A DNA stretch of 64,000 nucleotides from Nostocoides sp. HKS02 (GTDB taxonomy: Bacteria > Actinomycetota > Actinomycetes > Actinomycetales > Dermatophilaceae): contig NZ_CP046121.1 of assembly GCF_009707485.1 (NCBI RefSeq), positions 62,001 through 126,000 on the forward strand, read 5' to 3'. Position numbers and translations under genes: made by a program. This document shows positions 1-64,000 of the stretch, piece after piece (the first letter of the stretch is position 1; each line of letters begins with the position of its first letter). Below the pieces are notes generated by a model. That model saw only the letters and a program-made list of their open reading frames with translations, was not told the origin of the DNA and did not search any database.

Positions 1-1740
1 GGTCACGGGCTTGTAGTCGAGGCGCACCTCGTCCGCGAACGCCGGTCCGGCAGCGACCTCGGTCACCGGCGCGCGGTAGGCCATCGTGTGGCGCATGAAG
101 TTCACGTCGTCGCGCGCCTCGTAGTCCTCGCGGAAGTGGCCGCCACGCGACTCCTTGCGGGCCAGCGCGCCCAGCGTGATGACCTCGGCGAGCTCGATGA
201 GGAAGCCGAGCTCGATCGCCTCGAGGAGGTCGGTGTTGTAGCGCTTGCCCTTGTCCTGGACCACGACGCTGGCGTAGCGCTCCTTGAGCTCGTCGATGAC
301 ACCCAGCGCCTCCTTCATCGAGGCCTCCGTGCGGAACACCTGGACGTTGCGGTCCATGGTCTCCTGGAGGGCCTTGCGCAGGTCGGCCACCCGCTCGCCG
401 CTCTCGCGGGTGCGGATCGTCTCGACCATGCCCTCGACCAGCGCGGACGGGTTCTCGGGGAGGTCGACGTACGGCGCGGACGCGGCATACTCGGCGGCGG
501 CGATGCCGGCCCGACGGCCGAACACGTTGATGTCGAGCAGGCTGTTGGTGCCCAGCCGGTTCGAGCCGTGAACGCTCACGCACGCGACCTCACCGGCGGC
601 GTAGAGGCCGGGCACGACGTCGGTGTTGTTGCGCAGCACCTCGGTCTCGACGTTGGTGGGCACGCCACCCATCGCGTAGTGCGCGGTCGGGTAGACCGGG
701 ACCGGCTCGGTGTAGGGCTCGACACCGAGGTAGGTGCGCGCGAACTCGGTGATGTCGGGGAGCTTCGCGTCGATGTGGGCCGGCTCGAGGTGGGTGAGGT
801 CGAGCAGGACGTAGTCCTTGTTGGGGCCGGCGCCACGGCCCTCGCGGACCTCGTTGGCCATCGACCGGGCGACGATGTCGCGCGGCGCGAGGTCTTTGAT
901 CGTGGGGGCGTAGCGCTCCATGAAGCGCTCGCCGTCGGCGTTGCGCAGGATGCCGCCCTCACCTCGCGCCGCCTCGGACAGCAGGATGCCGAGCCCGGCC
1001 AGACCTGTCGGGTGGAACTGGAAGAACTCCATGTCCTCCAACGGGATGCCGCGGCGGAACGCGACGCCCATGCCGTCGCCCGTGAGCGTGTGGGCGTTGG
1101 ACGTGGTCTTGAAGACCTTGCCGGTGCCGCCGGTGGCGAAGATGACGGACTTGGCCTGGAAGACGTGGATCTCGCCGGTGGCCAGCTCATAGGCGACCAC
1201 ACCGGCGGCGTGCTCGACGCCGTCCGGGCCGGTGTTGAGCAGCAGGTCGAGGACGTAGAACTCGTTGTAGAACTCGACGCCCTGCTTGACGCAGTTCTGG
1301 TAGAGCGTCTGGAGGATCATGTGGCCGGTGCGGTCGGCGGCGAAGCACGACCGGCGCACGGCGGCCTCACCGTGGTTGCGGGTGTGGCCCCCGAACCGGC
1401 GCTGGTCGATCTTGCCTTCAGGCGTGCGGTTGAACGGCAGGCCCATCTTCTCGAGGTCGATCACGGCGTCGATCGCCTCACGGCACATGATCTCGGCGGC
1501 GTCCTGGTCGACGAGGTAGTCGCCGCCCTTGACGGTGTCGAAGGTGTGCCACTCCCAGTTGTCCTCCTCGACGTTGGCCAGGGCTGCGCACATGCCGCCC
1601 TGGGCCGCGCCGGTGTGGGAGCGAGTGGGGTAGAGCTTGGTCAGCACCGCGGTGCGGGTCCGCTTGGAGGACTCGAGCGCCGCGCGCATGCCGGCACCAC
1701 CGGCCCCGACGATCACGACGTCGTACTTGTGCGTCTGCAT
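1..1740 (-). CDS. sdhA: Succinate dehydrogenase flavoprotein subunit (3' end outside window)
   Basis: Oxidises succinate to fumarate in the TCA cycle and passes electrons through covalently bound FAD to the iron-sulfur subunit on the inner face of the membrane. An N-terminal dinucleotide-binding GAGGAG motif lies at residues 12-17. The TRSHTGA motif follows, whose His42 is the expected covalent FAD attachment site, and GGHTRNHGEAA and HPTGLAGLG are further family blocks. 580 codons are present against a usual length near 590, so only about ten C-terminal residues are missing. It follows sdhC and sdhD in the same direction; sdhB would be expected just beyond position 1. Confidence 0.96.
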   Translation of the reverse strand, partial: MQTHKYDVVIVGAGGAGMRAALESSKRTRTAVLTKLYPTRSHTGAAQGGMCAALANVEEDNWEWHTFDTVKGGDYLVDQDAAEIMCREAIDAVIDLEKMGLPFNRTPEGKIDQRRFGGHTRNHGEAAVRRSCFAADRTGHMILQTLYQNCVKQGVEFYNEFYVLDLLLNTGPDGVEHAAGVVAYELATGEIHVFQAKSVIFATGGTGKVFKTTSNAHTLTGDGMGVAFRRGIPLEDMEFFQFHPTGLAGLGILLSEAARGEGGILRNADGERFMERYAPTIKDLAPRDIVARSMANEVREGRGAGPNKDYVLLDLTHLEPAHIDAKLPDITEFARTYLGVEPYTEPVPVYPTAHYAMGGVPTNVETEVLRNNTDVVPGLYAAGEVACVSVHGSNRLGTNSLLDINVFGRRAGIAAAEYAASAPYVDLPENPSALVEGMVETIRTRESGERVADLRKALQETMDRNVQVFRTEASMKEALGVIDELKERYASVVVQDKGKRYNTDLLEAIELGFLIELAEVITLGALARKESRGGHFREDYEARDDVNFMRHTMAYRAPVTEVAAGPAFADEVRLDYKPVT

Positions 1741-1768
1741 CAGTATTGGTTCCTTTGGCGTTCCAGGG

Positions 1769-2233
1769 TCATCGGCTGCACACGGAGAGGGTGGAGTGCG
1801 GGTCGAGGCACGGGTCGAAGGTGAAGATCACCAGGGTGCCGAGCACCATGACCAGCAGTGCACTCGCGACCAGCAGGCCCTTGAGGATCCAGCGGGTGCG
1901 GTCCTTCTCGGTGTAGTCGTTGATGATCGTGCGGACGCCGTTGAAGCCGTGCAGCTCCGCGAGCCAGAGCATGAGGGTGTCCCAGACCTGCCAGAACGGG
2001 TTGGACCACTTCTGGCCGACGAAGGCGAAGTCGATCGCGTGGATGCCCTTGCCGAGCATGAGGTTGACGAACAGGTGGCCGAAGACGAGCACGAGCAGCA
2101 GCACGCCGCTGCCGCGCATGAAAACCCAGGACCAGAGCTCGAAGTTGCCGCGGGCCTTGGCGACCCGGCGGTAGCGGGACTTCGTGGTCGAGACCGCGTC
2201 GGGGCCCGCGTGGTAGTTGGTGGTGGTGCTCAT
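1769..2233 (-). CDS. sdhD: Succinate dehydrogenase membrane anchor subunit
   Basis: Hydrophobic anchor that, with SdhC, holds the catalytic SdhAB dimer on the membrane and helps form the quinone site. About 154 residues with three predicted membrane segments: one near GSGVLLLVLVFGHLFV, one around the Trp-rich WQVWDTLMLWLAELHG, and one near the C-terminus. HGFNGVR matches the His-x-x-x-Gly-x-Arg pattern of the anchor subunits, which usually bind haem. Two ATG codons occur in tandem; the second is preferred because a GAGGGG ribosome-binding site lies 6 nt before it. It sits between sdhC and sdhA with short gaps, which indicates one transcript. Confidence 0.9.
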   Translation of the reverse strand: MSTTTNYHAGPDAVSTTKSRYRRVAKARGNFELWSWVFMRGSGVLLLVLVFGHLFVNLMLGKGIHAIDFAFVGQKWSNPFWQVWDTLMLWLAELHGFNGVRTIINDYTEKDRTRWILKGLLVASALLVMVLGTLVIFTFDPCLDPHSTLSVCSR

Positions 2234-2243
2234 CATCGGCCCC

Positions 2244-2621
2244 TCAGTGCGTGAAGACGTTGGTCAGGTGCCGGATCGCGAAAGGCGCGAAGAGCACGAC
2301 GAATCCGACGATGACGGCCCAGAACAGCTGTCGCTGGTACTTCGGCCCCTTGGCCCAGAAGTCGACGGCGATGATGCGCAACCCGTTGAGCGCGTGGAAG
2401 ATCACTGCGGCGACGAGCCCCGTCTCACCGAGCCCGACGACCGGGTTCTTGTAGGCCGACATCACCGTGTTGTAGGCGTCGGGGGAGACCCGGACCAGCG
2501 CAGTGTCGAGGACGTGCGCGAAGAGGAAGAGGAAGAGGAGTACGCCGCTGATGCGGTGGGCCACCCACGACCACATGCCTTCACGGCCGCGGTAGAGGGT
2601 CCCGTTGGCTGCCTGCGCCAC
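2244..2621 (-). CDS. sdhC: Succinate dehydrogenase cytochrome b556 subunit
   Basis: First gene of the sdhCDAB operon; a small three-helix membrane subunit that binds haem b and quinone. It has 125 residues. The start is GTG at 2619-2621, supported by a GAAAGGGA ribosome-binding site about 7 nt upstream. The first helix carries SWVAHRISGVLLFLFLFAH, containing the family Ser-x-x-x-Arg region, and the second carries FHALNGLR, which provides the probable axial His. The roughly 190-bp gap upstream, to the glycosyltransferase gene, should contain the operon promoter. The order sdhC-sdhD-sdhA is the standard actinobacterial one. Confidence 0.92.
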   Translation of the reverse strand: MAQAANGTLYRGREGMWSWVAHRISGVLLFLFLFAHVLDTALVRVSPDAYNTVMSAYKNPVVGLGETGLVAAVIFHALNGLRIIAVDFWAKGPKYQRQLFWAVIVGFVVLFAPFAIRHLTNVFTH

Positions 2622-2780
2622 TGCGCGTCCCTTTCAGAAGCAGAGATGTCACGGCTGGTGGTCGCGCGATGCGGCCCCGGCCGTTGTTCGCCCGTCAGGT
2701 TATCGGCCCCGGCTCGGCGTGCGTGCACGGGCCACCTGTGAGAAACCGAACAGGGCCGGTTACCCGCTGGTATGCCGGGG

Positions 2781-2825
2781 GGCTGAGGCGACGCGGGCTC
2801 AGGCGACGAGGGCTCAGGCGACGAG
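2781..2825 (+). repeat. Three 15-bp tandem units spanning the stop codon of the glycosyltransferase gene
   Basis: Units at 2781-2795, 2796-2810 and 2811-2825; the last two are identical (GGCTCAGGCGACGAG) and the first differs at two bases. Read on the minus strand each unit gives Leu-Val-Ala-stop-Ala, so the stop codon of the upstream gene has been duplicated downstream of itself. It looks like slippage amplification at the end of a gene. Confidence 0.8.
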
Positions 2826-3953
2826 CGCGCGGGCGCCCAGGACGGCGCCGTAGTGGCCGAGCAGCTCGTCGGTGAGGCCGGACCAGCTGCGCGGCGCGAC
2901 CCGCACCCTGGCGACCGCACCCATCGCCTCGCGCTTGGTGCGGTCGCCGGCCAGGTGCGCGACGGCCTCACGCAGTGCCTCCGGGTCGTCGGGGTCGAAC
3001 AACAGCCCGGTGCGGGAGTGGTCGACGAGGTCCAGCGGACCACCGCGCGCGGGTGCCACCACCGGCAGCCCGGTGGCCGCGGCCTCCTGCAGGGTCTGGC
3101 CGAACGTCTCACGGGTGCCGGTGTGCGCGAACAGGTCGAACGCGGCATACGCCCTGGCCAGGTCGTCGCCCTCGCGGCGACCGAGGAACACGGCATCGAC
3201 GCCGGCGCCCGCGAGGGTCGCCGCGTCGTCCGCGCGGCTCGGGCCCTCGCCGACCACGACGACCCGGATGCCGCGCAGGCCCGCGAGCGAGGCCAGCCGG
3301 TGCAGCTCCTTCTCCGGTGCCAGCCGGCCGACGTAGCCGACCAGCACCTCGCCGTTCGGGGCGAGCGAGCGGCGCAGCGCCCGAGTTCCCGCATCGGCGC
3401 GCCAGCCCGGGTTGAAGAGGGTGGCGTCGACCCCGCGCGCCCACAGGGCGGTCCGCGGTATGCCGTGCGCGGCGAGCTCGGCGAGCGCCGCCGAGGAGGG
3501 CGCGAGGGTGCGGTCTGCCATGGCGTGGATGCGTCGCACCCAGCGCCAGGCCGCCCGCGAGGCGCCCCGGCCGACCGCTCCGCGCCCGTGCTGGCGCAGG
3601 TAGCTGGGCATGTCGGTCTGGTAGATCGCCACGCTGGGCAGCCCCAGCCGCCCGGCCGCGGACAGGGCGCCGGCACCGAGGACGAACGGCGACGCGACGT
3701 GGACGACGTCCGGACCGAACGCCGCGAGCACCGACTCGACCTCGCCCGACGGAAGGCCGACGGGGAACTGGCGGACGGGCACGGACGCAAGGCCGTGGAC
3801 GGCATACCCCGCATAGCTCGCCGGAGCGGGTCGCGGAGCGAGGATGACCGCCTCGTGCCCCTTGGCGCGCAGGCACTCGGCCACCCGGCAGACGCTGGTG
3901 GTCACCCCGTTGAGGTTGGGCAGGAACGACTCGGTGACGATCGCGACTCGCAC
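2814..3953 (-). CDS. GT4-family glycosyltransferase, mannosyltransferase-like
   Basis: A GT-B fold glycosyltransferase that probably transfers mannose from GDP-mannose to a lipid or glycan acceptor at the inner membrane face. The N-terminus VRVAIVTESFLPNLNGV is typical of the PimB/MgtA/GtfA-like group. GYVGRLAPEKELHR marks the sugar-nucleotide domain, and TRETFGQTLQEAAATGLPVV contains the Glu-x7-Glu donor motif. The start is GTG at 3951-3953, because upstream in-frame sequence is Arg/Pro-rich and unlike the family; about 379 residues result. It is divergent from a GDP-mannose-forming enzyme gene, supporting GDP-mannose as donor. The exact acceptor is unknown. Confidence 0.82.
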   Translation of the reverse strand: MRVAIVTESFLPNLNGVTTSVCRVAECLRAKGHEAVILAPRPAPASYAGYAVHGLASVPVRQFPVGLPSGEVESVLAAFGPDVVHVASPFVLGAGALSAAGRLGLPSVAIYQTDMPSYLRQHGRGAVGRGASRAAWRWVRRIHAMADRTLAPSSAALAELAAHGIPRTALWARGVDATLFNPGWRADAGTRALRRSLAPNGEVLVGYVGRLAPEKELHRLASLAGLRGIRVVVVGEGPSRADDAATLAGAGVDAVFLGRREGDDLARAYAAFDLFAHTGTRETFGQTLQEAAATGLPVVAPARGGPLDLVDHSRTGLLFDPDDPEALREAVAHLAGDRTKREAMGAVARVRVAPRSWSGLTDELLGHYGAVLGARALVA

Positions 3954-4051
3954 GACACCAGCGTCGACCGGCCGGGTGAGGGGGCGACGACTCCACGGGG
4001 TGTGTCGGGTGACAACGAGATGACGGCCTGGTGGTGGGCTAGCGTTCCCGC

Positions 4052-5143
4052 ATGTCCTCCGGCGCGTCGAACGAGCACTTCTGGGCCGTGATCCCCGCGG
4101 GCGGGCCGGGCACCCGGCTCTGGCCACTCTCGCGGGCGAGCTCGCCGAAGTTCCTCCACGACCTCACCGGGACCGGCCGGTCGCTGCTGCAGGCCACCTG
4201 GGACCGCCTCCTGCCACTGACCGGTCCGCGGGTGCTGGTCGTCACGGGCCGGGCCCACGAGGCGGCCGTGCGCGAGCAGCTGCCCGACCTGTCCGCCGAC
4301 CAGCTGCTCGCCGAACCCTCGCCCCGGGACTCGATGGCGGCCATCGGGTGGGCCGCGGCCGTCCTGGAGGCACGGGACCCTGATGCGGTGCTCGGCTCGT
4401 TCGCGGCGGACCACGTCATCGCCGACGAGCACGCGTTCCGGGAGTGCGTCACCGAGGCGACTGTCGCGGCCCAGGAGGGGTACCTCGTCACCATCGGCAT
4501 CGAGCCGACCCACCCGGCGACCGGCTTCGGCTACATCGAGATGGGGTCCGGGCTGGGCTCGGGTCCGACCCGCGCCGTCACGCAGTTCGTCGAGAAGCCG
4601 GACCGCGCTCGCGCCGTGGAGTACCTCGCGACCGGCCGGTTCCGGTGGAACGCCGGGATGTTCGTCGTGCGCGCCACCGTCCTGCTCGACCTGCTGGCCC
4701 AGTGGCACCCTGAGCTGGCGAGCGGCCTGCGTGCGCTCGCGGCCCACCCGGAGCGCCTGGACGAGGTGTGGCCCGGGCTGGAGAAGATCGCGATCGACCA
4801 CGCCGTGGCCGAGCCTTCCGCCGCTGCCGGGCGCGTGGCTGTGGTTCCGGGCACCTTCGGCTGGGACGACGTGGGTGACTTTGCCTCGCTGGGCACCCTG
4901 CTCCAGGACGCCGACGGTATGCCGGGTGTGCGGGTCCTCGGCGACGCCTCGGTGCTGCGCGTGGTCGACTCGACCGGCGTCGTCGTGCCGTCGGGCGGTC
5001 GCGTGGTCGCGGTAGTGGGTCTACAGGACGTGGTGGTCGTCGACACCCCCGACGCACTGCTCGTCACGACTCGCGAGCGCGCCCAGGACGTCAAGGCCGT
5101 GGTGGACGCGCTCCGCGCCGCGGGACGTGCCGACCTGCTCTGA
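4052..5143 (+). CDS. manC: Mannose-1-phosphate guanylyltransferase
   Basis: Makes GDP-mannose from mannose-1-phosphate and GTP in the cytoplasm, feeding lipomannan, PIM or polysaccharide synthesis. The nucleotidyltransferase signature GGPGTRLWPLSR is at residues 17-28, and FVEKPDRA, the sugar-phosphate binding block, is near residue 188. FRWNAGMFVVRA and GTFGWDDVGDF are further family blocks. At 363 residues it lacks the C-terminal isomerase domain of bifunctional ManC proteins. A TAGCGT box ends 6 nt before the ATG, so the mRNA is probably leaderless. The neighbouring divergent glycosyltransferase is a likely consumer of the product. Confidence 0.92.
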   Translation: MSSGASNEHFWAVIPAGGPGTRLWPLSRASSPKFLHDLTGTGRSLLQATWDRLLPLTGPRVLVVTGRAHEAAVREQLPDLSADQLLAEPSPRDSMAAIGWAAAVLEARDPDAVLGSFAADHVIADEHAFRECVTEATVAAQEGYLVTIGIEPTHPATGFGYIEMGSGLGSGPTRAVTQFVEKPDRARAVEYLATGRFRWNAGMFVVRATVLLDLLAQWHPELASGLRALAAHPERLDEVWPGLEKIAIDHAVAEPSAAAGRVAVVPGTFGWDDVGDFASLGTLLQDADGMPGVRVLGDASVLRVVDSTGVVVPSGGRVVAVVGLQDVVVVDTPDALLVTTRERAQDVKAVVDALRAAGRADLL

Positions 5144-5167
5144 CGCCGACTCGCATCGGGTTGTCCC

Positions 5168-6757
5168 TCAGGTGGCCAGGTCCCGCCGACGGAAGGCCGC
5201 CGCGGCGACGACGCCGACAGCCGCAGCCACCCCGACGAGAGCAAGGATTCCTGTGGCGTTCGCATCGCCGCCGGGCAGGCTGCCGAGGTGGTCGAACGGC
5301 GAGGCTCCCAGGGCCCAGTCCGGGAGCTTGAGCAGGGCGCCGAACTCGCCCAGCAGGACGAACCCGGCCAACAGTCCCCACGCCAGGCTCGACCAGCGCG
5401 GCAGCAACCCGAACAGGACCAGCGCGAGCGCCACGCAGACGAGCACGGCGGGGGCAGTGGCGAGCGCGGCGGGCAGGAGGTCACCGATGCCGGTCGAGGT
5501 CGATCCGCCTGCGGCAAGCCCGGCTGTGACACCGGCAACGGCGAGCAGCCACAGCGCACCGACCGCGGCGATGACGGCGTGGCCGGCCATCCAGCGCAGC
5601 CTGCTCACCTTCGTGGCGAGCACGACCTCGGCCCGTCCGGAGCTCTCCTCGGAGCGCAGCCGCAAGACCGTGGCGATGCCGTATGCGGCGGCCCCGATCG
5701 CGAGGAAACGCAGCTCCGCCCCGAAGAAGACATCGACCAGCGATCCCTGACCACCACTCATCTTGCGCAGCATGTCGGCGACGCCAGGGCTGGAGGCCAT
5801 CTGGTCGACCGAGCTGGCGACGCTGCCCACGACCAGTCCGAGCACGGCATACCCGATGGTCCAGCCCAGCAGGGAGGTGCGCTGGAGCCGCCAGGCCAGG
5901 CCCAGCGGGCTCCCCAGCCGAGCCGTGGCTCGTGCGGGCCCGGGGCGGGCCGCCCACAGACCCGAGCCCAGGTCGCGGCGGTGAAGCAGGAGATCGGCGA
6001 CGACGAGCAGCGCGGCGGTCACGGCGACGGCCGGCAGCAGCCACCACAGGCGGTTCGCCCCGAACGGGCTGACCTGTTCGGCCCAGCCGAGGAACGAGGC
6101 GTAGACGAGGTTCTGGCCGCGCCCGGTGGACGCGTCGCCCAGGGCGCGGACGACGAAGGCCAGACCAAGCGCCGCGAGGGCGATGCCGCCCGCCCCGCGG
6201 GTCGTCGAGGTGAGCTGGACCGCCACGGCCGTGATCCCCGTCATCACCAGGCCCGCCACGACCTCGACCGCGCCAAGCGCCACCGAACCGGTCGCGCCGA
6301 CTCCGGTGGGGAGCAGGCTCAGGGCGGAGAGCGCGCCGGTCGCCATGACGGTCAGCACGGCGAGGAGCACCGCGGACGCGAGTGCGGCGCGTCGCCCCAC
6401 CACGCCACCGGCGACCAGCTCGAACCGCCCCTCCTCCTCTTCGGTACGCGTGTGCCGGCGCACGATCGCAAAGGCGAGGAAGGCGGTGAACAGGCTGCCC
6501 ATCATCACCGTCTTGAGCACGCCGATCCCTTCGGCGGTGAGTGCGGGGAGCGGGCCGTAGAGGGCGGTGAGGGACGGGTTGTCGGCCATGACCCTCGCTC
6601 CGGCGGCGGCGTCGGCCGGGTTGGCGTACAGGCTGATCGTGGCCGCCATCGACCCGTATGCCGTGGCGGCTAGCACCAGGACGCAGGTCACGATGATCCA
6701 GCGGTCCCGTCGCCAGGCCAGCCGCAGCAGGGCTCCGGTGCCGGCGAAGGTGCTCAT
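5168..6757 (-). CDS. ABC exporter permease, polyketide-antibiotic-exporter type
   Basis: Membrane half of a two-gene ABC exporter. 529 residues with about twelve predicted helices in two similar halves, each opening with a W-R-L-type amphipathic stretch (LLRLAWRRDRWII and GLAWRLQRTSLLGW). This matches the COG3559 group annotated as exporters of polyketide antibiotics; the real substrate is unknown. Its ATG overlaps the stop of the ATPase gene by ATGA, so the two are translationally coupled. The cassette is divergent from a MarR-type regulator with an operator-like palindrome between them, which suggests inducible export of a toxic compound. Confidence 0.83.
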   Translation of the reverse strand: MSTFAGTGALLRLAWRRDRWIIVTCVLVLAATAYGSMAATISLYANPADAAAGARVMADNPSLTALYGPLPALTAEGIGVLKTVMMGSLFTAFLAFAIVRRHTRTEEEEGRFELVAGGVVGRRAALASAVLLAVLTVMATGALSALSLLPTGVGATGSVALGAVEVVAGLVMTGITAVAVQLTSTTRGAGGIALAALGLAFVVRALGDASTGRGQNLVYASFLGWAEQVSPFGANRLWWLLPAVAVTAALLVVADLLLHRRDLGSGLWAARPGPARATARLGSPLGLAWRLQRTSLLGWTIGYAVLGLVVGSVASSVDQMASSPGVADMLRKMSGGQGSLVDVFFGAELRFLAIGAAAYGIATVLRLRSEESSGRAEVVLATKVSRLRWMAGHAVIAAVGALWLLAVAGVTAGLAAGGSTSTGIGDLLPAALATAPAVLVCVALALVLFGLLPRWSSLAWGLLAGFVLLGEFGALLKLPDWALGASPFDHLGSLPGGDANATGILALVGVAAAVGVVAAAAFRRRDLAT

Positions 6758-7666
6758 GCCGTCGGCTCGGTCGAGAGGTCGTCGCGGTACTGCGACAGGA
6801 ACAGCTCCTCCAGCGTCGGCGGCTGGCAGGTCAGGGCCGCGATGCCGTGGGTGCCGAGTCGCTGGACCACGTCACCGACGGCACTGGTCTCCACGGACAT
6901 CACCAGCCGGTCGCGGTCGAGCCGCACCGCGTCGACCCCGGGCCAGCGGGCAGCCTCGGTGACGGCAACCGGCGTCGCGAGCGTGGCGATGACGCTGGTG
7001 CGGGTGAGGTGGCGCAGGTCGCTCAGCGTGCCGGTGTCGACGACGCGGCCGGCTCGCACGATGCTGACCCGGTCTGCGGTGGCCTCGACCTCGGACAGGA
7101 TGTGGCTCGACAGCAGCACGGTGCGTCCCTCGGACCGGGCCTGCGCGACCTGCTCCTCGAACACCTTCTCCATCAACGGGTCCAGACCCGACGTCGGCTC
7201 GTCGAGGACGAGCAGGGGGGACGTCGGAGGCGAGCGCGGCCACCAGGGCAACCTTCTGGCGGTTGCCCTTGGAGTACGAGCGCCCCTTCTTGCTCGGGTC
7301 GAGCTCGAACGCCTCGAGCAGCTTGTCGCGCTTGCCCCGGTCAGCCCCGCCACGAAGCCGCCCGAGCAGGTCGATGACCTCACCCCCGGTGAGGTTGGGC
7401 CACAGGACGACATCCCCCGGGACGTAGGCCAGCTGCCGGTGCAGCTCCGTGGCGTCGTGCCACGGGTCACGCCCGAGCAGGGTGACGGTGCCGCCATCGG
7501 AGCGCAGCAGACCGAGCAGGATGCGGATCGTCGTGGACTTCCCGGCGCCGTTCGGGCCGAGGAAGCCATGGACCTCGCCCTCGTGGACCGTGAGGTCGAG
7601 TCCGTCGAGCGCGGTCGTGCTGCCGAAGTTCTTGCGGAGGCCGGCGGCCTCGATGACGAGAGCCAT
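6754..7666 (-). CDS. ABC exporter ATPase, frameshifted in this sequence
   Basis: Nucleotide-binding partner of the adjacent permease. The first frame holds the Walker A motif [14 protein letters not shown] and the signature-region [16 protein letters not shown]. The second frame continues with Walker [15 protein letters not shown] and the switch His in [16 protein letters not shown]. The break is in a run of six G at 7215-7220 (C on the coding strand); five would restore the frame. Length after repair is about 303 residues, normal for drug-export NBDs. A TATGAT box ends 7 nt before the ATG at 7664-7666, so the transcript is probably leaderless. The indel is either a sequencing error or a real inactivation. 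Confidence 0.82.
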
Positions 7667-7673
7667 GCAACCG

Positions 7674-7702
7674 ATCATACACAATGTTCAGAAATTTCTG
7701 AA
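7674..7702. promoter_or_regulatory. Exporter promoter with adjacent 16-bp perfect palindromic operator
   Basis: TTCAGAAATTTCTGAA at 7687-7702 is a perfect palindrome between the exporter ATPase and the MarR-type regulator. On the minus strand a TATGAT -10 box (7674-7679) ends 7 nt before the ATPase ATG, so the palindrome covers the region where a -35 box would lie. On the plus strand TAAAGT (7708-7713) is a possible -10 for the regulator. The most economical reading is an operator for the adjacent regulator, controlling both directions; binding is inferred, not shown. Confidence 0.65.
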
Positions 7703-7760
7703 TGGTCTAAAGTGGAACGCATGGCCAGGACAGCCGAACGCGCCGCGGGGACGGCCAGCC

Positions 7761-8240
7761 GTGCAGCAGGAGGGGGAGCGCGAGCGCTTCGTCGAGCGGT
7801 TCGGCTCCGCACTGACGGCCGCGGGCATGCAGCGGCTGCCCTCACGGGTCTTCGCCTGCCTCCTCGCCCAGGAGACCGGCCGGATGACGGCGGCCGAGAT
7901 CGGCGACGCACTCTCGGTGAGCCCGGCATCGGTGTCGGGTGCCGTGCGGTCGTTGCAGCAGCTGCGGATGATCCACCGCGAACGCGAGCCCGGCAGCCGC
8001 CGCGACGTCTACGTCGTGGCGGACGACGCCTGGCACGACGTCATGATGAACACCTCGGCGGTCTACGCGCCGCTGACGCAGACCCTGCGCGAGGGTGTGG
8101 CGATGGTCGGCGGCCCGGGCAGCCAGGCGGGCGACCGGCTCGCGCTGAGTGTGGCGTTCCTCGAGTTCGTCACCGAGGAGATGGCGCAGCTGGCCGAGCG
8201 GTGGGACAAGCACCGCGCCACCCTCGACTTATTGCCCTGA
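7761..8240 (+). CDS. MarR/GbsR-type winged-helix transcriptional regulator
   Basis: Probable repressor of the divergent ABC exporter. The protein begins MQQEGERERFVERFGSAL when read from GTG at 7761, giving 159 residues, the usual size for this group. The winged-helix core is LPSRVFACLLAQETGRMTA (helices 1-2), then IGDALSVSPASVSGAVRSL (recognition helix). REREPGSRRDVYVVADDAW forms the wing. A C-terminal helical region probably dimerises. An ATG at 7721 is in another frame and would require an indel in a G5 run, so the GTG was preferred. A near-perfect inverted repeat overlaps the stop codon. Confidence 0.82.
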   Translation: MQQEGERERFVERFGSALTAAGMQRLPSRVFACLLAQETGRMTAAEIGDALSVSPASVSGAVRSLQQLRMIHREREPGSRRDVYVVADDAWHDVMMNTSAVYAPLTQTLREGVAMVGGPGSQAGDRLALSVAFLEFVTEEMAQLAERWDKHRATLDLLP

Positions 8241-8295
8241 GTCGACCGGTTGCCGGGCAATCAGTGGCCGACACGGTGGACTGAGGGCAATAAGT
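8227..8295. terminator. Inverted repeat after the MarR-type regulator gene
   Basis: Arms of 17 bp at 8227-8243 and 8279-8295 pair with one mismatch (ACTTATTGCCCTGAGTC on the left), with a 35-nt loop. The left arm includes the TGA stop codon. No T-run follows. The A/T-rich arm tips are unusual for this genome. It may end transcription of the regulator; another role is possible. Confidence 0.4.
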
Positions 8296-8368
8296 GGGAG
8301 GGGTGGGCGTCGTGAGGTGGGCCACGGGTCGCGCCGACCCGGCCTACCGCGCCGCTATCTTGGGCGCC

Positions 8369-9964
8369 ATGGCCGCCGATGTCCCCGCAGCACGCTCCGA
8401 GTCCGACCTCCCGATCAAGGCCGTGTATGCCGCGGACGACCTGGCCGGCTTCGACCCGGCGCTCCAGCTCGGGGCACCGGGGGAGTTCCCCTACACCCGG
8501 GGCGTCTACCCGAACATGTACACCGGGCGGCCGTGGACGATGCGGCAGTATGCCGGGTTCGGCACCGCCAAGGAGTCCAACGAGCGGTACCACGAGCTGG
8601 TGGCCAACGGCACCGGTGGACTGTCCGTCGCCTTCGACCTGCCGACCCAGATGGGGTACGACTCCGACGAGGCCATCGCGCACGGCGAGGTCGGCAAGGT
8701 CGGAGTGGCGATCGACTCCATCGACGACATGCGGACCCTCATGGGCGGGTTGCCGCTCGGTGAGATCTCGACCTCGATGACCATCAACGCGCCGGCCGCG
8801 ACACTGCTGCTGATGTACCAGCTGGTGGCCGAGGAGAACGGCGCGGACCCCTCGCGCCTGGCCGGCACCATCCAGAACGACGTGCTCAAGGAGTACATCG
8901 CCCGGGGCACCTACATCTATCCGCCCAAGGAGTCCCTGCGGCTGATCAGCGACATCTTCTCCTACTGCCACAAGGAGCTTCCGCGCTGGAACACCATCTC
9001 CATCAGCGGCTACCACATGGCCGAGGCCGGGGCGACCCCCGCCCAGGAGATTGCCTTCACCCTGGCCAACGCCAAGGAGTACGTGCGCACGGCGATCCGC
9101 GCGGGACTCGACGTGGACGACTTCGCGCCCCGGTTGTCGTTCTTCTTCGTCGCGCGCACGACCCTGCTGGAGGAGGTCGCCAAGTTCCGCGCGGCCCGGC
9201 GGATCTGGGCCCGGGTCATGCGCGAGGAGTTCGGCGCGAAGAACCCCAAGAGCCAGATGCTCCGGTTCCACACCCAGACCGCGGGCGTGCAGCTCACCGC
9301 CCAGCAGCCCGAGGTGAACCTCGTGCGGGTTGCCCTGCAGGGGCTCGGCGCGGTCCTGGGCGGCACCCAGTCACTGCACACCAACTCCTTCGACGAGGCC
9401 ATCGCGCTGCCGACTCAGAAGGCCGCCCGACTGGCCCTGCGCACCCAGCAGGTCATCGCCTACGAGACCGACGTGACGAAGACCGTCGACCCCTTCGCCG
9501 GGTCCTACGTCGTGGAGAGCATGACCGACGACGTCGAGGCTGCCGCCCTCGACCTCATGCAGGCCGTCGAGGACCGGGGTGGCGCCGTCGCCGCGATCGA
9601 ACAAGGCTTCCAGAAGTCCGAGATCGAGCGCTCGGCCTACCGCATCGCCCTCGAGATCGACCACGACGAGCGCACCATCGTCGGCGTGAACCGGTTCACG
9701 CTCGAGGAGGAGGAGCCCTACGAGCCGTTGCGGGTCGACCCGCAGATCGAGCTCGACCAGCGCGAACGGCTGGCGGCGCTGCGGGCGGAGCGCGACAACG
9801 CAGCGGTCGAGGCGGCGCTGGAGGCCGTGCGCGAGGCGGCCCGCGGCACCGAGAACCTGCTCTACCCGATGCGGGACGCGCTGCGGTTGCGCGCCACCGG
9901 CGGAGAGATCAGCCACGCACTGCGCGACGTCTGGGGGCTGTACGTCCCGCACGACACGTTCTGA
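8369..9964 (+). CDS. Acyl-CoA mutase large subunit (methylmalonyl-CoA mutase type, no B12 domain)
   Basis: Carbon-skeleton rearranging mutase acting on CoA esters such as methylmalonyl-, isobutyryl- or a hydroxyacyl-CoA. At 531 residues it has only the TIM-barrel substrate domain; there is no C-terminal His-containing cobalamin-binding domain, so it needs a separate small subunit, which is not next to it. [19 protein letters not shown] and [18 protein letters not shown] are the active-site blocks, and [18 protein letters not shown] and [14 protein letters not shown] are conserved. TRGVYPNMY replaces the usual YPTMY, so substrate choice cannot be assigned. The ATG at 8369 follows a TATCTT box. 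Confidence 0.85.
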
Positions 9965-10008
9965 CACGGTCGGGAGGCCATGCCCCCGGCGGTAGAGTTC
10001 GCCCTGAC

Positions 10009-11226
10009 ATGAGTGACAACCTCCTGCTGGACGACATCTGCGCCAGCATCACCGCGCTGGGACCCGAGCTCGTCGAGGTGCAGCGCGACCTGCACGCTCA
10101 CCCCGAGCTCTCCCGCGGCGAGTCCCGCACCACCCGCCTGGTCGCCGACCGGTTGCGCGCGGCCGGGGTGAGCGTCCGTGAGCTGCCCGGCACAGGCCTG
10201 GTGGCCGACCTGGGAGCCGAGTCCCCGGCGTACCGGGTGGCCTTGCGCGCGGACCTCGACGCGCTTCCGGTGGGGGAGCGCACCGGCCTGCCGTGGGCCT
10301 CGACCACCGACGGGATCTGCCACGCCTGCGGGCACGACGTCCACGTCGCCGCCGCGCTCGGGGCTGCGCTCGCCCTCAAGGAGCACGAGGACGGCCTGCG
10401 CGAACGCGGCCTCGCAGTGCGGCTGCTCTTCCAGCCCGCCGAGGAGGTCATCCCGGGCGGTGCGCTCGACGTCATCGCCGCGGGCGGGCTGCACGAGGTC
10501 GACGCGGTCTTCGCGGTGCACTGCGACCCCACCCTCGACGTCGGAACGGTGGGTCTGCGCGAAGGCGCGATCACCGCTGCCGCCGACCGCGTGACGGTGC
10601 ACCTGACCGGCCGCGGCGGCCACACCTCGAGGCCGCACCTCACCGAAGACCTCACCTTCGCGCTGGCCAAGGTCGTCACCGAGCTTCCGGCGGTGCTCTC
10701 GCGGCGGCTCGACCCCCGCACCGCCTTCGCCCTGGTCTGGGGCGAGGTCCACGCAGGCCAGGCCGCCAACGTCATCCCGTCCATCGGCACCGCGGCGGGC
10801 ACCCTGCGCATGCTCGACGCCGCCGCCTGGGCCACGATCGGCCCCCTGCTCGCCGAGTCCGTGCAGCACGTCGTGGCGCCGTATGCCGTGCAGGCCGTCC
10901 TCGAGCACGTCCAGGGCGTGCCGCCGGTGGTCAACGCGGTCGAGGCGGTGGAGGTGCTCAGGCAGGCAGCGACCGGGGCCGGGCTCACCCCCGTCGGCAC
11001 CGTCCAGTCGCTCGGCGGCGAGGACTTCGCGTGGTACCTCCAGAAGGTGCCGGGCGCGATGGCGCGCCTGGGCACCCGCACCCCCGGCGGGCACACCTTC
11101 GACCTGCACCAGGGCGACCTCGTCGTCGACGAGACCGCCGTGACCTGGGGCGCCCGGCTGCTGGCTGGTGCCGCCGTCGCGGGTGTCGTCAAGGCAGCGC
11201 CGGAGTCGACAGTCGCGGGTTGGTAA
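10009..11226 (+). CDS. M20-family amidohydrolase / metallopeptidase
   Basis: Cytoplasmic binuclear metal hydrolase of the M20D group, which removes acyl or amino-acid groups from N-acyl amino acids or small peptides. 405 residues. HAHPELS near residue 30 is the usual N-terminal block. RADLDALPV and CHACGHDVHVA carry metal ligands, and FQPAEEVIPGGA holds the catalytic Glu pair. GRGGHTSRPH marks the dimerisation (lid) domain and GGEDFAWYLQKVPG the C-terminal metal site. TAGAGT lies 10 nt before the ATG. Its physiological substrate cannot be deduced. It ends just before the promoter region of the nucleoside uptake operon. Confidence 0.88.
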   Translation: MSDNLLLDDICASITALGPELVEVQRDLHAHPELSRGESRTTRLVADRLRAAGVSVRELPGTGLVADLGAESPAYRVALRADLDALPVGERTGLPWASTTDGICHACGHDVHVAAALGAALALKEHEDGLRERGLAVRLLFQPAEEVIPGGALDVIAAGGLHEVDAVFAVHCDPTLDVGTVGLREGAITAAADRVTVHLTGRGGHTSRPHLTEDLTFALAKVVTELPAVLSRRLDPRTAFALVWGEVHAGQAANVIPSIGTAAGTLRMLDAAAWATIGPLLAESVQHVVAPYAVQAVLEHVQGVPPVVNAVEAVEVLRQAATGAGLTPVGTVQSLGGEDFAWYLQKVPGAMARLGTRTPGGHTFDLHQGDLVVDETAVTWGARLLAGAAVAGVVKAAPESTVAGW

Positions 11227-11284
11227 CGGTTTACCGGCAGTGTGCACGAAGGGCGCAAGTGCCGCCCGCCGGTGCGACTATCCT
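11222..11284 (+). promoter_or_regulatory. Promoter region of the nucleoside uptake operon
   Basis: TATCCT at 11279-11284 is a plausible -10, giving a leader of about 50 nt before the TTG start at 11341. Upstream, GGTAACGGTTTACC (11222-11235) has GGTAA/TTACC arms around a 4-nt centre and overlaps the stop codon of the preceding gene. It could be an operator half-site pair or chance. Confidence 0.35.
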
Positions 11285-11340
11285 CACGGCCTAGCGGCGC
11301 AGCACAGCGCCTCATGCAATCCACAGAACAGGAGACAGCC

Positions 11341-12408
11341 TTGCGTCACACGATGAAGGTTGCTGCGGTGGTGTCGGCAGCAGCGCTGACGCTGGCCGCG
11401 TGCGGTAACTCCGGGAACTCCGGGTCCAGCGCGAGCGGTTCCTCGAGCTCGAGCTCCAGCTCGAGCTCGAAGTCCAGCCTCAAGGTCGGCATGGCCTACG
11501 ACGTGGGCGGGCGCGGCGACCAGTCGTTCAACGACGCCGCCGCAGCGGGTCTGGACAAGGCCAAGACGGACCTCGGCGTCGACGTCAAGGAAGCAGCCGC
11601 CGTCAACGGCGAGAACGAGGCCGCTCGCGAGGAGCGCCTGCAGCAGCTGATCGACGCGGGCTACACCCACGTCGTGGCGGTGGGCTTCGCCTACGCGCAG
11701 GCCGTCGGCAAGGTGGCCAAGGCCAACCCCGACGTGCACTTCGCGATCGTCGACGACGCGTCTGCGGACTCCAAGGGCCCGAACGTCGACCAGATCACCT
11801 TCGCCGAGAACGAGGGCTCGTTCCTCGTCGGCGTGGCTGCCGCGCTGAAGTCCAAGACGGGCCAGATCGGCTTCGTCGGTGGCGTCAACGTGCCGCTGAT
11901 CAAGAAGTTCGAGGCTGGCTACATCGCTGGCGCGAAGGCCGTCAACCCGAACATCAAGATCGACTCCCAGTACCTCACCCAGCCGCCGGACTTCAGCGGC
12001 TTCGGTGACCCGGCCAAGGGCAAGACCGCGGCCGAGGGCATGTACCAGAAGGGCGCCGACGTGGTCTACCACGCTGCCGGTGGCTCGGGCGGCGGCGTCT
12101 TCACCGCGGCCAAGGCCGCGGGCAAGATGGCGATCGGTGTCGACTCCGACCAGGCGCTCACCGCCCCGGCCGACGTCCGGTCCGTGATCATCACCTCGAT
12201 GATCAAGAAGGTCGACGTCGCGGTCTACGACTTCATCAAGTCGGCGTCCGAGGGCAAGGAGCTCACGGGCAACAACATCTACGACCTCAAGGTCGGCGGT
12301 GTGGACTACTCGACCACGGGTGGCCACATCGACGACATCAAGGCCAAGATCGACGACTACAAGAAGAAGATCATCGACGGCACGATCAAGGTCCCCACGA
12401 CCCCCTGA
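11341..12408 (+). CDS. BMP-family nucleoside-binding lipoprotein
   Basis: Extracellular substrate-binding lipoprotein of an ABC importer, by family (BmpA/Med/PnrA) binding nucleosides. The start is taken as TTG at 11341 because an AGGAGA ribosome-binding site lies 6 nt before it; ATG at 11353 is the alternative. The signal peptide ends at the lipobox LTLAAC. A Ser-rich linker of about 20 residues follows and then the periplasmic-binding fold, with GMAYDVGGRGDQSFNDAA and GFVGGVNVPLIKKFEAGY. The genes that follow encode ATPase, two permeases, cytidine deaminase and pyrimidine phosphorylase, which supports nucleosides as substrate. Confidence 0.9.
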   Translation: MRHTMKVAAVVSAAALTLAACGNSGNSGSSASGSSSSSSSSSSKSSLKVGMAYDVGGRGDQSFNDAAAAGLDKAKTDLGVDVKEAAAVNGENEAAREERLQQLIDAGYTHVVAVGFAYAQAVGKVAKANPDVHFAIVDDASADSKGPNVDQITFAENEGSFLVGVAAALKSKTGQIGFVGGVNVPLIKKFEAGYIAGAKAVNPNIKIDSQYLTQPPDFSGFGDPAKGKTAAEGMYQKGADVVYHAAGGSGGGVFTAAKAAGKMAIGVDSDQALTAPADVRSVIITSMIKKVDVAVYDFIKSASEGKELTGNNIYDLKVGGVDYSTTGGHIDDIKAKIDDYKKKIIDGTIKVPTTP

Positions 12409-12425
12409 TACGCCTCTTGTGGGCT

Positions 12426-12470
12426 CACACGGCCCGGGCGGGCGCGGTAGCGTCTGACCCGGGCCGTGTG
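12426..12470 (+). terminator. GC-rich hairpin between lipoprotein and ATPase genes
   Basis: Perfect 13-bp arms CACACGGCCCGGG (12426-12438) and CCCGGGCCGTGTG (12458-12470) around a 19-nt loop, 17 bp after the lipoprotein stop. No T-run follows. In binding-protein operons such a hairpin usually stabilises the upstream message or causes partial termination, giving more binding protein than transporter. Confidence 0.6.
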
Positions 12471-12581
12471 CGTTCCAGGCGGCCTTGGCGCTCCGGTATG
12501 CCCGGTGCGCCCCCGTGCGCCAGCCGCCCGCGCCGATGCGGGCCCGTCCCAGGAGAGTGAGCCATCACCGCCTCCCCACCG

Positions 12582-14221
<1,640 letters not shown>

Positions 14222-14225
<4 letters not shown>

Positions 14226-15341
14226 CCACCCTCAGCCCGCGCCGGATCCTGCTGAGCGTGGCCGCACCCGTCCTCGCCCTCGTGGTGGCCTTCGTGGTCA
14301 CCTCGCTGGTGCTGGTCGCGGTGGGCGACCCGGTGGCCGAGGTCTGGCAGACCATCCTGGCCGTGCCCAAGCCCCGCCAGAGCGTCAACATCATCAACGC
14401 CGCGTCGGTGTTCTACCTGTCGGCCATCGCCGTCGCCGTCGGCTTCCGCATGAACCTGTTCAACATCGGCGTCGACGGGCAGTACCGCGTCGCCGTCTTC
14501 GCTGCGGCCGTGTTCGCCGGGCAGGGCTGGGTGCCCGGCTGGCTGAACGTCCTCGCGAGCCTCGTGATCGCGATGGTCGCGGGCGGGCTGTGGGCGAGCA
14601 TCGCGGCATACCTCAAGGTTCGTCGGGGCGTCTCGGAGGTGATCTCGACGATCATGCTCAACGCCATCGCGACCGGCGTGGTGAGCTGGCTGCTGGTCAA
14701 GATCTCCACGCACGAGGCCGGCTCCAACAGCATCCAGACCAAGACGATCCCGGACTCCTCCCAGCTCGACGGCTTCCTGCTCGTCCCGGGTGCGACGAAC
14801 AAGGTCTACACGCTCATCGTGCTGTCGGTGCTCGTCGGGTTCCTCTACTGGTTCGTGCTCGGCAAGACCCGTTTCGGCTTCGACCTGCGGGCGACCGGGC
14901 GGTCCGAGAGTGCGGCCGTCGCCAGCGGGGTCAACGTGCCTCGCATGGTCGTCACCGCGATGATCGCGTCGGGTGCGCTCGCGGGCCTGGTCGGCATGCC
15001 CCTGTTGTTCGGGCAGGACCACAACTACGGCACGACGTTCCAGTCCGGGCTGGGGTTCGCCGGCATCGCCATCGCGCTGCTCGGTCGCAACAACGCCGTG
15101 GGCATCGCCTTCGCGTCGCTTGTTGTGGGCGTTCCTCGACGTGCAGTCCAACGCGCTGCAGATCCAGGCGGGCGTGGCCCAGGAGCTCGTCAACATCATC
15201 CAGGGCGTCATCCTGTTCGCGGTCGTGATCGCCTACGAGCTGATCCGCCGGGCCGACAAGCGACTCGAGCAGGCGCGGGTCGCCCGCGAGCTCGCGGCAC
15301 AGCGAAGTGCCGTCCCCGCGACGGAAGGAGCGCCAGCATGA
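14222..15341 (+). CDS. Nucleoside ABC importer permease 1, frameshifted in this sequence
   Basis: First membrane subunit of the importer (BPD_transp_2 fold, YufP/NupB-like). After frame repair it has about 372 residues and roughly ten helices. An N-terminal helix is followed by FYLSAIAVAVGFRMNLFNIG, a block conserved in this family. EVISTIMLNAIATG and GVNVPRMVVTAMIASGALAG are further typical segments. The frame breaks at CTT 15119-15121, where removal of one T gives ASLLWAFLDVQSNALQIQAG and a normal C-terminus. The ATG overlaps the ATPase stop, and the last codon overlaps the next permease ATG, both by ATGA, so coupled translation is expected. Confidence 0.85.
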
Positions 15342-16607
15342 GCGCCACCGGACTCGAGGTCGGCGCCACCACCGTCGCCGACCGCCCCCTGACCCGTCGC
15401 CGTTTCGGGCCGCGCGAGTGGGCGGTCATCGCCATCGGCGCCCTGGCCGTCGTCTCCATCCTGCGGGTGGTGACGGGGGCGAACGACATCGACTCGTCGG
15501 GCGCGCTGTCCGCTGCGATCGGTCTTGCGGTGCCGATCGGTCTCGCCGGGCTCGGTGGCCTCTGGTCAGAGCGGGCCGGCGTGGTCAACATCGGGCTCGA
15601 GGGCATGATGATCCTCGGTACCTGGGGCGCGGGGTTCTTCGGCTACCACTACGGGCCCTGGGCCGGGGTGCTGGGTTCCATCGGCATGGGGGTCCTCGGC
15701 GGCCTGATCCACGCCGTGGCCACGGTGACCTTCGGCGTCGACCACATCGTCTCGGGTGTGGCCCTCAACATCGTCGGGCTCGGGGTCGCGAAGTACCTTG
15801 CCGCGCGCTTCTTCACCGGGCTGCCCGGCGGTGGTCCCACCCAGTCGCCCCCGATCGCCGAGCTCCCGGCATTCACCATCCCGGGCGTCTCCAGCGGGCT
15901 CGGCACCCTCGAGGGCAAGCACTGGTTCCTGGTCAGCGACCTCGCGGCCGTGCTCGGCGCGGTCTGCACCAACCTGTCGGCCCTGACCATCCTGGCCGTG
16001 CTGTTGTTCGTCGGCACGTGGTGGGTGCTGTGGCGCTCGGCCTTCGGACTGCGACTGCGCTCGGTTGGCGAGTCGCCCGTCGCGGCGGAGTCGTTGGGGG
16101 TGAACGTGCTGCGCTACAAGTTCCTCGCGGTGCTCGTCTCCGGCGGCCTCGCAGGTCTCGGTGGCGGGTTCCTCGCGCTGGTCGCGGCGAACATCTACCG
16201 CGACGGCCAGACCGGTGGTCGCGGCTACATCGGCCTCGCGGCCATGATCTTCGGCAACTGGCGTCCCGGTGGCCTGCTGACCGGCGCGGCGCTTGTTCGG
16301 CTACACCGACGCGGTGCAGCTGCGCGGCGGCGCCACGGTCCACGCCTTCCTCCTGCTCTTCGCCGTGCTGCTCGTCGCGGTCGGTGTGTGGCAGATCGTC
16401 CGCAACCGCCGGATGGTGCAGGGAAGCATCGCCATCGTCATCGGCGCCCTGGTCGCCTGGTGGTACTTCGCCGCCGATGCCGTCCCCGCCGAGCTCACCG
16501 GCACCACGCCGTACGTCACGACCCTGCTCGTGCTCGCGTTCGCGTCGCAACGGCTCCGTATGCCGGCTGCCGACGGCCAGATCTACCGCAAGGGCGAGGG
16601 TCACTAG
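15338..16607 (+). CDS. Nucleoside ABC importer permease 2, frameshifted in this sequence
   Basis: Second membrane subunit of the importer (YufQ/NupC-like), about 422 residues after repair. LGGLWSERAGVVNIGLEGMM is the diagnostic block of this permease class, with DHIVSGVALNIVGLG and GLAAMIFGNWRPGGLLTGAA later. The frame breaks at CTT 16292-16294; removing one T gives GAALFGYTDAVQLRGG and an open C-terminal part to 16607. The break is at the Leu codon homologous to the break in permease 1. The next gene, cytidine deaminase, starts immediately after the stop. Confidence 0.85.
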
Positions 16608-17036
16608 GTGATGCCCGCCCTGACCGATGGCGAGGTCGACTGGGACGCCCTGCGCGGCCGGGCGGTCGAGGTCATGCGCAAGGCGTACGCGCCGTACTCG
16701 CACTTCCCGGTGGGAGTCGCGGGCCTGGTGGACGACGGTCGGGTCGTCGTGGGCTGCAACGTCGAGAATGCGGCATACGGCGTGGGGCTGTGTGCGGAGT
16801 GCGGGCTGGTCTCGCACCTGCACGCAACCGGCGGCGGACGGCTGGTGGCCGTCTCGTGCGTGGGCGTCGACGGCGAGCCGCTCATGCCGTGCGGTCGGTG
16901 CCGTCAGCTGTTGTGGGAGAACGGCGGCCCCAGCTGTCTGCTGCTCACCCCCGAGGGCGTCCTGCCGATGAGCGACGTACTGCCGCAGGCGTTCGGCCCC
17001 GACAACCTCGAGATCGCCCACACCCACCCGGGCTGA
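16608..17036 (+). CDS. cdd: Cytidine deaminase
   Basis: Converts cytidine and deoxycytidine to uridine and deoxyuridine in pyrimidine salvage. 142 residues, the length of the small tetrameric zinc class. APYSHFPVGVA forms the substrate pocket, GCNVENAAYGVGLCAE carries the first zinc Cys and catalytic Glu (Cys-Ala-Glu), and PCGRCRQLL carries the other two zinc cysteines. GTG at 16608 is directly followed by ATG at 16611; either could start translation. It directly abuts the permease stop codon and precedes the pyrimidine phosphorylase gene, so imported nucleosides are deaminated and then split. Confidence 0.95.
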   Translation: MMPALTDGEVDWDALRGRAVEVMRKAYAPYSHFPVGVAGLVDDGRVVVGCNVENAAYGVGLCAECGLVSHLHATGGGRLVAVSCVGVDGEPLMPCGRCRQLLWENGGPSCLLLTPEGVLPMSDVLPQAFGPDNLEIAHTHPG

Positions 17037-17077
17037 TCCCAGGTCTGCGGCTACCGCCGATCTGACACGATGGGGCC

Positions 17078-18367
17078 ATGACCGAGTCCTTCGATGCTGT
17101 TGACGTCATCATCACCAAGCGTGACCGGGGCGAGCTGTCCGACGCCCAGATCGACTGGGTCATCGACGCGTACACCCGCGGCGTCGTCGCTGACGAGCAG
17201 ATGTCGAGCCTGGCCATGGCGATCCTGCTCAACGGCATGAGCCGTCGTGAGATCTCGCGCTGGACCAACGCCATGATCAACACGGGCGAACGGATGGACT
17301 TCTCCTCGCTGTCGCGACCCACCTCTGACAAGCACTCCACGGGCGGTGTCGGCGACAAGATCACGCTGCCCCTCGCGCCGCTCGTGGCCGCGTGCGGCGT
17401 GGCCGTGCCCCAGCTCTCGGGCCGGGGGCTCGGGCACACCGGTGGCACCCTCGACAAGCTCGAGTCGATTCCGGGCTGGCGGGCCGCGATGACCAACGAC
17501 CAGATGCTGCGCCAGCTCGAGGATGTCGGCGCCGTCATCTGTGCCGCCGGTGACGGCCTCGCTCCGGCCGACAAGAAGCTCTACGCGCTGCGCGACGTCA
17601 CCGGCACCGTCGAGGCGATCCCGCTCATCGCGTCGTCGATCATGAGCAAGAAGATCGCCGAGGGCACGGGCGCCCTCGTGCTCGACGTCAAGGTCGGTAG
17701 CGGCGCCTTCATGAAGAACGTCGACGACGCCCGCGAGCTCGCGCGCACCATGGTCGACCTGGGCACCGACGCCGGCGTGAAGACCGTGGCGATGCTCACG
17801 AACATGCAGGTGCCGCTCGGGCTCACCGCGGGCAACGCGCTCGAGGTGCGCGAGTCGGTCGAGGTGCTGGCCGGCGGCGGCCCCGAGGACGTCGTCGAGC
17901 TGACCTTGGCCCTGGCCCGCGAGATGCTCGCGTGCGCGGGTCGCGAGGACGTCGACCCGGCAGAGGCGCTGCGGGACGGCCGGGCCATGGATACCTGGAA
18001 GGCCATGATCCGGGCCCAGGGCGGCGACCCCGACGCCGAGCTCCCGGTGGCCCGGGAGACCCACGAGATCCTCGCGCCGGCCGACGGTGTGCTCACCGAG
18101 CTCGACGCGCTCAAGGTCGGGGTGGCGGCCTGGCGGCTCGGCGCCGGCCGGGCCCGCAAGGAGGACCCGGTGCAGGCAGGAGCCGGCGTCCAGATGCACG
18201 CCAAGCCCGGCGCCACGGTGCGCGCGGGTGAGCGCCTGCTGACGCTACACACCGACACCCCCGACCGTTTCGAGCGGGCGCTCGACGCACTCGAGGGAGC
18301 GTTCACCATCGCGCCCGAGGGCTCGCGACCCGCCCTGCTGCCGCTGGTCATCGAGAAGATCTCCTGA
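17078..18367 (+). CDS. deoA: Thymidine / pyrimidine-nucleoside phosphorylase
   Basis: Splits thymidine, deoxyuridine (and in some members uridine) with phosphate to base and (deoxy)ribose-1-phosphate. 429 residues. SDKHSTGGVGDKITLPLAP is the phosphate-binding signature, SGRGLGHTGGTLDKLESI the family block that follows, and KIAEGTGALVLDVKVGSGAF the catalytic region. A C-terminal PYNP-like domain ends near KPGATVRAGERLLTLHTD. It is the last gene of the uptake operon, 41 bp after cdd. The product deoxyribose-1-phosphate would feed the mutase and deoC genes at 32.7-35.4 kb. Confidence 0.94.
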   Translation: MTESFDAVDVIITKRDRGELSDAQIDWVIDAYTRGVVADEQMSSLAMAILLNGMSRREISRWTNAMINTGERMDFSSLSRPTSDKHSTGGVGDKITLPLAPLVAACGVAVPQLSGRGLGHTGGTLDKLESIPGWRAAMTNDQMLRQLEDVGAVICAAGDGLAPADKKLYALRDVTGTVEAIPLIASSIMSKKIAEGTGALVLDVKVGSGAFMKNVDDARELARTMVDLGTDAGVKTVAMLTNMQVPLGLTAGNALEVRESVEVLAGGGPEDVVELTLALAREMLACAGREDVDPAEALRDGRAMDTWKAMIRAQGGDPDAELPVARETHEILAPADGVLTELDALKVGVAAWRLGAGRARKEDPVQAGAGVQMHAKPGATVRAGERLLTLHTDTPDRFERALDALEGAFTIAPEGSRPALLPLVIEKIS

Positions 18368-18395
18368 CGACCGGGCCGCGAACCCACGGCGGGGC

Positions 18396-18857
18396 TCAGC
18401 CCCCGCTGGCTGGCACCTTGTTGAGCGTGCAGACGAAGTAGCGGACGATGCCGTTGTCCACGGCGTTGCCCGAGGTGAGAGCGGCCTGGACCTCGTTGGT
18501 GGCGTCGAGGACCCCGTTGCCGTCGAGGTCCCCTGACGCAAGCGCGGCGGCATACCCGTTCGGGAAGGTCACGCTGTGCACCTGCCACCGTCCGCCGTTG
18601 AACCCAGGGTCGCCGGGCGCTGCCGTCGCGACGCTGCGCTGGGCGCCGTTGAAGCTGTAGATCGTGTCCCATGCCTGCGCCGGGGCCCCGGTGCCGGACA
18701 GGTCCGTCGGCGTGGCGACGGTGCGATAGAGCACGTGGTTGACGTAGATCGCCGGCCCGCTGACACCGGCGGCGAAGGCTCCGCCGGTCGCTCCGACGGA
18801 CAGTGCCATGCCAGTGGCGAGGACCGCCACACTGCCAAGGATTCGCTTGTGGTTCAT
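18396..18857 (-). CDS. Small secreted protein of unknown function
   Basis: 153 residues. A clear Sec signal peptide (MNHKR then a hydrophobic core) ends near GGAFA-AG, with no lipobox, so the mature protein of about 122 residues is exported. The mature part contains SGDLDGNGVLDATNEV, an Asp-x-Asp-x-Asn-Gly pattern like an EF-hand or dockerin calcium loop. There is a single Cys near the C-terminus. A GGAAAGG ribosome-binding site precedes the ATG. It is convergent with deoA and divergent from a two-component regulator gene. No family was recognised; calcium binding is an inference from the loop. Confidence 0.72.
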   Translation of the reverse strand: MNHKRILGSVAVLATGMALSVGATGGAFAAGVSGPAIYVNHVLYRTVATPTDLSGTGAPAQAWDTIYSFNGAQRSVATAAPGDPGFNGGRWQVHSVTFPNGYAAALASGDLDGNGVLDATNEVQAALTSGNAVDNGIVRYFVCTLNKVPASGG

Positions 18858-19017
18858 GGGAGTTCGCCTTTCCGTCCGGCCGCTCGGCCGGTCCGCTCTC
18901 CAGTAGATCGGGCGATCTCCGTGCGCTCCATGACCGCACGCTTACGCGGTCCTTACGTGGTCGTGACGTCGAGGCCGGTGGCCCGCGAGGGCGGGCGGCC
19001 ACGCCTATCCTGACGGG

Positions 19018-19755
19018 GTGGCTCGCGTCCTGGTGATCGACGATGACACCACCGTCTCCCAGGTGGTGCTCGCGTATCTCGAGCGCGCCGGCATCGAGGG
19101 CGAGCAGGCCGTCGACGGCCCCAGCGGTCTCGCTGCCGCACAGGCGCGACCGCCTGACGCGGTGGTCCTCGACCTGATGCTCCCGGGCATCGACGGGCTC
19201 GAGGTATGCCGCCGCCTGCGCGCCTCGTGGGCGGGGCTGCCCGTGCTGATGCTCACGGCCCGCGGCGAGGAGGAGGACCGCATCCTCGGACTCGAGGTGG
19301 GCGCGGACGACTACGTGACCAAGCCGTTCAGCCCGCGCGAGCTCGTCCTGCGGGTGCAGTCGCTGTTGCGCCGCGCCGCCCCCGTGCCGGGCCTGGCCGA
19401 GGAGAGCACCGTGTTCCGCGACGGCGACCTCGTTCTCGACCCGGTGGCGCACGTGGCCCAGCTCGGGGGAGTCGAGCTCGCCCTCACCGCCCGGGAGTTC
19501 GACCTGCTGCACTGGTTCCTGGCCCATCCTGGCCGGGCGCAGGATCGCGATGCCCTGATGCGGTCGGTCTGGGGCTGGGAGTTCGGGGACCGCTCCACCG
19601 TCACCGTGCACGTCCGTCGGTTGCGCGAGAAGGTCGAGGCGGACCCCTCCCGACCACGACGGCTGGTCACCGTCTTCGGCATCGGCTATCGCTGGGACCT
19701 GGCGCCGAGTCACGGCGCGTCCGACCTCTCCGACCGCCCCGGGCTCTCGCGGTGA
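19018..19755 (+). CDS. OmpR/PhoB-family response regulator
   Basis: DNA-binding output protein of a two-component system. An acidic triad VIDDD near the N-terminus, phospho-acceptor Asp52 in VVLDLMLPG, and the conserved Lys in VTKPFSPRE define the receiver domain. The C-terminal winged helix spans [20 protein letters not shown] to [19 protein letters not shown] and VFGIGYRW. The start is GTG at 19018: TATCCT ends 6 nt before it, indicating a leaderless message. The stop overlaps the histidine kinase start by GTGA, so the pair is coupled. The signal it responds to is unknown. Confidence 0.92.
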
Positions 19756-20768
19756 GCGGGCCAGAGCTCCAGGCCGTTGGGCTGTCCGCGGGCGTTGCCG
19801 CGGTTCTCGGGACGCTGGGCGCCCTGCTCGTCCTGGCGCTGGCCCGCCGTTCGGTCGCTGCTGCGGCCGCGCTCGCGCCCCTGGTCGTCGTGGGCTCGGT
19901 GGCCGCCGGGGTCTACGCCAGTGCCCGCGCGATGTTCCTGTCCGACCGGGACTCGACCACCGTCCTGCTGGTGCTGCTCGCCTCGCTGCCCATCGCCGTG
20001 GCCGTGGGCTGGGTCATCGCGGCGCGGATCCAGCAGGTGACTCGGACGGCGGCGCTCGCGGCCGCGACGAGCCAACGCGACCGAGAGGTCGAGGCAGGGC
20101 GGCGCGAGCTCGTCGCCTGGGTCTCGCACGACCTGCGGACACCCCTGGCGGGCATGCGGGCTCTGACCGAAGCCCTCCAGGACGGCGTGGCCAGCGACCC
20201 GGCGGACTACCTGGCCCGGCTGGGCGCCGACGTGATGCGGATGAGCGCGATGGTGGACGACCTGTTGGCGCTCTCGCGCTTGCAGTCCCCCTCGCTCACC
20301 TTGCGTCGCGAGCGGGTTGCGGTCGGAGACCTGGTGTCTGACGCGGTAGCCGCCTGGCAGCCCCTCGCCCAGTCCGGCGGGGTCCGGCTCACCGGCTCGG
20401 TCGACCAGCCGGTGGCGGCGACCGTCGATGCCAGCGAGGTGTCGCGTGCGGTGGGGAACCTCGTGGTCAACGCCATCCGGCACACGCCTGCCGGTGGCGA
20501 GGTCACGGTGCGGGTCGGAGCGGACCGCGGCGACGCCGTGGTGAGCGTCGAGGACGGCTGCGGCGGCATACCCGAAGGTGTCCTCGGGCGGGTGTTCGAG
20601 GCGGGGTGGCGCGGCACGCAAGCCCGCACGCCCGGCGATGCCGGCGCGGGACTGGGGCTGTCGATCGTGCGTGGGGTGGCGGCGGCTCACGGCGGTTCGG
20701 CGGCGGTCCGCAACGTCGCCGGGGGGTGTCGCTTCGAGCTGCGGGTTCCGCTGCACGCCCCCACCTGA
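19752..20768 (+). CDS. Sensor histidine kinase
   Basis: Membrane sensor partnered with the preceding regulator. 338 residues. Two to three N-terminal helices (residues about 8-100) with very little extracellular sequence suggest it senses something in the membrane or cytoplasm. The HisKA box is [15 protein letters not shown], with the phospho-accepting His. The ATP domain carries the N box [15 protein letters not shown], the G1 region [11 protein letters not shown] and the G2 region [21 protein letters not shown] overlaps the regulator stop. A GTATGCCG-family octamer inside (20564-20571) introduces a rare ATA Ile codon. Confidence 0.92.
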
Positions 20769-20797
20769 GCGCCGCCGGACGCCGCTAGGGTGAGTCC

Positions 20798-21202
20798 GTG
20801 CCTGAACTGATCCCGACGCCCACGACCATCCCCGTCCCCGGGGGCAAGATCATCGACGAGCACGTCGGCCGCGTGAACACCGGCACCGACGCCGTGTCGG
20901 TGGCCCACATGAAGGCGCCCGCCGACTGGTCCGAGCCGTTCCAGACGCCTGAGTTCGACGAGGTGACCCTGGTCCTCGCCGGAGCCGTGCTCGTCGACCA
21001 CGACGGTGGCCAGCTGCGCGTCGACGCCGGCCAGAGCGTCATCACCCGCGGGGGCGAGCGCATCCGCTACTCCACCGGTCCTGAGGGTGCCGAGTACGTC
21101 GCCGTCTGCCTGCCCGCCTTCTCGCCCGAGACCGTCCACCGCGACGATGACTCAAGCGATGACTCGAGCGATGACTCGAGCGACGGCAAGGGCGACGCGT
21201 GA
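20798..21202 (+). CDS. Cupin-domain protein with acidic repeat tail
   Basis: 134 residues. Residues about 20-105 form a single cupin barrel: [19 protein letters not shown] contains the Gly-rich turn, and [17 protein letters not shown] the second motif. It resembles the EutQ-like small cupins, but the usual His metal ligands are not evident, so catalysis is doubtful. The C-terminus is a run of Asp-Asp-Ser-Ser units. A TAGGGT box ends 6 nt before the GTG start. The stop overlaps the adenosine deaminase GTG, so the two are co-translated; a role in nucleoside metabolism is possible but unproven. Confidence 0.72.
21146..21181 (+). repeat. Three 12-bp tandem units encoding the acidic tail of the cupin
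   Basis: GATGACTCAAGC followed by two copies of GATGACTCGAGC (21146, 21158, 21170), encoding three Asp-Asp-Ser-Ser units just before the stop codon and the overlapping start of adenosine deaminase. Confidence 0.85.
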
Positions 21203-22380
21203 TCTTCGGGCGCAAGGTCGGCGACGCCGCGCAGACCGCCACGGACGCCGCCACCGACGTCACCATGGACCCGATCCTGCGCGCGCCCAAGGCGCTCCTG
21301 CACGACCACCTCGACGGTGGCCTGCGGCCCCAGACGATCATCGAGATCGCCGACCAGATCGGGTATGCCGGGTTGCCGGCCGGCGACGCCGAGGGCCTGG
21401 GCGCGTGGTTCCGCGAGAGCGCCGACTCCGGCTCCCTCGTGCGTTACCTCGAGACGTTCGACCACACCATTGCCGTGATGCAGACGGCCGACGGCCTGCG
21501 CCGGGTGGCCCGTGAGTGCGTACTCGACCTTGCCGCGGACGGGGTGGTCTACGCCGAGAGTCGCTATGCCCCCGAGCAGCACCTCGAGGGCGGTCTCGAG
21601 CTCGAGGACGTCGTCGAGGCGGTCAACGCCGGGTTCCGCGAAGGCGAGCAGGCCGCGGCCGAGGCCGGGACGCCGATCCGGGTGACGGCCCTGCTCACCG
21701 CGATGCGCCACGCCGCCAAGAGCACCGAGATCGCCGAGCTGGCGGTCCGCTACCGCGACCGCGGCGTGGCTGGCTTCGACATCGCGGGGGCGGAAGCGGG
21801 TTTCCCGCCCACTCGTCACCTCGACGCGTTCGAGTACCTGCGCCGCGAGAACGCGCACTTCACGATCCACGCCGGCGAGGCGTTCGGTCTGCCCAGCATC
21901 TGGGAGGCCATCCAGTGGTGCGGCGCCGACCGGCTGGGGCACGGCGTACGCATCGTCGACGACCTCGTCGTGCGCGACAAGCCGTTCGGAGACGACGTCG
22001 CAGCGGCGATCGCCGCTGACCCGGCCGAGGTGCACCTCGGCCGCCTCGCGGCATACGTCCGGGACACGCGCATTCCGCTCGAGATGTGCCCGAGCAGCAA
22101 TGTCCAGACCGGCGCTGCGGAATCCGTTGCGCTGCACCCGATCTCGCTGCTCAAGCGGCTACGGTTCCGGGTCACGGTCAACACGGACAACCGCCTCATG
22201 AGCGGCACGACGATGTCTCGCGAGATGGGTCTGCTCGTCGACGAGGCAGGCTGGACGATGGACGACCTGCGCTGGGTGACGATCAACGCCATGAAGTCGG
22301 CGTTCATCCCGTTCGACGAGCGCCTCGCGATCATCGAGGGCGTCGTCAAGCCCGGCTACGACGCGCTCGCGACGAGCTGA
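21199..22380 (+). CDS. add: Adenosine deaminase
   Basis: Deaminates adenosine and deoxyadenosine to inosine and deoxyinosine, which the purine nucleoside phosphorylase at 35.5-36.3 kb can split. 393 residues, TIM-barrel. [10 protein letters not shown] carries the first two zinc His ligands, [11 protein letters not shown] the third His and catalytic Glu, RLGHGVRI the His/Arg region, and [15 protein letters not shown] the Asp zinc ligand. Actinobacterial homologues typically have this NTDN form instead of NTDD. The start GTG overlaps the cupin stop. An N-terminal extension of about 30 residues precedes the barrel. Confidence 0.95.
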
Positions 22381-22422
22381 CACCCACCGCGTTCAGACAG
22401 GCCTCACGGCAACGAGGACGCC

Positions 22423-23247
22423 TCACGGCTGCAAGGGGTCGGCGGGCAGCAGCTGGGTTCGCCGGGCGTCCTCACGGGCCAGTCGCTCGGCGTCGCGGCG
22501 CCGCCGGTCGGCGATGACCGCGGCGAGGACGTACTCGGCGTGCACGCCCGCCGGTGGCGGCGGCGAGACATAGGGCAGCACCTGGCGCAACAGGCTCTGG
22601 CCGAGCACTTCGCGCGACCCCGGAGCCAGCCCGGGCGCGCGGCCGAGGAACTGTCGCACCGCGATGGCCAGTCCGGGTGGGAGCGCGGCGAGGTCGGCGC
22701 CTACGGCCCAGCCGGCCAAGCCGGCCGGCATGAGTGGTGGGGGCAGGAGCCGCATGGTCGCCCGTTGCGAGACCACGTAGGTGCCTGCGGCCATGTCGCC
22801 GAGTCGCTTTGCCCGCGGGCTGATGATCGAGGACACCAGAGCCCCCGACCCGAGCAGGAGATAGATCTCGACCCAGCCGACCAGCGCACGGGTGATGGCG
22901 TGCCGGGCCGTGATGGGCCCACCGTCGTCGCGCACCACCCGCAGGCCGAGGGCGAGCTTGCCGACGGTGCGCCCGCGGGTGAGGGTCTCGACGAGCGCGG
23001 GAAGGCCGACGGTCACGCCCACGACGAGCAGGATCGTCGTTGTCGTGACCACGGCGTCGGAGGCGTCCGGGAGGAAGAGCGCCGCCAGGAAGGACCCACC
23101 GATGAGGGCGACGGCCGCGATGACCAGGTCGATCAGACCCGAGGCCGCCCGCGACGCCACGCCGGCCACGGGGAGCTCCACGGCCACGCCCTCGCCGGTG
23201 ACGATGTCGTCGCTGGCGTAGCGGCGGTAACCGGCCCCCGTGCTCAT
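22423..23247 (-). CDS. RDD-family membrane protein
   Basis: 274 residues. The RDD domain covers about residues 20-165: SRAASGLIDLVIAAVALIGG (first helix with the Arg/Asp signature), a second helix near TTTILLVVGVTVGLPALVE, then TVGKLALGLRVVRDDGG, the typical amphipathic block. The C-terminal 100 residues are soluble and Arg-rich. The ATG lies 6 nt after a TATGCT box, and its promoter overlaps that of the divergent SpoIIM-like gene. RDD proteins are found beside SpoIIM, DUF58 and MoxR genes in many actinobacteria; function is unknown, with transport suggested for some family members. Confidence 0.85.
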   Translation of the reverse strand: MSTGAGYRRYASDDIVTGEGVAVELPVAGVASRAASGLIDLVIAAVALIGGSFLAALFLPDASDAVVTTTTILLVVGVTVGLPALVETLTRGRTVGKLALGLRVVRDDGGPITARHAITRALVGWVEIYLLLGSGALVSSIISPRAKRLGDMAAGTYVVSQRATMRLLPPPLMPAGLAGWAVGADLAALPPGLAIAVRQFLGRAPGLAPGSREVLGQSLLRQVLPYVSPPPPAGVHAEYVLAAVIADRRRRDAERLAREDARRTQLLPADPLQP

Positions 23248-23253
23248 GCCGGA

Positions 23254-23263
23254 AGCATAGAGT
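23254..23263. promoter_or_regulatory. Overlapping divergent -10 boxes for two leaderless genes
   Basis: AGCATAGAGT holds TATGCT on the minus strand (23259-23254) and TAGAGT on the plus strand (23258-23263), sharing the bases TA. RDD starts 6 nt from its box and the SpoIIM-like gene 7 nt from its own. The two start codons are 23 bp apart, leaving no room for leaders. Confidence 0.65.
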
Positions 23264-23270
23264 GACGCCC

Positions 23271-24266
23271 GTGGATCTGGACGCGTATGCCGCCGCGCGC
23301 GGCAGGCAGTGGGGGCGCCTCGAGGAGCTCGTGCGACGGCGCCGGCTGACCGGCGCGGAGGGCGACGAGCTGCTGGACCTCTACCAGCGCGTGTCGACAG
23401 ACCTGTCGGTGGTGCGGTCGGCTAGCCCTGACCCGTCCGTCGTCTCCTACCTGTCGCTGCTGCTGACTCGGGCGCGGCTCGAGATGGTGGGCACGCGCAC
23501 GAGCACCTGGACCGACGCCCTGCGGTTCTTCACCCGGACCTTTCCCGCCGCGCTCTACCGGACCCGGTGGTGGTGGGTGGCGACTGCCCTGACCAGCGTC
23601 CTCGTCGCGGTGCTCATCGCCGCGTGGACGCTGCGGCATCCGGAGGTCTACACCAGCCAGCTCAGCCCGGCCGAGATCAGGGCCTACGTCGGCACCGACT
23701 TCCAGCACTACTACTCGGAGTTCCCGCACCACGAGTTCGCGACCGAGGTGTGGGTCAACAACGCCTGGGTCGCGGCGCAGTGCATCGCCGGTGGCGTCCT
23801 GGGCCTTCCGGTCCTCTACGTGGTGTTCCAGAACGTCATGAACCTCGGCGTGGTCGCGGCGCTGATGATCTCGCACGACCGCACCAGCCTGTTCTTCGGG
23901 CTGATCCTGCCGCACGGGCTGCTCGAGCTGACCGCGGTGTTCGTGGCCGGGGCGATAGGGCTGAGGCTGTGCTGGTCGTGGGTCGAGCCGGGGCCCCGCA
24001 CGCGGCTGCAGTCCCTTGCCGCCGAGGGCCGCACTGCCGTCGCCGTCGCCCTCGGCCTGGTGTTCGTGCTGTTGGTCAGTGGGGCCATCGAGGGCTTCGT
24101 CACGCCGTCGGGGCTGCCGACCTGGGCACGGATCGGGGTCGGGCTGGTCGCCGAGAGCGGCTTCCTCGCCTATGTGTTCGTGGTGGGGCGGGCCGCCCAC
24201 CGTGCCGGGGTCACCGGCGACGTCGAGGCCCGCGACGCCGGCGACGCCCCACTGCTCGTGGGCTGA
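23271..24266 (+). CDS. SpoIIM-like membrane protein
   Basis: 331 residues of the stage II sporulation protein M / DUF95 type. An N-terminal cytoplasmic helical part (about 90 residues, with GRQWGRLEELVRRRRLTG) is followed by six membrane helices. The conserved block FPHHEFATEVWVNNAWVA near the middle, and FFGLILPHGLLELTAVFVAG later, are family hallmarks. GTG at 23271 was chosen because TAGAGT ends 7 nt earlier; a GTG at 23262 lies inside that box. In non-sporulating actinobacteria this gene accompanies RDD/MoxR/DUF58 genes; its role there is not established. Confidence 0.85.
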   Translation: MDLDAYAAARGRQWGRLEELVRRRRLTGAEGDELLDLYQRVSTDLSVVRSASPDPSVVSYLSLLLTRARLEMVGTRTSTWTDALRFFTRTFPAALYRTRWWWVATALTSVLVAVLIAAWTLRHPEVYTSQLSPAEIRAYVGTDFQHYYSEFPHHEFATEVWVNNAWVAAQCIAGGVLGLPVLYVVFQNVMNLGVVAALMISHDRTSLFFGLILPHGLLELTAVFVAGAIGLRLCWSWVEPGPRTRLQSLAAEGRTAVAVALGLVFVLLVSGAIEGFVTPSGLPTWARIGVGLVAESGFLAYVFVVGRAAHRAGVTGDVEARDAGDAPLLVG

Positions 24267-24270
24267 CCTG

Positions 24271-24362
24271 TCGGGCGCGGTGACGCGGCGCTGGTCGGGC
24301 GCGGTGACGCGGCGCTGGTCGGGCGCGGTGACGCGGCGCTGGTCGGGCGTGGTGAGCGGCGC
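24271..24362 (+). repeat. 24-bp tandem repeat between convergent genes
   Basis: Three identical 24-bp units at 24271, 24295 and 24319 (beginning TCGGGCGCGGTGACGCGG), then a fourth partial, diverged copy to 24362. They fill the whole gap between the stop codons of the SpoIIM-like and DUF58 genes. There are no spacers, so this is not a CRISPR. Confidence 0.9.
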
Positions 24363-25655
24363 TCAGAGCAGGCCGTGTCGTTTCAGCATGAGGTAGTGGT
24401 CGGCCAGCCGGGCCGGCAACAGCTCCGGCGGCTCGTCGAGGACGTCCACGCCGAGCTGGCCGAGCGCAGTCGCCGTTCGTTCGCGCAGGGCGGTGGTGCG
24501 TTCGGCAGCGGCGGCGTCGTAGACCCCGGCCACGGTGTCCCTGTCGATGCGCATCCGGGCCACGGCCGGATCAGCCACGGAGGCCACGACGACCCGGTGG
24601 TGGGCGCACAGGGCCGGGAGGACCGGGAGCAGTCCCTGCTCGATCGCCGAAGACTCCAGCGGGGTGAGGAGGACGACGAGGGCGCGCTGGGTGCCCAGTC
24701 GGGAGACCTCGGTGGCGAGCAGGCTCCAGTCCGCCTCGACGAGTCGGGACTCGATCGGGGCCAGCGTGCTGATGGTGTCGTGCAGCAGCGTGGCCCGGTC
24801 GCCCCCGGAGGCACGGGCGACCACGCTGCGGTCGCCCGCGAACACCTGAACCCGGTCGCGGGCGTGGCCGGCCAGTGCGGTGAGTAGCAGCGCGGCATCC
24901 ATCGCGGCGTCGAGCCGCGGGGCGTCGCCCACGCGGCCGGCCGAGGTCCGCGAGGTGTCGACGACGATGACGATGCGGCGGTGCTGCTCGGGCTGCCAGG
25001 TCCGCACGACCAGGTGTTGCCGGCGGGCGGTCGCGCGCCAGTCGATGCTGCGCACGTCGTCGCCGTCGACGTAGTCGCGCAGGCTGTCGAACTCGGTGCC
25101 CTGGCCCCGGGTGCGCAGTGCCGCCCGCCCGTCGAGCTGTCGCAGCACCGCCAGCCGGCTAGGGAGGTGCTTGCGCGCGGGGAACGGATGCAGCACGCGC
25201 AGCCTGCCGGGCACCTCCACTGACCGCTGCCGGGCGGCGAGGCCCAGCGGACCGGCCGAGCGCACCGTGACGCGGTGCGCGATCCGGTCACCGCGACGCG
25301 TGGGGTCGAGCGTGGTCGTCACCCGGGTGCGTTCGCCCGCCGGGACCGCGAGGGTATGCCGTGTGGTGGCCGCCCCCGCCGAGGGCGGCCAGGCGTCGCG
25401 CAGCGCACCCCGGACCTGGCGCCGACCGGTGTTGGTCACGAGCAGTGCGGTCGAGGTGCGCTCGCCGAGCCGGACCTGCCCGGGGCCCACGCGCTCGAAG
25501 GCGAGAGCCTTCGGCGAGCTCGCCAGCAACAGGTCCAGGCCGACGAGGACGACCATCGCCAGGACCCACCACCGGACCGTGGTGGCATCGGGCCACACGG
25601 CGACGGGGACCAGCCCGAGCAGGGCCAGCACCACCGCACGGTAGGTCAGGGCCAT
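24363..25655 (-). CDS. DUF58 / von Willebrand A-like protein
   Basis: 430 residues. Two N-terminal membrane helices (about residues 5-45) anchor a cytoplasmic part with an immunoglobulin-like stretch and then the DUF58 core GQGTEFDSLRDYVDGDDVRS-IDW. This is followed by a vWA-like fold with IVIVVDTSRTSAG, close to the Asp-x-Ser/Thr metal site. It overlaps the MoxR stop by ATGA. MoxR ATPases and vWA/DUF58 proteins work together as chaperone pairs in other systems, so a joint role in maturing an envelope protein is a fair inference. Confidence 0.86.
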   Translation of the reverse strand: MALTYRAVVLALLGLVPVAVWPDATTVRWWVLAMVVLVGLDLLLASSPKALAFERVGPGQVRLGERTSTALLVTNTGRRQVRGALRDAWPPSAGAATTRHTLAVPAGERTRVTTTLDPTRRGDRIAHRVTVRSAGPLGLAARQRSVEVPGRLRVLHPFPARKHLPSRLAVLRQLDGRAALRTRGQGTEFDSLRDYVDGDDVRSIDWRATARRQHLVVRTWQPEQHRRIVIVVDTSRTSAGRVGDAPRLDAAMDAALLLTALAGHARDRVQVFAGDRSVVARASGGDRATLLHDTISTLAPIESRLVEADWSLLATEVSRLGTQRALVVLLTPLESSAIEQGLLPVLPALCAHHRVVVASVADPAVARMRIDRDTVAGVYDAAAAERTTALRERTATALGQLGVDVLDEPPELLPARLADHYLMLKRHGLL

Positions 25656-26665
25656 CAGCGCGGGACCGGCACGGCCCCGAGGGCGCTGTGCAGGACTGCG
25701 CCCACGCTGACGCCTTCCAGCTCGGCCTCGGGCCGCAGCGACAGCCGGTGGGCGAGCGTGGCGTGCGCCAGCGCCTTGACGTCGTCGGGCGTGACGTAGC
25801 CGCGGCCGTTCATCCACGCCCACGCTCGGGAGGTAGCCATCAGCGCGGTGGCGCCGCGTGGGCTCACCCCGAGCGCAACCGAGGGGGAGGTGCGGGTCGC
25901 CCGGGCGATGTCGACGATGTATGCCGTGACCTCCTCGGAGATCTCGACGGTACGGACCGCCTCGGCGCCCGCCGCGAGGTCGTCGACCGACGCGACCGGG
26001 CGCAGTCCAGCGGCCGCCAGATCGCGCGGGTCGAACCCGGTGGCGTGCCTGCGGAGCACGGCGATCTCGTCGTCGCGGGGCGGCACGGGCAGGCTGACCT
26101 TGAGCAGGAACCGGTCCAGCTGGGCCTCGGGCAGCGGGTAGGTGCCTTCGTACTCGACGGGGTTCTGGGTGGCGGCGACCATGAACGGCACCGGGAGCGG
26201 GTGGGCACGCCCGTCGACACTGACCTGACGCTCCTCCATGGCCTCGAGCAGGGCGGACTGCGTCTTCGGGGGCGTCCGGTTGATCTCGTCGGCGAGCAGC
26301 AGGTTCGTGAAGACCGGGCCCGCGCGGAAGGTGAAGTCGCTCGTGGAGGCGTCGTAGATCAGCGATCCGGTGAGGTCACCGGGCATGAGGTCCGGGGTGA
26401 ACTGGACTCGCTTGGTCTCGACGGACAAGGCAGCGGCAAGGCTGCGGACGAGGAGGGTCTTGGCGACGCCCGGCACACCCTCGAGGAGGATGTGCCCGCC
26501 CGTGAGCAGGGCCACCAGCAGCCCGGCGACCGCGGCATCCTGGCCGACGACCGCCTTGGCCACCTCGGCGCGGACGGCGAGCAGCGCGGCGCGCGCGTCC
26601 GGCGCTGCGGCGGCCGGGCCGTCCTGTGCAGGCACGGTCTGGGTTGGTGCGGGGTAGTCGGTCAT
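25655..26665 (-). CDS. MoxR-family AAA+ ATPase
   Basis: 336 residues. HILLEGVPGVAKTLLVRSLA holds Walker A, TNLLLADEINRTPPKTQSAL Walker B and its following region, and FMVAATQNPVEYEGTYPLPE the sensor-1 Asn and the typical MoxR loop. The lid domain includes LGVSPRGATALMATSRAWAW with sensor 2. Start and stop overlap the neighbouring genes (DUF4350 and DUF58) by ATGA. MoxR proteins are chaperone-like ATPases that act with vWA-domain partners, here most likely the DUF58 protein. Confidence 0.93.
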   Translation of the reverse strand: MTDYPAPTQTVPAQDGPAAAAPDARAALLAVRAEVAKAVVGQDAAVAGLLVALLTGGHILLEGVPGVAKTLLVRSLAAALSVETKRVQFTPDLMPGDLTGSLIYDASTSDFTFRAGPVFTNLLLADEINRTPPKTQSALLEAMEERQVSVDGRAHPLPVPFMVAATQNPVEYEGTYPLPEAQLDRFLLKVSLPVPPRDDEIAVLRRHATGFDPRDLAAAGLRPVASVDDLAAGAEAVRTVEISEEVTAYIVDIARATRTSPSVALGVSPRGATALMATSRAWAWMNGRGYVTPDDVKALAHATLAHRLSLRPEAELEGVSVGAVLHSALGAVPVPR

Positions 26666-27848
26666 GAGGTACGGACCCTCTCCTCGAGCTCGGTCAGCGA
26701 GCTGGCCACGGTGTGCAGCTCGACATCGGTGGTGGGTGGCGGCCCGGTGAGCAGGGCAGCGACGTGCGTCAACGGCATACCGGAGGCGGCGGCGGCCGCG
26801 CGCACGACATCCGCCACGTCCCCTGGGGGCACCGCGAGCCGACGGGCGAGCCGCCCGGTGGTCGCCGAGCGGAGGATGGTGGCCGCGCGGCCACGGTCGC
26901 CGGCCCGGCGGTAGAGGCGACCACGGCTCTCGGTGGTCTCCACGGCGCGGACGACGACCGGCAGCGGTTCGGCGACGAGCGAGCCCATCCGGCGCCCGCG
27001 CACGACGGCGAGAACGAGGACCGCGATCGCGAGCACCGCCGCGCCCGGGGCCAGCCAGGGGGGCCAGGGCGAGGGCGTCGCGCGCCCGGAGGCATTGACG
27101 AGGTCGTCGAGGCCGGGCTGGTACCAGAGCAGGCGGGGGAGTGGCCGAGCGCCCGGACGGCCAACCCGGCGTGCGAGGCCTGCGTGACATAGCGGTTGGT
27201 GAAGGCGGAGGCAAAACCGAGCGCGACGACCTCGGGCTGGTCGGAGGTGGCTGGCTGGGTCGCCATCAGGGCACCGAAGGTGGGGTCGGGTCGCGTGGTC
27301 CCGTGCCTGCTCGGGTCGGACAGGACGAAGCACAGCTGGGCTGCGGGTCCGCGAGCGCTGTCGGGGCGCGCGAACCGGACGTCGGACTCGCTCACCGTGT
27401 CGTCGGCGCGCGCGATCGGGCTGGTGCACCCCGCCGAGCCGTCCGAGGGGGGCGCGGGCGCCGAGACCAGCTCCAGCCCGAGCGCCGTCAGCTGGTCGCT
27501 GCTCGGCGAGAGCAGCACGAGCCGGTCAGCGTGGGCGGCCGTGGCGCGCATCCGCACGGCGCTGTCGTAGCCGAGGTACTCGGGGTTCGCCAGGACGACG
27601 GTGACGCCAGGGGCCGGAGCGGCGTCGGCGAGCGCCTGCGCTGACCGGACGACCTGCACGTCCACGCCGTGGTGGCGCAGCGCCTGGACGAGCGCCTTGC
27701 CACCGCTCGGGCCGGCGCTGTCGGGGTCGAGGTCCTGGGACGGTCCGGAGTTGGCGAGGCTGATCGCCACGAGGACGGCCACGCCTATGGCGACGACCAG
27801 CAGCCAGGCGCCGCGGGCCCGGATGCGGCTCAGGCGGGACGCGGTCAC
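26662..27848 (-). CDS. DUF4350-domain membrane protein, frameshifted in this sequence
   Basis: About 395 residues after repair. An N-terminal helix (GAWLLVVAIGVAVLVAISLA) leads to the DUF4350 domain: SGGKALVQALRHHGVDVQVV then a Rossmann-like VTVVLANPEYLG, and GFASAFTNRYVTQASHAG. A second helix near WLAPGAAVLAIAVLVLAVV precedes a cytoplasmic tail. The frame breaks in a G5 run at 27135-27139; one more G gives GHSPRLLWYQPGLDDL. GTG at 27848 overlaps the DUF4129 stop. It belongs to the MoxR/DUF58 operon; function unknown. Confidence 0.78.
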
Positions 27849-28495
27849 GACCGGACCTCCGCGGCGATCCGCGGCCGGGTGCGCAGCAGGGCGTCGTCGA
27901 GCTCGGCGGCATCATGCGCCTGCCTGCTCGTGGCCCGCTCGTGGCCGTAACGAACCGCGTCGAACGCGGCTGCGGCTGCAGCGAGCGGCGCGCGGTGGTC
28001 GGGGAAGACGGGGGCCAGGGCGACCGCCACCTCGTGCGCGGTCCTGCCGGGCAGCTCCCCGAGCAGGGTGCGCTCGACGGCCGAGGCCGCGAGGGCGCGG
28101 TACCGGTCGAGCAGGACCGCGTCCCAGTCGGCGCGGGCGAGCGCCAGGGCCGCACGCCCGCGGTAGTCGGCGGCGCTCAACCCCTCGTCGTCCATCGTCC
28201 CCGCTGTGGCGCGGCGGGTGCGCGACAGGGCGCGGGCTTCGGGGCGGACCAGGCGCGACACCACCAGCACCGCCACGGCCACGAACACCAGCGCGACGAC
28301 CCCGGCCACCCAGGCAGGGAAGCCGCCGGGGCCGTGACCGCCGAACCGGCCCAGGAGGTTGGCGATCCACTCCACCAACCGCTGGAACCACGATGGCTGG
28401 GTCGTGTAGCTCCCGTGGGCGAACTCGTCGCGCAGCCACTGCTGGGCCGTCGGTGAGCTCGGGTCGAGCGGCGGGCCGTCGAACGGGAAGGTCAT
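27845..28495 (-). CDS. DUF4129-domain membrane protein
   Basis: 216 residues. One central membrane helix (FPAWVAGVVALVFVAVAVLVV) separates an N-terminal segment with the Trp/Pro-rich SYTTQPSWFQRLVEWIANL from a cytoplasmic DUF4129 domain. The conserved pattern there is DYRGRAALALARADWDAVLL-DRYRAL, then ELPGRTAHEVAVAL and YGHERAT. In archaeal and bacterial relatives this domain accompanies transglutaminase-like or DUF4350 proteins. Start and stop overlap neighbours by ATGA and GTGA, placing it firmly in the five-gene operon from 29589 to 24363. Confidence 0.8.
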   Translation of the reverse strand: MTFPFDGPPLDPSSPTAQQWLRDEFAHGSYTTQPSWFQRLVEWIANLLGRFGGHGPGGFPAWVAGVVALVFVAVAVLVVSRLVRPEARALSRTRRATAGTMDDEGLSAADYRGRAALALARADWDAVLLDRYRALAASAVERTLLGELPGRTAHEVAVALAPVFPDHRAPLAAAAAAFDAVRYGHERATSRQAHDAAELDDALLRTRPRIAAEVRS

Positions 28496-29589
28496 GGACG
28501 TCCGGGTGCTCCCGCATCCTCCTGGACGGCGGCGATCAGCCGCACGTCGAACCCCTCGCGACGGATCCGCTGGTCGACGTAGAGGAGCGCGTCGACGCCC
28601 GCGGTGAAGGGGGTGGTGAGCGCGCCAGCGACCAGGCCGCTGACCCCGGCGACGACGGCCTGCCAGACGTAGATGCGGGATGGGTCGCCCGTGCCGAGGA
28701 TGCCGATCGTGCCGAGCATCGACAGCGGGAACGTCACGACCTCGGCGGCGATCCCGACGATGATCCCCGTGAGGAGCCGGATGCCGAGCACCCGCCAGAA
28801 CTCGCGACCGCTGGTCAAGCGCCAGGACCGGCGGATGCCGCCACCGACGCCGAGCTGCTCGAGGACCACCGATGGCGCGACGAAGGCCAGCCGGGTCGAG
28901 AGGTACAGCGCCACGACGGCAGCGACGAACCCTGCCCCGACCACCAGCAGGACCGCGCCGATGATCCCCGCGGGGTCGGTCGAGGGGTCGCCCGACTGGA
29001 TGGCGCTGACCAGTGCGAGGACCGGCGCGACGAGCAGGCTGGCCACGGCCGCGACGATCGACAGGCTGGCCACGACGGTGGCGCCGACCAGGGGCATCAG
29101 CCGACCCCGCGTGCCCTCCCACGTCTGGGCTGCGCTGACCCGGCGCCCGCGGATCGCCTGCCCGATGACGAACGCGAGGAACCCGCTCAGCAGGATCGAG
29201 GACAGCGAGGTGCCGACGCTGGGGAGGTAGCCGCCGAGCATGCCGAGGACGGGGATCGACTCGGACTCCTGGGGCGCCGTCTCGAGTGAGCTGACCCACG
29301 CGCCGAGCGCGGTGGTGGGAACAAGGAAGATGAGCGTGGTGACCAGCGCGAGTCCCACGGTGGCGCCGACGTTGCCGCGGACCGCCTTGACGGCCGCGCC
29401 GTAGAGGTCGCCGAGACCGAGCGGGCGCAACGGGATGATGCCCGGGCGGAACTCCATCATCAGCGGGGGCGCCGCGGCCCCGGGCGCGCCAGGGCCGTAC
29501 GGAGGTCCGGGTGCCGGGCTGTACTGAGGTCCGGGGCCCGGGTCGGGCTGGGCACCCGTTCCCGGGGCCACCCACTGCGGTTCGGTCAT
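28492..29589 (-). CDS. Multi-pass membrane protein heading the MoxR/DUF58 operon
   Basis: 365 residues. A Pro/Gly-rich cytoplasmic N-terminus (about 45 residues) precedes FRPGIIPLRPLGLGDLYGAA, a block common in actinobacterial homologues annotated as glycerophosphodiester-phosphodiesterase membrane-domain proteins, and then about six helices. GGGIRRSWRLTSGREFWRVL is the internal amphipathic signature. No phosphodiesterase catalytic domain is present. The ATG has an AGGAGGGG ribosome-binding site, fitting the first gene of a leadered operon. Its role is unknown; the context suggests envelope homeostasis. Confidence 0.74.
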   Translation of the reverse strand: MTEPQWVAPGTGAQPDPGPGPQYSPAPGPPYGPGAPGAAAPPLMMEFRPGIIPLRPLGLGDLYGAAVKAVRGNVGATVGLALVTTLIFLVPTTALGAWVSSLETAPQESESIPVLGMLGGYLPSVGTSLSSILLSGFLAFVIGQAIRGRRVSAAQTWEGTRGRLMPLVGATVVASLSIVAAVASLLVAPVLALVSAIQSGDPSTDPAGIIGAVLLVVGAGFVAAVVALYLSTRLAFVAPSVVLEQLGVGGGIRRSWRLTSGREFWRVLGIRLLTGIIVGIAAEVVTFPLSMLGTIGILGTGDPSRIYVWQAVVAGVSGLVAGALTTPFTAGVDALLYVDQRIRREGFDVRLIAAVQEDAGAPGRP

Positions 29590-29672
29590 GGTGTCCTCTC
29601 CCCCTCCTGACGTGCTGGAACCCTAACCGAACCACGGGTGTTATGCGGCGAGTCGGCCGATTCGGCAGGCTC

Positions 29673-30285
29673 TCAGCGGGCCAGGGTGGACAGCGCGGAC
29701 AGCAGCCGCTCGAGGTCCTGGGCGCGAGCGGACACGGCCCCCAGCGACTCCTGCCGGGCCACGACCCGGGGCTCGTCGCGCATCAGCGCCAGACCGCGAC
29801 GCACCAGGGTCCACGGCGGCTTGCGGCGCTCGGACAGGTCGCGCAGCAGCCGCCAGACGAACGTCAGTACGCGGTGGTGGTGGACGCAGTACGCGCCGGC
29901 GAGCAGGCCGCGCTCGCGCAGGTCGCCGATGACCTCGGCGGCGAAGATGCCCTCGGCGAGGACCAGGTCGTGCGGCCCGGCGGAGACGGTCGTGGTGCCC
30001 ACGGCCCGGCTGAGCCCGATGTCGTAGACCGGGGTGTCGACCGAGCCGGTGTCGACGAGCGTCGCCAGGGCCAGCACGGCGGCCTCGCCGTCCCACGAGT
30101 CGGGGTGGTCCCAGTCGACGATCCCGAGCTCCCTCGCTGCGCGGCATGAGCGGGTCGTCCTCGTCGCGGTAGAAGTCGTCGAGCCGCAGGATCGGCCAGC
30201 CGTGGGCGGCGTGGAGCCGCGCCGCCAGACGCGACTTGCCGGCCCCACTGGGACCGGCAAGGACGACCACGCGCGCACGGGTCAC
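29673..30285 (-). CDS. Uridine kinase-like P-loop kinase, frameshifted in this sequence
   Basis: About 203 residues after repair. Walker A is VVLAGPSGAGKSRLAARLH, and DDFYRDEDDP is the conserved uridine/phosphoribulokinase substrate motif. After the break come IVDWDHPDSWD and AEGIFAAE, the usual later blocks. An extra C within 30131-30133 changes the frame. GTG at 30285 is 5 bp after the short aldehyde dehydrogenase stop, so it is the last gene of the deoC-containing operon. It could phosphorylate uridine or another nucleoside released by salvage; substrate not determined. Confidence 0.76.
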
Positions 30286-30290
30286 GGAGG

Positions 30291-31224
30291 TCAGCGGCCC
30301 TTGGGGTGCCAGACCGTCTTGGTCTCGAGGAAGGCGGTGACCCGGGACAGGTCGGGCGTCACGGTCCAGTCGGGCTCGATGGCGTCGCTGCCGATGCCGG
30401 CGGGCCGCAGGACCCGCTTGAGGTTCTCGGCGGCGGCGAGCTCGAGGTCACCCCACGCGAGGTCCTCGGCGTCGGCCGCGCCCGAAAGGTCGATGGCGTT
30501 GACGTCACGGTGGGAGGCCAGCCACGGAGCGACCTCGGCGGTGCGCCCGGTGATGAGGTTGACCACCCCGCTGGGCACGTCGGAGGTCGCCAGCGCCTCG
30601 GACAGCGTGATCGCGGGCAGCGGGCGTCGCTCGCTGGTGAGGACCACCGCGGTGTTGCCCGAGACGATCACCGGGGCGAGCACCGAGACCAGGCCGAGCA
30701 ACGACGAGCCCTGTGGGGCGAGGGACCGCCACCACCCCGGTGGGCTCCGGCGCAGAGATGTCGAAGTACGGGCCGGCCACGGGGTTGAGGCCGCCGAGCA
30801 CCTGTGCCAGCTTGTCGGTCCACCCGGCATACCAGACCCAGCGGTCGATGGCCGCCGAGACGATCGTCTCGGCGCGACGCTCGGCCACGCCCTCGCTCGC
30901 CCGCACGTCGGCGACGAACTGGGCCCGACGACCCTCCATCACCTCGGCGACGCGGTAGAGCACCTGCCCGCGGTTGTATGCCGTGGCGCCGGCCCAGCCG
31001 GCAAACGCCGCCCGAGCCGCGACGACCGCGTCGCGGGCGTCCTTGCGCGAGCCCATCGAGGCGTTGGCGAGGAACTGCGGCGAGCGCCCGGCCGAGAACA
31101 CCTCGTAGGAACGGCCGGACTCGGAGCGCGGGAACTTCCCGGCGATGTAGAGCTTGTAGGTCTTGCGCACGTCGACGCGGGCATCGGTGCTGCTGCGCTG
31201 GGTGGGAGGCATGACGGGGCTCAC
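30291..31224 (-). CDS. Short aldehyde dehydrogenase-like protein without catalytic domain, frameshifted
   Basis: About 310 residues after repair against roughly 480 for a full enzyme. The N-terminal NAD-binding part is recognisable (KTYKLYIAGKFPRSESGRSY, RDAVVAARAAFAGWAGATAY, VVNLITGRTAEVAPWLA). The region with the catalytic Cys and Glu is absent; the protein ends after a short unrelated tail. The frame breaks at GGG 30722-30724 (one base too many), inside the block VVAVLAPQGSSLLGLVS. GTG at 31224 overlaps the stop of the complete aldehyde dehydrogenase gene, so it probably acts as a non-catalytic partner. Confidence 0.75.
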
Positions 31225-32669
31225 CGAGTGCTTTCTGTCGTGACGTAGGCGGACAGGCCGTGGCGGCCGCCCTCGCGGCCGTAGCCGGACTCCTTGTACC
31301 CGCCGAACGGGCTGGTCGGGTCGAACTTGTTGAAGGTGTTGGCCCACACGACGCCGGCCCGCAGCTGGTCGGCCATCCAGAGGATGCGCGAGCCCTTCTC
31401 GGTCCAGACACCGGCCGACAGGCCGTAGGGCGTGTTGTTGGCCTTGGCGACGGCCTCGTGGGGGGTGCGGAAGGTCAGCACCGACAGCACCGGCCCGAAG
31501 ATCTCCTCCTGGGCGATCCGGTGGGTCTGGCTGACGCCGGTGAAGACGGTCGGCCGGAACCAGAAGCCCTTCGCCGGCAGCTCGCAGCCGGTGTCCCAGC
31601 GCTCGGCGCCCTCGGCCTCGCCGGCCGCGGTCAGCTCGGTGATGCGCTGCAGCTGCGCCTTGGAGTTGATCGCGCCCACGTCGGTGTTCTTGTCGAGCGG
31701 GTCGCCGACCCGCAGCGTGGCCAGCCGACGCTTGAGTCGCTTCTCGACCTCGTCGGCGATGGTCTCCTGGACGAGCAGTCGCGACCCGGCGCAGCAGACG
31801 TGGCCCTGGTTGAAGAAGATGCCGTTGACGATGCCCTCGACGGCCTGGTCGAGCGGCGCGTCGTCGAAGACGATGTTCGCGGCCTTGCCGCCGAGCTCGA
31901 GGGTGGCCTTCTTGCGGGTGCCGGCGATGGAGCGGGCGATCATCTTGCCGACGCCCGTGGAGCCGGTGAACGCCAGCTTGTCGATGTCGGGGTGGTCGAC
32001 GATGGCCTGGCCGGTGGCGCCGGCCCCCGTGATGATGTTGACGACGCCCGGGGGCAGGTCGGCCTGCTGGACCACCTCGGCGAAGAGCAACGCGGTCAGC
32101 GGTGTGGTCTCGGCCGGCTTGATGACCACGGTGTTGCCCGTGGCCAGCGCGGGGGCGATCTTCCAGGCCAGCATGAGCAGCGGGAAGTTCCACGGGATGA
32201 CCTGGCCGACGACGCCGTGCGCGCGGGCGCCCGCGCCCAGCCCGGCATACTCCAGCTTGTCGGCCCAGCCCGCGTGGTAGAAGAAGTGCGCGGCGGCGAG
32301 GGGCACGTCGACGTCGCGGCTCTCCTTGATCGGCTTGCCGTTGTCGAGGCTCTCGAGGACCGCGAACTCGCGGGCGCGCTCCTGGAGGATGCGCGCGATC
32401 CGGAAGAGGTACTTGCCGCGGTCGGCGCCGGACATCCGGCCCCACACACCGGCATAGGCGCGCCGGGCCGCGGCGACCGCGCGGTCGACGTCGGCCTCGC
32501 TCGCAGACGAGATCTCGGCGAGGACCTCCTCGGTGGCGGGGCTGATCGACTTGAACGCCGACCCGCCCTGTGACTCGGTGAACTCACCGTTGATGAACAA
32601 GCCGTAGGAGGGCTTGATGTCGACGACTGCCCGGGACTCAGGAGCAGGTGCGTACTCGAACGTGGCCAT
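31221..32669 (-). CDS. Aldehyde dehydrogenase family protein
   Basis: NAD(P)-dependent oxidation of an aldehyde to a carboxylate. 482 residues, complete. VIPWNFPLLMLAWKIAPAL is the cofactor-binding block, FTGSTGVGKMIA the Rossmann turn, TLELGGKAANIV contains the catalytic Glu, and FFNQGHVCCAGSR contains the catalytic Cys. QEEIFGPVLSV is the conserved C-terminal block. It lies 27 bp downstream of deoC, whose product is acetaldehyde, so acetaldehyde oxidation is the likely role. The following gene encodes a truncated paralogue starting inside its stop codon. Confidence 0.93.
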   Translation of the reverse strand: MATFEYAPAPESRAVVDIKPSYGLFINGEFTESQGGSAFKSISPATEEVLAEISSASEADVDRAVAAARRAYAGVWGRMSGADRGKYLFRIARILQERAREFAVLESLDNGKPIKESRDVDVPLAAAHFFYHAGWADKLEYAGLGAGARAHGVVGQVIPWNFPLLMLAWKIAPALATGNTVVIKPAETTPLTALLFAEVVQQADLPPGVVNIITGAGATGQAIVDHPDIDKLAFTGSTGVGKMIARSIAGTRKKATLELGGKAANIVFDDAPLDQAVEGIVNGIFFNQGHVCCAGSRLLVQETIADEVEKRLKRRLATLRVGDPLDKNTDVGAINSKAQLQRITELTAAGEAEGAERWDTGCELPAKGFWFRPTVFTGVSQTHRIAQEEIFGPVLSVLTFRTPHEAVAKANNTPYGLSAGVWTEKGSRILWMADQLRAGVVWANTFNKFDPTSPFGGYKESGYGREGGRHGLSAYVTTESTR

Positions 32670-32696
32670 GTGCGGAAATGTCCTCAGGGTGGAAGG

Positions 32697-33707
32697 TCAG
32701 TAGAGGCTGGGCGAGTCGTCGGTGACGTAGTCGGGCCCGGAGTAGGCGCCGGTCGCGAGCTTCTGGCGCTGGAGCAGCAGGTCGTTGAGCAGGCTGGAGG
32801 CGCCGAAGCGGAACCAGTACGGGTCGAGCCAGTCGTCGCCGGCCACCTCGCTGACCGCGACGAGGAACTTCAGGGCGTCCTTGCTGGTGCGTATGCCGCC
32901 CGCGGGCTTCACGCCGACCATCTCGCCGGTGGTCTCGCGCCAGTCGCGGACGGCCTCGAGCATGACGAGGGTCACCGGGAGGGTGGCGGCGGGGGACACC
33001 TTGCCCGTGGAGGTCTTGATGAAGTCGCCGCCGGCGAGCATGCACAGCCACGAGGCGCGGCGGACGTTGTCGTAGGTGACGAGCTCGCCGGTCTCCATGA
33101 TCACCTTGAGGCGGGCCGACCCGCAGGCCTCCTTGACCTCGGCGATCTCGCGGAACACGCCGAGGTAGTCGCCCGAGAGGAACGCGCCGCGGTCGATGAC
33201 CATGTCGATCTCGTCGGCCCCCGCCGCCACGGCGTCGCGGGTGTCGGCGAGCTTGACCGGCATCAGGGCCCGGCCGCTGGGAAAGGCTGTCGCGACGGCG
33301 GCCACCTTGACGCCGCTCGCACCGAGGGCTGCCTTGGCCACGGGGACCATGTCGCCGTACACGCAGATCGCCGCGGGCCGGGGCGTCGCGGGGTCGGTGG
33401 GGTCGGGGCTGATCGCCTTGGCGCACAGGCCGCGGACCTTGCCCGCCGTGTCGGCGCCCTCGAGGGTGGTGAGGTCGATCATCGAGATCGCGGTGTCGAT
33501 GCCCCACGCCTTCGCGGTGGTCTTGATCGACCGCGACCCGAGCCCGGCGGCGCGGCTCTCGCACCCGACCTGGTCGACGCCGGGCAGGCCGTGGAGCCAG
33601 CTGGTCAGGGCGGAGTTCGTCAGGCGGGAGACGCCGAGGAGGTCGCGCGCCCGGGCGGTCGCGTCGACCGAGGGGGCTGCCGGGGCGACGGTGGAGGAGG
33701 TGCTCAC
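32697..33707 (-). CDS. deoC: Deoxyribose-phosphate aldolase
   Basis: Splits 2-deoxyribose-5-phosphate into glyceraldehyde-3-phosphate and acetaldehyde. 336 residues, the longer class with an N-terminal extension. GADEIDMVIDRGAFLSGDY carries the conserved Asp, LKVIMETGELVTYDN the first key Lys, and DFIKTSTGKVSPAATLP the Schiff-base Lys (in KTSTGK). GVKPAGGIRT provides the second active-site Lys. Two GTG codons are in tandem; a TAGAAT box ends 6 nt before the second (33707), which is preferred. The aldehyde dehydrogenase gene follows at 27 bp. Confidence 0.94.
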   Translation of the reverse strand: MSTSSTVAPAAPSVDATARARDLLGVSRLTNSALTSWLHGLPGVDQVGCESRAAGLGSRSIKTTAKAWGIDTAISMIDLTTLEGADTAGKVRGLCAKAISPDPTDPATPRPAAICVYGDMVPVAKAALGASGVKVAAVATAFPSGRALMPVKLADTRDAVAAGADEIDMVIDRGAFLSGDYLGVFREIAEVKEACGSARLKVIMETGELVTYDNVRRASWLCMLAGGDFIKTSTGKVSPAATLPVTLVMLEAVRDWRETTGEMVGVKPAGGIRTSKDALKFLVAVSEVAGDDWLDPYWFRFGASSLLNDLLLQRQKLATGAYSGPDYVTDDSPSLY

Positions 33708-33727
33708 CACGTGATTCTAGCGGTGTC

Positions 33728-35443
33728 TCAGAGTGTGGTCAGCGCACCCATGGCCTCGCGCACGCGTGCCAGCCGGGCCGCCGCAGCCGCCTTGGACTCG
33801 GCGAGCGCTGCAGCGTCGGCCACCGGCTCGATGACCTCGAGGTAGACCTTGAGCTTGGGCTCGGTGCCCGAGGGGCGCACGATGACGCGCGAGTTGTCCT
33901 CGAGGTAGTAGCGCAGGCCGTCGGTCGGTGGCAGGCGGTCGCTGCCCAGCGCGAGGTCGTCGGCACGGGCGACGGACAGGCCGGCGATGGCCTGGGGAGG
34001 GTTCTCGCGCAGCCTGGCCATCACGGTGCCGATGAGCGACAGGTCGGCGACCCGGACCGAGAACGCATCGGTCGCATGCACGCCATGGGCCACCGCCAGC
34101 TCGTCGAGCCGGTCGGTGAGGGTGCGGCCCTGCGCCTTGAGGGTGGCGGCCAGCTCGGCCATGAGCAGGCAGGCGCTGACGCCGTCCTTGTCGCGGACGT
34201 GCCCGGGGTCGACGCAGTAGCCGAGGGCCTCCTCGTAGCCGTAGCGCAGTCCCTCGACGCGCGCGATCCACTTGAACCCGGTCAGGGTCTCCTCGTGGCG
34301 GATCCCGGCCGCCGAGGCCATCGCGGCGAGCAGCCGGGAGGAGACGATCGAGCACGCGAAGACGGCGTCGTCGTCGACACCGCGCTCCAGCACGTGCGAC
34401 CCCAGCAGTGCGCCCACCTCGTCGCCGCGCAGCATGTGCCACTCGCCGCCGTCGGGGACGGCCACGGCGCAGCGGTCGGCATCGGGGTCGTTGGCGAGCA
34501 CGAGGTCGGGATGGGTGGAGCGGGCGAGGTCGAGGGCCGCGTCGATCGCCCCGGGCTCCTCTGGGTTGGGGAACGAGACCGTCGGGAAGTCGGCGTCAGG
34601 GTGCTGCTGGCTCTCCACCGGGGTGGGGGCGGGGAAGCCGGCGAGGTCGAACACCCGCAGCAGGGTGTCGCTGCCCACGCCGTGCAGGGCCGTGTGGACG
34701 ACCGACAGGTCGCGGGGGCTCTCGGGGGCCACTACGGCCGCGGTCGCCTCGAGGTAGGCCGCGAGAACGTCGTCCCCGAGCGTCTCCCAGCCGTCGTCGG
34801 CCAGGGGGACGTCGGCCACCGCCGCGATGCGCGCGATCTTGCGCCCGATCTCGACGTCGGCGGGCGGAACGATCTGGGATCCGTCGCCGAGATAGACCTT
34901 GTAGCCGTTGTCCTGGGGTGGGTTGTGGCTCGCGGTGACCATGACGCCGGCGTCGGCACCGAGGTGTCGGATCGCGAACGCCAGCACCGGCGTCGGGAGG
35001 GTGTGTGGCAGCACCGCGGCCCGGCCTCCGGCCCCGACGACGACGGCAGCGGTGTCGCGCGCGAACACGTCGGAGTTGCGTCGGGCGTCGTACCCGATGA
35101 CGACGAACGGCTCGGGTGCCGTGGCCTTGAGGTATGCCGTGAGCCCGGCAGCCGCGCGGATGACCACGGAGCGGTTCATCCGGTTCGGGCCGGCCCCGAG
35201 GGCGCCGCGCAGGCCGGCGGTCCCGAACTCCAGCAGGCCCGAGAAGCGGTCTGCCAGGTCGGCCACCGCGGCCGCGTCGCCCTGCTTCGCCTTGGCGAGG
35301 GCGGTTCCGAGCTCGACCCGGGTCTCGTGGTCCGGGTCGTCGTCCACCCAGGCCTGTGCCGCGTCGATGAGCTCCTGGGCGAGCGTCTCGGCAGCCGAAG
35401 GCGCCGTCGTCCCGTTCCGTCCGTGCCGCGCGGCATACATCAT
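33728..35443 (-). CDS. Phosphohexomutase/phosphopentomutase-type alpha-D-phosphohexomutase
   Basis: 571 residues with four domains. GLRGALGAGPNRMN near residue 75 is the phosphate-clamp start, VMVTASHNPPQDNGYKVY contains the phosphorylated Ser, DPDADRCAVAV the Mg-binding Asp cluster, and IVRPSGTEPKLKVYLE the C-terminal phosphate site. The length fits the PGM2/phosphopentomutase-like group. Lying between purine nucleoside phosphorylase and deoC it most likely converts (deoxy)ribose-1-phosphate to the 5-phosphate, though phosphoglucomutase or phosphomannomutase activity is also possible. An AGAGGA site precedes the ATG pair. Confidence 0.9.
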   Translation of the reverse strand: MMYAARHGRNGTTAPSAAETLAQELIDAAQAWVDDDPDHETRVELGTALAKAKQGDAAAVADLADRFSGLLEFGTAGLRGALGAGPNRMNRSVVIRAAAGLTAYLKATAPEPFVVIGYDARRNSDVFARDTAAVVVGAGGRAAVLPHTLPTPVLAFAIRHLGADAGVMVTASHNPPQDNGYKVYLGDGSQIVPPADVEIGRKIARIAAVADVPLADDGWETLGDDVLAAYLEATAAVVAPESPRDLSVVHTALHGVGSDTLLRVFDLAGFPAPTPVESQQHPDADFPTVSFPNPEEPGAIDAALDLARSTHPDLVLANDPDADRCAVAVPDGGEWHMLRGDEVGALLGSHVLERGVDDDAVFACSIVSSRLLAAMASAAGIRHEETLTGFKWIARVEGLRYGYEEALGYCVDPGHVRDKDGVSACLLMAELAATLKAQGRTLTDRLDELAVAHGVHATDAFSVRVADLSLIGTVMARLRENPPQAIAGLSVARADDLALGSDRLPPTDGLRYYLEDNSRVIVRPSGTEPKLKVYLEVIEPVADAAALAESKAAAAARLARVREAMGALTTL

Positions 35444-35456
35444 CGTGGTGGTCCTC

Positions 35457-36308
35457 TCAGATCGTGGCGACGACGGCGGCCAGGAGCCGGCCGCAGCGCT
35501 CGGCAGCTGCCTGGCCCGCCTCGAGGACCTCCTGGTGCGACAGTGGCTGGTCGCTGATCCCGGCGGCGAGGTTGGTCACGAGGGAGATGCCCAGCACCTC
35601 GAGGCCGGCCTGACGGGCAGCGATGGCTTCCAGCGTCGTCGACATGCCCACGAGGTCACCCCCGAGGATCTTGGCCATCTGCACCTCGGCAGGCGTCTCG
35701 TAGTGCGGGCCGCGGAACTGGACGTAGACGCCCTCGTCGAGGTCGGCGTCGACCTCGCGGGCCAGGGCACGCAGCCGGGGCGAGTAGAGGTCGGTGAGGT
35801 CGACGAAGTTCGCGCCCTCGATCGGGGAGTGGGCGGTGAGGTTGAGGTGGTCGCGGATGAGGACCGGGGTGCCCGGCGACCACGCCGGGTTGAGCCCTCC
35901 GCAGCCGTTGGTGAGGACGATGGTGGAACAGCCGGCCGCGGCGGCCGTGCGCACCGCGTGGACGACCGAGCGGACACCCTTGCCCTCGTAGAAGTGGGTG
36001 CGCGTGCCGTAGACCAGGGCGCGGCGACCGGTGTCACCGATGGCCACCGAGCGCATGGTGCCGGAGTGGCCTGCCACGGCGGCCTTGGCGAAGCCGGGGA
36101 CGTCGGCGTTGTCGATCGTGGTCAGCGTCTCGCCGATGAGGTCGCCGGTCTGGCCCCAGCCGGAGCCCAGCACGAGCGCCACGTCATGGCGCTCGGTCCC
36201 GGTGCGTTCCGCGATGACCGCCGCGGCGGCTCGGGCGACGTCGAAGGGGTCGGTCGCGGGGTCGGACAGGTCGGGGGCGCCGGCTGACGTGCGGCTCTGC
36301 TCGCTCAC
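35457..36308 (-). CDS. punA: Purine-nucleoside phosphorylase
   Basis: Trimeric-class enzyme splitting inosine and guanosine nucleosides with phosphate. 283 residues. VALVLGSGWGQ is the N-terminal phosphate loop, VPGFAKAAVAGHSG contains the next family block, and VLTNGCGGLNPAWSPG the conserved core. YVQFRGPHYETPAEV and VGMSTTLEAIAA complete the pocket, and LVTNLAAGISDQPLSHQEV carries the base-binding Asn. GTG at 36308 follows a TAGTCT box by 6 nt, indicating a leaderless message. The mutase gene lies 13 bp downstream. Confidence 0.95.
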   Translation of the reverse strand: MSEQSRTSAGAPDLSDPATDPFDVARAAAAVIAERTGTERHDVALVLGSGWGQTGDLIGETLTTIDNADVPGFAKAAVAGHSGTMRSVAIGDTGRRALVYGTRTHFYEGKGVRSVVHAVRTAAAAGCSTIVLTNGCGGLNPAWSPGTPVLIRDHLNLTAHSPIEGANFVDLTDLYSPRLRALAREVDADLDEGVYVQFRGPHYETPAEVQMAKILGGDLVGMSTTLEAIAARQAGLEVLGISLVTNLAAGISDQPLSHQEVLEAGQAAAERCGRLLAAVVATI

Positions 36309-36346
36309 TCCCGCAGACTACCGACCAGCGGGAGCGGCCACGCACC

Positions 36347-37444
36347 TCAGTCGGCGGCCACCGCCAGGGCGGGGACGCCGGTCGGCCGGACGTTGACGGG
36401 GTCACCCGGGCTGAACTGGGCCACCGTCGCGCTCGGCACCTGCACGAGGACGGTGTCCGCGCCGTCCCGCCCAGCGGCCGGCACGGACACCACGACTCGT
36501 CCGTGTGCACCGAGGAAGCTGGCGCTCACGACGGTGCCGGCGCCGTCGCCGTCGCCACCGGTCGGGCCGGACTGCACGGCGAGGTGCTCCGGCCGGACGA
36601 GCACCGTGACCGGCCCGGCCGACGCCGAACCGGGCAGCAGCGGGACCGCCGCCCCCAGCACGGTGGCGCCGTCGCCGGACGCCGTGCCACGCAGCCGGTT
36701 GGTCACGCCGACGAAGTCCGCCACGAACTCGGTCGCCGGCTGGGAGTACAGCTCCTGGGGTGGGGCGATCTGCTCGAGGCTGCCACTGCGCATCACGCCG
36801 ACCCGGTCGGCGACGGCCAGCGCCTCCTCCTGGTCGTGGGTGACGAACAGCGTGGTCGTGCCGACATCGAGCTGGATGCGCCGGATCTCGTCGCGCAGCT
36901 GCACGCGGACCTTGGCGTCGAGGGCCGAGAGCGGCTCGTCGAGGAGCAGGACCTGCGGCTCGATGGCCAGGGCGCGGGCCAGGGCGACCCGCTGCTGCTG
37001 ACCGCCCGACATCTGGTGGGCGTACCGGTCGGCCTGGCTCGAGAGGCCCACCAGCTCGAGCATCTCGGCGGTCCGCTTGCGACGTCGCTCAGCGGCGTGG
37101 CCGCGCAGCTGGAGGCCGAACTCGACGTTCTGCCGCGCCGTGAGGTGGGGAAAGAGGCTGTACGCCTGGAAGACCATCCCCATGTCGCGCCGGTTGGTCG
37201 GAACGCGGGTGATGTCCTTGCCGCCCACCTCGATCCGGCCGGCGTCCGGGTCCTCCAGACCGGCCAGGCATCGCAGCGCCGTCGTCTTGCCACAGCCGGA
37301 GGGGCCGAGCAGTGCGACGAGCTCGCCAGGAGCGAGGTGCAGGGTGAGGTCGTCGAGGGCGACGACCGGACCGTAGGTCCGGCGCAGCCCGGTGAGCTCG
37401 ACGCCGACGCCGGCGGATGCACTCGGGGCACTCAGGGCACTCAT
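36347..37444 (-). CDS. ABC importer ATPase, spermidine/iron/phosphonate type
   Basis: 365 residues. LLGPSGCGKTTALRCLAGLE holds Walker A, MSGGQQQRVALARALAIEP the signature, VLLLDEPLSALDAK Walker B, and LFVTHDQEEALAVADRV the switch His. The C-terminal 120 residues form the TOBE regulatory domain typical of CUT1/PotA/FbpC-like ATPases (VTVLVRPEHLAV). It is the last of four importer genes and overlaps the upstream permease by ATGA. The signature alone does not give the substrate. Confidence 0.92.
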   Translation of the reverse strand: MSALSAPSASAGVGVELTGLRRTYGPVVALDDLTLHLAPGELVALLGPSGCGKTTALRCLAGLEDPDAGRIEVGGKDITRVPTNRRDMGMVFQAYSLFPHLTARQNVEFGLQLRGHAAERRRKRTAEMLELVGLSSQADRYAHQMSGGQQQRVALARALAIEPQVLLLDEPLSALDAKVRVQLRDEIRRIQLDVGTTTLFVTHDQEEALAVADRVGVMRSGSLEQIAPPQELYSQPATEFVADFVGVTNRLRGTASGDGATVLGAAVPLLPGSASAGPVTVLVRPEHLAVQSGPTGGDGDGAGTVVSASFLGAHGRVVVSVPAAGRDGADTVLVQVPSATVAQFSPGDPVNVRPTGVPALAVAAD

Positions 37445-38298
37445 CGGGTCTCCTTGCGGTTGCGGCGCAGGCGGGCCAGCGGGGCGACGGCCCCGCGCTG
37501 GCCGCCCACGAACGACATGGCGAACAGGACCAGGAAGGCGAAGACGAGCGAAGCCAGGCCGACAGCGACCGAGATCTGCGCGTCGGACTTGCCCAGCAGG
37601 AACATCGCCACCTGGAGGTTGGTGCGGCTGAACAGGTTGGCGATGGTGAACTCGCCCAGGGTGAGGGCCACTGCGAGGAAGGATGCCGACAGCACGGCGG
37701 TGCGCAGGTTGGGCAGGATGACCCGCGCCATGACCGTCGGCCAGCTCGCCCCGAGCGAGCGCGCGGCCTCGCTGAGCGTGCGGACGTCGATGGCTCGCAG
37801 TCCGGCGTCGATGGCGCGGTACGCATAGGGCAGCACCAGTACGACGTAGGCGAAGGCCAGCCAGATCGTCGCGCCGCCGAGGAAGTAGGTCACCCAGGCG
37901 TAGACCGGGGTGAGGCCCACGACGAGCACGATGGCCGGCACCGTCAGCGGCAGCAGGCAGAGGAACTCGACGGTGCGCGTCGCCCCCGGGACCCGCAGCC
38001 GGACCCAGGTCATCGTCGGGACGAGCAGGACGAGCATGATCCCGACCGTGAGCACCGCCAGACCGACCGAGGCGAGGAAGCCTGCCTGCAGGTCGGGGTA
38101 CCGCTGGGAGATCGCAGGGAAGTTGAGCAAGGTGGTCCACGTCTGGAGGCTGCGGTTGCCCGAGGCGTCGCGGGTCGTGAAGTCCAGGCTCGCGACCAGC
38201 GGGGTGAAGAAGAAGAGCAGGACCACGGTGACGACCACCCACCGCAGGACGTCCTGGCGGCGGCGGAAGGCCGCCCGCTGCCCCCGGCCGCCGCTCAT
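37441..38298 (-). CDS. ABC importer permease (second membrane subunit)
   Basis: 285 residues with about six helices; BPD_transp_1 fold. The cytoplasmic coupling loop is EAARSLGASWPTVMARVILP, the canonical Glu-Ala-Ala-x-x-x-Gly motif that docks on the ATPase. An N-terminal basic stretch (GGRGQRAAFRRRQDVLRW) precedes the first helix. Both ends overlap neighbouring genes by ATGA, so the cassette is one translation unit. Confidence 0.9.
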   Translation of the reverse strand: MSGGRGQRAAFRRRQDVLRWVVVTVVLLFFFTPLVASLDFTTRDASGNRSLQTWTTLLNFPAISQRYPDLQAGFLASVGLAVLTVGIMLVLLVPTMTWVRLRVPGATRTVEFLCLLPLTVPAIVLVVGLTPVYAWVTYFLGGATIWLAFAYVVLVLPYAYRAIDAGLRAIDVRTLSEAARSLGASWPTVMARVILPNLRTAVLSASFLAVALTLGEFTIANLFSRTNLQVAMFLLGKSDAQISVAVGLASLVFAFLVLFAMSFVGGQRGAVAPLARLRRNRKETR

Positions 38299-39179
38299 CG
38301 GACGAGCCACCGCGACGCGCGCCGGTCGAGGATGACGTAGGCCGTCATGACGACGGCGACCACGACCACCATCTCCAGGGCCATCGCCTTGCCGACGTTC
38401 TCCTGGCCGAGGATGACCTCGGAGGTGAAGGTGCCGCCGATCTCGAGGGGTAGCAGGGGTGACCCCTGCGAGACCAGGGCCGCGGCGGTGGCATACGCGC
38501 TGAACGCGTTCGTGAACAGCAGCAGCAGACCGCCGATGAACGAGGGCATGAGGATCGGCGCGGCCACCTTGCGCCAGTAGAGGAAGGTGCTGCCCCCCAG
38601 CGTCTCCGTCGCCTCCCGCCACTGTGGCTTGAGCCCCTCGACGGCCGGGAGGAAGACGATGAGCATCAACGGGATCTGGAAGTACAGGTAGACGAGCATC
38701 AGGCCCTTGTCCCACTCGTACAGCCAGAGGCCGCCGCTGGAGTCGAGGCCCGCGCTCGTGAGGACCTTCGTGAGGTAGCCGGTGGCGCTGAAGGTGGCGA
38801 GGAAGGCGAAGGCCAGTGCGACGCCACCGAACTGCGCGAGCACGCCACACAGCGAGGTGATGAACTTCTTGAGGACCCCGCCGGGTCTCCCGGTGGACAC
38901 GGCATACGCGAGGAGGGCACCGATCACCGCGCCGGCCAGCGCGGTCACCGCCGAGAGCACCACCGAGTGCCACAAGGCGGTGGTGACGGCCGGCTGGCCC
39001 AGCGCCCGGAGGTTGGACAGGGTGAACCCGCCCTTGCCGCCGACGAAGGCCCCGATGACGACGACCAGCGTCGGGATGATGAGGAACACCGCGACGTAGG
39101 CGAAGAACGGGACGACGCCGAGCAGGGCGCCCGATGGCCGGCGGCCACCGAGCGCCCTGCGAGCGGGTCGGTCAGCCAA
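38295..39179 (-). CDS. ABC importer permease (first membrane subunit)
   Basis: 294 residues, about six helices, BPD_transp_1 fold. The coupling loop is weaker than in its partner: EATETLGGSTFLYWRKVAAP in place of the usual Glu-Ala-Ala motif. A long periplasmic loop contains LDSSGGLWLYEWDKG. The start is TTG at 39177-39179, overlapping the end of the binding-protein gene by 8 bp, so translation is probably coupled. Confidence 0.88.
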   Translation of the reverse strand: MADRPARRALGGRRPSGALLGVVPFFAYVAVFLIIPTLVVVIGAFVGGKGGFTLSNLRALGQPAVTTALWHSVVLSAVTALAGAVIGALLAYAVSTGRPGGVLKKFITSLCGVLAQFGGVALAFAFLATFSATGYLTKVLTSAGLDSSGGLWLYEWDKGLMLVYLYFQIPLMLIVFLPAVEGLKPQWREATETLGGSTFLYWRKVAAPILMPSFIGGLLLLFTNAFSAYATAAALVSQGSPLLPLEIGGTFTSEVILGQENVGKAMALEMVVVVAVVMTAYVILDRRASRWLVR

Positions 39180-40305
39180 CGGCGTTGGCCCAGTTCGCGG
39201 CGAGGTACGCCTTCGCCTTGTCGGAGTCCGCCTGGGTGGGGATGGTCGGCGTGCCGGAGACCTGCGGCAGCGCTGCGGCGGCCGTCTGGTCCAGCGTGCC
39301 GGCCGTCTTCATCGCGTCGAACCGGACGGGCCGGGCGCCACCCTTGAGCCAGAGGTTCTGGCCGTCGTCGGAGTAGAGGAACTCCTGCCACAGCCGGGCC
39401 GCCGCGGGGTGCGGGGCGTCCTTGCTGATGGCCTGCACGTAGTAGCCGCCGAGGACGGCGTTCTGCGGCACGAAGACCTTCCAGGTCTTGACCTTGCTGC
39501 TCTGCGCGGCGTTGAGGTAGTCCCAGTCCATGACGACGGGGGTCTGCCCCGAGACGATCGTCGCAGGCGTGGGGTCGACGGGCAGGAAGTTGCCCGCGGC
39601 CTTGAGCTGCTTGAAGAAGTCGACACCCTTGGTCACGTCGCCGGCGGTGCCGCCGTTGGCCAGCGAGGCCATCTGGACCCCGGCGAACGCCGCCCCGGCC
39701 TTGGTCGGGTCACCGTTGAGGGCGACCTTGCCCTTGTATGCCGGCTTGAGCAGGTCCGCGAGCGAGGTCGGCGCGGGCACCTTGGACGAGTCGTAGCCCA
39801 CCGACATGTAGCCGCCGTAGTCGTTGACCCAGGTGCCGTTCGCGTCCTTGAGGGTCGCGGGGATGGAGTCGAAGGTGGCCACCTTGTAGGGGGCGAACAT
39901 GGTCGTGTTGGCCGAGGCGACCGAGGTGCCGAGGTCGAACACGTCGGGGGCGCCGGGCTGGCCCTTGAGGCGCTGCGCAGCAGAGATCTCGTCCGCGCTG
40001 CTCGCGTCGGGCTGGGCACTGTTGACCTTGATGCCGTACTTGTCACCGAAGGCCTTGATGATGGCGCCGTAGTTCGCCCAGTCCGGGGGCAGTGCGATGA
40101 CGTTGAGCGTGCCCTCCTTCTTCGCGGCGGCGACGAGCTTGTCCATGCCGCCGAGGTCCTTCGCGGAGGTCGCCGAGGCGGCGCCGGCGCCGCTGGTCGA
40201 GCCGCCGCCCGAGGTCGAGGCCGGTGGTGAACAGGCCCCCACGACGAGGGTGGTGGCCACGGCGAGGGTGACGCACCAAGGGGTGTACGGGGTTCGCGCT
40301 CTCAT
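39172..40305 (-). CDS. ABC importer substrate-binding lipoprotein
   Basis: 377 residues. A Sec/lipoprotein signal ends at the lipobox VVGAC, followed by a Ser/Gly/Ala linker. The mature protein is a type 2 periplasmic-binding fold (KEGTLNVIALPPDWANYGAI at its start; DVFDLGTSVA and TPVVMDWDYLNAAQ later). Relatives are annotated for spermidine/putrescine, iron or 2-aminoethylphosphonate; none can be chosen from sequence alone. ATG at 40305 has an AGGA site 8 nt upstream. It is first in the order binding protein, permease, permease, ATPase. Confidence 0.88.
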   Translation of the reverse strand: MRARTPYTPWCVTLAVATTLVVGACSPPASTSGGGSTSGAGAASATSAKDLGGMDKLVAAAKKEGTLNVIALPPDWANYGAIIKAFGDKYGIKVNSAQPDASSADEISAAQRLKGQPGAPDVFDLGTSVASANTTMFAPYKVATFDSIPATLKDANGTWVNDYGGYMSVGYDSSKVPAPTSLADLLKPAYKGKVALNGDPTKAGAAFAGVQMASLANGGTAGDVTKGVDFFKQLKAAGNFLPVDPTPATIVSGQTPVVMDWDYLNAAQSSKVKTWKVFVPQNAVLGGYYVQAISKDAPHPAAARLWQEFLYSDDGQNLWLKGGARPVRFDAMKTAGTLDQTAAAALPQVSGTPTIPTQADSDKAKAYLAANWANAVG

Positions 40306-40462
40306 CTGTCCATCCTGAGGTCCTGGCCCGAGGCGACGGGCGGCGAGTGTGCCGACGCGGACAGTATGGCCTTTGGGCGACCGGTCGGCGCGAGAACTGC
40401 AAAGGGCTGGTGAACACGCCGTGGCCAATGGTGCCCGGCTCGCGGATGGTTGGATAGGGCCT

Positions 40463-41869
40463 GTGAATGCGCGCGGAGCCTCGGTCGTCATCCTCGGAGG
40501 GGGTCCGGGCGGGTACGAGGCCGCCCTGGTGGCCGCCCACCTCGGCGCGGCCGTCACGGTCGTCGACCGGGACGGACTCGGCGGCGCCGCCGTGCTCACG
40601 GACTGCGTGCCCAGCAAGACGCTGATCTCCACGGCCGACTTCATGAGCCAGTTCGAGACCGCTTCCGACCTCGGGGTGCACCTCGAGGACCAGGAGGGCG
40701 ACGAGGTCTCCGACTCCGTCGCCGAGCTCGTCGCGGTGAACCGCCGCGTGCTCGCGCTGGCCGCTGCGCAGTCCCGGGACATCGGCGCCCGGCTCGCCGC
40801 CGACGGCGTCACCGTCCTCGCGGGGTCCGGCCGCCTGGTGTCGGCCAGCGAGGTCGAGGCCACCCTCGCCGACGGCTCGACGCAGACCCTGCGCGCCGAC
40901 GTCGTGCTCGTCGCCACCGGCGCCACCCCGCGGGTCATGGCCACGGCCCAGCCCGACGGCGAGCGCATCCTCACCTGGCAGCAGATCTACTCCCTGGCCG
41001 AGCTGCCCGAGCACCTGATCGTGGTCGGGTCCGGTGTCACCGGTGCCGAGCTCGCGCAGGCCTATCTCGGCCTCGGGGGCCGGGTCACCCTCGTCTCGTC
41101 GCGTGACCGGGTCCTGCCCGGCGAGGACGCCGACGCCGCCACCGTCATCGAGGACGTCTTCCGCAAGCGCGGCATGGAGGTGCTCGGGCGCTCGCGCATG
41201 GCTGCCGTCACCCGGACGGCCACCGGGGTGGTCGTCCGGCTCGTGGACGGCCGTGAGGTCGAGGGCAGCCACGCCCTGCTGGCCGTCGGCTCGGTCCCCC
41301 AGACGGCGGGAATCGGTCTCGAGGAGGCGGGAGTCACCCTCACTGAGTCCGGTCACGTCGCGGTGGACCGCGTCTCGCGTACGTCGGTGCGCGGCGTGTA
41401 TGCCGCGGGCGACTGCACCGGGGTCCTGCCGCTGGCGTCGGTGGCCGCCATGCAGGGCCGCATCGCGATGGCCCACGCCCTCGGTGACGCCGTGGCGCCC
41501 CTCAACCTGCGCGCCGTGTCCGCGAACATCTTCACCGACCCCGAGATCGCGACGGTGGGCTTCTCGCAGCAGGACCTCGACGAAGGCCGCATCGACGCGA
41601 CCGGCGTCATGCTCCCGCTGGCTACCAACCCGCGCGCCAAGATGCAGGGCATCACCGACGGCTTCGTCAAGCTGTTCGCGCGCCGCGGCACGGGGACCGT
41701 GGTCGGTGGTGTGGTCGTGGCGCCCCGGGCCTCGGAGCTGGTCTATCCGGTGACCCTGGCCGTCCAGCACGGACTGACCGTCGACCAGCTGGCGGGCACG
41801 TTCACGGTGTACCCCTCGCTGTCGGGGTCCGTCGCCGAGGCCGCCCGGCAGCTGCACCACCCCGAGTAG
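40463..41869 (+). CDS. lpdA: LpdA-type NAD(P)H quinone dehydrogenase flavoprotein
   Basis: FAD-dependent pyridine-nucleotide oxidoreductase of the lipoamide-dehydrogenase fold. 468 residues. VVILGGGPGGYEAALVAAHL binds FAD; LTDCVPSKTLI replaces the redox disulfide motif and has only one Cys, as in mycobacterial LpdA (Rv3303c), which reduces quinones rather than lipoamide. IVVGSGVTGAELAQAYLGLG binds NAD(P)H, and GVYAAGDCTGVLPLASVAAM the FAD again. The start is GTG at 40463; upstream in-frame sequence looks non-coding. It is divergent from the ABC importer genes. Confidence 0.9.
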   Translation: MNARGASVVILGGGPGGYEAALVAAHLGAAVTVVDRDGLGGAAVLTDCVPSKTLISTADFMSQFETASDLGVHLEDQEGDEVSDSVAELVAVNRRVLALAAAQSRDIGARLAADGVTVLAGSGRLVSASEVEATLADGSTQTLRADVVLVATGATPRVMATAQPDGERILTWQQIYSLAELPEHLIVVGSGVTGAELAQAYLGLGGRVTLVSSRDRVLPGEDADAATVIEDVFRKRGMEVLGRSRMAAVTRTATGVVVRLVDGREVEGSHALLAVGSVPQTAGIGLEEAGVTLTESGHVAVDRVSRTSVRGVYAAGDCTGVLPLASVAAMQGRIAMAHALGDAVAPLNLRAVSANIFTDPEIATVGFSQQDLDEGRIDATGVMLPLATNPRAKMQGITDGFVKLFARRGTGTVVGGVVVAPRASELVYPVTLAVQHGLTVDQLAGTFTVYPSLSGSVAEAARQLHHPE

Positions 41870-41965
41870 CGAGCCGCACCGTTCCCGCCCATCGGCGCTA
41901 GGGTCGAGCGACAGTGACCGACGAGCGCGACCAGCTGGGCGCGCCAATCCAGGAGGGGCAGACCG

Positions 41966-42424
41966 ATGACCAACGGCTGGCTGGACAAGGTGAAGGACTA
42001 CGTCAAGGGGAACCCGCAGCAGGCGGACTCGGCCCTGGACAAGGTCGAGGAGATCATCGACACCAAGACCGGGGGGAAGTACGCCGACCAGGTCGACCGG
42101 GGCAGCGACCTGCTCCGCGAGCAGCTCGGCCTTCCCCCGGACCAGGCTCCCGCGCCGGCCGACTCGACGCCCGCTCCCGCATCCCCGACCCCGGCGCCCG
42201 ACCCGCCACCGGCCCCTGCGCCCAACCCGTCACCGGCTACGGACGACCCCCAGCTGCCGAGCGAGGGAGACGGGCCCCTTACGCCCGGCGGGCCGCAGCG
42301 CCCCGGCGAGCCGGGCGGACCGCTCCAGCCCGACCTGCGCCCGGACCAGGCTCCGGCCCACCCTGGCGGCGACGACCCGCTGCCGGAGGGCGGTCCGACC
42401 CAGCAGGGCAGCCCGACTCCCTGA
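41966..42424 (+). CDS. Rv0909/MT0933-type antitoxin-like protein with Pro-rich tail
   Basis: 152 residues. Residues 1-60 match the small MT0933-like antitoxin family: a basic helical start (GWLDKVKDYVKGNPQQADSA) then EEIIDTKTGGKYADQVDRG. The remaining 90 residues are Pro/Ala/Gly-rich and disordered, much longer than the family norm. No toxin-like gene is adjacent: lpdA is upstream and the convergent biotin carboxylase gene downstream. An AGGAGGGG ribosome-binding site precedes the ATG, and TAGGGT upstream would give a leader of about 50 nt. Antitoxin function is only a family label. Confidence 0.7.
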   Translation: MTNGWLDKVKDYVKGNPQQADSALDKVEEIIDTKTGGKYADQVDRGSDLLREQLGLPPDQAPAPADSTPAPASPTPAPDPPPAPAPNPSPATDDPQLPSEGDGPLTPGGPQRPGEPGGPLQPDLRPDQAPAHPGGDDPLPEGGPTQQGSPTP

Positions 42425-42449
42425 CCCAGGACGCCGGAACCCGCCGCGA

Positions 42450-44255
42450 TCAGTCCTTGATCTCGGCGATCACGGCGCCGTTGGTGACGGTCTGGCCGAC
42501 CTGGGCGGCGAGGCCGGTGATGGTGCCGGCCTTGTGGGCGTTGATGGGCTGCTCCATCTTCATCGCCTCGAGGACGACGACGAGCTCGCCCGCGGCGACC
42601 TCCTGACCCTCTTCGACCGCGATCTTGACGATGGTGCCCTGCATCGGCGCGGTGAGCGCGTCGCCTGATGCCGCGGCACCGGACTTGGCGCCGCCCGAGC
42701 GCCTGGGTGCCTTCTTCTTCGCCGCAGCGCCGCCGCCACCGAGCGCGAGGCCGCCGGGCAGGACGACCTCGAGTCGCTTGCCGCCGACCTCGACCACGAC
42801 GGTCTGCCGGTCGCCGCCGTCCTCGGGCGCCTCGCCCAGTGGACCGGCATACGGGGGGATCTGGTTGTCGAACTCGGTCTCGATCCAGCGGGTGTGCACC
42901 GAGAACGGCGTGTCGCCCTCGGGGGCGAATGCGGGGTCCTCGACCACGACGCGGTGGAACGGCAGCACCGTCGGCATGCCGTCGATGACGAACTCGGCCA
43001 GCGCCCGCCTGGCCCGCTCGAGGGCCTGGTGCCGGTCGCGGCCGGTGACGATGAGCTTGGCGAGCATGGAGTCGAAGGCGCCGCCGATGACGTCACCGGC
43101 GACGACGCCGGAGTCGAGCCGGACCCCGGGTCCGGATGGCGGCTCGAACACGGCCACGACGCCGGGGGCGGGCAGGAACCCGCGGCCGGCGTCCTCGCCG
43201 TTGATCCGGAACTCGAACGAGTGCCGCACCGCGGTGGGGTCGTCGTAGCCGAGGTGCTCGCCGTTCGCGATGCGGAACTGCTCGCGGACCAGGTCGATGC
43301 CGGTGACCTCTTCGGTGACCGGGTGCTCGACCTGGAGGCGGGTGTTGACCTCGAGGAAGGAGATGGTGCCGTCCTGGCCGACGAGGAACTCACACGTGCC
43401 GGCGCCGGTGTAGCCGGCCTCGGCCAGGATCGCCTTGGAGGCGCGCACGAGCTCGGCGTTCTGCTCCGGGGAGAGGAAGGGTGCGGGGGCTTCTTCGACG
43501 AGCTTCTGGTGGCGGCGCTGCAGCGAGCAGTCGCGGGTCGAGACCACGACGACGGCGCCGTGCTGGTCGGCGAGGCACTGGGTCTCGACGTGGCGGGGCT
43601 TGTCGAGGTAGCGCTCGACGAAGCACTCGCCGCGCCCGAACGCGGCGACCGCCTCACGGGTGGCCGAGTCGAACAGCTCGGGGATCTCCTCGAGGGTGCG
43701 CGCGACCTTCAGACCGCGACCGCCACCGCCGTATGCCGCCTTGATGGCGACGGGGAGGCCGTGCTCCTTGGCGAACTCGACGATCTCCTCGGCCGTCTCG
43801 ACCGGGTCGGACGTCCCGGCCACCAGCGGGGCGTTGGCCCGGGCGGCGATGTGCCGGGCCTTGACCTTGTCGCCGAGGGAGTCGATGGCCTCGGGGGAGG
43901 GGCCGATCCAGGTCAGCCCGGCGTCGATGACGGCCTGGGCGAACGAGGCGTTCTCGGCGAGGAAGCCGTAGCCCGGGTGCACCGCGTCGGCGCCGGACCG
44001 CTTCGCCACGTCCAGGAGCTTGTCCTGGACCAGGTAGGACTCGCCAGGGGTCGAGCCGCCCAGCGCGTAGGCCTCGTCGGCCACCTTCACGTGCAGCGCG
44101 TCCCGGTCCGGGTCGGCGTAGACCGCGACCGACCCGATCCCGCTGTCCTTGCACGCGCGGGCGATCCGCACTGCGATCTCACCACGGTTCGCGATGAGGA
44201 CCTTGGAGATGGGGCGGGAGGCCGGGTTCGTCGTGGACTCGGAAATGGGCGCCAT
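42450..44255 (-). CDS. accA3: Acyl-CoA carboxylase alpha subunit (biotin carboxylase plus biotin carrier)
   Basis: 601 residues. The biotin carboxylase domain has [17 protein letters not shown] at its start, an ATP-grasp loop with [13 protein letters not shown], and [15 protein letters not shown] as catalytic block. An Ala/Lys-rich linker ([17 protein letters not shown]) precedes the carrier domain, with the biotinylated Lys in [12 protein letters not shown]. It carboxylates biotin for one or more carboxyltransferases; two candidates are in this window (51.2-52.8 and 58.2-59.9 kb). TAGGCT ends 7 nt before the ATG, indicating a leaderless transcript. Confidence 0.95.
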
Positions 44256-44357
44256 GCGCCGGAGCCTAGCCCGTTTCCGGGCCGTTTCGGTCACCCCCGG
44301 GTGTGGCCTCGCCAACACTCGCACGGCACTCGCAGGGGGAGGCGATAGGTTGCGCGC

Positions 44358-45218
44358 ATGAGCGTCAGCGATGAGGACCAGCGGGCCATCCGGCCGATCG
44401 AGGACGGCGTGCAGCGGGACTTCTCCGCCGCCATGTCCTACGGCGACTACCTCGGGCTCGACCAGCTCCTGAGCGCCCAGCACCCTCGCTCGGTGCCCCC
44501 GCAGCACGACGAGCTGCTGTTCATCATCCAGCACCAGACGTCCGAGCTGTGGCTCAAGCTGATGCTCCACGAGCTGCGCTCGGCGCGGTCACTGCTCGCC
44601 TCCGACGACCTCGCCCCGGCGCTCAAGCGGATGGCGCGGGTCAAGCACATCCAGCGCACGCTGACCGACCAGTGGTCGGTGCTGGCGACCCTGACGCCGA
44701 GCGAGTACGCCGAGATCAGGCCGTTCCTCGCGACGTCGTCGGGGTTCCAGTCCTGGCAGTACCGTGCGGTCGAGTTCCTGCTCGGCAACAAGAACGCGGA
44801 CATGGTCAAGGTCTTCGACCACGACGAGGCAGCGCGCGCGATGCTCGCCGAGCTCCTCGCCGAGCCGAGCCTCTACGACGAGTTCCTGCGTTACCTCTCG
44901 CGGCGCGGGTATGCCGTGCCCGCCGATCTGCTCGAGCGCGACTTCACCCAGCCGTACCGGTTCAGCGAGGCGCTGGTCGACACCTTCGCCGGTGTGTACG
45001 CGGCGCCGCACGAGCACTGGGGCGTCTACGAGACGTGCGAGGAGCTGGTCGACATCGAGGACAACTTCCAGCTGTGGCGGTTCCGCCACCTGCAGGTCGT
45101 CACGCGCACCATCGGCCACAAGAAGGGCACCGGCGGCTCGTCGGGCGTCGACTTCCTGCGCCGGGCCCTCGACCTGACCTTCTTCCCCGAGCTCTACGCC
45201 GTGCGCGCCCGCGTCTGA
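44358..45218 (+). CDS. kynA: Tryptophan 2,3-dioxygenase
   Basis: Haem enzyme opening the indole ring of tryptophan to N-formylkynurenine, the first step of the kynurenine pathway. 286 residues, all-helical. [19 protein letters not shown] contains the substrate-side His. [18 protein letters not shown] is conserved, and [20 protein letters not shown] carries the proximal haem His and Arg. [15 protein letters not shown] near the end is the substrate-carboxylate loop. TAGGTT ends 6 nt before the ATG. No other kynurenine gene is adjacent. Confidence 0.96.
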
Positions 45219-45246
45219 GGGGTGACGTCCTGCTGCGGGGTTGCCC

Positions 45247-46626
45247 CTACGGCGCGAGCCAGCCGTCGGGACCGGCGGATCCGGCGGCATACGTCTCCAG
45301 GGGCACCGTGTCGTCCGCCCAGGCCTTGATGACCGGCGCCATGACCCGCCAGCACTCCTCGGCGGCATCGCCGCGCACCGTGAGCAGCTGGCTCCCGTCG
45401 AGGATCTGCGCGAGCACCTCGCCGTAGGGCTGCATCCGTGGCGCGGCCAGCGTGGCGGTCAGGGTCTTCTGCTCCAGGTCGATCGGGTCGCCCTCGGCGT
45501 TCATCGTCAGCGTGAGCGACACCGCCCCGGGCTTGAGGTCGATGGTCAGCCGGTCCCCGCCCGAGCCCCCGGAGAATCCGGTCGGCAGGTGCGGGACGTC
45601 CCGGAAGTGGGCGACGATCTGCTTGCGCGGAGCGCCCAGCGCCTTCCCGCTGCGTAGCACGAAGGGCACGCCGGCCCACCGGCTGTTGGCGACCTCGAGG
45701 GTGACCTGGGCCAAGGTCTCCGTGGACCTCTTCGGGTCGACCCCCACCTCCTTGGCGTAGTCCGGCACCGTTCGGCCACCGAGCGTCCCCTCGGTGTAGC
45801 GCGCCCGCCGGGACGACCGCTTGGGTGAGCCGCCCCAGACCCGCGTGGCGCGCAGCACCTGGGCCTTCTGGTCCTGCAGCTCCCGGGCGTCGAGGGCGGC
45901 GATCGACTCCATGGCGAAGAGCGCGAGCACCTGGAGCAGGTGGCTCTGCAGCATGTCCTTCAGCGCCCCCGCGGTGTCGTAGTAGCCCGCCCGTCCCTCC
46001 AGCGCGAGGTCCTCGTCGTAGACGATCTCGACGCGTTCGATGTGCTCGGCGCTCCAGATCGGGGCGAGCATGCGGTTCGCGAAGCGCAGGCCGACGAGGT
46101 TGAACACCGTCGCGACGCCGAGGAAGTGGTCGATCCGGAAGATGTCGTCCTCGGCGACCACCTTGTGCAACAGCGCGTTGAACCGCACCGCCGTCGCGTG
46201 GTCCGTGCCGAACGGCTTCTCCAGCGCGAGCCGGGTGACCTCGGGCAGGTCGACGTGCTGGAGCAGGTCACAGACCTTCATCGTCACCTGCGGGGGCAGG
46301 GCGAAGAAGATGACCAGTGGACCGGGGCCGCAACCGTGGACCAGCTCGCGCAGGGCGGTCTCGTCGAGCAGGTCGGTCTTGACGTATGCCGTGTGCTTCG
46401 TGACCGCGCTGGTGACCTTCGCGGGTGGCTTGGCACTGGCGAATGCGTCCTTGACGCGGCTGCGCCACTGGGCGTCGGTGAAGTCGACGCGGTCGGCGCC
46501 GACGACGCGAACCTCGCGGTCGGGCTCGACCGCGAGCAGACTGGCCAGCCCGGGCAGGAGCAACCGGTGGGTCAGGTCACCCCCGGCGCCGAGGATGAGC
46601 AGGGTCGTCTGCGGTGCGCTCGCCAT
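45247..46626 (-). CDS. Glucose-6-phosphate dehydrogenase-like protein, divergent active site
   Basis: 459 residues, shorter than the usual near 500. The N-terminal Rossmann motif LLILGAGGDLTHRLLLPGL matches the NADP site, and LALEKPFGTDHATA the conserved Glu-Lys-Pro-Phe-Gly block. The catalytic stretch reads RIDHFLGVATVFN where classical enzymes have Arg-Ile-Asp-His-Tyr-Leu-Gly-Lys-Glu: the His is kept but the substrate-binding Lys is Val. VPFVLRSGKAL and VWGGSPKRS are present. It is probably a paralogue with altered activity rather than the main zwf. It converges on kynA. Confidence 0.8.
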   Translation of the reverse strand: MASAPQTTLLILGAGGDLTHRLLLPGLASLLAVEPDREVRVVGADRVDFTDAQWRSRVKDAFASAKPPAKVTSAVTKHTAYVKTDLLDETALRELVHGCGPGPLVIFFALPPQVTMKVCDLLQHVDLPEVTRLALEKPFGTDHATAVRFNALLHKVVAEDDIFRIDHFLGVATVFNLVGLRFANRMLAPIWSAEHIERVEIVYDEDLALEGRAGYYDTAGALKDMLQSHLLQVLALFAMESIAALDARELQDQKAQVLRATRVWGGSPKRSSRRARYTEGTLGGRTVPDYAKEVGVDPKRSTETLAQVTLEVANSRWAGVPFVLRSGKALGAPRKQIVAHFRDVPHLPTGFSGGSGGDRLTIDLKPGAVSLTLTMNAEGDPIDLEQKTLTATLAAPRMQPYGEVLAQILDGSQLLTVRGDAAEECWRVMAPVIKAWADDTVPLETYAAGSAGPDGWLAP

Positions 46627-46719
46627 GCCGTGCAGCATTCCACGCCGCACCCGGCGGCATCGGCCCGCCCGCGGTCTCGTCGGAGCGCCCCGTCAGCCCA
46701 CGCGGCATACTCCCTCACC

Positions 46720-47686
46720 ATGACCACCCACGAGGGCGCCTTGAACACCGTGCCCACCCCCCGGGTGATCCACACCGCGCAAGCCCTCGTTGACGAGGTG
46801 GTCGTGGTGGACGCGCTGCCGGTGCGCGGTGGCAACGCGGTGGCGCACTCCTACGCGCGCTATGCCGGGGGAGCGGTGAACATCCTCGTCGCGGCGGCAC
46901 GCTCCGGCGCATCCGCGGTGCTCGCCGGGTCGGTGGGGACCGGCCCCAACGGCGACCTGGTGCGGTCGGCGCTGGCGGCGGAGGGAGTCGCCGTGAGCAG
47001 CCCGGCTGTCGCGGAGCTCGACACCGGCATCTGCGTCGTCATGGTCGAGCCGAGCGCGGAGCGCACCTTCGTGACGACCCAGGGCGCTGAGCGTCGCATC
47101 AGCCTGGAGTCCCTGCAGACCTCGGCGCCCGTGCCCGGCGACCTAGTCTGCGTGAGTGGCTTCTCGCTGGTGGGCCGCACCCGCGACCCGCTCCTGGGCT
47201 GGCTCGCGGGCCTCGCGCCCGGGGTGGTCGTCGTGCTCGACCCGGGCGCGGCCTTCGCAGGGCTGCCCGAGGCAGTGCAGCGGCGCGTGCTCGCGCGCAC
47301 AACGGTGTGGACCACCAACGCCCAGGAGGCCGAGCAGCTCACCGGACACGCCGACCCCGTGGCCTCGGCCGCGGCGCTCGCGCGTCGGCTGCCGGCCGAT
47401 GCCGTCTGCATCGTCCGCGACGGGCCCAACGGGTGCCAGCTGCGCGAGGGGGAGCCGCTCGGCACACCTGCCCGGTCATCCGCAGGAGGCGATCGACACC
47501 AACGGCGCCGGGGACACCCACACCGGGGTGCTCGTCGCGTGCCGTGCGGCCGGCTCGGACTGGGACACGGCGGCGCGCCGGGCCAATGCGGCGGGGGCGA
47601 TCAAGGTGACGCGGCGCGGTCCAGCCACCGCGCCGACAGCGGCGGAGATCGACGCCTTCCTCGCCGGGCGGGACGCGTCGGCGTAG
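46720..47686 (+). CDS. PfkB/ribokinase-family kinase, frameshifted in this sequence
   Basis: About 321 residues after repair. Phosphorylates a sugar or nucleoside using ATP. ARYAGGAVNILVAAARSGA and VLAGSVGTGPNGDLVRSAL form the N-terminal Gly-rich signature region, VWTTNAQEAEQLTG the middle block, and IDTNGAGDTHTGVLVACRAA, in the second frame, the anion hole with catalytic Asp. The frame breaks between the G5 run at 47448 and the GG at 47461-47462; one base too many. The GGCATACT element 9 nt before the ATG may serve as -10. Substrate unknown. Confidence 0.8.
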
Positions 47687-47692
47687 GCGTCG

Positions 47693-48397
47693 TCACTGCC
47701 AGACGCTGACAACCTCACGGACGGCCAGGGCGGTGGCGCCGGCGCAGACGAGGATGAACGAGCCGTTCCACACGGTGCGCGGGATGTGCGTCAGGGTGGC
47801 GAGGACCGCTGGGTCGCTCGTGCGGGTGCGCGAGCGCAGCACTGCACCGAGATGTCGCCACGCCCCCACGAGCAGCACGGTGCCGGACGCGACGAGCGCC
47901 TGTGCCTGCACCGCGTCATCACGCCACCACCAGAGGGTGCCGGTCGCGACGAGCGCCGTCAGCATCACGACCGCAGTGAGCAGGGAGCGCACCCGGACCA
48001 GGGCGAGGACCAGGACGACGACCACGAGGGTGAGGGCTGGTGCCGCCCAGCCACGACCTGCCGTCCAGATCAGCACCGCGCCCACCACGGCCGGCGCGGG
48101 GTAACCGGCCCAGGTCGACAGGATCCGGCCCGGGCCGCGCGAGGGCCCGACGGTGACCGCGTGCCCGGACATGTCGCCCCGCAGCATGAAACCCGTGAAG
48201 CGCCGTCCCACGGCCAGGCCCACCATGGCGTGACCGAGCTCGTGGACGAGAGTCACCGCCAGTCGCAGGACCTGCCAGACGGCGGGCACGGCCACGACGA
48301 TGACGGCTGCCACCAAGGCCACGGTCACGGCTGACGCACTCATGGCGACCTGACCCGTCGCGGGTTCCAGCCGGCTGCGCACGCTTTCCCAGTCCAC
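47693..48397 (-). CDS. M50-like membrane metalloprotease
   Basis: 234 residues with about six helices. The zinc motif HELGHAMVGLAVGRR lies at the end of a membrane segment near residue 52, as in site-2-type proteases and the actinobacterial M50B-like group. GYPAPAVVGAVLIW follows. The Asn/Asp-Pro-Gly second motif of classical S2P enzymes is not evident, so activity is plausible but not assured. GTG at 48397 follows TAGGTT by 7 nt. It converges on the PfkB gene. Confidence 0.78.
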   Translation of the reverse strand: MDWESVRSRLEPATGQVAMSASAVTVALVAAVIVVAVPAVWQVLRLAVTLVHELGHAMVGLAVGRRFTGFMLRGDMSGHAVTVGPSRGPGRILSTWAGYPAPAVVGAVLIWTAGRGWAAPALTLVVVVLVLALVRVRSLLTAVVMLTALVATGTLWWWRDDAVQAQALVASGTVLLVGAWRHLGAVLRSRTRTSDPAVLATLTHIPRTVWNGSFILVCAGATALAVREVVSVWQ

Positions 48398-48438
48398 GGC
48401 GGCGAACCTAGCCGACCGCGCCGTGCGGGCCCCGGCGG

Positions 48439-49437
48439 CTACCGGCGGGCGGTGCGATGGGCTTCGACGAGGCGGTCGTAGATCGCATCGACCCTTTCAT
48501 CGACCTGGCGCCGGGCCGGGTCGGCGTCGTGCCAGGCGACGATCTCCCGGGCGCCCTGCGCGAACGGGACCGTGGCCGTCCAGCCCGGCACCCGCGACCG
48601 GATCTTGCTGTTGTCGAAGACCATGGAGTGCGCCTTGTCGCCGAGCAACGAGGACCCGAAGTCGGCGTCCACGGCGGCGATGGCCTCGGACGGGACGTGC
48701 ACCAACCGGGGCTCGACCCCGGCGGCCTCGGCGAGGTCGGTGTAGATGCGGTTCCACGTCGGTGCCTCGTCGGAGGTGATGTGGAACGCCTCGCCCAACG
48801 CGTCGCGCCGTCCCAGCAGCCCCACGAAGGCACGGGCGAAGTCGGTGTGGTGGGTGATCGTCCACAAGGAGGTGCCGTCGCCGTGGACGACGACCTCCTG
48901 GCCGCGACGCATCCGCTCGACCACGGTCCACCGGCCCTCGAACGGCGGCAGGGTGTGGTCGTAGGTGTGCGAGGGGCGCACGACGGTCGTCGGCAGCGCG
49001 GCGTCGCGATAGGCCCGGACCAGCAGGTCCTCGCAGGCGATCTTGTTGCGGGAGTAGGCCCAGAACGGGTTGCGCAGCGGCGTGGACTCGGTGACGGGAA
49101 GCCTGTTCGGCGGCGTCTGGTAGGCCGAGGCCGAGCTGATGAAGACGTACTGCCCGGTGCGGCTGGCGAACTGGTCGAGCTGCTGCTGGACCTGGTCGGG
49201 GGTGAACGAGAGGAAGTCCGCGACGACGTCGAACTCGCGGTCGCCGACTGCTGCCCGCACCGCCTCGGCATCGCGCACATCCGCGTGCAGGACCTCGACC
49301 CCCTCCACTGGGGGATGGGTCGTGCTGGTGCCCCGGTTGAGCGCGGTGACCGCCCACCCCTGGGCCAGCGCCTCGCGCGTGCAGGCCGAGCTGATCACGC
49401 CCGTGCCGCCGATGAACAGAACTGACTGGGCACTCAT
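48439..49437 (-). CDS. NAD-dependent epimerase/dehydratase (extended SDR)
   Basis: 332 residues. VLFIGGTGVISSACTREALA is the Gly-x-x-Gly-x-x dinucleotide loop in variant form. FISSASAY carries the catalytic Ser, and YSRNKIACEDLLV the Tyr-x-x-x-Lys pair. The C-terminal half resembles sugar-nucleotide or isoflavone-type reductase-like epimerases (WTITHHTDFARAFVGLLG). The substrate cannot be named. TAGGGT ends 6 nt before the ATG, so it is probably leaderless. It has no clear operon partner. Confidence 0.84.
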   Translation of the reverse strand: MSAQSVLFIGGTGVISSACTREALAQGWAVTALNRGTSTTHPPVEGVEVLHADVRDAEAVRAAVGDREFDVVADFLSFTPDQVQQQLDQFASRTGQYVFISSASAYQTPPNRLPVTESTPLRNPFWAYSRNKIACEDLLVRAYRDAALPTTVVRPSHTYDHTLPPFEGRWTVVERMRRGQEVVVHGDGTSLWTITHHTDFARAFVGLLGRRDALGEAFHITSDEAPTWNRIYTDLAEAAGVEPRLVHVPSEAIAAVDADFGSSLLGDKAHSMVFDNSKIRSRVPGWTATVPFAQGAREIVAWHDADPARRQVDERVDAIYDRLVEAHRTARR

Positions 49438-49480
49438 GCGTCCACCCTAGGCCGGTCGGCGCCACCCATCGGAGCCTGGC

Positions 49481-49870
49481 TCAGCGCAACCGGGCCAGGT
49501 CCTCCTGGCAGCGCCGCTCGAACTGCTCGAGCTCGGTGAGGGCGTCCTCGAGGTCGCGGCGGCGCTGCTCGAGGTCGGTGCGGCGCTCGTCGATCTGGCC
49601 GAGCACGTACTCGAGCTGGCTCGCCTTGCCGCGGGGGCGGTCGTAGAGGTCGATGATCGTCCGGATCTCCTCCAGCGGGAAGCCGAGCCGCTTGCCGCGC
49701 AGGATCAGGGCCAGCCGGGTCCGGTCGCGACGGTGGTAGACGCGGGTGGTGCCCCGGCGCTCCGGCGTGATCAGGCCGAGGTCCTCGTAGTGCCGCACGG
49801 TGCGGTGCGTCACCGCGAACTCGTCCGCGATGTCCCGGATGGTCCACGTCTCACGCTCCGGGGCTGGCAT
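49481..49870 (-). CDS. MerR-family transcriptional regulator
   Basis: 129 residues. The N-terminal winged helix-turn-helix is WTIRDIADEFAVTHRTVRHY (helices 1-2), EDLGLITPERRGTTRVYHRR (wing) and LALILRGKRLGFPLEEIRTI. A long dimerisation helix (QIDERRTDLEQRRRDLEDAL) follows, ending in FERRCQEDLARLR. There is no large ligand domain or metal-binding Cys cluster. It is divergent from an acyl-CoA dehydrogenase gene with a two-unit near-palindrome between them, the arrangement of LiuR-like regulators of branched-chain amino-acid catabolism. Confidence 0.88.
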   Translation of the reverse strand: MPAPERETWTIRDIADEFAVTHRTVRHYEDLGLITPERRGTTRVYHRRDRTRLALILRGKRLGFPLEEIRTIIDLYDRPRGKASQLEYVLGQIDERRTDLEQRRRDLEDALTELEQFERRCQEDLARLR

Positions 49871-49885
49871 ACCGGTGAGTATTGC

Positions 49886-49907
49886 TTTACGTTTACGTCA
49901 ACGTCAA
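49886..49907. promoter_or_regulatory. Probable MerR-family operator between regulator and acyl-CoA dehydrogenase
   Basis: A 22-bp imperfect palindrome with half-sites TTTACGTTTAC (49886-49896) and GTCAACGTCAA (49897-49907); 9 of 11 base pairs match. It lies 15 bp from the MerR start and 70 bp from the dehydrogenase start. It is strikingly A/T-rich for this genome. It resembles the TTTACG-type sites reported for LiuR regulators, but that similarity is from memory. Confidence 0.6.
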
Positions 49908-49977
49908 GTAACTGACGGTATGCCGGGCGGTCGGGCGATCCTCGCGCCGCACCTACGACAACGAGAGTGGGAGCACG

Positions 49978-51159
49978 ATGTTCGAGCTGAGCAAGGAGCA
50001 CGAGGACTTCCGGAAGGTCGTCCGGGAGTTCGCCGAGGCCGAGGTCGAGCCGCACATCGCGAAGTGGGACAAGGACCACTACTTCCCGAGCGAGCTCGTG
50101 CCCAAGATGGGGGAGCTGGGCCTGTTCGGCCTCGTCGTGCCCGAGGAGTTCGGCGGTATGGGCGCCGACGGCGACTTCACCAGCCTCTGTGTCGCGATCG
50201 AGGAGCTCGGCCGGGTCGACCAGTCGATCGGCATCACGCTGTCCGCGGGCGTGGGCCTGGGCATCAACCCGATCCTGACCTACGGCACCCAGGAGCAGAA
50301 GGAGCGCTTCCTGCCCGACCTCGTCGCTGGCCGTGCGCTCGCGGGCTTCGGCCTCACCGAGCCCGACGCCGGGTCCGATGCCGGTGCCACCCGCACCAAG
50401 GCCACCCGTGACGGCGACGACTGGGTGGTGAACGGCGCCAAGGCGTTCATCACGAACTCGGGCACCGACATCACCTCGGTCGTGACCGTGACGGCCCGCA
50501 CCGGCACCAACGATGACGGGTCCGCGCAGCTCAGCGCCATCATGATCCCTTCCGGCACACCGGGGTTCACGGTCGAGCCGGCCTACGACAAGCTCGGGTG
50601 GCACGCGTCCGACACCCATGGCCTGACGTTCGAGAACTGCCGCGTCCCGGCCGACCACCTGCTCGGCCGCGAGGGCGACGGGTTCAAGCAGTTCCTCAAG
50701 ACCCTCGACGACGGCCGCATCGCCATCTCCGCGCTCGCGGTCGGCATGAGCCAGCGCATGCTCGAGGAGACGACCGAGTACGCCAAGACCCGCAAGGCGT
50801 TCGGCAAGCCGATCGGGGTCAACCAGGGCATCTCGTTCCAGATCGCCGACCTTGCCGTCATGGTCGAGGCCTCGCGCCAGTTGACCTACAAGGCCGCCTG
50901 GCTCAAGGACGAGCTGGAGCACGGCCGCCGCTCGGTCAAGGAGGTCAAGCAGGCGGCCGCCGTCTGCAAGCTCTACGCGACCGAGGCGGCCGTCACGGCG
51001 ACCCGCATCGCGACCCAGGTCTTCGGCGGCAACGGCTTCATGGAGGAGTACCCCGTCGCCCGGTTCTACCGCGACGCGAAGATCCTCGAGATCGGCGAGG
51101 GCACCTCCGAGGTGCAGCGCATGGTGATCGCCCGGCACCTCGGCCTGCCCAGCGCATGA
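49978..51159 (+). CDS. Acyl-CoA dehydrogenase
   Basis: FAD enzyme that introduces an alpha-beta double bond into an acyl-CoA. 393 residues. FGLTEPDAGSDAGATRTKA and VNGAKAFITNSG are the FAD-domain blocks, WHASDTHGLTFENCRVPADH the substrate-domain block, and YPVARFYRDAKILEIGEGTS carries the Glu-Gly catalytic region, positioned as in isovaleryl/short-chain enzymes. A GGGAG ribosome-binding site precedes the ATG. The next gene, a carboxyltransferase, overlaps by ATGA. A MerR regulator is divergent. Leucine or other branched-chain catabolism is the likely setting. Confidence 0.93.
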   Translation: MFELSKEHEDFRKVVREFAEAEVEPHIAKWDKDHYFPSELVPKMGELGLFGLVVPEEFGGMGADGDFTSLCVAIEELGRVDQSIGITLSAGVGLGINPILTYGTQEQKERFLPDLVAGRALAGFGLTEPDAGSDAGATRTKATRDGDDWVVNGAKAFITNSGTDITSVVTVTARTGTNDDGSAQLSAIMIPSGTPGFTVEPAYDKLGWHASDTHGLTFENCRVPADHLLGREGDGFKQFLKTLDDGRIAISALAVGMSQRMLEETTEYAKTRKAFGKPIGVNQGISFQIADLAVMVEASRQLTYKAAWLKDELEHGRRSVKEVKQAAAVCKLYATEAAVTATRIATQVFGGNGFMEEYPVARFYRDAKILEIGEGTSEVQRMVIARHLGLPSA

Positions 51160-52800
51160 CCACCGAGCTGCGAGAGGGTATGCCGGTGACCCCCACCACG
51201 TCGTCCGTCCCGTCCACGCCGTCGGTCCAGCCCCCCGTTCGCGGTGGGCGAGGACTCCGGCACCGATCCCAAGGTGACCGACGTCCGTGAGCGGCTCGCC
51301 GCGGCATACCAGGACTCGGCGGTTGCCACGGAGAAGGCTCAGGCCAAGCTCGACTCCCAGGCCAAGCTCTACGTACGCGACCGCATCGCGCTGTTGTTCG
51401 ACGAGGGCAGCTTCGTCGAGGACGGCCGGTATGCCAACGCGACCGCCCAGGGCCTGCCCGCTGACGGTGTGGTGACGGGCCGTGGCACGGTCGACGGGCG
51501 CGCGGCCGTCGTCATCGCCAACGACCCCACGGTGAAGGCCGGTTCCTGGGGTGCGCGAACGGTCGAGAAGATCGTGCGCGCGACCGAGATGGCGTTGCGC
51601 GAGGAGCTGCCCGTCTTCTGGTTCGTCGACTCGGCGGGTGCGCGCATCACCGACCAGGTCGAGATGTTCCCCGGACGCCGCGGCGCGGGTCGCATCTTCC
51701 ACAACCAGGTCGCGCTCTCCGGCAAGGTGCCCCAGGTCTGCTGCCTGTTCGGCCCCAGTGCCGCGGGCGGCGCGTACATCCCCTCGTTCACGGACCTGGT
51801 CATCATGGTCGAGGACAACGCGTCGATGTACCTGGGCAGTCCACGCATGGCCGAGATGGTGGTGGGAGAGAAGGTCTCGCTCGAGGACATGGGCGGGGCG
51901 CGGATGCACTGCACCGTGTCAGGGGTCGGCGACCTGCTCGTCTCCGACGACACCGAAGCCATCGAGCTGGCCAAGCTCTACTTCTCCTACCTCCCGACCA
52001 GCTGGCGCTCGGAGCTGCCGGCGTACGCGCCGGAGGAGCCCGCGACGCCGCTCACCCGGCACACGGTGCCCGAGCGGGAGAGCCAGCCGTTCGACATCCA
52101 CGAGGTCATCGACGGCCTGGTCGACGACGAGTCGTTCTTCGAGGTCAAGCCGTTGTTCGCACCCGAGCTCGTGATCGGCTTCGGACGGATGGCCGGCGAG
52201 ACCGTTGGCATCGTGGCCAACAACTCGATGGTCAAGGGCGGGGTGCTGTTCAGCGACAGCGCCGACAAGGCCGCGCGGTTCATCTGGCTGTGCGACGCAT
52301 ACTCGATCCCGCTGGTCTACCTTGCCGACGTCCCGGGCTTCATGATCGGCTCCGAGGTCGAGCGCGGTGGCATCATCCGGCACGGCGCGAAGATGGTGCA
52401 CGCGGTGTCCTCGGCGACGGTCCCCCAGTTCTGCGTCATCGTCCGCAAGGCCTATGGCGCCGGGCTCTACGCCATGGGCGGTCCGGGTTTCGCCCCCGAT
52501 GCGACCATCGCGCTGCCCACGGCACGGATCGCGGTCATGGGTCCGGAGGCCGCGGTGAACGCGGTCTACGCCAACAAGATCGCGGCGATCGAGGACGAGG
52601 CCGAGCGCGAGCAGTTCGTCCAGGACATGCGGCGCGAGTACGAGCAGGACGTCGACCTCGAGCGGCTGGCTGCCGACCTGGTGCTCGACCAGATCATCGA
52701 GGCGGACGCCCTGCGGGATGAGCTGCTGCTGCGACTGCGGTACGCCAAGGGTCGCGAGCGCCACTTCTCCACCAAGCGCCGCGACATCCCGCCGGTCTGA
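51156..52800 (+). CDS. Acyl-CoA carboxylase beta (carboxyltransferase) subunit, probable 5' frameshift
   Basis: The main body, open from 51244, has 518 codons. KLYVRDRIALLFDEGSFVED is the N-terminal family block, FWFVDSAGARITDQVEMFPG and CCLFGPSAAGGAYIPSFTDL the first CoA-side loops, and LVYLADVPGFMIGSEVERGG and VRKAYGAGLYAMGG the second. An ATG at 51156 overlaps the dehydrogenase stop. Its frame joins the body if one C is removed from the C6 run at 51231-51236, adding about 29 residues. Otherwise translation starts at GTG 51244 or 51273. Methylcrotonyl- or another acyl-CoA is plausible; the acyl group is unknown. Confidence 0.85.
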
Positions 52801-52818
52801 GCTTGCTCCACGGCTCGG

Positions 52819-53478
52819 CTAGGTGGGGATGCCCGACGCGCGGAGCTGGTGCCACAGCAGGCCGAGCTCGCCGAGCAGCTCGCGCAGCAGGGGCAGGGAG
52901 AGCCCGACGACATTGCTCGGGTCGCCCTCGATGGCCGAGACATAGGGCCCACCGAGCCCGTCGAGGGTGAACGCGCCGGCGACCCGCAACGGCTCGCCCG
53001 AGGCGACGTAGGCCTCGATCTCGGCATCGGTGAGGCGGGCGAAGTGCACGGTGGTCGAGGCGGTGGCGCCCAGGGTCGCACCGGTGCCGCCGAGGTCGCT
53101 GTCCCGCGTGTCGACGACCCAGTGGCCGGTGTGGAGCACGCCGGCGGTGCCGCGCATCCGCTGCCATCGGGCGACGGCCTCGGCAGCCGAGGCCGGCTTG
53201 CCGTGGACCTCGCCGTCGAGCTCGAGCACCGAGTCGCACCCCACGATGACCGCGTGGTCGATCTGGGCCGCGACGTCCTCGGCCTTGGCCCGGGCGAGGA
53301 GCAGGGCGATGTCCTCGGCGGCCAGCTCACCGTAGGTCGTGCGGGCGGCATCGAGGACCGCTGCCTCGTCGACCCCGCTGACCACGACGCTCGGGTCGAT
53401 CCCCGCGGCGTGGAGCAGCTTCTTGCGTGCGGGGGAGGCTGAGGCGAGGACGAGGCTGATGGGTGCTGGGCTGGTCAC
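52819..53478 (-). CDS. maf: Maf-family nucleotide pyrophosphatase
   Basis: Hydrolyses non-canonical or modified nucleoside triphosphates (house-cleaning) and has been linked to septum control. 219 residues. LVLASASPARKKLL is the N-terminal signature, VIVGCDSVLELDGEVHGKP the catalytic Asp region, and VHFARLTDAEIEAYVASGEP the C-terminal block. GAFTLDGLGGPYVSAIEGD completes the pocket. GTG at 53478 is chosen because a TAGCGT box ends 7 nt before it; an earlier GTG lies inside that box. In actinobacteria maf is commonly near acyl-CoA carboxylase genes, as here. Confidence 0.92.
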   Translation of the reverse strand: MTSPAPISLVLASASPARKKLLHAAGIDPSVVVSGVDEAAVLDAARTTYGELAAEDIALLLARAKAEDVAAQIDHAVIVGCDSVLELDGEVHGKPASAAEAVARWQRMRGTAGVLHTGHWVVDTRDSDLGGTGATLGATASTTVHFARLTDAEIEAYVASGEPLRVAGAFTLDGLGGPYVSAIEGDPSNVVGLSLPLLRELLGELGLLWHQLRASGIPT

Positions 53479-53488
53479 CGACGTCACG

Positions 53489-55363
53489 CTAGCCGAGCTG
53501 CTCGTCGACGAAACACCATCGCCAGGACTCGCCGGGCTCGAAACTGCGCATGACCGGGTGGGCCGACTCGCGGAAGTGGGCCGAGGCGTGTCGCTGCGGT
53601 GAGGAGTCGCAACAGCCGACGTGGCCGCAGTCGAGGCAGAGCCGCAGGTGCACCCAGGTCGTGCCATCACGCAGGCACTCCTCGCACCCGTGCGGGCTCG
53701 TGGGTGCCACGAACCGGTTGTGGTGGGCGGCCAGGTGCTCGCACTCGTCCCCGGCGCGCTCTGGCGGCAGCATGGGCTCGTCGCGCAGCGCCTCGGTGCG
53801 GTCGTCGATGCGGTCGAGCATGGATTCCTCGATGTCGAGCTGGGCCATCACGTGGGCGAGTACCTCTTGGTCCACGATCCCCGCACCGCGGATGCGCAGC
53901 AACTCCGAACGTTCCGCCTGGAGCATGATCAGCCGCATCCGTCGGTACGTCTCGCTGGGCGTCTCGGCGCCGGCGCGCCCCTGACCGAGCCGCTCCCAGA
54001 CGATGTTGGTGCGGTTCTCGGCCCGGTCGCGCAGGGTCTGGATGACGGTGGGGTCGGACTGGTCGCAGTCCTCCAGGGCCGCGATCCCGGCCGCCACGGA
54101 CGCCTGGAGGATGGTCGCCTCCTGCAGGGCGTCCTCGCGCGGGTCGGGCCCGCGCACCCGCAGCCGGCGCGCCAGCCACGGCAGCGTCGTGCCCTGAACC
54201 ACGAGGCTCGCCACGGTGACGAACATGGCCAGCCACACGAGCATGCCGCGCTGCGGGGTGTCGGCGGGGAGGGTCAGCGCAGCGGCCAGCGTGACCACGC
54301 CCCGCATGCCCGCCCAGGAGAGGATCGCGTTGTGCGCGCCCGACTGGCTCTCGCGAGTCGTCCGGTGCTTCACCAGCTGCTCCAGCCAGCGGACCGGGAA
54401 CAGGTAGACCGGGCGGAGCACCGTCACCGCGAGGAAGACCGCGAGCGACACCCCGAGGACTCGAGGCCAGCCGAGTCCGGACCGCGCCACGTCGGCGACG
54501 ATCCGGCGCATCTGCAGCCCGATGAGCAGGAAGACCGCGTGCTCGAGCAGGAACTGCACGGACGTCCAGTTGATCCGCTCGCTGAGCCGCGACGAGGCCG
54601 TCTGCACCATGGGTGACTTGTGGCCGAGGAGCAGCCCCGCTACGACGACCGCAAGCACCCCGGACCCGTGGAAGTGCTCGGTGGGCAGGTAGGCGAGGTA
54701 CGGGACGATGAACGACAGCGAGGTGTCGAGCGCGGGGTCGGTCAGCTGCCGGCGCAGCAGCCCGATGACGAGTGCCACGAGCACCCCGAACCCGAGACCG
54801 AGGACCACGGCCGTCGCGAAGTCGAACACCACCGAGCCGAACGACACGGCCCCGACGGTCGTGAACGCGACGATCGCCGTGCGCAGGGAGACCAGCGCGG
54901 TGGCGTCGTTGACGAGGGACTCGCCCTCGAGGATGGTGACGACGCGGCGCGGCAGGCCGATCCGTCGCGCCACCGCCGACGCGGCGACGGCATCCGGGGG
55001 TGCCACGACCGCGCCGAGCGCGAAGGCGACGGCGAAGGGCACCGGCAGCAGCCACCAGGTGACCAACCCGACGCCAGCCGCGGTGAACAGCACCAAGCCC
55101 ACGGACAGCGACAGGATCGCCGAGGTGTTGGCCCGGAAGTCCACGAGCGAGGTGCGGACGGCCGCGGCATACAGCAGGGGCGGGAGCAGCCCGATGAGCA
55201 CCACCTGCGGGGTGAGCTGGGGCTCCTTGATGAACGGGACGTAGGACGCGACGATGCCCACGACGATCAGCACCAGCGGCGCGGGCGCACCGATCTTGCG
55301 AGCGAAGCCGGCGACGATGATGACGGTCGCCACGAGCACGACCAGGGTCAGGGCGAGTTCCAC
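53489..55363 (-). CDS. CPA1 sodium/proton antiporter with C-terminal UBP-type zinc finger
   Basis: 624 residues. Residues 1-415 form the CPA1/NhaP exchanger with about twelve helices. APPDAVAASAVARRIGLPRR and LEGESLVNDATALVSLR, the latter with the ion-binding Asn-Asp, are hallmark segments. WAGMRGVVTLAAALTLP is a further conserved helix. A helical region follows, and residues about 545-620 form a ubiquitin-protease-type zinc finger: CEHLAAHHNRF, then CEECLRDG, CLDCGHVGCCDSS and HASAHFRESAHPV. GTG at 55363 has an AGGA site. The finger probably senses or binds a partner; nothing nearby suggests ubiquitin-like modification. Confidence 0.88.
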   Translation of the reverse strand: MELALTLVVLVATVIIVAGFARKIGAPAPLVLIVVGIVASYVPFIKEPQLTPQVVLIGLLPPLLYAAAVRTSLVDFRANTSAILSLSVGLVLFTAAGVGLVTWWLLPVPFAVAFALGAVVAPPDAVAASAVARRIGLPRRVVTILEGESLVNDATALVSLRTAIVAFTTVGAVSFGSVVFDFATAVVLGLGFGVLVALVIGLLRRQLTDPALDTSLSFIVPYLAYLPTEHFHGSGVLAVVVAGLLLGHKSPMVQTASSRLSERINWTSVQFLLEHAVFLLIGLQMRRIVADVARSGLGWPRVLGVSLAVFLAVTVLRPVYLFPVRWLEQLVKHRTTRESQSGAHNAILSWAGMRGVVTLAAALTLPADTPQRGMLVWLAMFVTVASLVVQGTTLPWLARRLRVRGPDPREDALQEATILQASVAAGIAALEDCDQSDPTVIQTLRDRAENRTNIVWERLGQGRAGAETPSETYRRMRLIMLQAERSELLRIRGAGIVDQEVLAHVMAQLDIEESMLDRIDDRTEALRDEPMLPPERAGDECEHLAAHHNRFVAPTSPHGCEECLRDGTTWVHLRLCLDCGHVGCCDSSPQRHASAHFRESAHPVMRSFEPGESWRWCFVDEQLG

Positions 55364-55414
55364 CTGCGCATCCTCGCACCTCGCGCAGGACAGGGCGCCC
55401 GCGCGAGACCCCGG

Positions 55415-57112
55415 TCAGCCGAGCTCGCCCAGGACCGCCTCGCGCAGGGTGTCGAGACCGACTCCGCCGATGTCGAGGGCGCGGCGGTGGAAGTCCTTGA
55501 GCGAGAACGCGTCGCCCTCACGGTCGCGCACCTGGTCGCGCAGCTGCATCCACAGGCGCTCGCCGATCTTGTACGACGGTGCCTGGCCGGGCCAGCCGAG
55601 GTAGCGGTCGAGCTCGAAGCGCAGCCACGCCTCGCCCTGGTTGGCGTGGGCGGTGAGGTACTGCCAGGCCTTGTCGTAGGTCCACTCGCCGCCGCCGACC
55701 TCCGCAGGCGCCTCGAAGCCGCAGTGCACGCCGATGTCGATGACGACCCGCGCGGCCCGCAGCGACTGGCTGTCGAGCAGCCCCAGCTTGTTGCCCGGGT
55801 CGTCCATGTAGCCGAGCTCGTCCATGAGGCGCTCGGCATACAACGCCCATCCTTCGCCGTGCCCCGAGGTCCACGCGGCCATCCGGCGCCACGAGTTGAG
55901 CAGCTCGGACCGGAACACCGTCTGGGCGACCTGGAGGTGATGGCCGGGCACCCCCTCGTGGTAGACCGTGGTCAGCTCCTTCCAAGTGCCGAACTCCGTC
56001 ACGCCCTTGGGGACCGACCACCACATCCGCCCCGGTCGGGAGAAGTCCTCGCTGGGGCCGGTGTAGTAGATGCCGCCGGTCTGCGTGGGCGCGATGAGGC
56101 ACTCGATGGTGCGCACCGGGTCGGGGATGTCGAAGTGCGTCCCGGCGAGGTTGGTGATCACCTCGTCGGCCTTGGTCTGCATCCACGCCTTGAGCTCGTC
56201 GGTGCCGTGCAGCTGGTATGCCGGGTCGGCCTCGAGCGCGGCAATGGCCTCCTTGACGGTGCTGCCGGGCGCGATCTGGTCGGCTACCCGCGCCATCTCG
56301 GCAGTGATTCGCTCGACCTCCTGCTGACCCCAGGCGTAGGTCTCCTCCAGGTCCACGCTCGCGCCGAGGAAGGCGCGCGAGAGCAGCTGGTACCGGTCGC
56401 GACCGCACGCGTCGGCCTCGGGGGCCTGCGGCAGCAGCTCGGACGACAACCAGCCACGCAGGTCGGCGTAGGCCGCGCGCGCCGACTCCACGGCGGTCGT
56501 GAGCTCGACCCGGGTGCCGTCGGCGAGGTCGCCGTCACCGGCCTTGGCGCCCTCGAGCAGGTTCGCGAAGTAGCCGTCGGCGGCGGTGAGGTCGGTGCAC
56601 TGCGTGGCGCAGGCCTCGACCTGGCGCCGCGGTGCGACGTTGCCCTTGGCTGCTGCGCTGCGCAGGCTCTCCTTCCACTGCTCGAGAGCGGCCGGCACCT
56701 TCGCCAGGCGTCGGGCGATCACGCCCCAGTCCTCGTCGGTGTCGGTGGACATCAGGTCGAAGCAGCCGCGGATCTCCTGCAGCGGTGAGGCGATCACGTT
56801 GAGGGACATCTCGTCCAGACCCGCCTGGTGGGTCTCCTCGGCCAGGCCGAGCCGCTCGCGCATGGCCGCGATCGTCACCCGGTCGATGTCGTCCGCGGGC
56901 TCGGCCTGGTCGAGCGCCGCGAGCGTGCGGCGCCTCAGCTCGGCATGTGCCGCGTGACCCTGCGGCGAGAAGTCGTCGAGGTCCTCCTCGTGGCCGGGGA
57001 TCCCCAGGTAGGTCGCCGTGATCGGGCTGAGGACCACGAGCTCGGCGAGGAAGGAGTCGGCGATGCGGTCGACGTCCGTGGTGGGACGTGCGGTGGAGGT
57101 CTCGGTAGTCAC
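55415..57112 (-). CDS. DUF885 family protein, putative metallopeptidase
   Basis: 565 residues. ELTTVYHEGVPGHHLQVAQ contains a His-Glu-x-x-x-His-like zinc motif, and AWTSGHGEGWALYAERL the third ligand region, both invariant in DUF885. The family is related to thermolysin-type gluzincins and is thought to be peptidases, but substrates are not known. No signal peptide is evident, so it is cytoplasmic. GTG at 57112 follows a TACGTT box by 7 nt, so the transcript is probably leaderless. It is divergent from the MOSC gene and adjacent to the antiporter gene in the same direction. Confidence 0.87.
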   Translation of the reverse strand: MTTETSTARPTTDVDRIADSFLAELVVLSPITATYLGIPGHEEDLDDFSPQGHAAHAELRRRTLAALDQAEPADDIDRVTIAAMRERLGLAEETHQAGLDEMSLNVIASPLQEIRGCFDLMSTDTDEDWGVIARRLAKVPAALEQWKESLRSAAAKGNVAPRRQVEACATQCTDLTAADGYFANLLEGAKAGDGDLADGTRVELTTAVESARAAYADLRGWLSSELLPQAPEADACGRDRYQLLSRAFLGASVDLEETYAWGQQEVERITAEMARVADQIAPGSTVKEAIAALEADPAYQLHGTDELKAWMQTKADEVITNLAGTHFDIPDPVRTIECLIAPTQTGGIYYTGPSEDFSRPGRMWWSVPKGVTEFGTWKELTTVYHEGVPGHHLQVAQTVFRSELLNSWRRMAAWTSGHGEGWALYAERLMDELGYMDDPGNKLGLLDSQSLRAARVVIDIGVHCGFEAPAEVGGGEWTYDKAWQYLTAHANQGEAWLRFELDRYLGWPGQAPSYKIGERLWMQLRDQVRDREGDAFSLKDFHRRALDIGGVGLDTLREAVLGELG

Positions 57113-57198
57113 CCGAGGGAACGTACCTCAGGCTCCTGTCCGCGGCATCGCGAATAACCGCGTTCACGCGGACGATTCGCCCCCCTAGGCTGACCGGC

Positions 57199-57889
57199 AT
57201 GGCCGCCCAGCTTGTTGTCCCTCAACGTCGGTACCCCGGAGCCCAACGCCGCGAAGCCGGTGGGTGTGACCGGCATACACAAGCGTCCGGTGGGTACCGC
57301 GGTGCTGCGGGCGCCGGGGCCCAAGCACGGCGGCCTCGGGAGCGGGGTCGAAGGGGACTTCCTGGGCGACACCCGGCACCACGGCGGGGACACCCAGGCG
57401 GTCTACGCGTTCGCCCGCGAGGAGCTGGACTGGTGGGCCGGCGAGCTCGGCCGGGAGCTGCCCAGCGGCACCTTCGGCGAGAACCTCACGACCCTTGGCC
57501 TCGACGTGGACGGCTCCCTGATCGGCGAGCGGTGGGCGGTGGGCGACACGGTGGTGCTCGAGGTGTGTGGGCCGCGGATCCCGTGCGCCACGTTCGCGGC
57601 CCGGATGGGGGAGCGCGGCTGGGTCAAGCGGTTCAGTGCCGTGGGTCGCACGGGCGCCTACCTGTCCGTGGTCACGGGTGGCACGGTGCGCCAGGGCGAT
57701 GCGATCACGGTCGTCTCGCGGCCCGACCACGAGATCACGGTGCCCGACACGTTCCGGGCGTTCATGGGCGAGGTCGAAGCGGCGCAACGCGTGCTCGCTG
57801 CGGGCTGTCTGGTCGAGTCCGAAGCCGACGAGCTGCGCGAGCTGGTGGCTCGGCGCGGCTCGGGTGGCGGCGCAGAGCTGGAGTCCTGA
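57199..57889 (+). CDS. MOSC-domain protein (YiiM-like), 5' frameshift in this sequence
   Basis: About 229 residues after repair. TFGENLTTLGLDVDGSLIGE and VLEVCGPRIPCATFAARMG contain the MOSC core with the conserved Cys that binds sulfur or molybdenum cofactor. TGAYLSVVTGGTVRQGDAI is the following block. ATG at 57199 follows TAGGCT by 7 nt. Its frame would read MAAQLLSLNVGTPEP, but an extra T in CTTGTT at 57211-57216 breaks it after four codons; otherwise TTG at 57212 would be the start. YiiM-type proteins detoxify N-hydroxylated compounds; the role here is not proven. Confidence 0.82.
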
Positions 57890-57919
57890 GCGGCCGGCCA
57901 GCCCGGCCGGGCGGCCGGT

Positions 57920-57971
57920 GGCGGTGTGCAGCATCGTCCGGGTCAGGACCCGGACGATGCTGCACACCGCC
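57920..57971. terminator. Very long perfect hairpin between convergent genes
   Basis: Arms of 25 bp at 57920-57944 and 57947-57971 are perfectly complementary and separated by only two bases (AG at 57945-57946). The inner part reads GTCCGGGTC/GACCCGGAC. It sits 31 bp after the MOSC stop and 9 bp beyond the AccE stop, placed to stop transcripts from both sides. No T-run on either strand. Confidence 0.85.
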
Positions 57972-57980
57972 CTGGACGGC

Positions 57981-58220
57981 TCAGCGGGGGAAGGCCGAAG
58001 CGCGCCAGCCGCCCGGGCCGGGAGCCACCGATCGGCGCACGGAGCGTCCGCGGGACGCCCACTGCGAGGTATGCCGCGCAGCCGGCTCGCGCGCGCCCGC
58101 AGCGTCCGCGGACACTGCTGACAGCACCGCGAGCAGTGCGGCGACCTCCTCAGGGGTGGCATCACCGCGCACGAGCCGCAGCGGCGGCCGCTGGGCCGCG
58201 TCGTCGGTCTCGGGGGTCAC
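57981..58220 (-). CDS. accE: Acyl-CoA carboxylase epsilon subunit
   Basis: 79 residues. [20 protein letters not shown] near the N-terminus is the diagnostic block of the short actinobacterial epsilon subunits (PF13822), which bind the carboxyltransferase and activate the complex. The C-terminal half is basic and ends WRASAFPR, the usual Trp-rich finish. GTG at 58218-58220 overlaps the AccD5 stop by GTGA, so the two are translationally coupled. A long hairpin follows within 10 bp, ending the operon. Confidence 0.9.
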
Positions 58221-59881
58221 AGCGGAATGTTTCCGTGCTTCTTGGGTGGCAGGGTCTCGCGCTTGGTGCGGAGCGCGCGCAGTGCCTTGGTGACGTTCAT
58301 CCGGGTGTTCGAGGGGGTGATGACGGTGTCGATGTAGCCGCGTTCGGCCGCGACGTACGGGTTGGCCAGGGTGTCCTCGTACTCGGCGATGAACCGGGCG
58401 CGCGCCTCGTCGACGTTCTCGCCGCGCTCGGCCGCCTCGGCGAGCTGGCGGCGGTACAGGATGTTGACCGCGCCCTGGGCGCCCATCACGGCGATCTGGG
58501 CGGTGGGCCAGGCGAGGTTGATGTCGGCGCCGAGGTGCTTGGAGCCCATCACGTCGTAGGCGCCGCCGTAGGCCTTGCGGGTGATGACGGTGACGAGAGG
58601 CACGGTGGCCTCGGCGTAGGCGTAGATGAGCTTGGCGCCGCGGCGGATGATGCCGTCCCACTCCTGGTCGGTGCCGGGCAGGAACCCGGGCACGTCGACG
58701 AACGTGAGCACGGGCACGTTGAACGCGTCGCAGGTCCGCACGAACCGGGCGGCCTTCTCCGAGGCGTCGATGTCCAGGGTGCCGGCGAACTGCATCGGCT
58801 GGTTGGCCACGACCCCGACCGAGCGACCCTCGACGCGGCCGTAGCCGCACAGGATGTTGGGCGCGAACAGCGGGTGCACCTCGAGGAACTCGCCGTCGTC
58901 GAGCACGTGGCTGATCACGGTGTGCATGTCGTAGGGCTGGTTGGGGGAGTCGGGGATGAGGGTGTCGAGCTCGCGGTCCTCGTCGGTGACGGCCAATGAG
59001 GGGAGCTCGGCGTTCTCGTCCGCATAGCTAGGCGGGTCCTCGAGGTTGTTCGAGGGCAGGTAGGACAGCAGCGCCTTGACGTACTCGATGGCGTCGTCCT
59101 CGTCGTGGCCCATGTAGTGGGCAACGCCGGACTTGGTGTTGTGGGCGCGCGCTCCGCCGAGGTCCTCGAACGAGACGACCTCGCCGGTGACGGTCTTGAT
59201 GACGTCAGGGCCGGTGATGAACATGTGCGAGGTCTGGTCGACCATCACCGTGAAGTCGGTGACGGCCGGGGAGTACACCGCGCCCCCCGCGCACGGGCCC
59301 ATGATGAGGCTGATCTGCGGGATGACGCCCGAGGCGTGCACGTTGCGCCGGAAGATCTCGCCGTAGAGCCCGAGCGAGACCACGCCCTCCTGGATGCGCG
59401 CGCCGCCGGAGTCGTTGAGGCCGACGACGGGGCAGCCGACCTTCATGGCGAAGTCCATGACCTTGCAGATCTTCTCGCCGAACACCTCGCCCAGGGACCC
59501 GCCGAACACGGTGAAGTCCTGGGCGAAGACGGCCACGGTGCGGCCGTCGACGGTGCCGTAGCCGGTGACCACGCCGTCGCCGTAAGGGCGGTTCTTCTCC
59601 TGGCCGAACGCGGTCGAGCGGTGCCGGGCGTACTTGTCCATCTCGACGAACGAGCCCTCGTCGAGCAGCAGCTCGAGCCGCTCGCGCGCGGTCTTCTTGC
59701 CGCGGGCGTGCTGCTTCTCGACCGCTCGCTCGGACCCGGCATGGGCCACCTCGGCCACCCGGCGCTTGAGGTCGGCGAGCTTGCCCGCCGTGGAGTGGAT
59801 GTCGATGCCCGTGTCGGAGCCAGGGACGTCGGTGCCGCCGAGCGAGAGCGGATCAGCGACGGAATCGGTGGTCTGCGCCAT
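58217..59881 (-). CDS. accD5: Acyl-CoA (propionyl-CoA) carboxylase beta subunit, AccD5-like
   Basis: 554 residues. [40 protein letters not shown] and [18 protein letters not shown] form the CoA-binding half. [20 protein letters not shown] and [20 protein letters not shown] form the biotin-binding half. The Asp in Ala-Tyr-Asp-Val-Met matches the residue that favours propionyl-CoA in Streptomyces PccB and mycobacterial AccD5. It makes methylmalonyl-CoA with the alpha subunit at 42.5-44.3 kb. TAGGCT ends 7 nt before the ATG and shares bases with the birA -10 box. AccE follows with a 4-bp overlap. Confidence 0.95.
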
Positions 59882-59888
59882 GCTGGCG

Positions 59889-59898
59889 AGCCTAGCCT
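59889..59898. promoter_or_regulatory. Overlapping divergent -10 boxes for accD5 and birA
   Basis: AGCCTAGCCT holds TAGGCT on the minus strand (59894-59889) and TAGCCT on the plus strand (59893-59898), sharing TA. Both boxes end exactly 7 nt before their ATG codons, which are 24 bp apart. Any -35 for one gene falls inside the coding sequence of the other. Confidence 0.68.
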
Positions 59899-59905
59899 TG
59901 CACCC

Positions 59906-60691
59906 ATGCGCGAACCGCTCGACCGTGAGGCATTGCACGAGGCGTTGGTCACGTCCGGGTCGCCGTGGACCGGCATCGACGTCCACCCGAGGCTCGGTTC
60001 GACCAACGTCGAGGCGGCGCGACTCGCGCAGCCCTGGCGAGTGGTCGTCACCGACCACCAGGAGGCGGGCCGAGGCCGCCTCGGGCGCTCGTGGGAGACC
60101 CCGGCGAACACCTCGGTCACCCTTTCGGTGCTGCTCCCGGCGCCCGACGAGGCGCGGGGGTGGATGCCGCTGGTCACCGGCCTGGCCGTCCTGCGGGGAA
60201 TCGCGGAGGTCACCGGCCTGCGCGCGGGCCTGAAGTGGCCCAACGACGTGCTGCTCGCGGCCGACGACGACCGCAAGGTGTGCGGCGTCCTGTGCGAGCT
60301 GCAGCCCCAGGGCGTGGTCGTGGGCCTCGGCGTCAACGTCGACCAGACCCGCGACGAGCTGCCAGTCGACACCGCGACCTCGCTGCGGCTTGCCGGGGCG
60401 CAGGACGTGCGCCGGGAGGACCTCGTCGTCGCGATCCTGCGGCACCTCGCGGTGCTGCACGGTGACCTGGTCCGTGGTGGCACGGCCCGCGCGGGCGCCC
60501 AGGCGGCATACCGCGAGGCATGCCTCACGACCGGACGTGAGGTCGACCTGCATGCCGCCGACGGCACGGTCCGGCGCGTGCACGCCGTGGGCATCGATGC
60601 GCAAGGGCGGCTCGTGGTCGCCTCGGGCGGGGCGGAGTATGCCGTGGCCGCCGGCGACGTCGTCCACGCCCGCCGGGCCCCGCAAGGGTGA
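59906..60691 (+). CDS. birA: Biotin-[acetyl-CoA carboxylase] ligase
   Basis: Attaches biotin to the carrier Lys of the acyl-CoA carboxylase alpha subunit via biotinyl-AMP. 261 residues; no N-terminal helix-turn-helix, so it is a monofunctional ligase and not a repressor. STNVEAARL is the first substrate block, [18 protein letters not shown] the biotin/ATP loop with Gly-Arg-Gly-Arg, [10 protein letters not shown] the catalytic Lys-Trp-Pro-Asn-Asp, and [10 protein letters not shown] the adenylate block. A C-terminal SH3-like domain ends at the stop. It is divergent from accD5 with only 24 bp between starts. Confidence 0.95.
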
Positions 60692-60834
60692 CCGGCCGAC
60701 CGTGCGCAGGGGCGGCGGACGGCGTCTGTGGCGACACGGCATGATGCGAGGTGACCAGCGCCGGTCAGGTTCGCGATCCTGACCGCGGATACGGCGACGA
60801 CGCCGTGCGGAGACGACCGAGAGGGAGGTGGCGG

Positions 60835-61923
60835 GTGACCGAGCCCGGACGCCACCGCCCTGTGCGCCCTGAGGACATCGAGGCGCTTCGCCCGGACAAC
60901 CTCGAGGCCCGCCTGCTCGGCAAGCGCGCCACCATGGGCCGACGCGAGGTCAGTCGCGGCGCCCAGGTGTCCCTGCTCTCGGCGCGCAAGTTCTGGCACG
61001 CCCTGGGCTTTCCGATCGTCGAGGACGAGGAGGCCATGTTCACCGAGGCCGACCTCATGGCGCTCAAGGCCGTCGCGCGACTGGTCCGTGAAGAGGAGCT
61101 CGACGAGACGACCGCGCTGGCCATGACCCGGGCCTTCGCCCGCACGACCGACCGGCTCGCGGTCTGGCAGACGCAGCTGATGGCCGAGGCGCTGGCGCCG
61201 ATCGAGATCGAAGCAGCACTCGACGAGGCCGACGCGCGGGCCGTGCCCGACCTCGCCGCGGCCGAGGCCTCCGCGCTCAAGCTCGCCGACATGGCCGATG
61301 CACTCGAGCCCCTGCTCATCTATGCCTGGCGCCGCCACCTCACGGCGGCCATCTCGCGCATGCTGGCCGATGCCGACCCCGAGCGCTCCAGCGAGGGCGT
61401 ACGCCGCGTGGTCGGGTTCGCCGACCTCGTCAACTTCACCTCGCTCGTGCGTCGGATGACCGAGCGCCAGCTCGCCGTCATGGTGCAGAGGTTCGAGGCG
61501 CTGTGCACCGACATCGTCACGGCGCACGGTGGGCGGGTCATCAAGACGGTCGGAGACGAGATCCTCTTCGTGACCATCGAGGTCGCGCCCGCTGCGGCGA
61601 TCGCGCTCGACCTCGTCGACACCATGGCGGAGGACGACCTGCTGCCCGACGTGCGGGTCGGGATGGCCCTCGGGCCGGTGCTGTCGCGGCTGGGCGACGT
61701 CTTCGGCACCACCGTGAACCGGGCCAGTCGCCTCACGAGCGTGGCCCCCGGGGGTGGGGTCCTCGTCGACGACGCGCTCGCGTCCGCGCTGGCCAGCGGG
61801 AGCGGCTTCGAGACCACCGCCCTGCGGCGCCGCAGCCTGCGCGGCATCGGGCAGGTCACCCCCAGCGAGCTGCGCCGGGCCGCAGGCGCGCGGCGCACGA
61901 CGATCCGAGAGGTACACCCATGA
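60835..61923 (+). CDS. Class III adenylate cyclase, Rv1264-type
   Basis: 362 residues. The N-terminal ~200 residues are helical ([20 protein letters not shown]) and match the pH-sensing autoinhibitory domain of mycobacterial Rv1264. The catalytic domain follows: [17 protein letters not shown] (first metal Asp), [16 protein letters not shown] (adenine Lys and second metal Asp) and [17 protein letters not shown] (adenine Asp and the Asn/Arg transition-state pair). All catalytic residues are present. GTG at 60835 has a GGGAGG site; an upstream GTG at 60751 after CATGAT is an alternative. It overlaps the enoyl-CoA hydratase gene by ATGA. Confidence 0.9.
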
Positions 61924-62711
61924 GCGAGCCACTGGTCAGGATCGAACGTCACGGCGTTGGCGGCCACGTCGCCGAGCTCGTGCTCGACCGGCCGGAAGCG
62001 ATGAATGCCGTGTCGACCGCCATGGCGCGGGCGCTCGGCCAGGCGACGAGCGAGCTCGCGGCGGACCCCACGGTTCGCGCCGTGGTCGTGACCTCCAGCA
62101 GCCCCAAGGCGTTCTGCGTCGGCGCGGACCTCAAGGAGCGCAACGCCCTCACCGACGAGGAGCTGCGCGCGCAGCGCCCGGTGGCCCAGGCGGCATACCG
62201 GGGGGTTCTCGAGCTGCCCGTCCCGGTGGTGGCGGCGGTCGAGGGTTACGCGCTCGGAGGCGGCTTCGAGATCGCGCTGTCGTGCGATCTCGCCGTCTGC
62301 GGTGCGGCCGCCGTGGTCGGACTGCCCGAGGTGAGCGTCGGCGTGATTCCGGGCGGAGGCGGCACCCAGCTGCTCACCCGGCGGGTCGGGTGGTCGCGAG
62401 CGGCCCGGATGGTCTTCACGGCCGAGCGGTACGACGCCGAGCAGGCCCGGCAGCTCGGCGTGGTCGACGAGGTCGTCGCAGCGGGTGCCGCGCGAGAGCG
62501 GGCGTTCGAGATCGCCGAGCGCATCGCCGCGAACTCACCCGTCGGGGTGCGCAACGCGAAGGCTGCCATGCGAGAGGGTTTCGACACCGATCTCGACGCC
62601 GGACTGCGCATCGAGGACCGGTACTGGGCAGCCACGGCCTTCTCGGCCGACCGTGCCGAGGGCGTCGCCGCTTTCAATCAAAAGCGCAAACCGGTGTGGC
62701 CCGGTCGCTGA
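61920..62711 (+). CDS. Enoyl-CoA hydratase/isomerase family protein
   Basis: Crotonase-fold enzyme of beta-oxidation or a related CoA pathway. 263 residues. AFCVGADLKE forms the first oxyanion-hole strand and VEGYALGGGFEIALSCDLAV the second. GLPEVSVGVIPGGGGTQLLT provides the catalytic Glu region (Pro-Glu), and NSPVGVRNAKAAM the C-terminal block. Its ATG lies inside the cyclase stop codon (ATGA), so cAMP production and this enzyme are coupled at translation. The specific acyl-CoA is unknown. Confidence 0.92.
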   Translation: MSEPLVRIERHGVGGHVAELVLDRPEAMNAVSTAMARALGQATSELAADPTVRAVVVTSSSPKAFCVGADLKERNALTDEELRAQRPVAQAAYRGVLELPVPVVAAVEGYALGGGFEIALSCDLAVCGAAAVVGLPEVSVGVIPGGGGTQLLTRRVGWSRAARMVFTAERYDAEQARQLGVVDEVVAAGAARERAFEIAERIAANSPVGVRNAKAAMREGFDTDLDAGLRIEDRYWAATAFSADRAEGVAAFNQKRKPVWPGR

Positions 62712-62740
62712 GGGGGTCCCTGTTGCCTACGATCACCACC

Positions 62741-63418
62741 ATGACCCGTGTGCTCCTCGCTGAGGACGACCCTGCCATCTCCGAGCCGCTGGCCCGCGCG
62801 CTGCGCCGCGAGGGGTACGACGTCGACGTGCGAGCTGACGGGAAGGCCGCGCTCGAGGCGTCGTCGGAGAATCCCGACCTCGTGGTCCTCGACCTCGGCC
62901 TGCCGTTCGTCGACGGGCTCGAGGTGTGTCGTCGGATCCGCGCCGAGGGCCGCACCGTCCCCGTGCTCATCCTCACCGCTCGGGCCGACGAGGTCGACAC
63001 CGTCGTGGGCCTCGACGCCGGAGCCGACGACTACGTCACCAAGCCGTTCCGGCTCGCCGAGCTGCTGGCCCGGGTCCGCGCCCTCCTGCGACGCACCCCC
63101 ACCGATGCCGTCACGGACAAGGAGCTCGTCCGCATCGACCCCGAGGGCCGCCGCGCGTGGTTCCGCGACGAGGAGCTCCAGCTCACCGCCAAGGAGTTCG
63201 ACCTGCTGCGGGTGCTGGTGCGCGAGCAGGGCAAGGTGGTCTCGCGCGAGCAGCTCATGCGCGAGATCTGGGAGACCGCCTGGTTCGGCTCCACCAAGAC
63301 GCTCGACATGCACATCTCCGTGCTGCGTCGGAAGCTGGGCGACGACGCGGCACAGCCCCGCTACATCGCGACCGTCCGCGGTGTCGGCTTCCGCTTCGAG
63401 CGCGTCGACGGGGCCTGA
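62741..63418 (+). CDS. OmpR/PhoB-family response regulator
   Basis: 225 residues. The receiver domain has acidic residues LAEDD, phospho-Asp51 in LVVLDLGLPF and Lys in VTKPFRLAE. The winged-helix output has LTAKEFDLLRVLVREQGKVV, MHISVLRRKLGDDAAQP and TVRGVGFRFE. A TACGAT box ends 7 nt before the ATG, indicating a leaderless message. The sensor kinase gene follows at 9 bp. The target genes are unknown. Confidence 0.93.
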   Translation: MTRVLLAEDDPAISEPLARALRREGYDVDVRADGKAALEASSENPDLVVLDLGLPFVDGLEVCRRIRAEGRTVPVLILTARADEVDTVVGLDAGADDYVTKPFRLAELLARVRALLRRTPTDAVTDKELVRIDPEGRRAWFRDEELQLTAKEFDLLRVLVREQGKVVSREQLMREIWETAWFGSTKTLDMHISVLRRKLGDDAAQPRYIATVRGVGFRFERVDGA

Positions 63419-63427
63419 GAACGGCCC

Positions 63428-64000
63428 ATGCGTCAACAACTCATCCGGTCGACCGTCCTCGCGGTCCTCCTCGCCATCGCCATCACCATGGTGCCCGTGT
63501 GCCTCAGCCTCTGGCGGGCCAGCAACCACGGGGGCGGCCTCCTCGAGCAGTGGGTGCACGAGGGCATGACCCCCACGATCTCCCTCCAGCTGGTGGGGCT
63601 CCTGCTCGGGCTTGCGGTCCTCGCGCTCGTGGCCGGCGTCGTGGTCGCGATCGGCCAGGCGCGGCGACTGGCGACGCCGATGACCCAGCTCGCCGACCGC
63701 GCGGAGCGGCTCGGGGCCGGCGAGTCGCGCATCCAGCCCCTGCACTCGGGGATCGCCGAGCTCGACAAGGTCTCCGAGGTGCTCGCCCGCAGCGCCCAGA
63801 GGCTGACCAAGTCGCTGGCGTCGGAGCGCGACTTCGCCGCCGACGCCTCGCACCAGCTGCGCACGCCGCTCACGGCGTTGTTGATGCGCCTGGAGGAGAT
63901 CGCCGTCACCGACGACCTCGAGGTGGTCCAGGAGGAAGCCAGCATCGCGATCGCCCAGGTCGAGCGGCTCACCCGCGTCGTCGACGACCTGATGTCACGG
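63428..64000 (+). CDS. Sensor histidine kinase (3' part outside window)
   Basis: 191 codons are present and the gene runs off the right edge. An N-terminal helix (VLAVLLAIAITMVPVCLSLW), a short extracellular loop and a second helix (LVGLLLGLAVLALVAGVVVA) lead to a HAMP linker (LATPMTQLADRAERLGAGES). The HisKA box FAADASHQLRTPLTALLMRL contains the phospho-His. The ATPase domain is missing from the window. It is paired with the regulator 9 bp upstream. Confidence 0.92.
   Translation, partial: MRQQLIRSTVLAVLLAIAITMVPVCLSLWRASNHGGGLLEQWVHEGMTPTISLQLVGLLLGLAVLALVAGVVVAIGQARRLATPMTQLADRAERLGAGESRIQPLHSGIAELDKVSEVLARSAQRLTKSLASERDFAADASHQLRTPLTALLMRLEEIAVTDDLEVVQEEASIAIAQVERLTRVVDDLMSR

Follow-up and report, generated by a model that had tools for sequence, protein, structure and literature searches.

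A dense octamer with one-base dialects in Dermatophilaceae is a candidate DNA uptake sequence of actinobacteria with a Tad/Flp pilus

The octamer GTATGCCG occurs throughout an actinobacterial genome at high density and with equal frequency on both strands. With a probability of roughly 0.7, we interpret it as the DNA uptake sequence of a naturally transformable family that employs a Tad/Flp pilus. A receptor on the DNA-uptake pilus would prefer word-bearing DNA, which would then pass to ComEA/ComEC and recombine. Because word-bearing fragments would enter and recombine more often, copies of the word would be conserved and would build up across the genome on either strand, even where codon preference runs against them. 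Drift in the specificity of this putative receptor might generate dialects that differ by one base and, within one group of lineages, exchange the word for another, while the loss of uptake would let the words decay.

The word was recognized in the window, the whole 64-kb stretch of DNA that was analysed. The first-pass annotation had counted, by eye, about 54 copies of the heptamer GTATGCC/GGCATAC and about 49 of the octamer, and had described them as heavily over-represented and balanced in orientation. The exact count agreed, with 54 heptamers (28/26 by strand) and 49 octamers (26/23 by strand). The octamer copies are as follows, one per line.

483..490, minus strand, outside selected ORFs
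2770..2777, plus strand, outside selected ORFs
3143..3150, minus strand
3458..3465, plus strand
3800..3807, minus strand
4917..4924, plus strand
5845..5852, minus strand
6656..6663, plus strand
8425..8432, plus strand, Tyr TAT-Ala GCC in a methylmalonyl-CoA mutase-like ORF
8548..8555, plus strand, Tyr TAT-Ala GCC in a methylmalonyl-CoA mutase-like ORF
10881..10888, plus strand
14604..14611, minus strand
16558..16565, plus strand
16771..16778, minus strand
18548..18555, minus strand
19204..19211, plus strand, Val GTA-Cys-Arg in ORF 19018-19755
20564..20571, minus strand
21363..21370, plus strand, in adenosine deaminase
22049..22056, minus strand, in adenosine deaminase
23285..23292, plus strand
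25354..25361, plus strand
25919..25926, plus strand
26773..26780, minus strand
30825..30832, minus strand
30976..30983, plus strand
32243..32250, minus strand
32891..32898, plus strand
35132..35139, plus strand
35431..35438, minus strand
38900..38907, minus strand
39736..39743, plus strand
41398..41405, plus strand
42845..42852, minus strand
43731..43738, plus strand
44909..44916, plus strand, in a tryptophan 2,3-dioxygenase-like ORF
45285..45292, minus strand
46384..46391, plus strand
46703..46710, minus strand, outside selected ORFs
49918..49925, plus strand, outside selected ORFs
51178..51185, plus strand, outside selected ORFs
51302..51309, minus strand
55165..55172, minus strand
55834..55841, minus strand
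56216..56223, plus strand
57271..57278, minus strand
58069..58076, plus strand, outside selected ORFs
60504..60511, minus strand
60637..60644, plus strand
62191..62198, minus strand, outside selected ORFs

The over-representation is real. When the window was shuffled with its dinucleotides preserved, the expectation was 1.22 octamers (maximum 5 in 100 shuffles) and 2.29 heptamers. Under Markov models of orders 1 to 4, a comparison that the first-pass annotation had proposed for the full genome, GTATGCCG had the highest z-score among window octamers with at least 5 copies. It was absent from the top octamers listed for the maximal-order model, because the inner words already hold the excess (TATGCC, 58 versus 31.8 expected). 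The 3.48-Mb genome contains 1273 forward and 1264 reverse copies, or one per 1.37 kb, compared with 94/65 for the reversed word as a control. GTATGCCG is non-palindromic, differing from its own reverse complement, and showed no orientation bias in 144 kb (55/49, tallied without reference to oriC/dif). The sites were spaced almost at random, with a slight tendency to evenness (P 0.056). No opposed pairs at most 100 bases apart were present among the 49 window sites, and the window showed no inverted copies at the ends of genes that could serve as terminators. The octamer at 49918 has a heptamer facing it at 49866-49872.

The excess acts on DNA rather than on protein, as had been proposed. When synonymous codons were permuted within 106 kb of the window genome called as coding, preserving the proteins and the codon usage, a mean of 3.5 copies was obtained (maximum 9 in 200 permutations), versus 78 observed. 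A further 25 copies lie in 37.9 kb not called coding, and the motif was detected in all six codon phases, in line with the earlier reading of every phase. The commonest phase encodes X-Tyr-Ala, a harmless dipeptide that might be taken to favor ordinary codon or composition bias; the codon shuffle, the non-coding copies, and the spread over phases lead us to reject this explanation as practically negligible. An excess fully explained by composition was what the first-pass annotation had named as refuting its observation, and the codon shuffle did not bear this out. In the 52 selected window ORFs, 22 of the 44 TAT codons fall within the motif (TAC total, 253). Among the rare codons pointed out earlier, Tyr TAT at 8425 and 8548 and Val GTA at 19204 were borne out. 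The sites cited for Ile ATA (20564 and 57271) are real, while their codon reading hinges on which overlapping ORF is real. Of three supposed sites between genes, the octamer at 46703 lies outside the selected ORFs, the site given as 12494 is actually a heptamer at 12496, and that at 49866 is a heptamer only. The sites are also conserved in relatives. In one 20-kb region compared across 12 overlapping genome pairs, GTATGCCG sites were retained in 176 of 250 pairwise comparisons, versus 31% of control octamers, and base identity was 0.91 at the sites versus 0.79 in the flanks.

GTATGCCG is a trait of one family, probably Dermatophilaceae (genus Pedococcus), in which alone it has been seen so far. 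None of 38 genomes from other families of the order exceeded 167 copies, and 12 named actinobacteria from outside the order all stayed at or below 202. Many GTATGCCG-poor relatives hold a variant that differs at a single base, such as GGATGCCG, GTACGCCG, or GTATGACG, and comparison of the sequences indicates that these are related dialects. The dialect words exceed the codon-shuffle null, three genomes contain 3816-3949 copies of GGATGCCG, and some sites are re-spelled in place. One genome, G053, holds two dialects (1217 GTATGCCG and 2195 GGATGCCG). An unrelated but equally dense word, CGAAGGGG, is present at 1198-3180 copies in all 19 genomes of two genera. Some family genomes show no word, and its presence is scattered in the family and variable within genera (G122, G171, G192). 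In the genus that holds Phycicoccus (g2), only two of 12 genomes, G011 (1336) and G218 (1210), rise above the GGATGCCG background. GTACGCCG spans all phases in G049 and G057. In G033 it lies mostly in the Tyr TAC-Ala GCC phase, and the dialect is weaker there because preference for these codons can also yield GTACGCCG. It is not clearly a dialect in G029 (3 versus 1.5, in only 11 kb called coding) or G020 (12 versus 6.4 in the codon shuffle), and in the window genome it falls below the codon-shuffle expectation (10 versus 17.5).

The uptake-gene test comprised comEC and the tad locus. comEC was detected in 57 of 60 family genomes and a tad-1-like tadA, at least partial, in 52. The locus is ordered tadA-B-C-(small pilin-like)-tadE-tadF-tadG and adjoins an FtsK-like gene, whose N-terminus was detected in 20 of 32 loci; in most of the 32, the upstream sequence spans only ~1 kb. 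The N-termini of TadE and TadF, to which the protein comparison was confined, resemble those of Micrococcus luteus (none of 300 shuffles as good). According to the available portions of two reports, M. luteus needs the tad-1 Tad/Flp pilus for transformation, and its tad-1 neighborhood runs tadA-tadB-tadC-...-tadE/F-tadG with an FtsK/SpoIIIE-type ATPase (PMC4322843, PMC8467076). The family locus shares with tad-1, as far as those portions describe it, the gene order, the FtsK/SpoIIIE-type neighbor, and the TadE/TadF N-termini. These likenesses suggest that it may form the uptake pilus of a family that is itself predicted to be transformable. PilT-type pili were rejected as the uptake machine: TIGR01420 exceeded the cut-off in only one of 60 genomes (G035), G015 and G055 had strong matches that were split or fell below it, and a type IVa pilus was not indicated by this model.

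tadA was missing in 6 of 12 word-less genomes versus 2 of 43 word-bearing ones (Fisher 7e-4, a naive value that ignores kinship), and phylogenetically independent pairs gave no significant association between tad loss and word loss. This comparison excluded G027 and G031, whose status is ambiguous, the trees omitted the ComEC of G044, and G046 and G047 were scored as word-bearing, given CGAAGGGG. All seven tad genes are present, yet no word was found, in G018, G020, and G045; the same holds for G012, whose tadA has two stops, and for G019 with only tadG undetected. In a wider survey, the word-poor genera g2 (12/12), g3 (4/4), g11 (3/3), g10 (2/2), and g9 (2/2) retain tadA. Conversely, of the 14 genomes that are at least 90% complete and lack tadA, four bear a word (G046, G056, G163, G201). 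When the tadA divergence was removed, the dialect was followed by none of six Tad proteins encoded in the locus, and testing the locus pilins as the putative receptor gave a negative result.

Inserts interrupt tadA in four genomes, and in each of these a large serine recombinase lies at one of the junctions. Competence genes are likewise interrupted in other bacteria, according to the part of that report available (PMC4774983). The word is depleted in these mobile elements, as in an uptake-sequence system: 7 copies versus 33 at the genome rate in G004 (58 kb sampled), 4 versus 11 in G009 (58 kb sampled), and 1 versus 12.4 in G017 (11 kb sampled). The insert of G038 (35 kb; 0 versus 0.5) is uninformative. 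The G+C content of the inserts (0.65-0.67) is below that of most sampled host regions, and part of the shortage could therefore be attributable to composition.

Selection on DNA might instead maintain GTATGCCG as the binding site of an intracellular DNA-organizing or chromosome-maintenance protein, such as a nucleoid protein or one with a HIP1-like role. The genome-wide, conserved sites on both strands and in all codon phases would suit such a protein, which could also switch its preferred word, and no tad-locus protein tracks the dialect. We consider this unlikely, since GTATGCCG is not palindromic, unlike HIP1, shows no orientation bias, and is replaced by CGAAGGGG in two genera; its presence, scattered in the family and variable within genera, would be odd for an essential chromosomal function. 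A recombination hotspot (Chi-like) or segregation signal (KOPS-like) could also be a frequent octamer within genes. Signals of this kind are usually skewed along the replichore, and the even strand tallies of the window and of 144 kb led us to reject orientation-biased signals; together with the genus-level dialects and complete losses, they leave this reading only a very slight chance.

The word might also be a site that a methylase modifies, or might arise from methylation-coupled mutation or repair, such as C-to-T change of GTACGCCG. The shortage of GTACGCCG in the window genome, as if it had been re-spelled, and the one PF01555 match there are consistent with this. The test covered PF00145 and PF01555 in 46 of the 60 family genomes. 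PF00145 (C5 methylases) was present in 27 of the 46, the window genome not among them, and PF01555 in 18; neither was found in the word-rich G005, G013, G017, G031, G032, and G044. C5 and N4/N6 methylases of these two families were thus rejected as a shared cause. Dialects differing at other positions, and CGAAGGGG, presumably could not stem from one deamination, and we judge the methylation account improbable.

The first-pass annotation had likened the density of the word to that of HIP1 or uptake sequences. HIP1 of cyanobacteria is likewise a dense, genome-wide octamer, but a palindromic one, and we know of no comparable dialect series for it. Uptake sequences fit better because GTATGCCG is non-palindromic, has one-base dialects, and is accompanied by competence genes. 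The USS of Pasteurellaceae is a non-palindromic word of similar density; it is unrelated to GTATGCCG, and its hosts are Gram-negative with a different pilus. Its receptor was long unknown and only predicted, as far as the accessible text states (PMC12616744). In the accessible text on Neisseriaceae, DUS dialects follow phylogeny, the S. muelleri genome has two dialects, some relatives have none, and the over-represented words are 10-mers (PMC3630211). To the extent described there, GTATGCCG resembles DUS as a short, non-palindromic word with thousands of copies, dialects, a two-dialect genome, and word-less relatives. It differs in host phylum, in pilus (Tad/Flp versus type IVa), in length (8 bases), in lacking close inverted octamer pairs in the window, and in the wholly different word of two genera. 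The main text of one M. luteus paper (PMC4322843) contains "uptake sequence" 0 times, and the other (PMC8467076) contains "uptake signal" 0 times. No paper was found in which the octamer and its complement both appear as whole words. Among the matches listed, GTATGCC strings looked unrelated and no actinobacterial uptake sequence was reported, most subscription papers being beyond reach.

We consider it reasonably likely that no uptake-sequence system has been described before this one beyond the Gram-negative DUS and USS groups. It would belong to a Gram-positive family with a Tad/Flp competence pilus and would comprise the GTATGCCG dialects and another uptake word, CGAAGGGG, unrelated to them; mobile elements would protect themselves by inserting into the gene for the pilus motor. 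Neisseriaceae and Pasteurellaceae are the main groups from which sequence-specific DNA uptake is known. If our interpretation is correct, GTATGCCG would mark the cell's own kind of DNA for uptake, and natural transformation would be predicted in dozens of genera. The many independent specificity switches could then be used to find how the receptor reads DNA. This actinobacterial family, with its different pilus, would add an independent third case and would show that recognition of self through a DNA word evolves repeatedly.

A recount of the window returned 49 copies of the octamer GTATGCCG (26 forward and 23 reverse) and 54 copies of its heptamer GTATGCC, matching the counts of the first-pass annotation. 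Dinucleotide shuffles of the window gave an expectation of 1.22 octamers and a maximum of 5 (100 shuffles). Forty-nine of the 65 scanned TATGC occurrences fall within GTATGCCG, and across these 65 occurrences the flanks of the octamer showed little additional information. The claimed excess extends to the whole genome: the single contig of 3.48 Mb, in which the window spans positions 62001-126000, contains 1273 forward and 1264 reverse copies, compared with 94 and 65 copies of the reversed word. The balanced orientation reported for the window recurred in a 144-kb sample (55/49), where the spacing of the sites (99 gaps) had a CV of 0.84 versus 0.97 for random placement (P = 0.056). The reversed control, GCCGTATG, is itself fairly frequent, with 150–299 copies per strand, in genomes G013, G014, G025, G031, G048, G120, G121, and G123.

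To model coding constraint, synonymous codons were permuted across the called ORFs of 143 kb of this genome, keeping the proteins and codon usage. These ORFs contain 78 copies of GTATGCCG (42 sense and 36 antisense), versus a shuffled mean of 3.5 and a maximum of 9 (200 shuffles). Composition, the explanation that the first-pass annotation set against its own proposal, thus does not account for the excess, and the proposal that the pressure acts on DNA rather than protein is upheld. The coding copies represent all six phases, as had been noted by eye. A further 25 copies fall in the 37.9 kb left outside the called ORFs; this split is approximate, because the ORFs were picked by codon-position G+C. 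The TAC version of the word, GTACGCCG, was under expectation in the window genome (10 vs 17.5 in codon shuffles), and 22 of the 44 TAT codons in 52 selected window ORFs lie inside GTATGCCG. In the 20-kb comEC region, aligned in both directions for 12 related genome pairs, the exact octamer was kept at 176 of 250 sites, versus 31% of octamers with equal A/T number, and base identity was 0.909 within sites versus 0.793 in 32-base flanks; these figures are not independent, because the genome pairs overlap one another and all come from a single region.

The window genus, probably Pedococcus (GTDB sense) of the Dermatophilaceae, was uniformly rich in a survey of 98 genomes (11/11, with 625–3986 copies of GTATGCCG). 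In the same survey, counts were bimodal within the family, and the 38 genomes sampled elsewhere in the order had at most 167 copies each. Across 186 family genomes from 53 genera, counts ranged from 7 to 4724, with poor lone members (G122, G171, and G192) inside rich genera. Among 20 named genomes, seven of eight presumed family members were rich, the exception being Phycicoccus sp. CSK15P-2, and none of the 12 taken as outside the family exceeded 202 copies. Two methylase families, screened in 46 of the 60 family genomes, were rejected as a shared cause, not being common to the word-rich genomes.

When octamers were counted de novo, both in 57 comEC regions and in larger samples, many poor genomes proved to hold one-base variants of GTATGCCG, or dialects.

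Dialect copies observed versus codon-shuffled (60 shuffles each)
GTACGCCG: G049, 47 vs 7.8; G057, 53 vs 10.9; G033, 36 vs 11.6; G034, 21 vs 8.9
GGATGCCG: G026, 47 vs 12.2; G036, 44 vs 7.4; G011, 26 vs 7.5
GTATGACG: G037, 27 vs 2.4
GTATGCGG: G030, 15 vs 1.4
GAATGCCG: G022, 8 vs 0.5 (one 20-kb region)

Whole-genome counts of GGATGCCG in 35 genomes reached 3816 (G026), 3838 (G127), and 3949 (G036); G011 had 1336, G218 had 1210, and the remaining 29 genomes apart from G053 had 389 to 1027. G053 (locus L140 and the whole genome) bears two dialects, with 2195 copies of GGATGCCG and 1217 of GTATGCCG. A LeuS+ComEC tree of 57 genomes requires 16 changes of word state. At orthologous sites, where numbers are small, 5 of 13 GTATGCCG sites of G014 were re-spelled in place as GTACGCCG in G057, but other pairs had no re-spelled sites (0/10 for G026 versus G025 and 0/6 for G026 versus G031). 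In Kribbella rubisoli (locus L026), GTACGCCG occurred 19 times versus 3.5 expected in 21 kb, which may reflect codon preference.

Two genera lacking the GTATGCCG series, g38 (16/16 genomes tested) and g37 (3/3), carry an unrelated word, CGAAGGGG, at 1198–3180 copies balanced between the strands (reversed control, 72–148); 38 other tested genomes had at most 297. The bearers are G046, G047, G145–G159, G175, and G176 (e.g., loci L185–L187, L247, L248, and L251). No word was detected in G012, G016, G018, G019, G020, G023, G024, G038, G045, G050, G054, G058, G122, or G171, the samples being only ~14–40 kb for G045, G016, G122, and G171, and 4 kb called coding for G024.

Candidate uptake loci of the window genome are as follows.

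L085: contains comEC (PF03772), split across two frames at G000:C1:1517076-1517881
L144, genome positions 276000-295900: contains the Tad locus, in the order tadA, two T2SSF proteins, a pilin-like protein of 64 residues that matches no Pfam family, TadE, "TadF" (a TadE match below cut-off), and a TadG-like protein; an FtsK/FHA protein adjoins on the opposite strand
L142 and L143: two other T2SSE loci, both Tad-like

comEC was found in 57 of 60 family genomes, and its split here may be a sequencing or assembly error, or a real break or recent loss. According to PMC4322843, Micrococcus luteus transformation requires the tad-1 cluster, whose gene order is the same as in L144. In PMC8467076, an FtsK/SpoIIIE-type gene lies beside tad-1, and its mutation is one of three cutting transformability at least 1000-fold. 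When four published M. luteus pilin N-termini (PMC6370729) were compared, TadE scored best against the TadE described here and TadF against the TadF described here (0/300 shuffles as good); some cross matches also passed. The gene order, the FtsK neighbour, and the TadE/TadF N-termini led us to treat the L144 locus as a putative counterpart of tad-1, judged at the protein level on pilin N-termini. None of six Tad proteins tracked the dialect. The putative receptor may be coded outside the Tad locus.

tadA of the tad-1-like class was found whole or in part in 52 of 60 family genomes and in at least 166 of 186, where some absences may be misses because only up to nine candidates per genome were scored; this wider survey also gave partial or double matches in further genomes. 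The 55 genomes coded for both traits comprised 12 word-less and 43 word-bearing ones, of which 6 and 2, respectively, lacked tadA (Fisher, 7e-4); phylogenetically independent pairs were not significant. tadA was kept in the word-poor genera g2 (12/12), g3 (4/4), g11 (3/3), g10 (2/2), and g9 (2/2), and four word-bearing genomes of ≥90% completeness (G046, G056, G163, and G201) lack it.

Integration into competence genes is described as a known tactic of mobile elements in PMC4774983, and several elements interrupt tadA, either at the presumed Walker A codons or beyond codon 255.

Inserts in tadA, and words observed versus expected in the sampled part
G004: ~71 kb; 7 vs 33 in 58 kb
G009: ~4.6 kb and ~74 kb; 4 vs 11 in 58 kb
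G017: ~11 kb; 1 vs 12.4 in 11 kb
G038 (word-less genome): ~35 kb; 0 vs 0.5 in 35 kb

The inserts have a G+C of 0.65 to 0.67. Selected junction ORFs of these elements (loci L207–L215) included one large serine recombinase (PF00239 + PF07508) per genome in 4/4, that of G009 belonging to the smaller insert. In the G009 and G038 elements, a gene resembling those of type I restriction systems (ResIII, EcoEI_R_C) lies close to a junction. In G030, G036, and G057, tadC or the downstream part is cut off; the stretch in G057 encodes terminase- and portal-like proteins and that in G030 an integrase-core protein, and two ORFs searched in G036 gave nothing informative.

In its excess, strand symmetry, action on DNA, conserved sites, dialects, and shortage within mobile elements, GTATGCCG resembles the DUS and USS of Neisseriaceae and Pasteurellaceae, but differs in the pilus type and in being without close inverted pairs. 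These sequence features suggest that GTATGCCG is probably a DNA uptake sequence (probability about 0.72).
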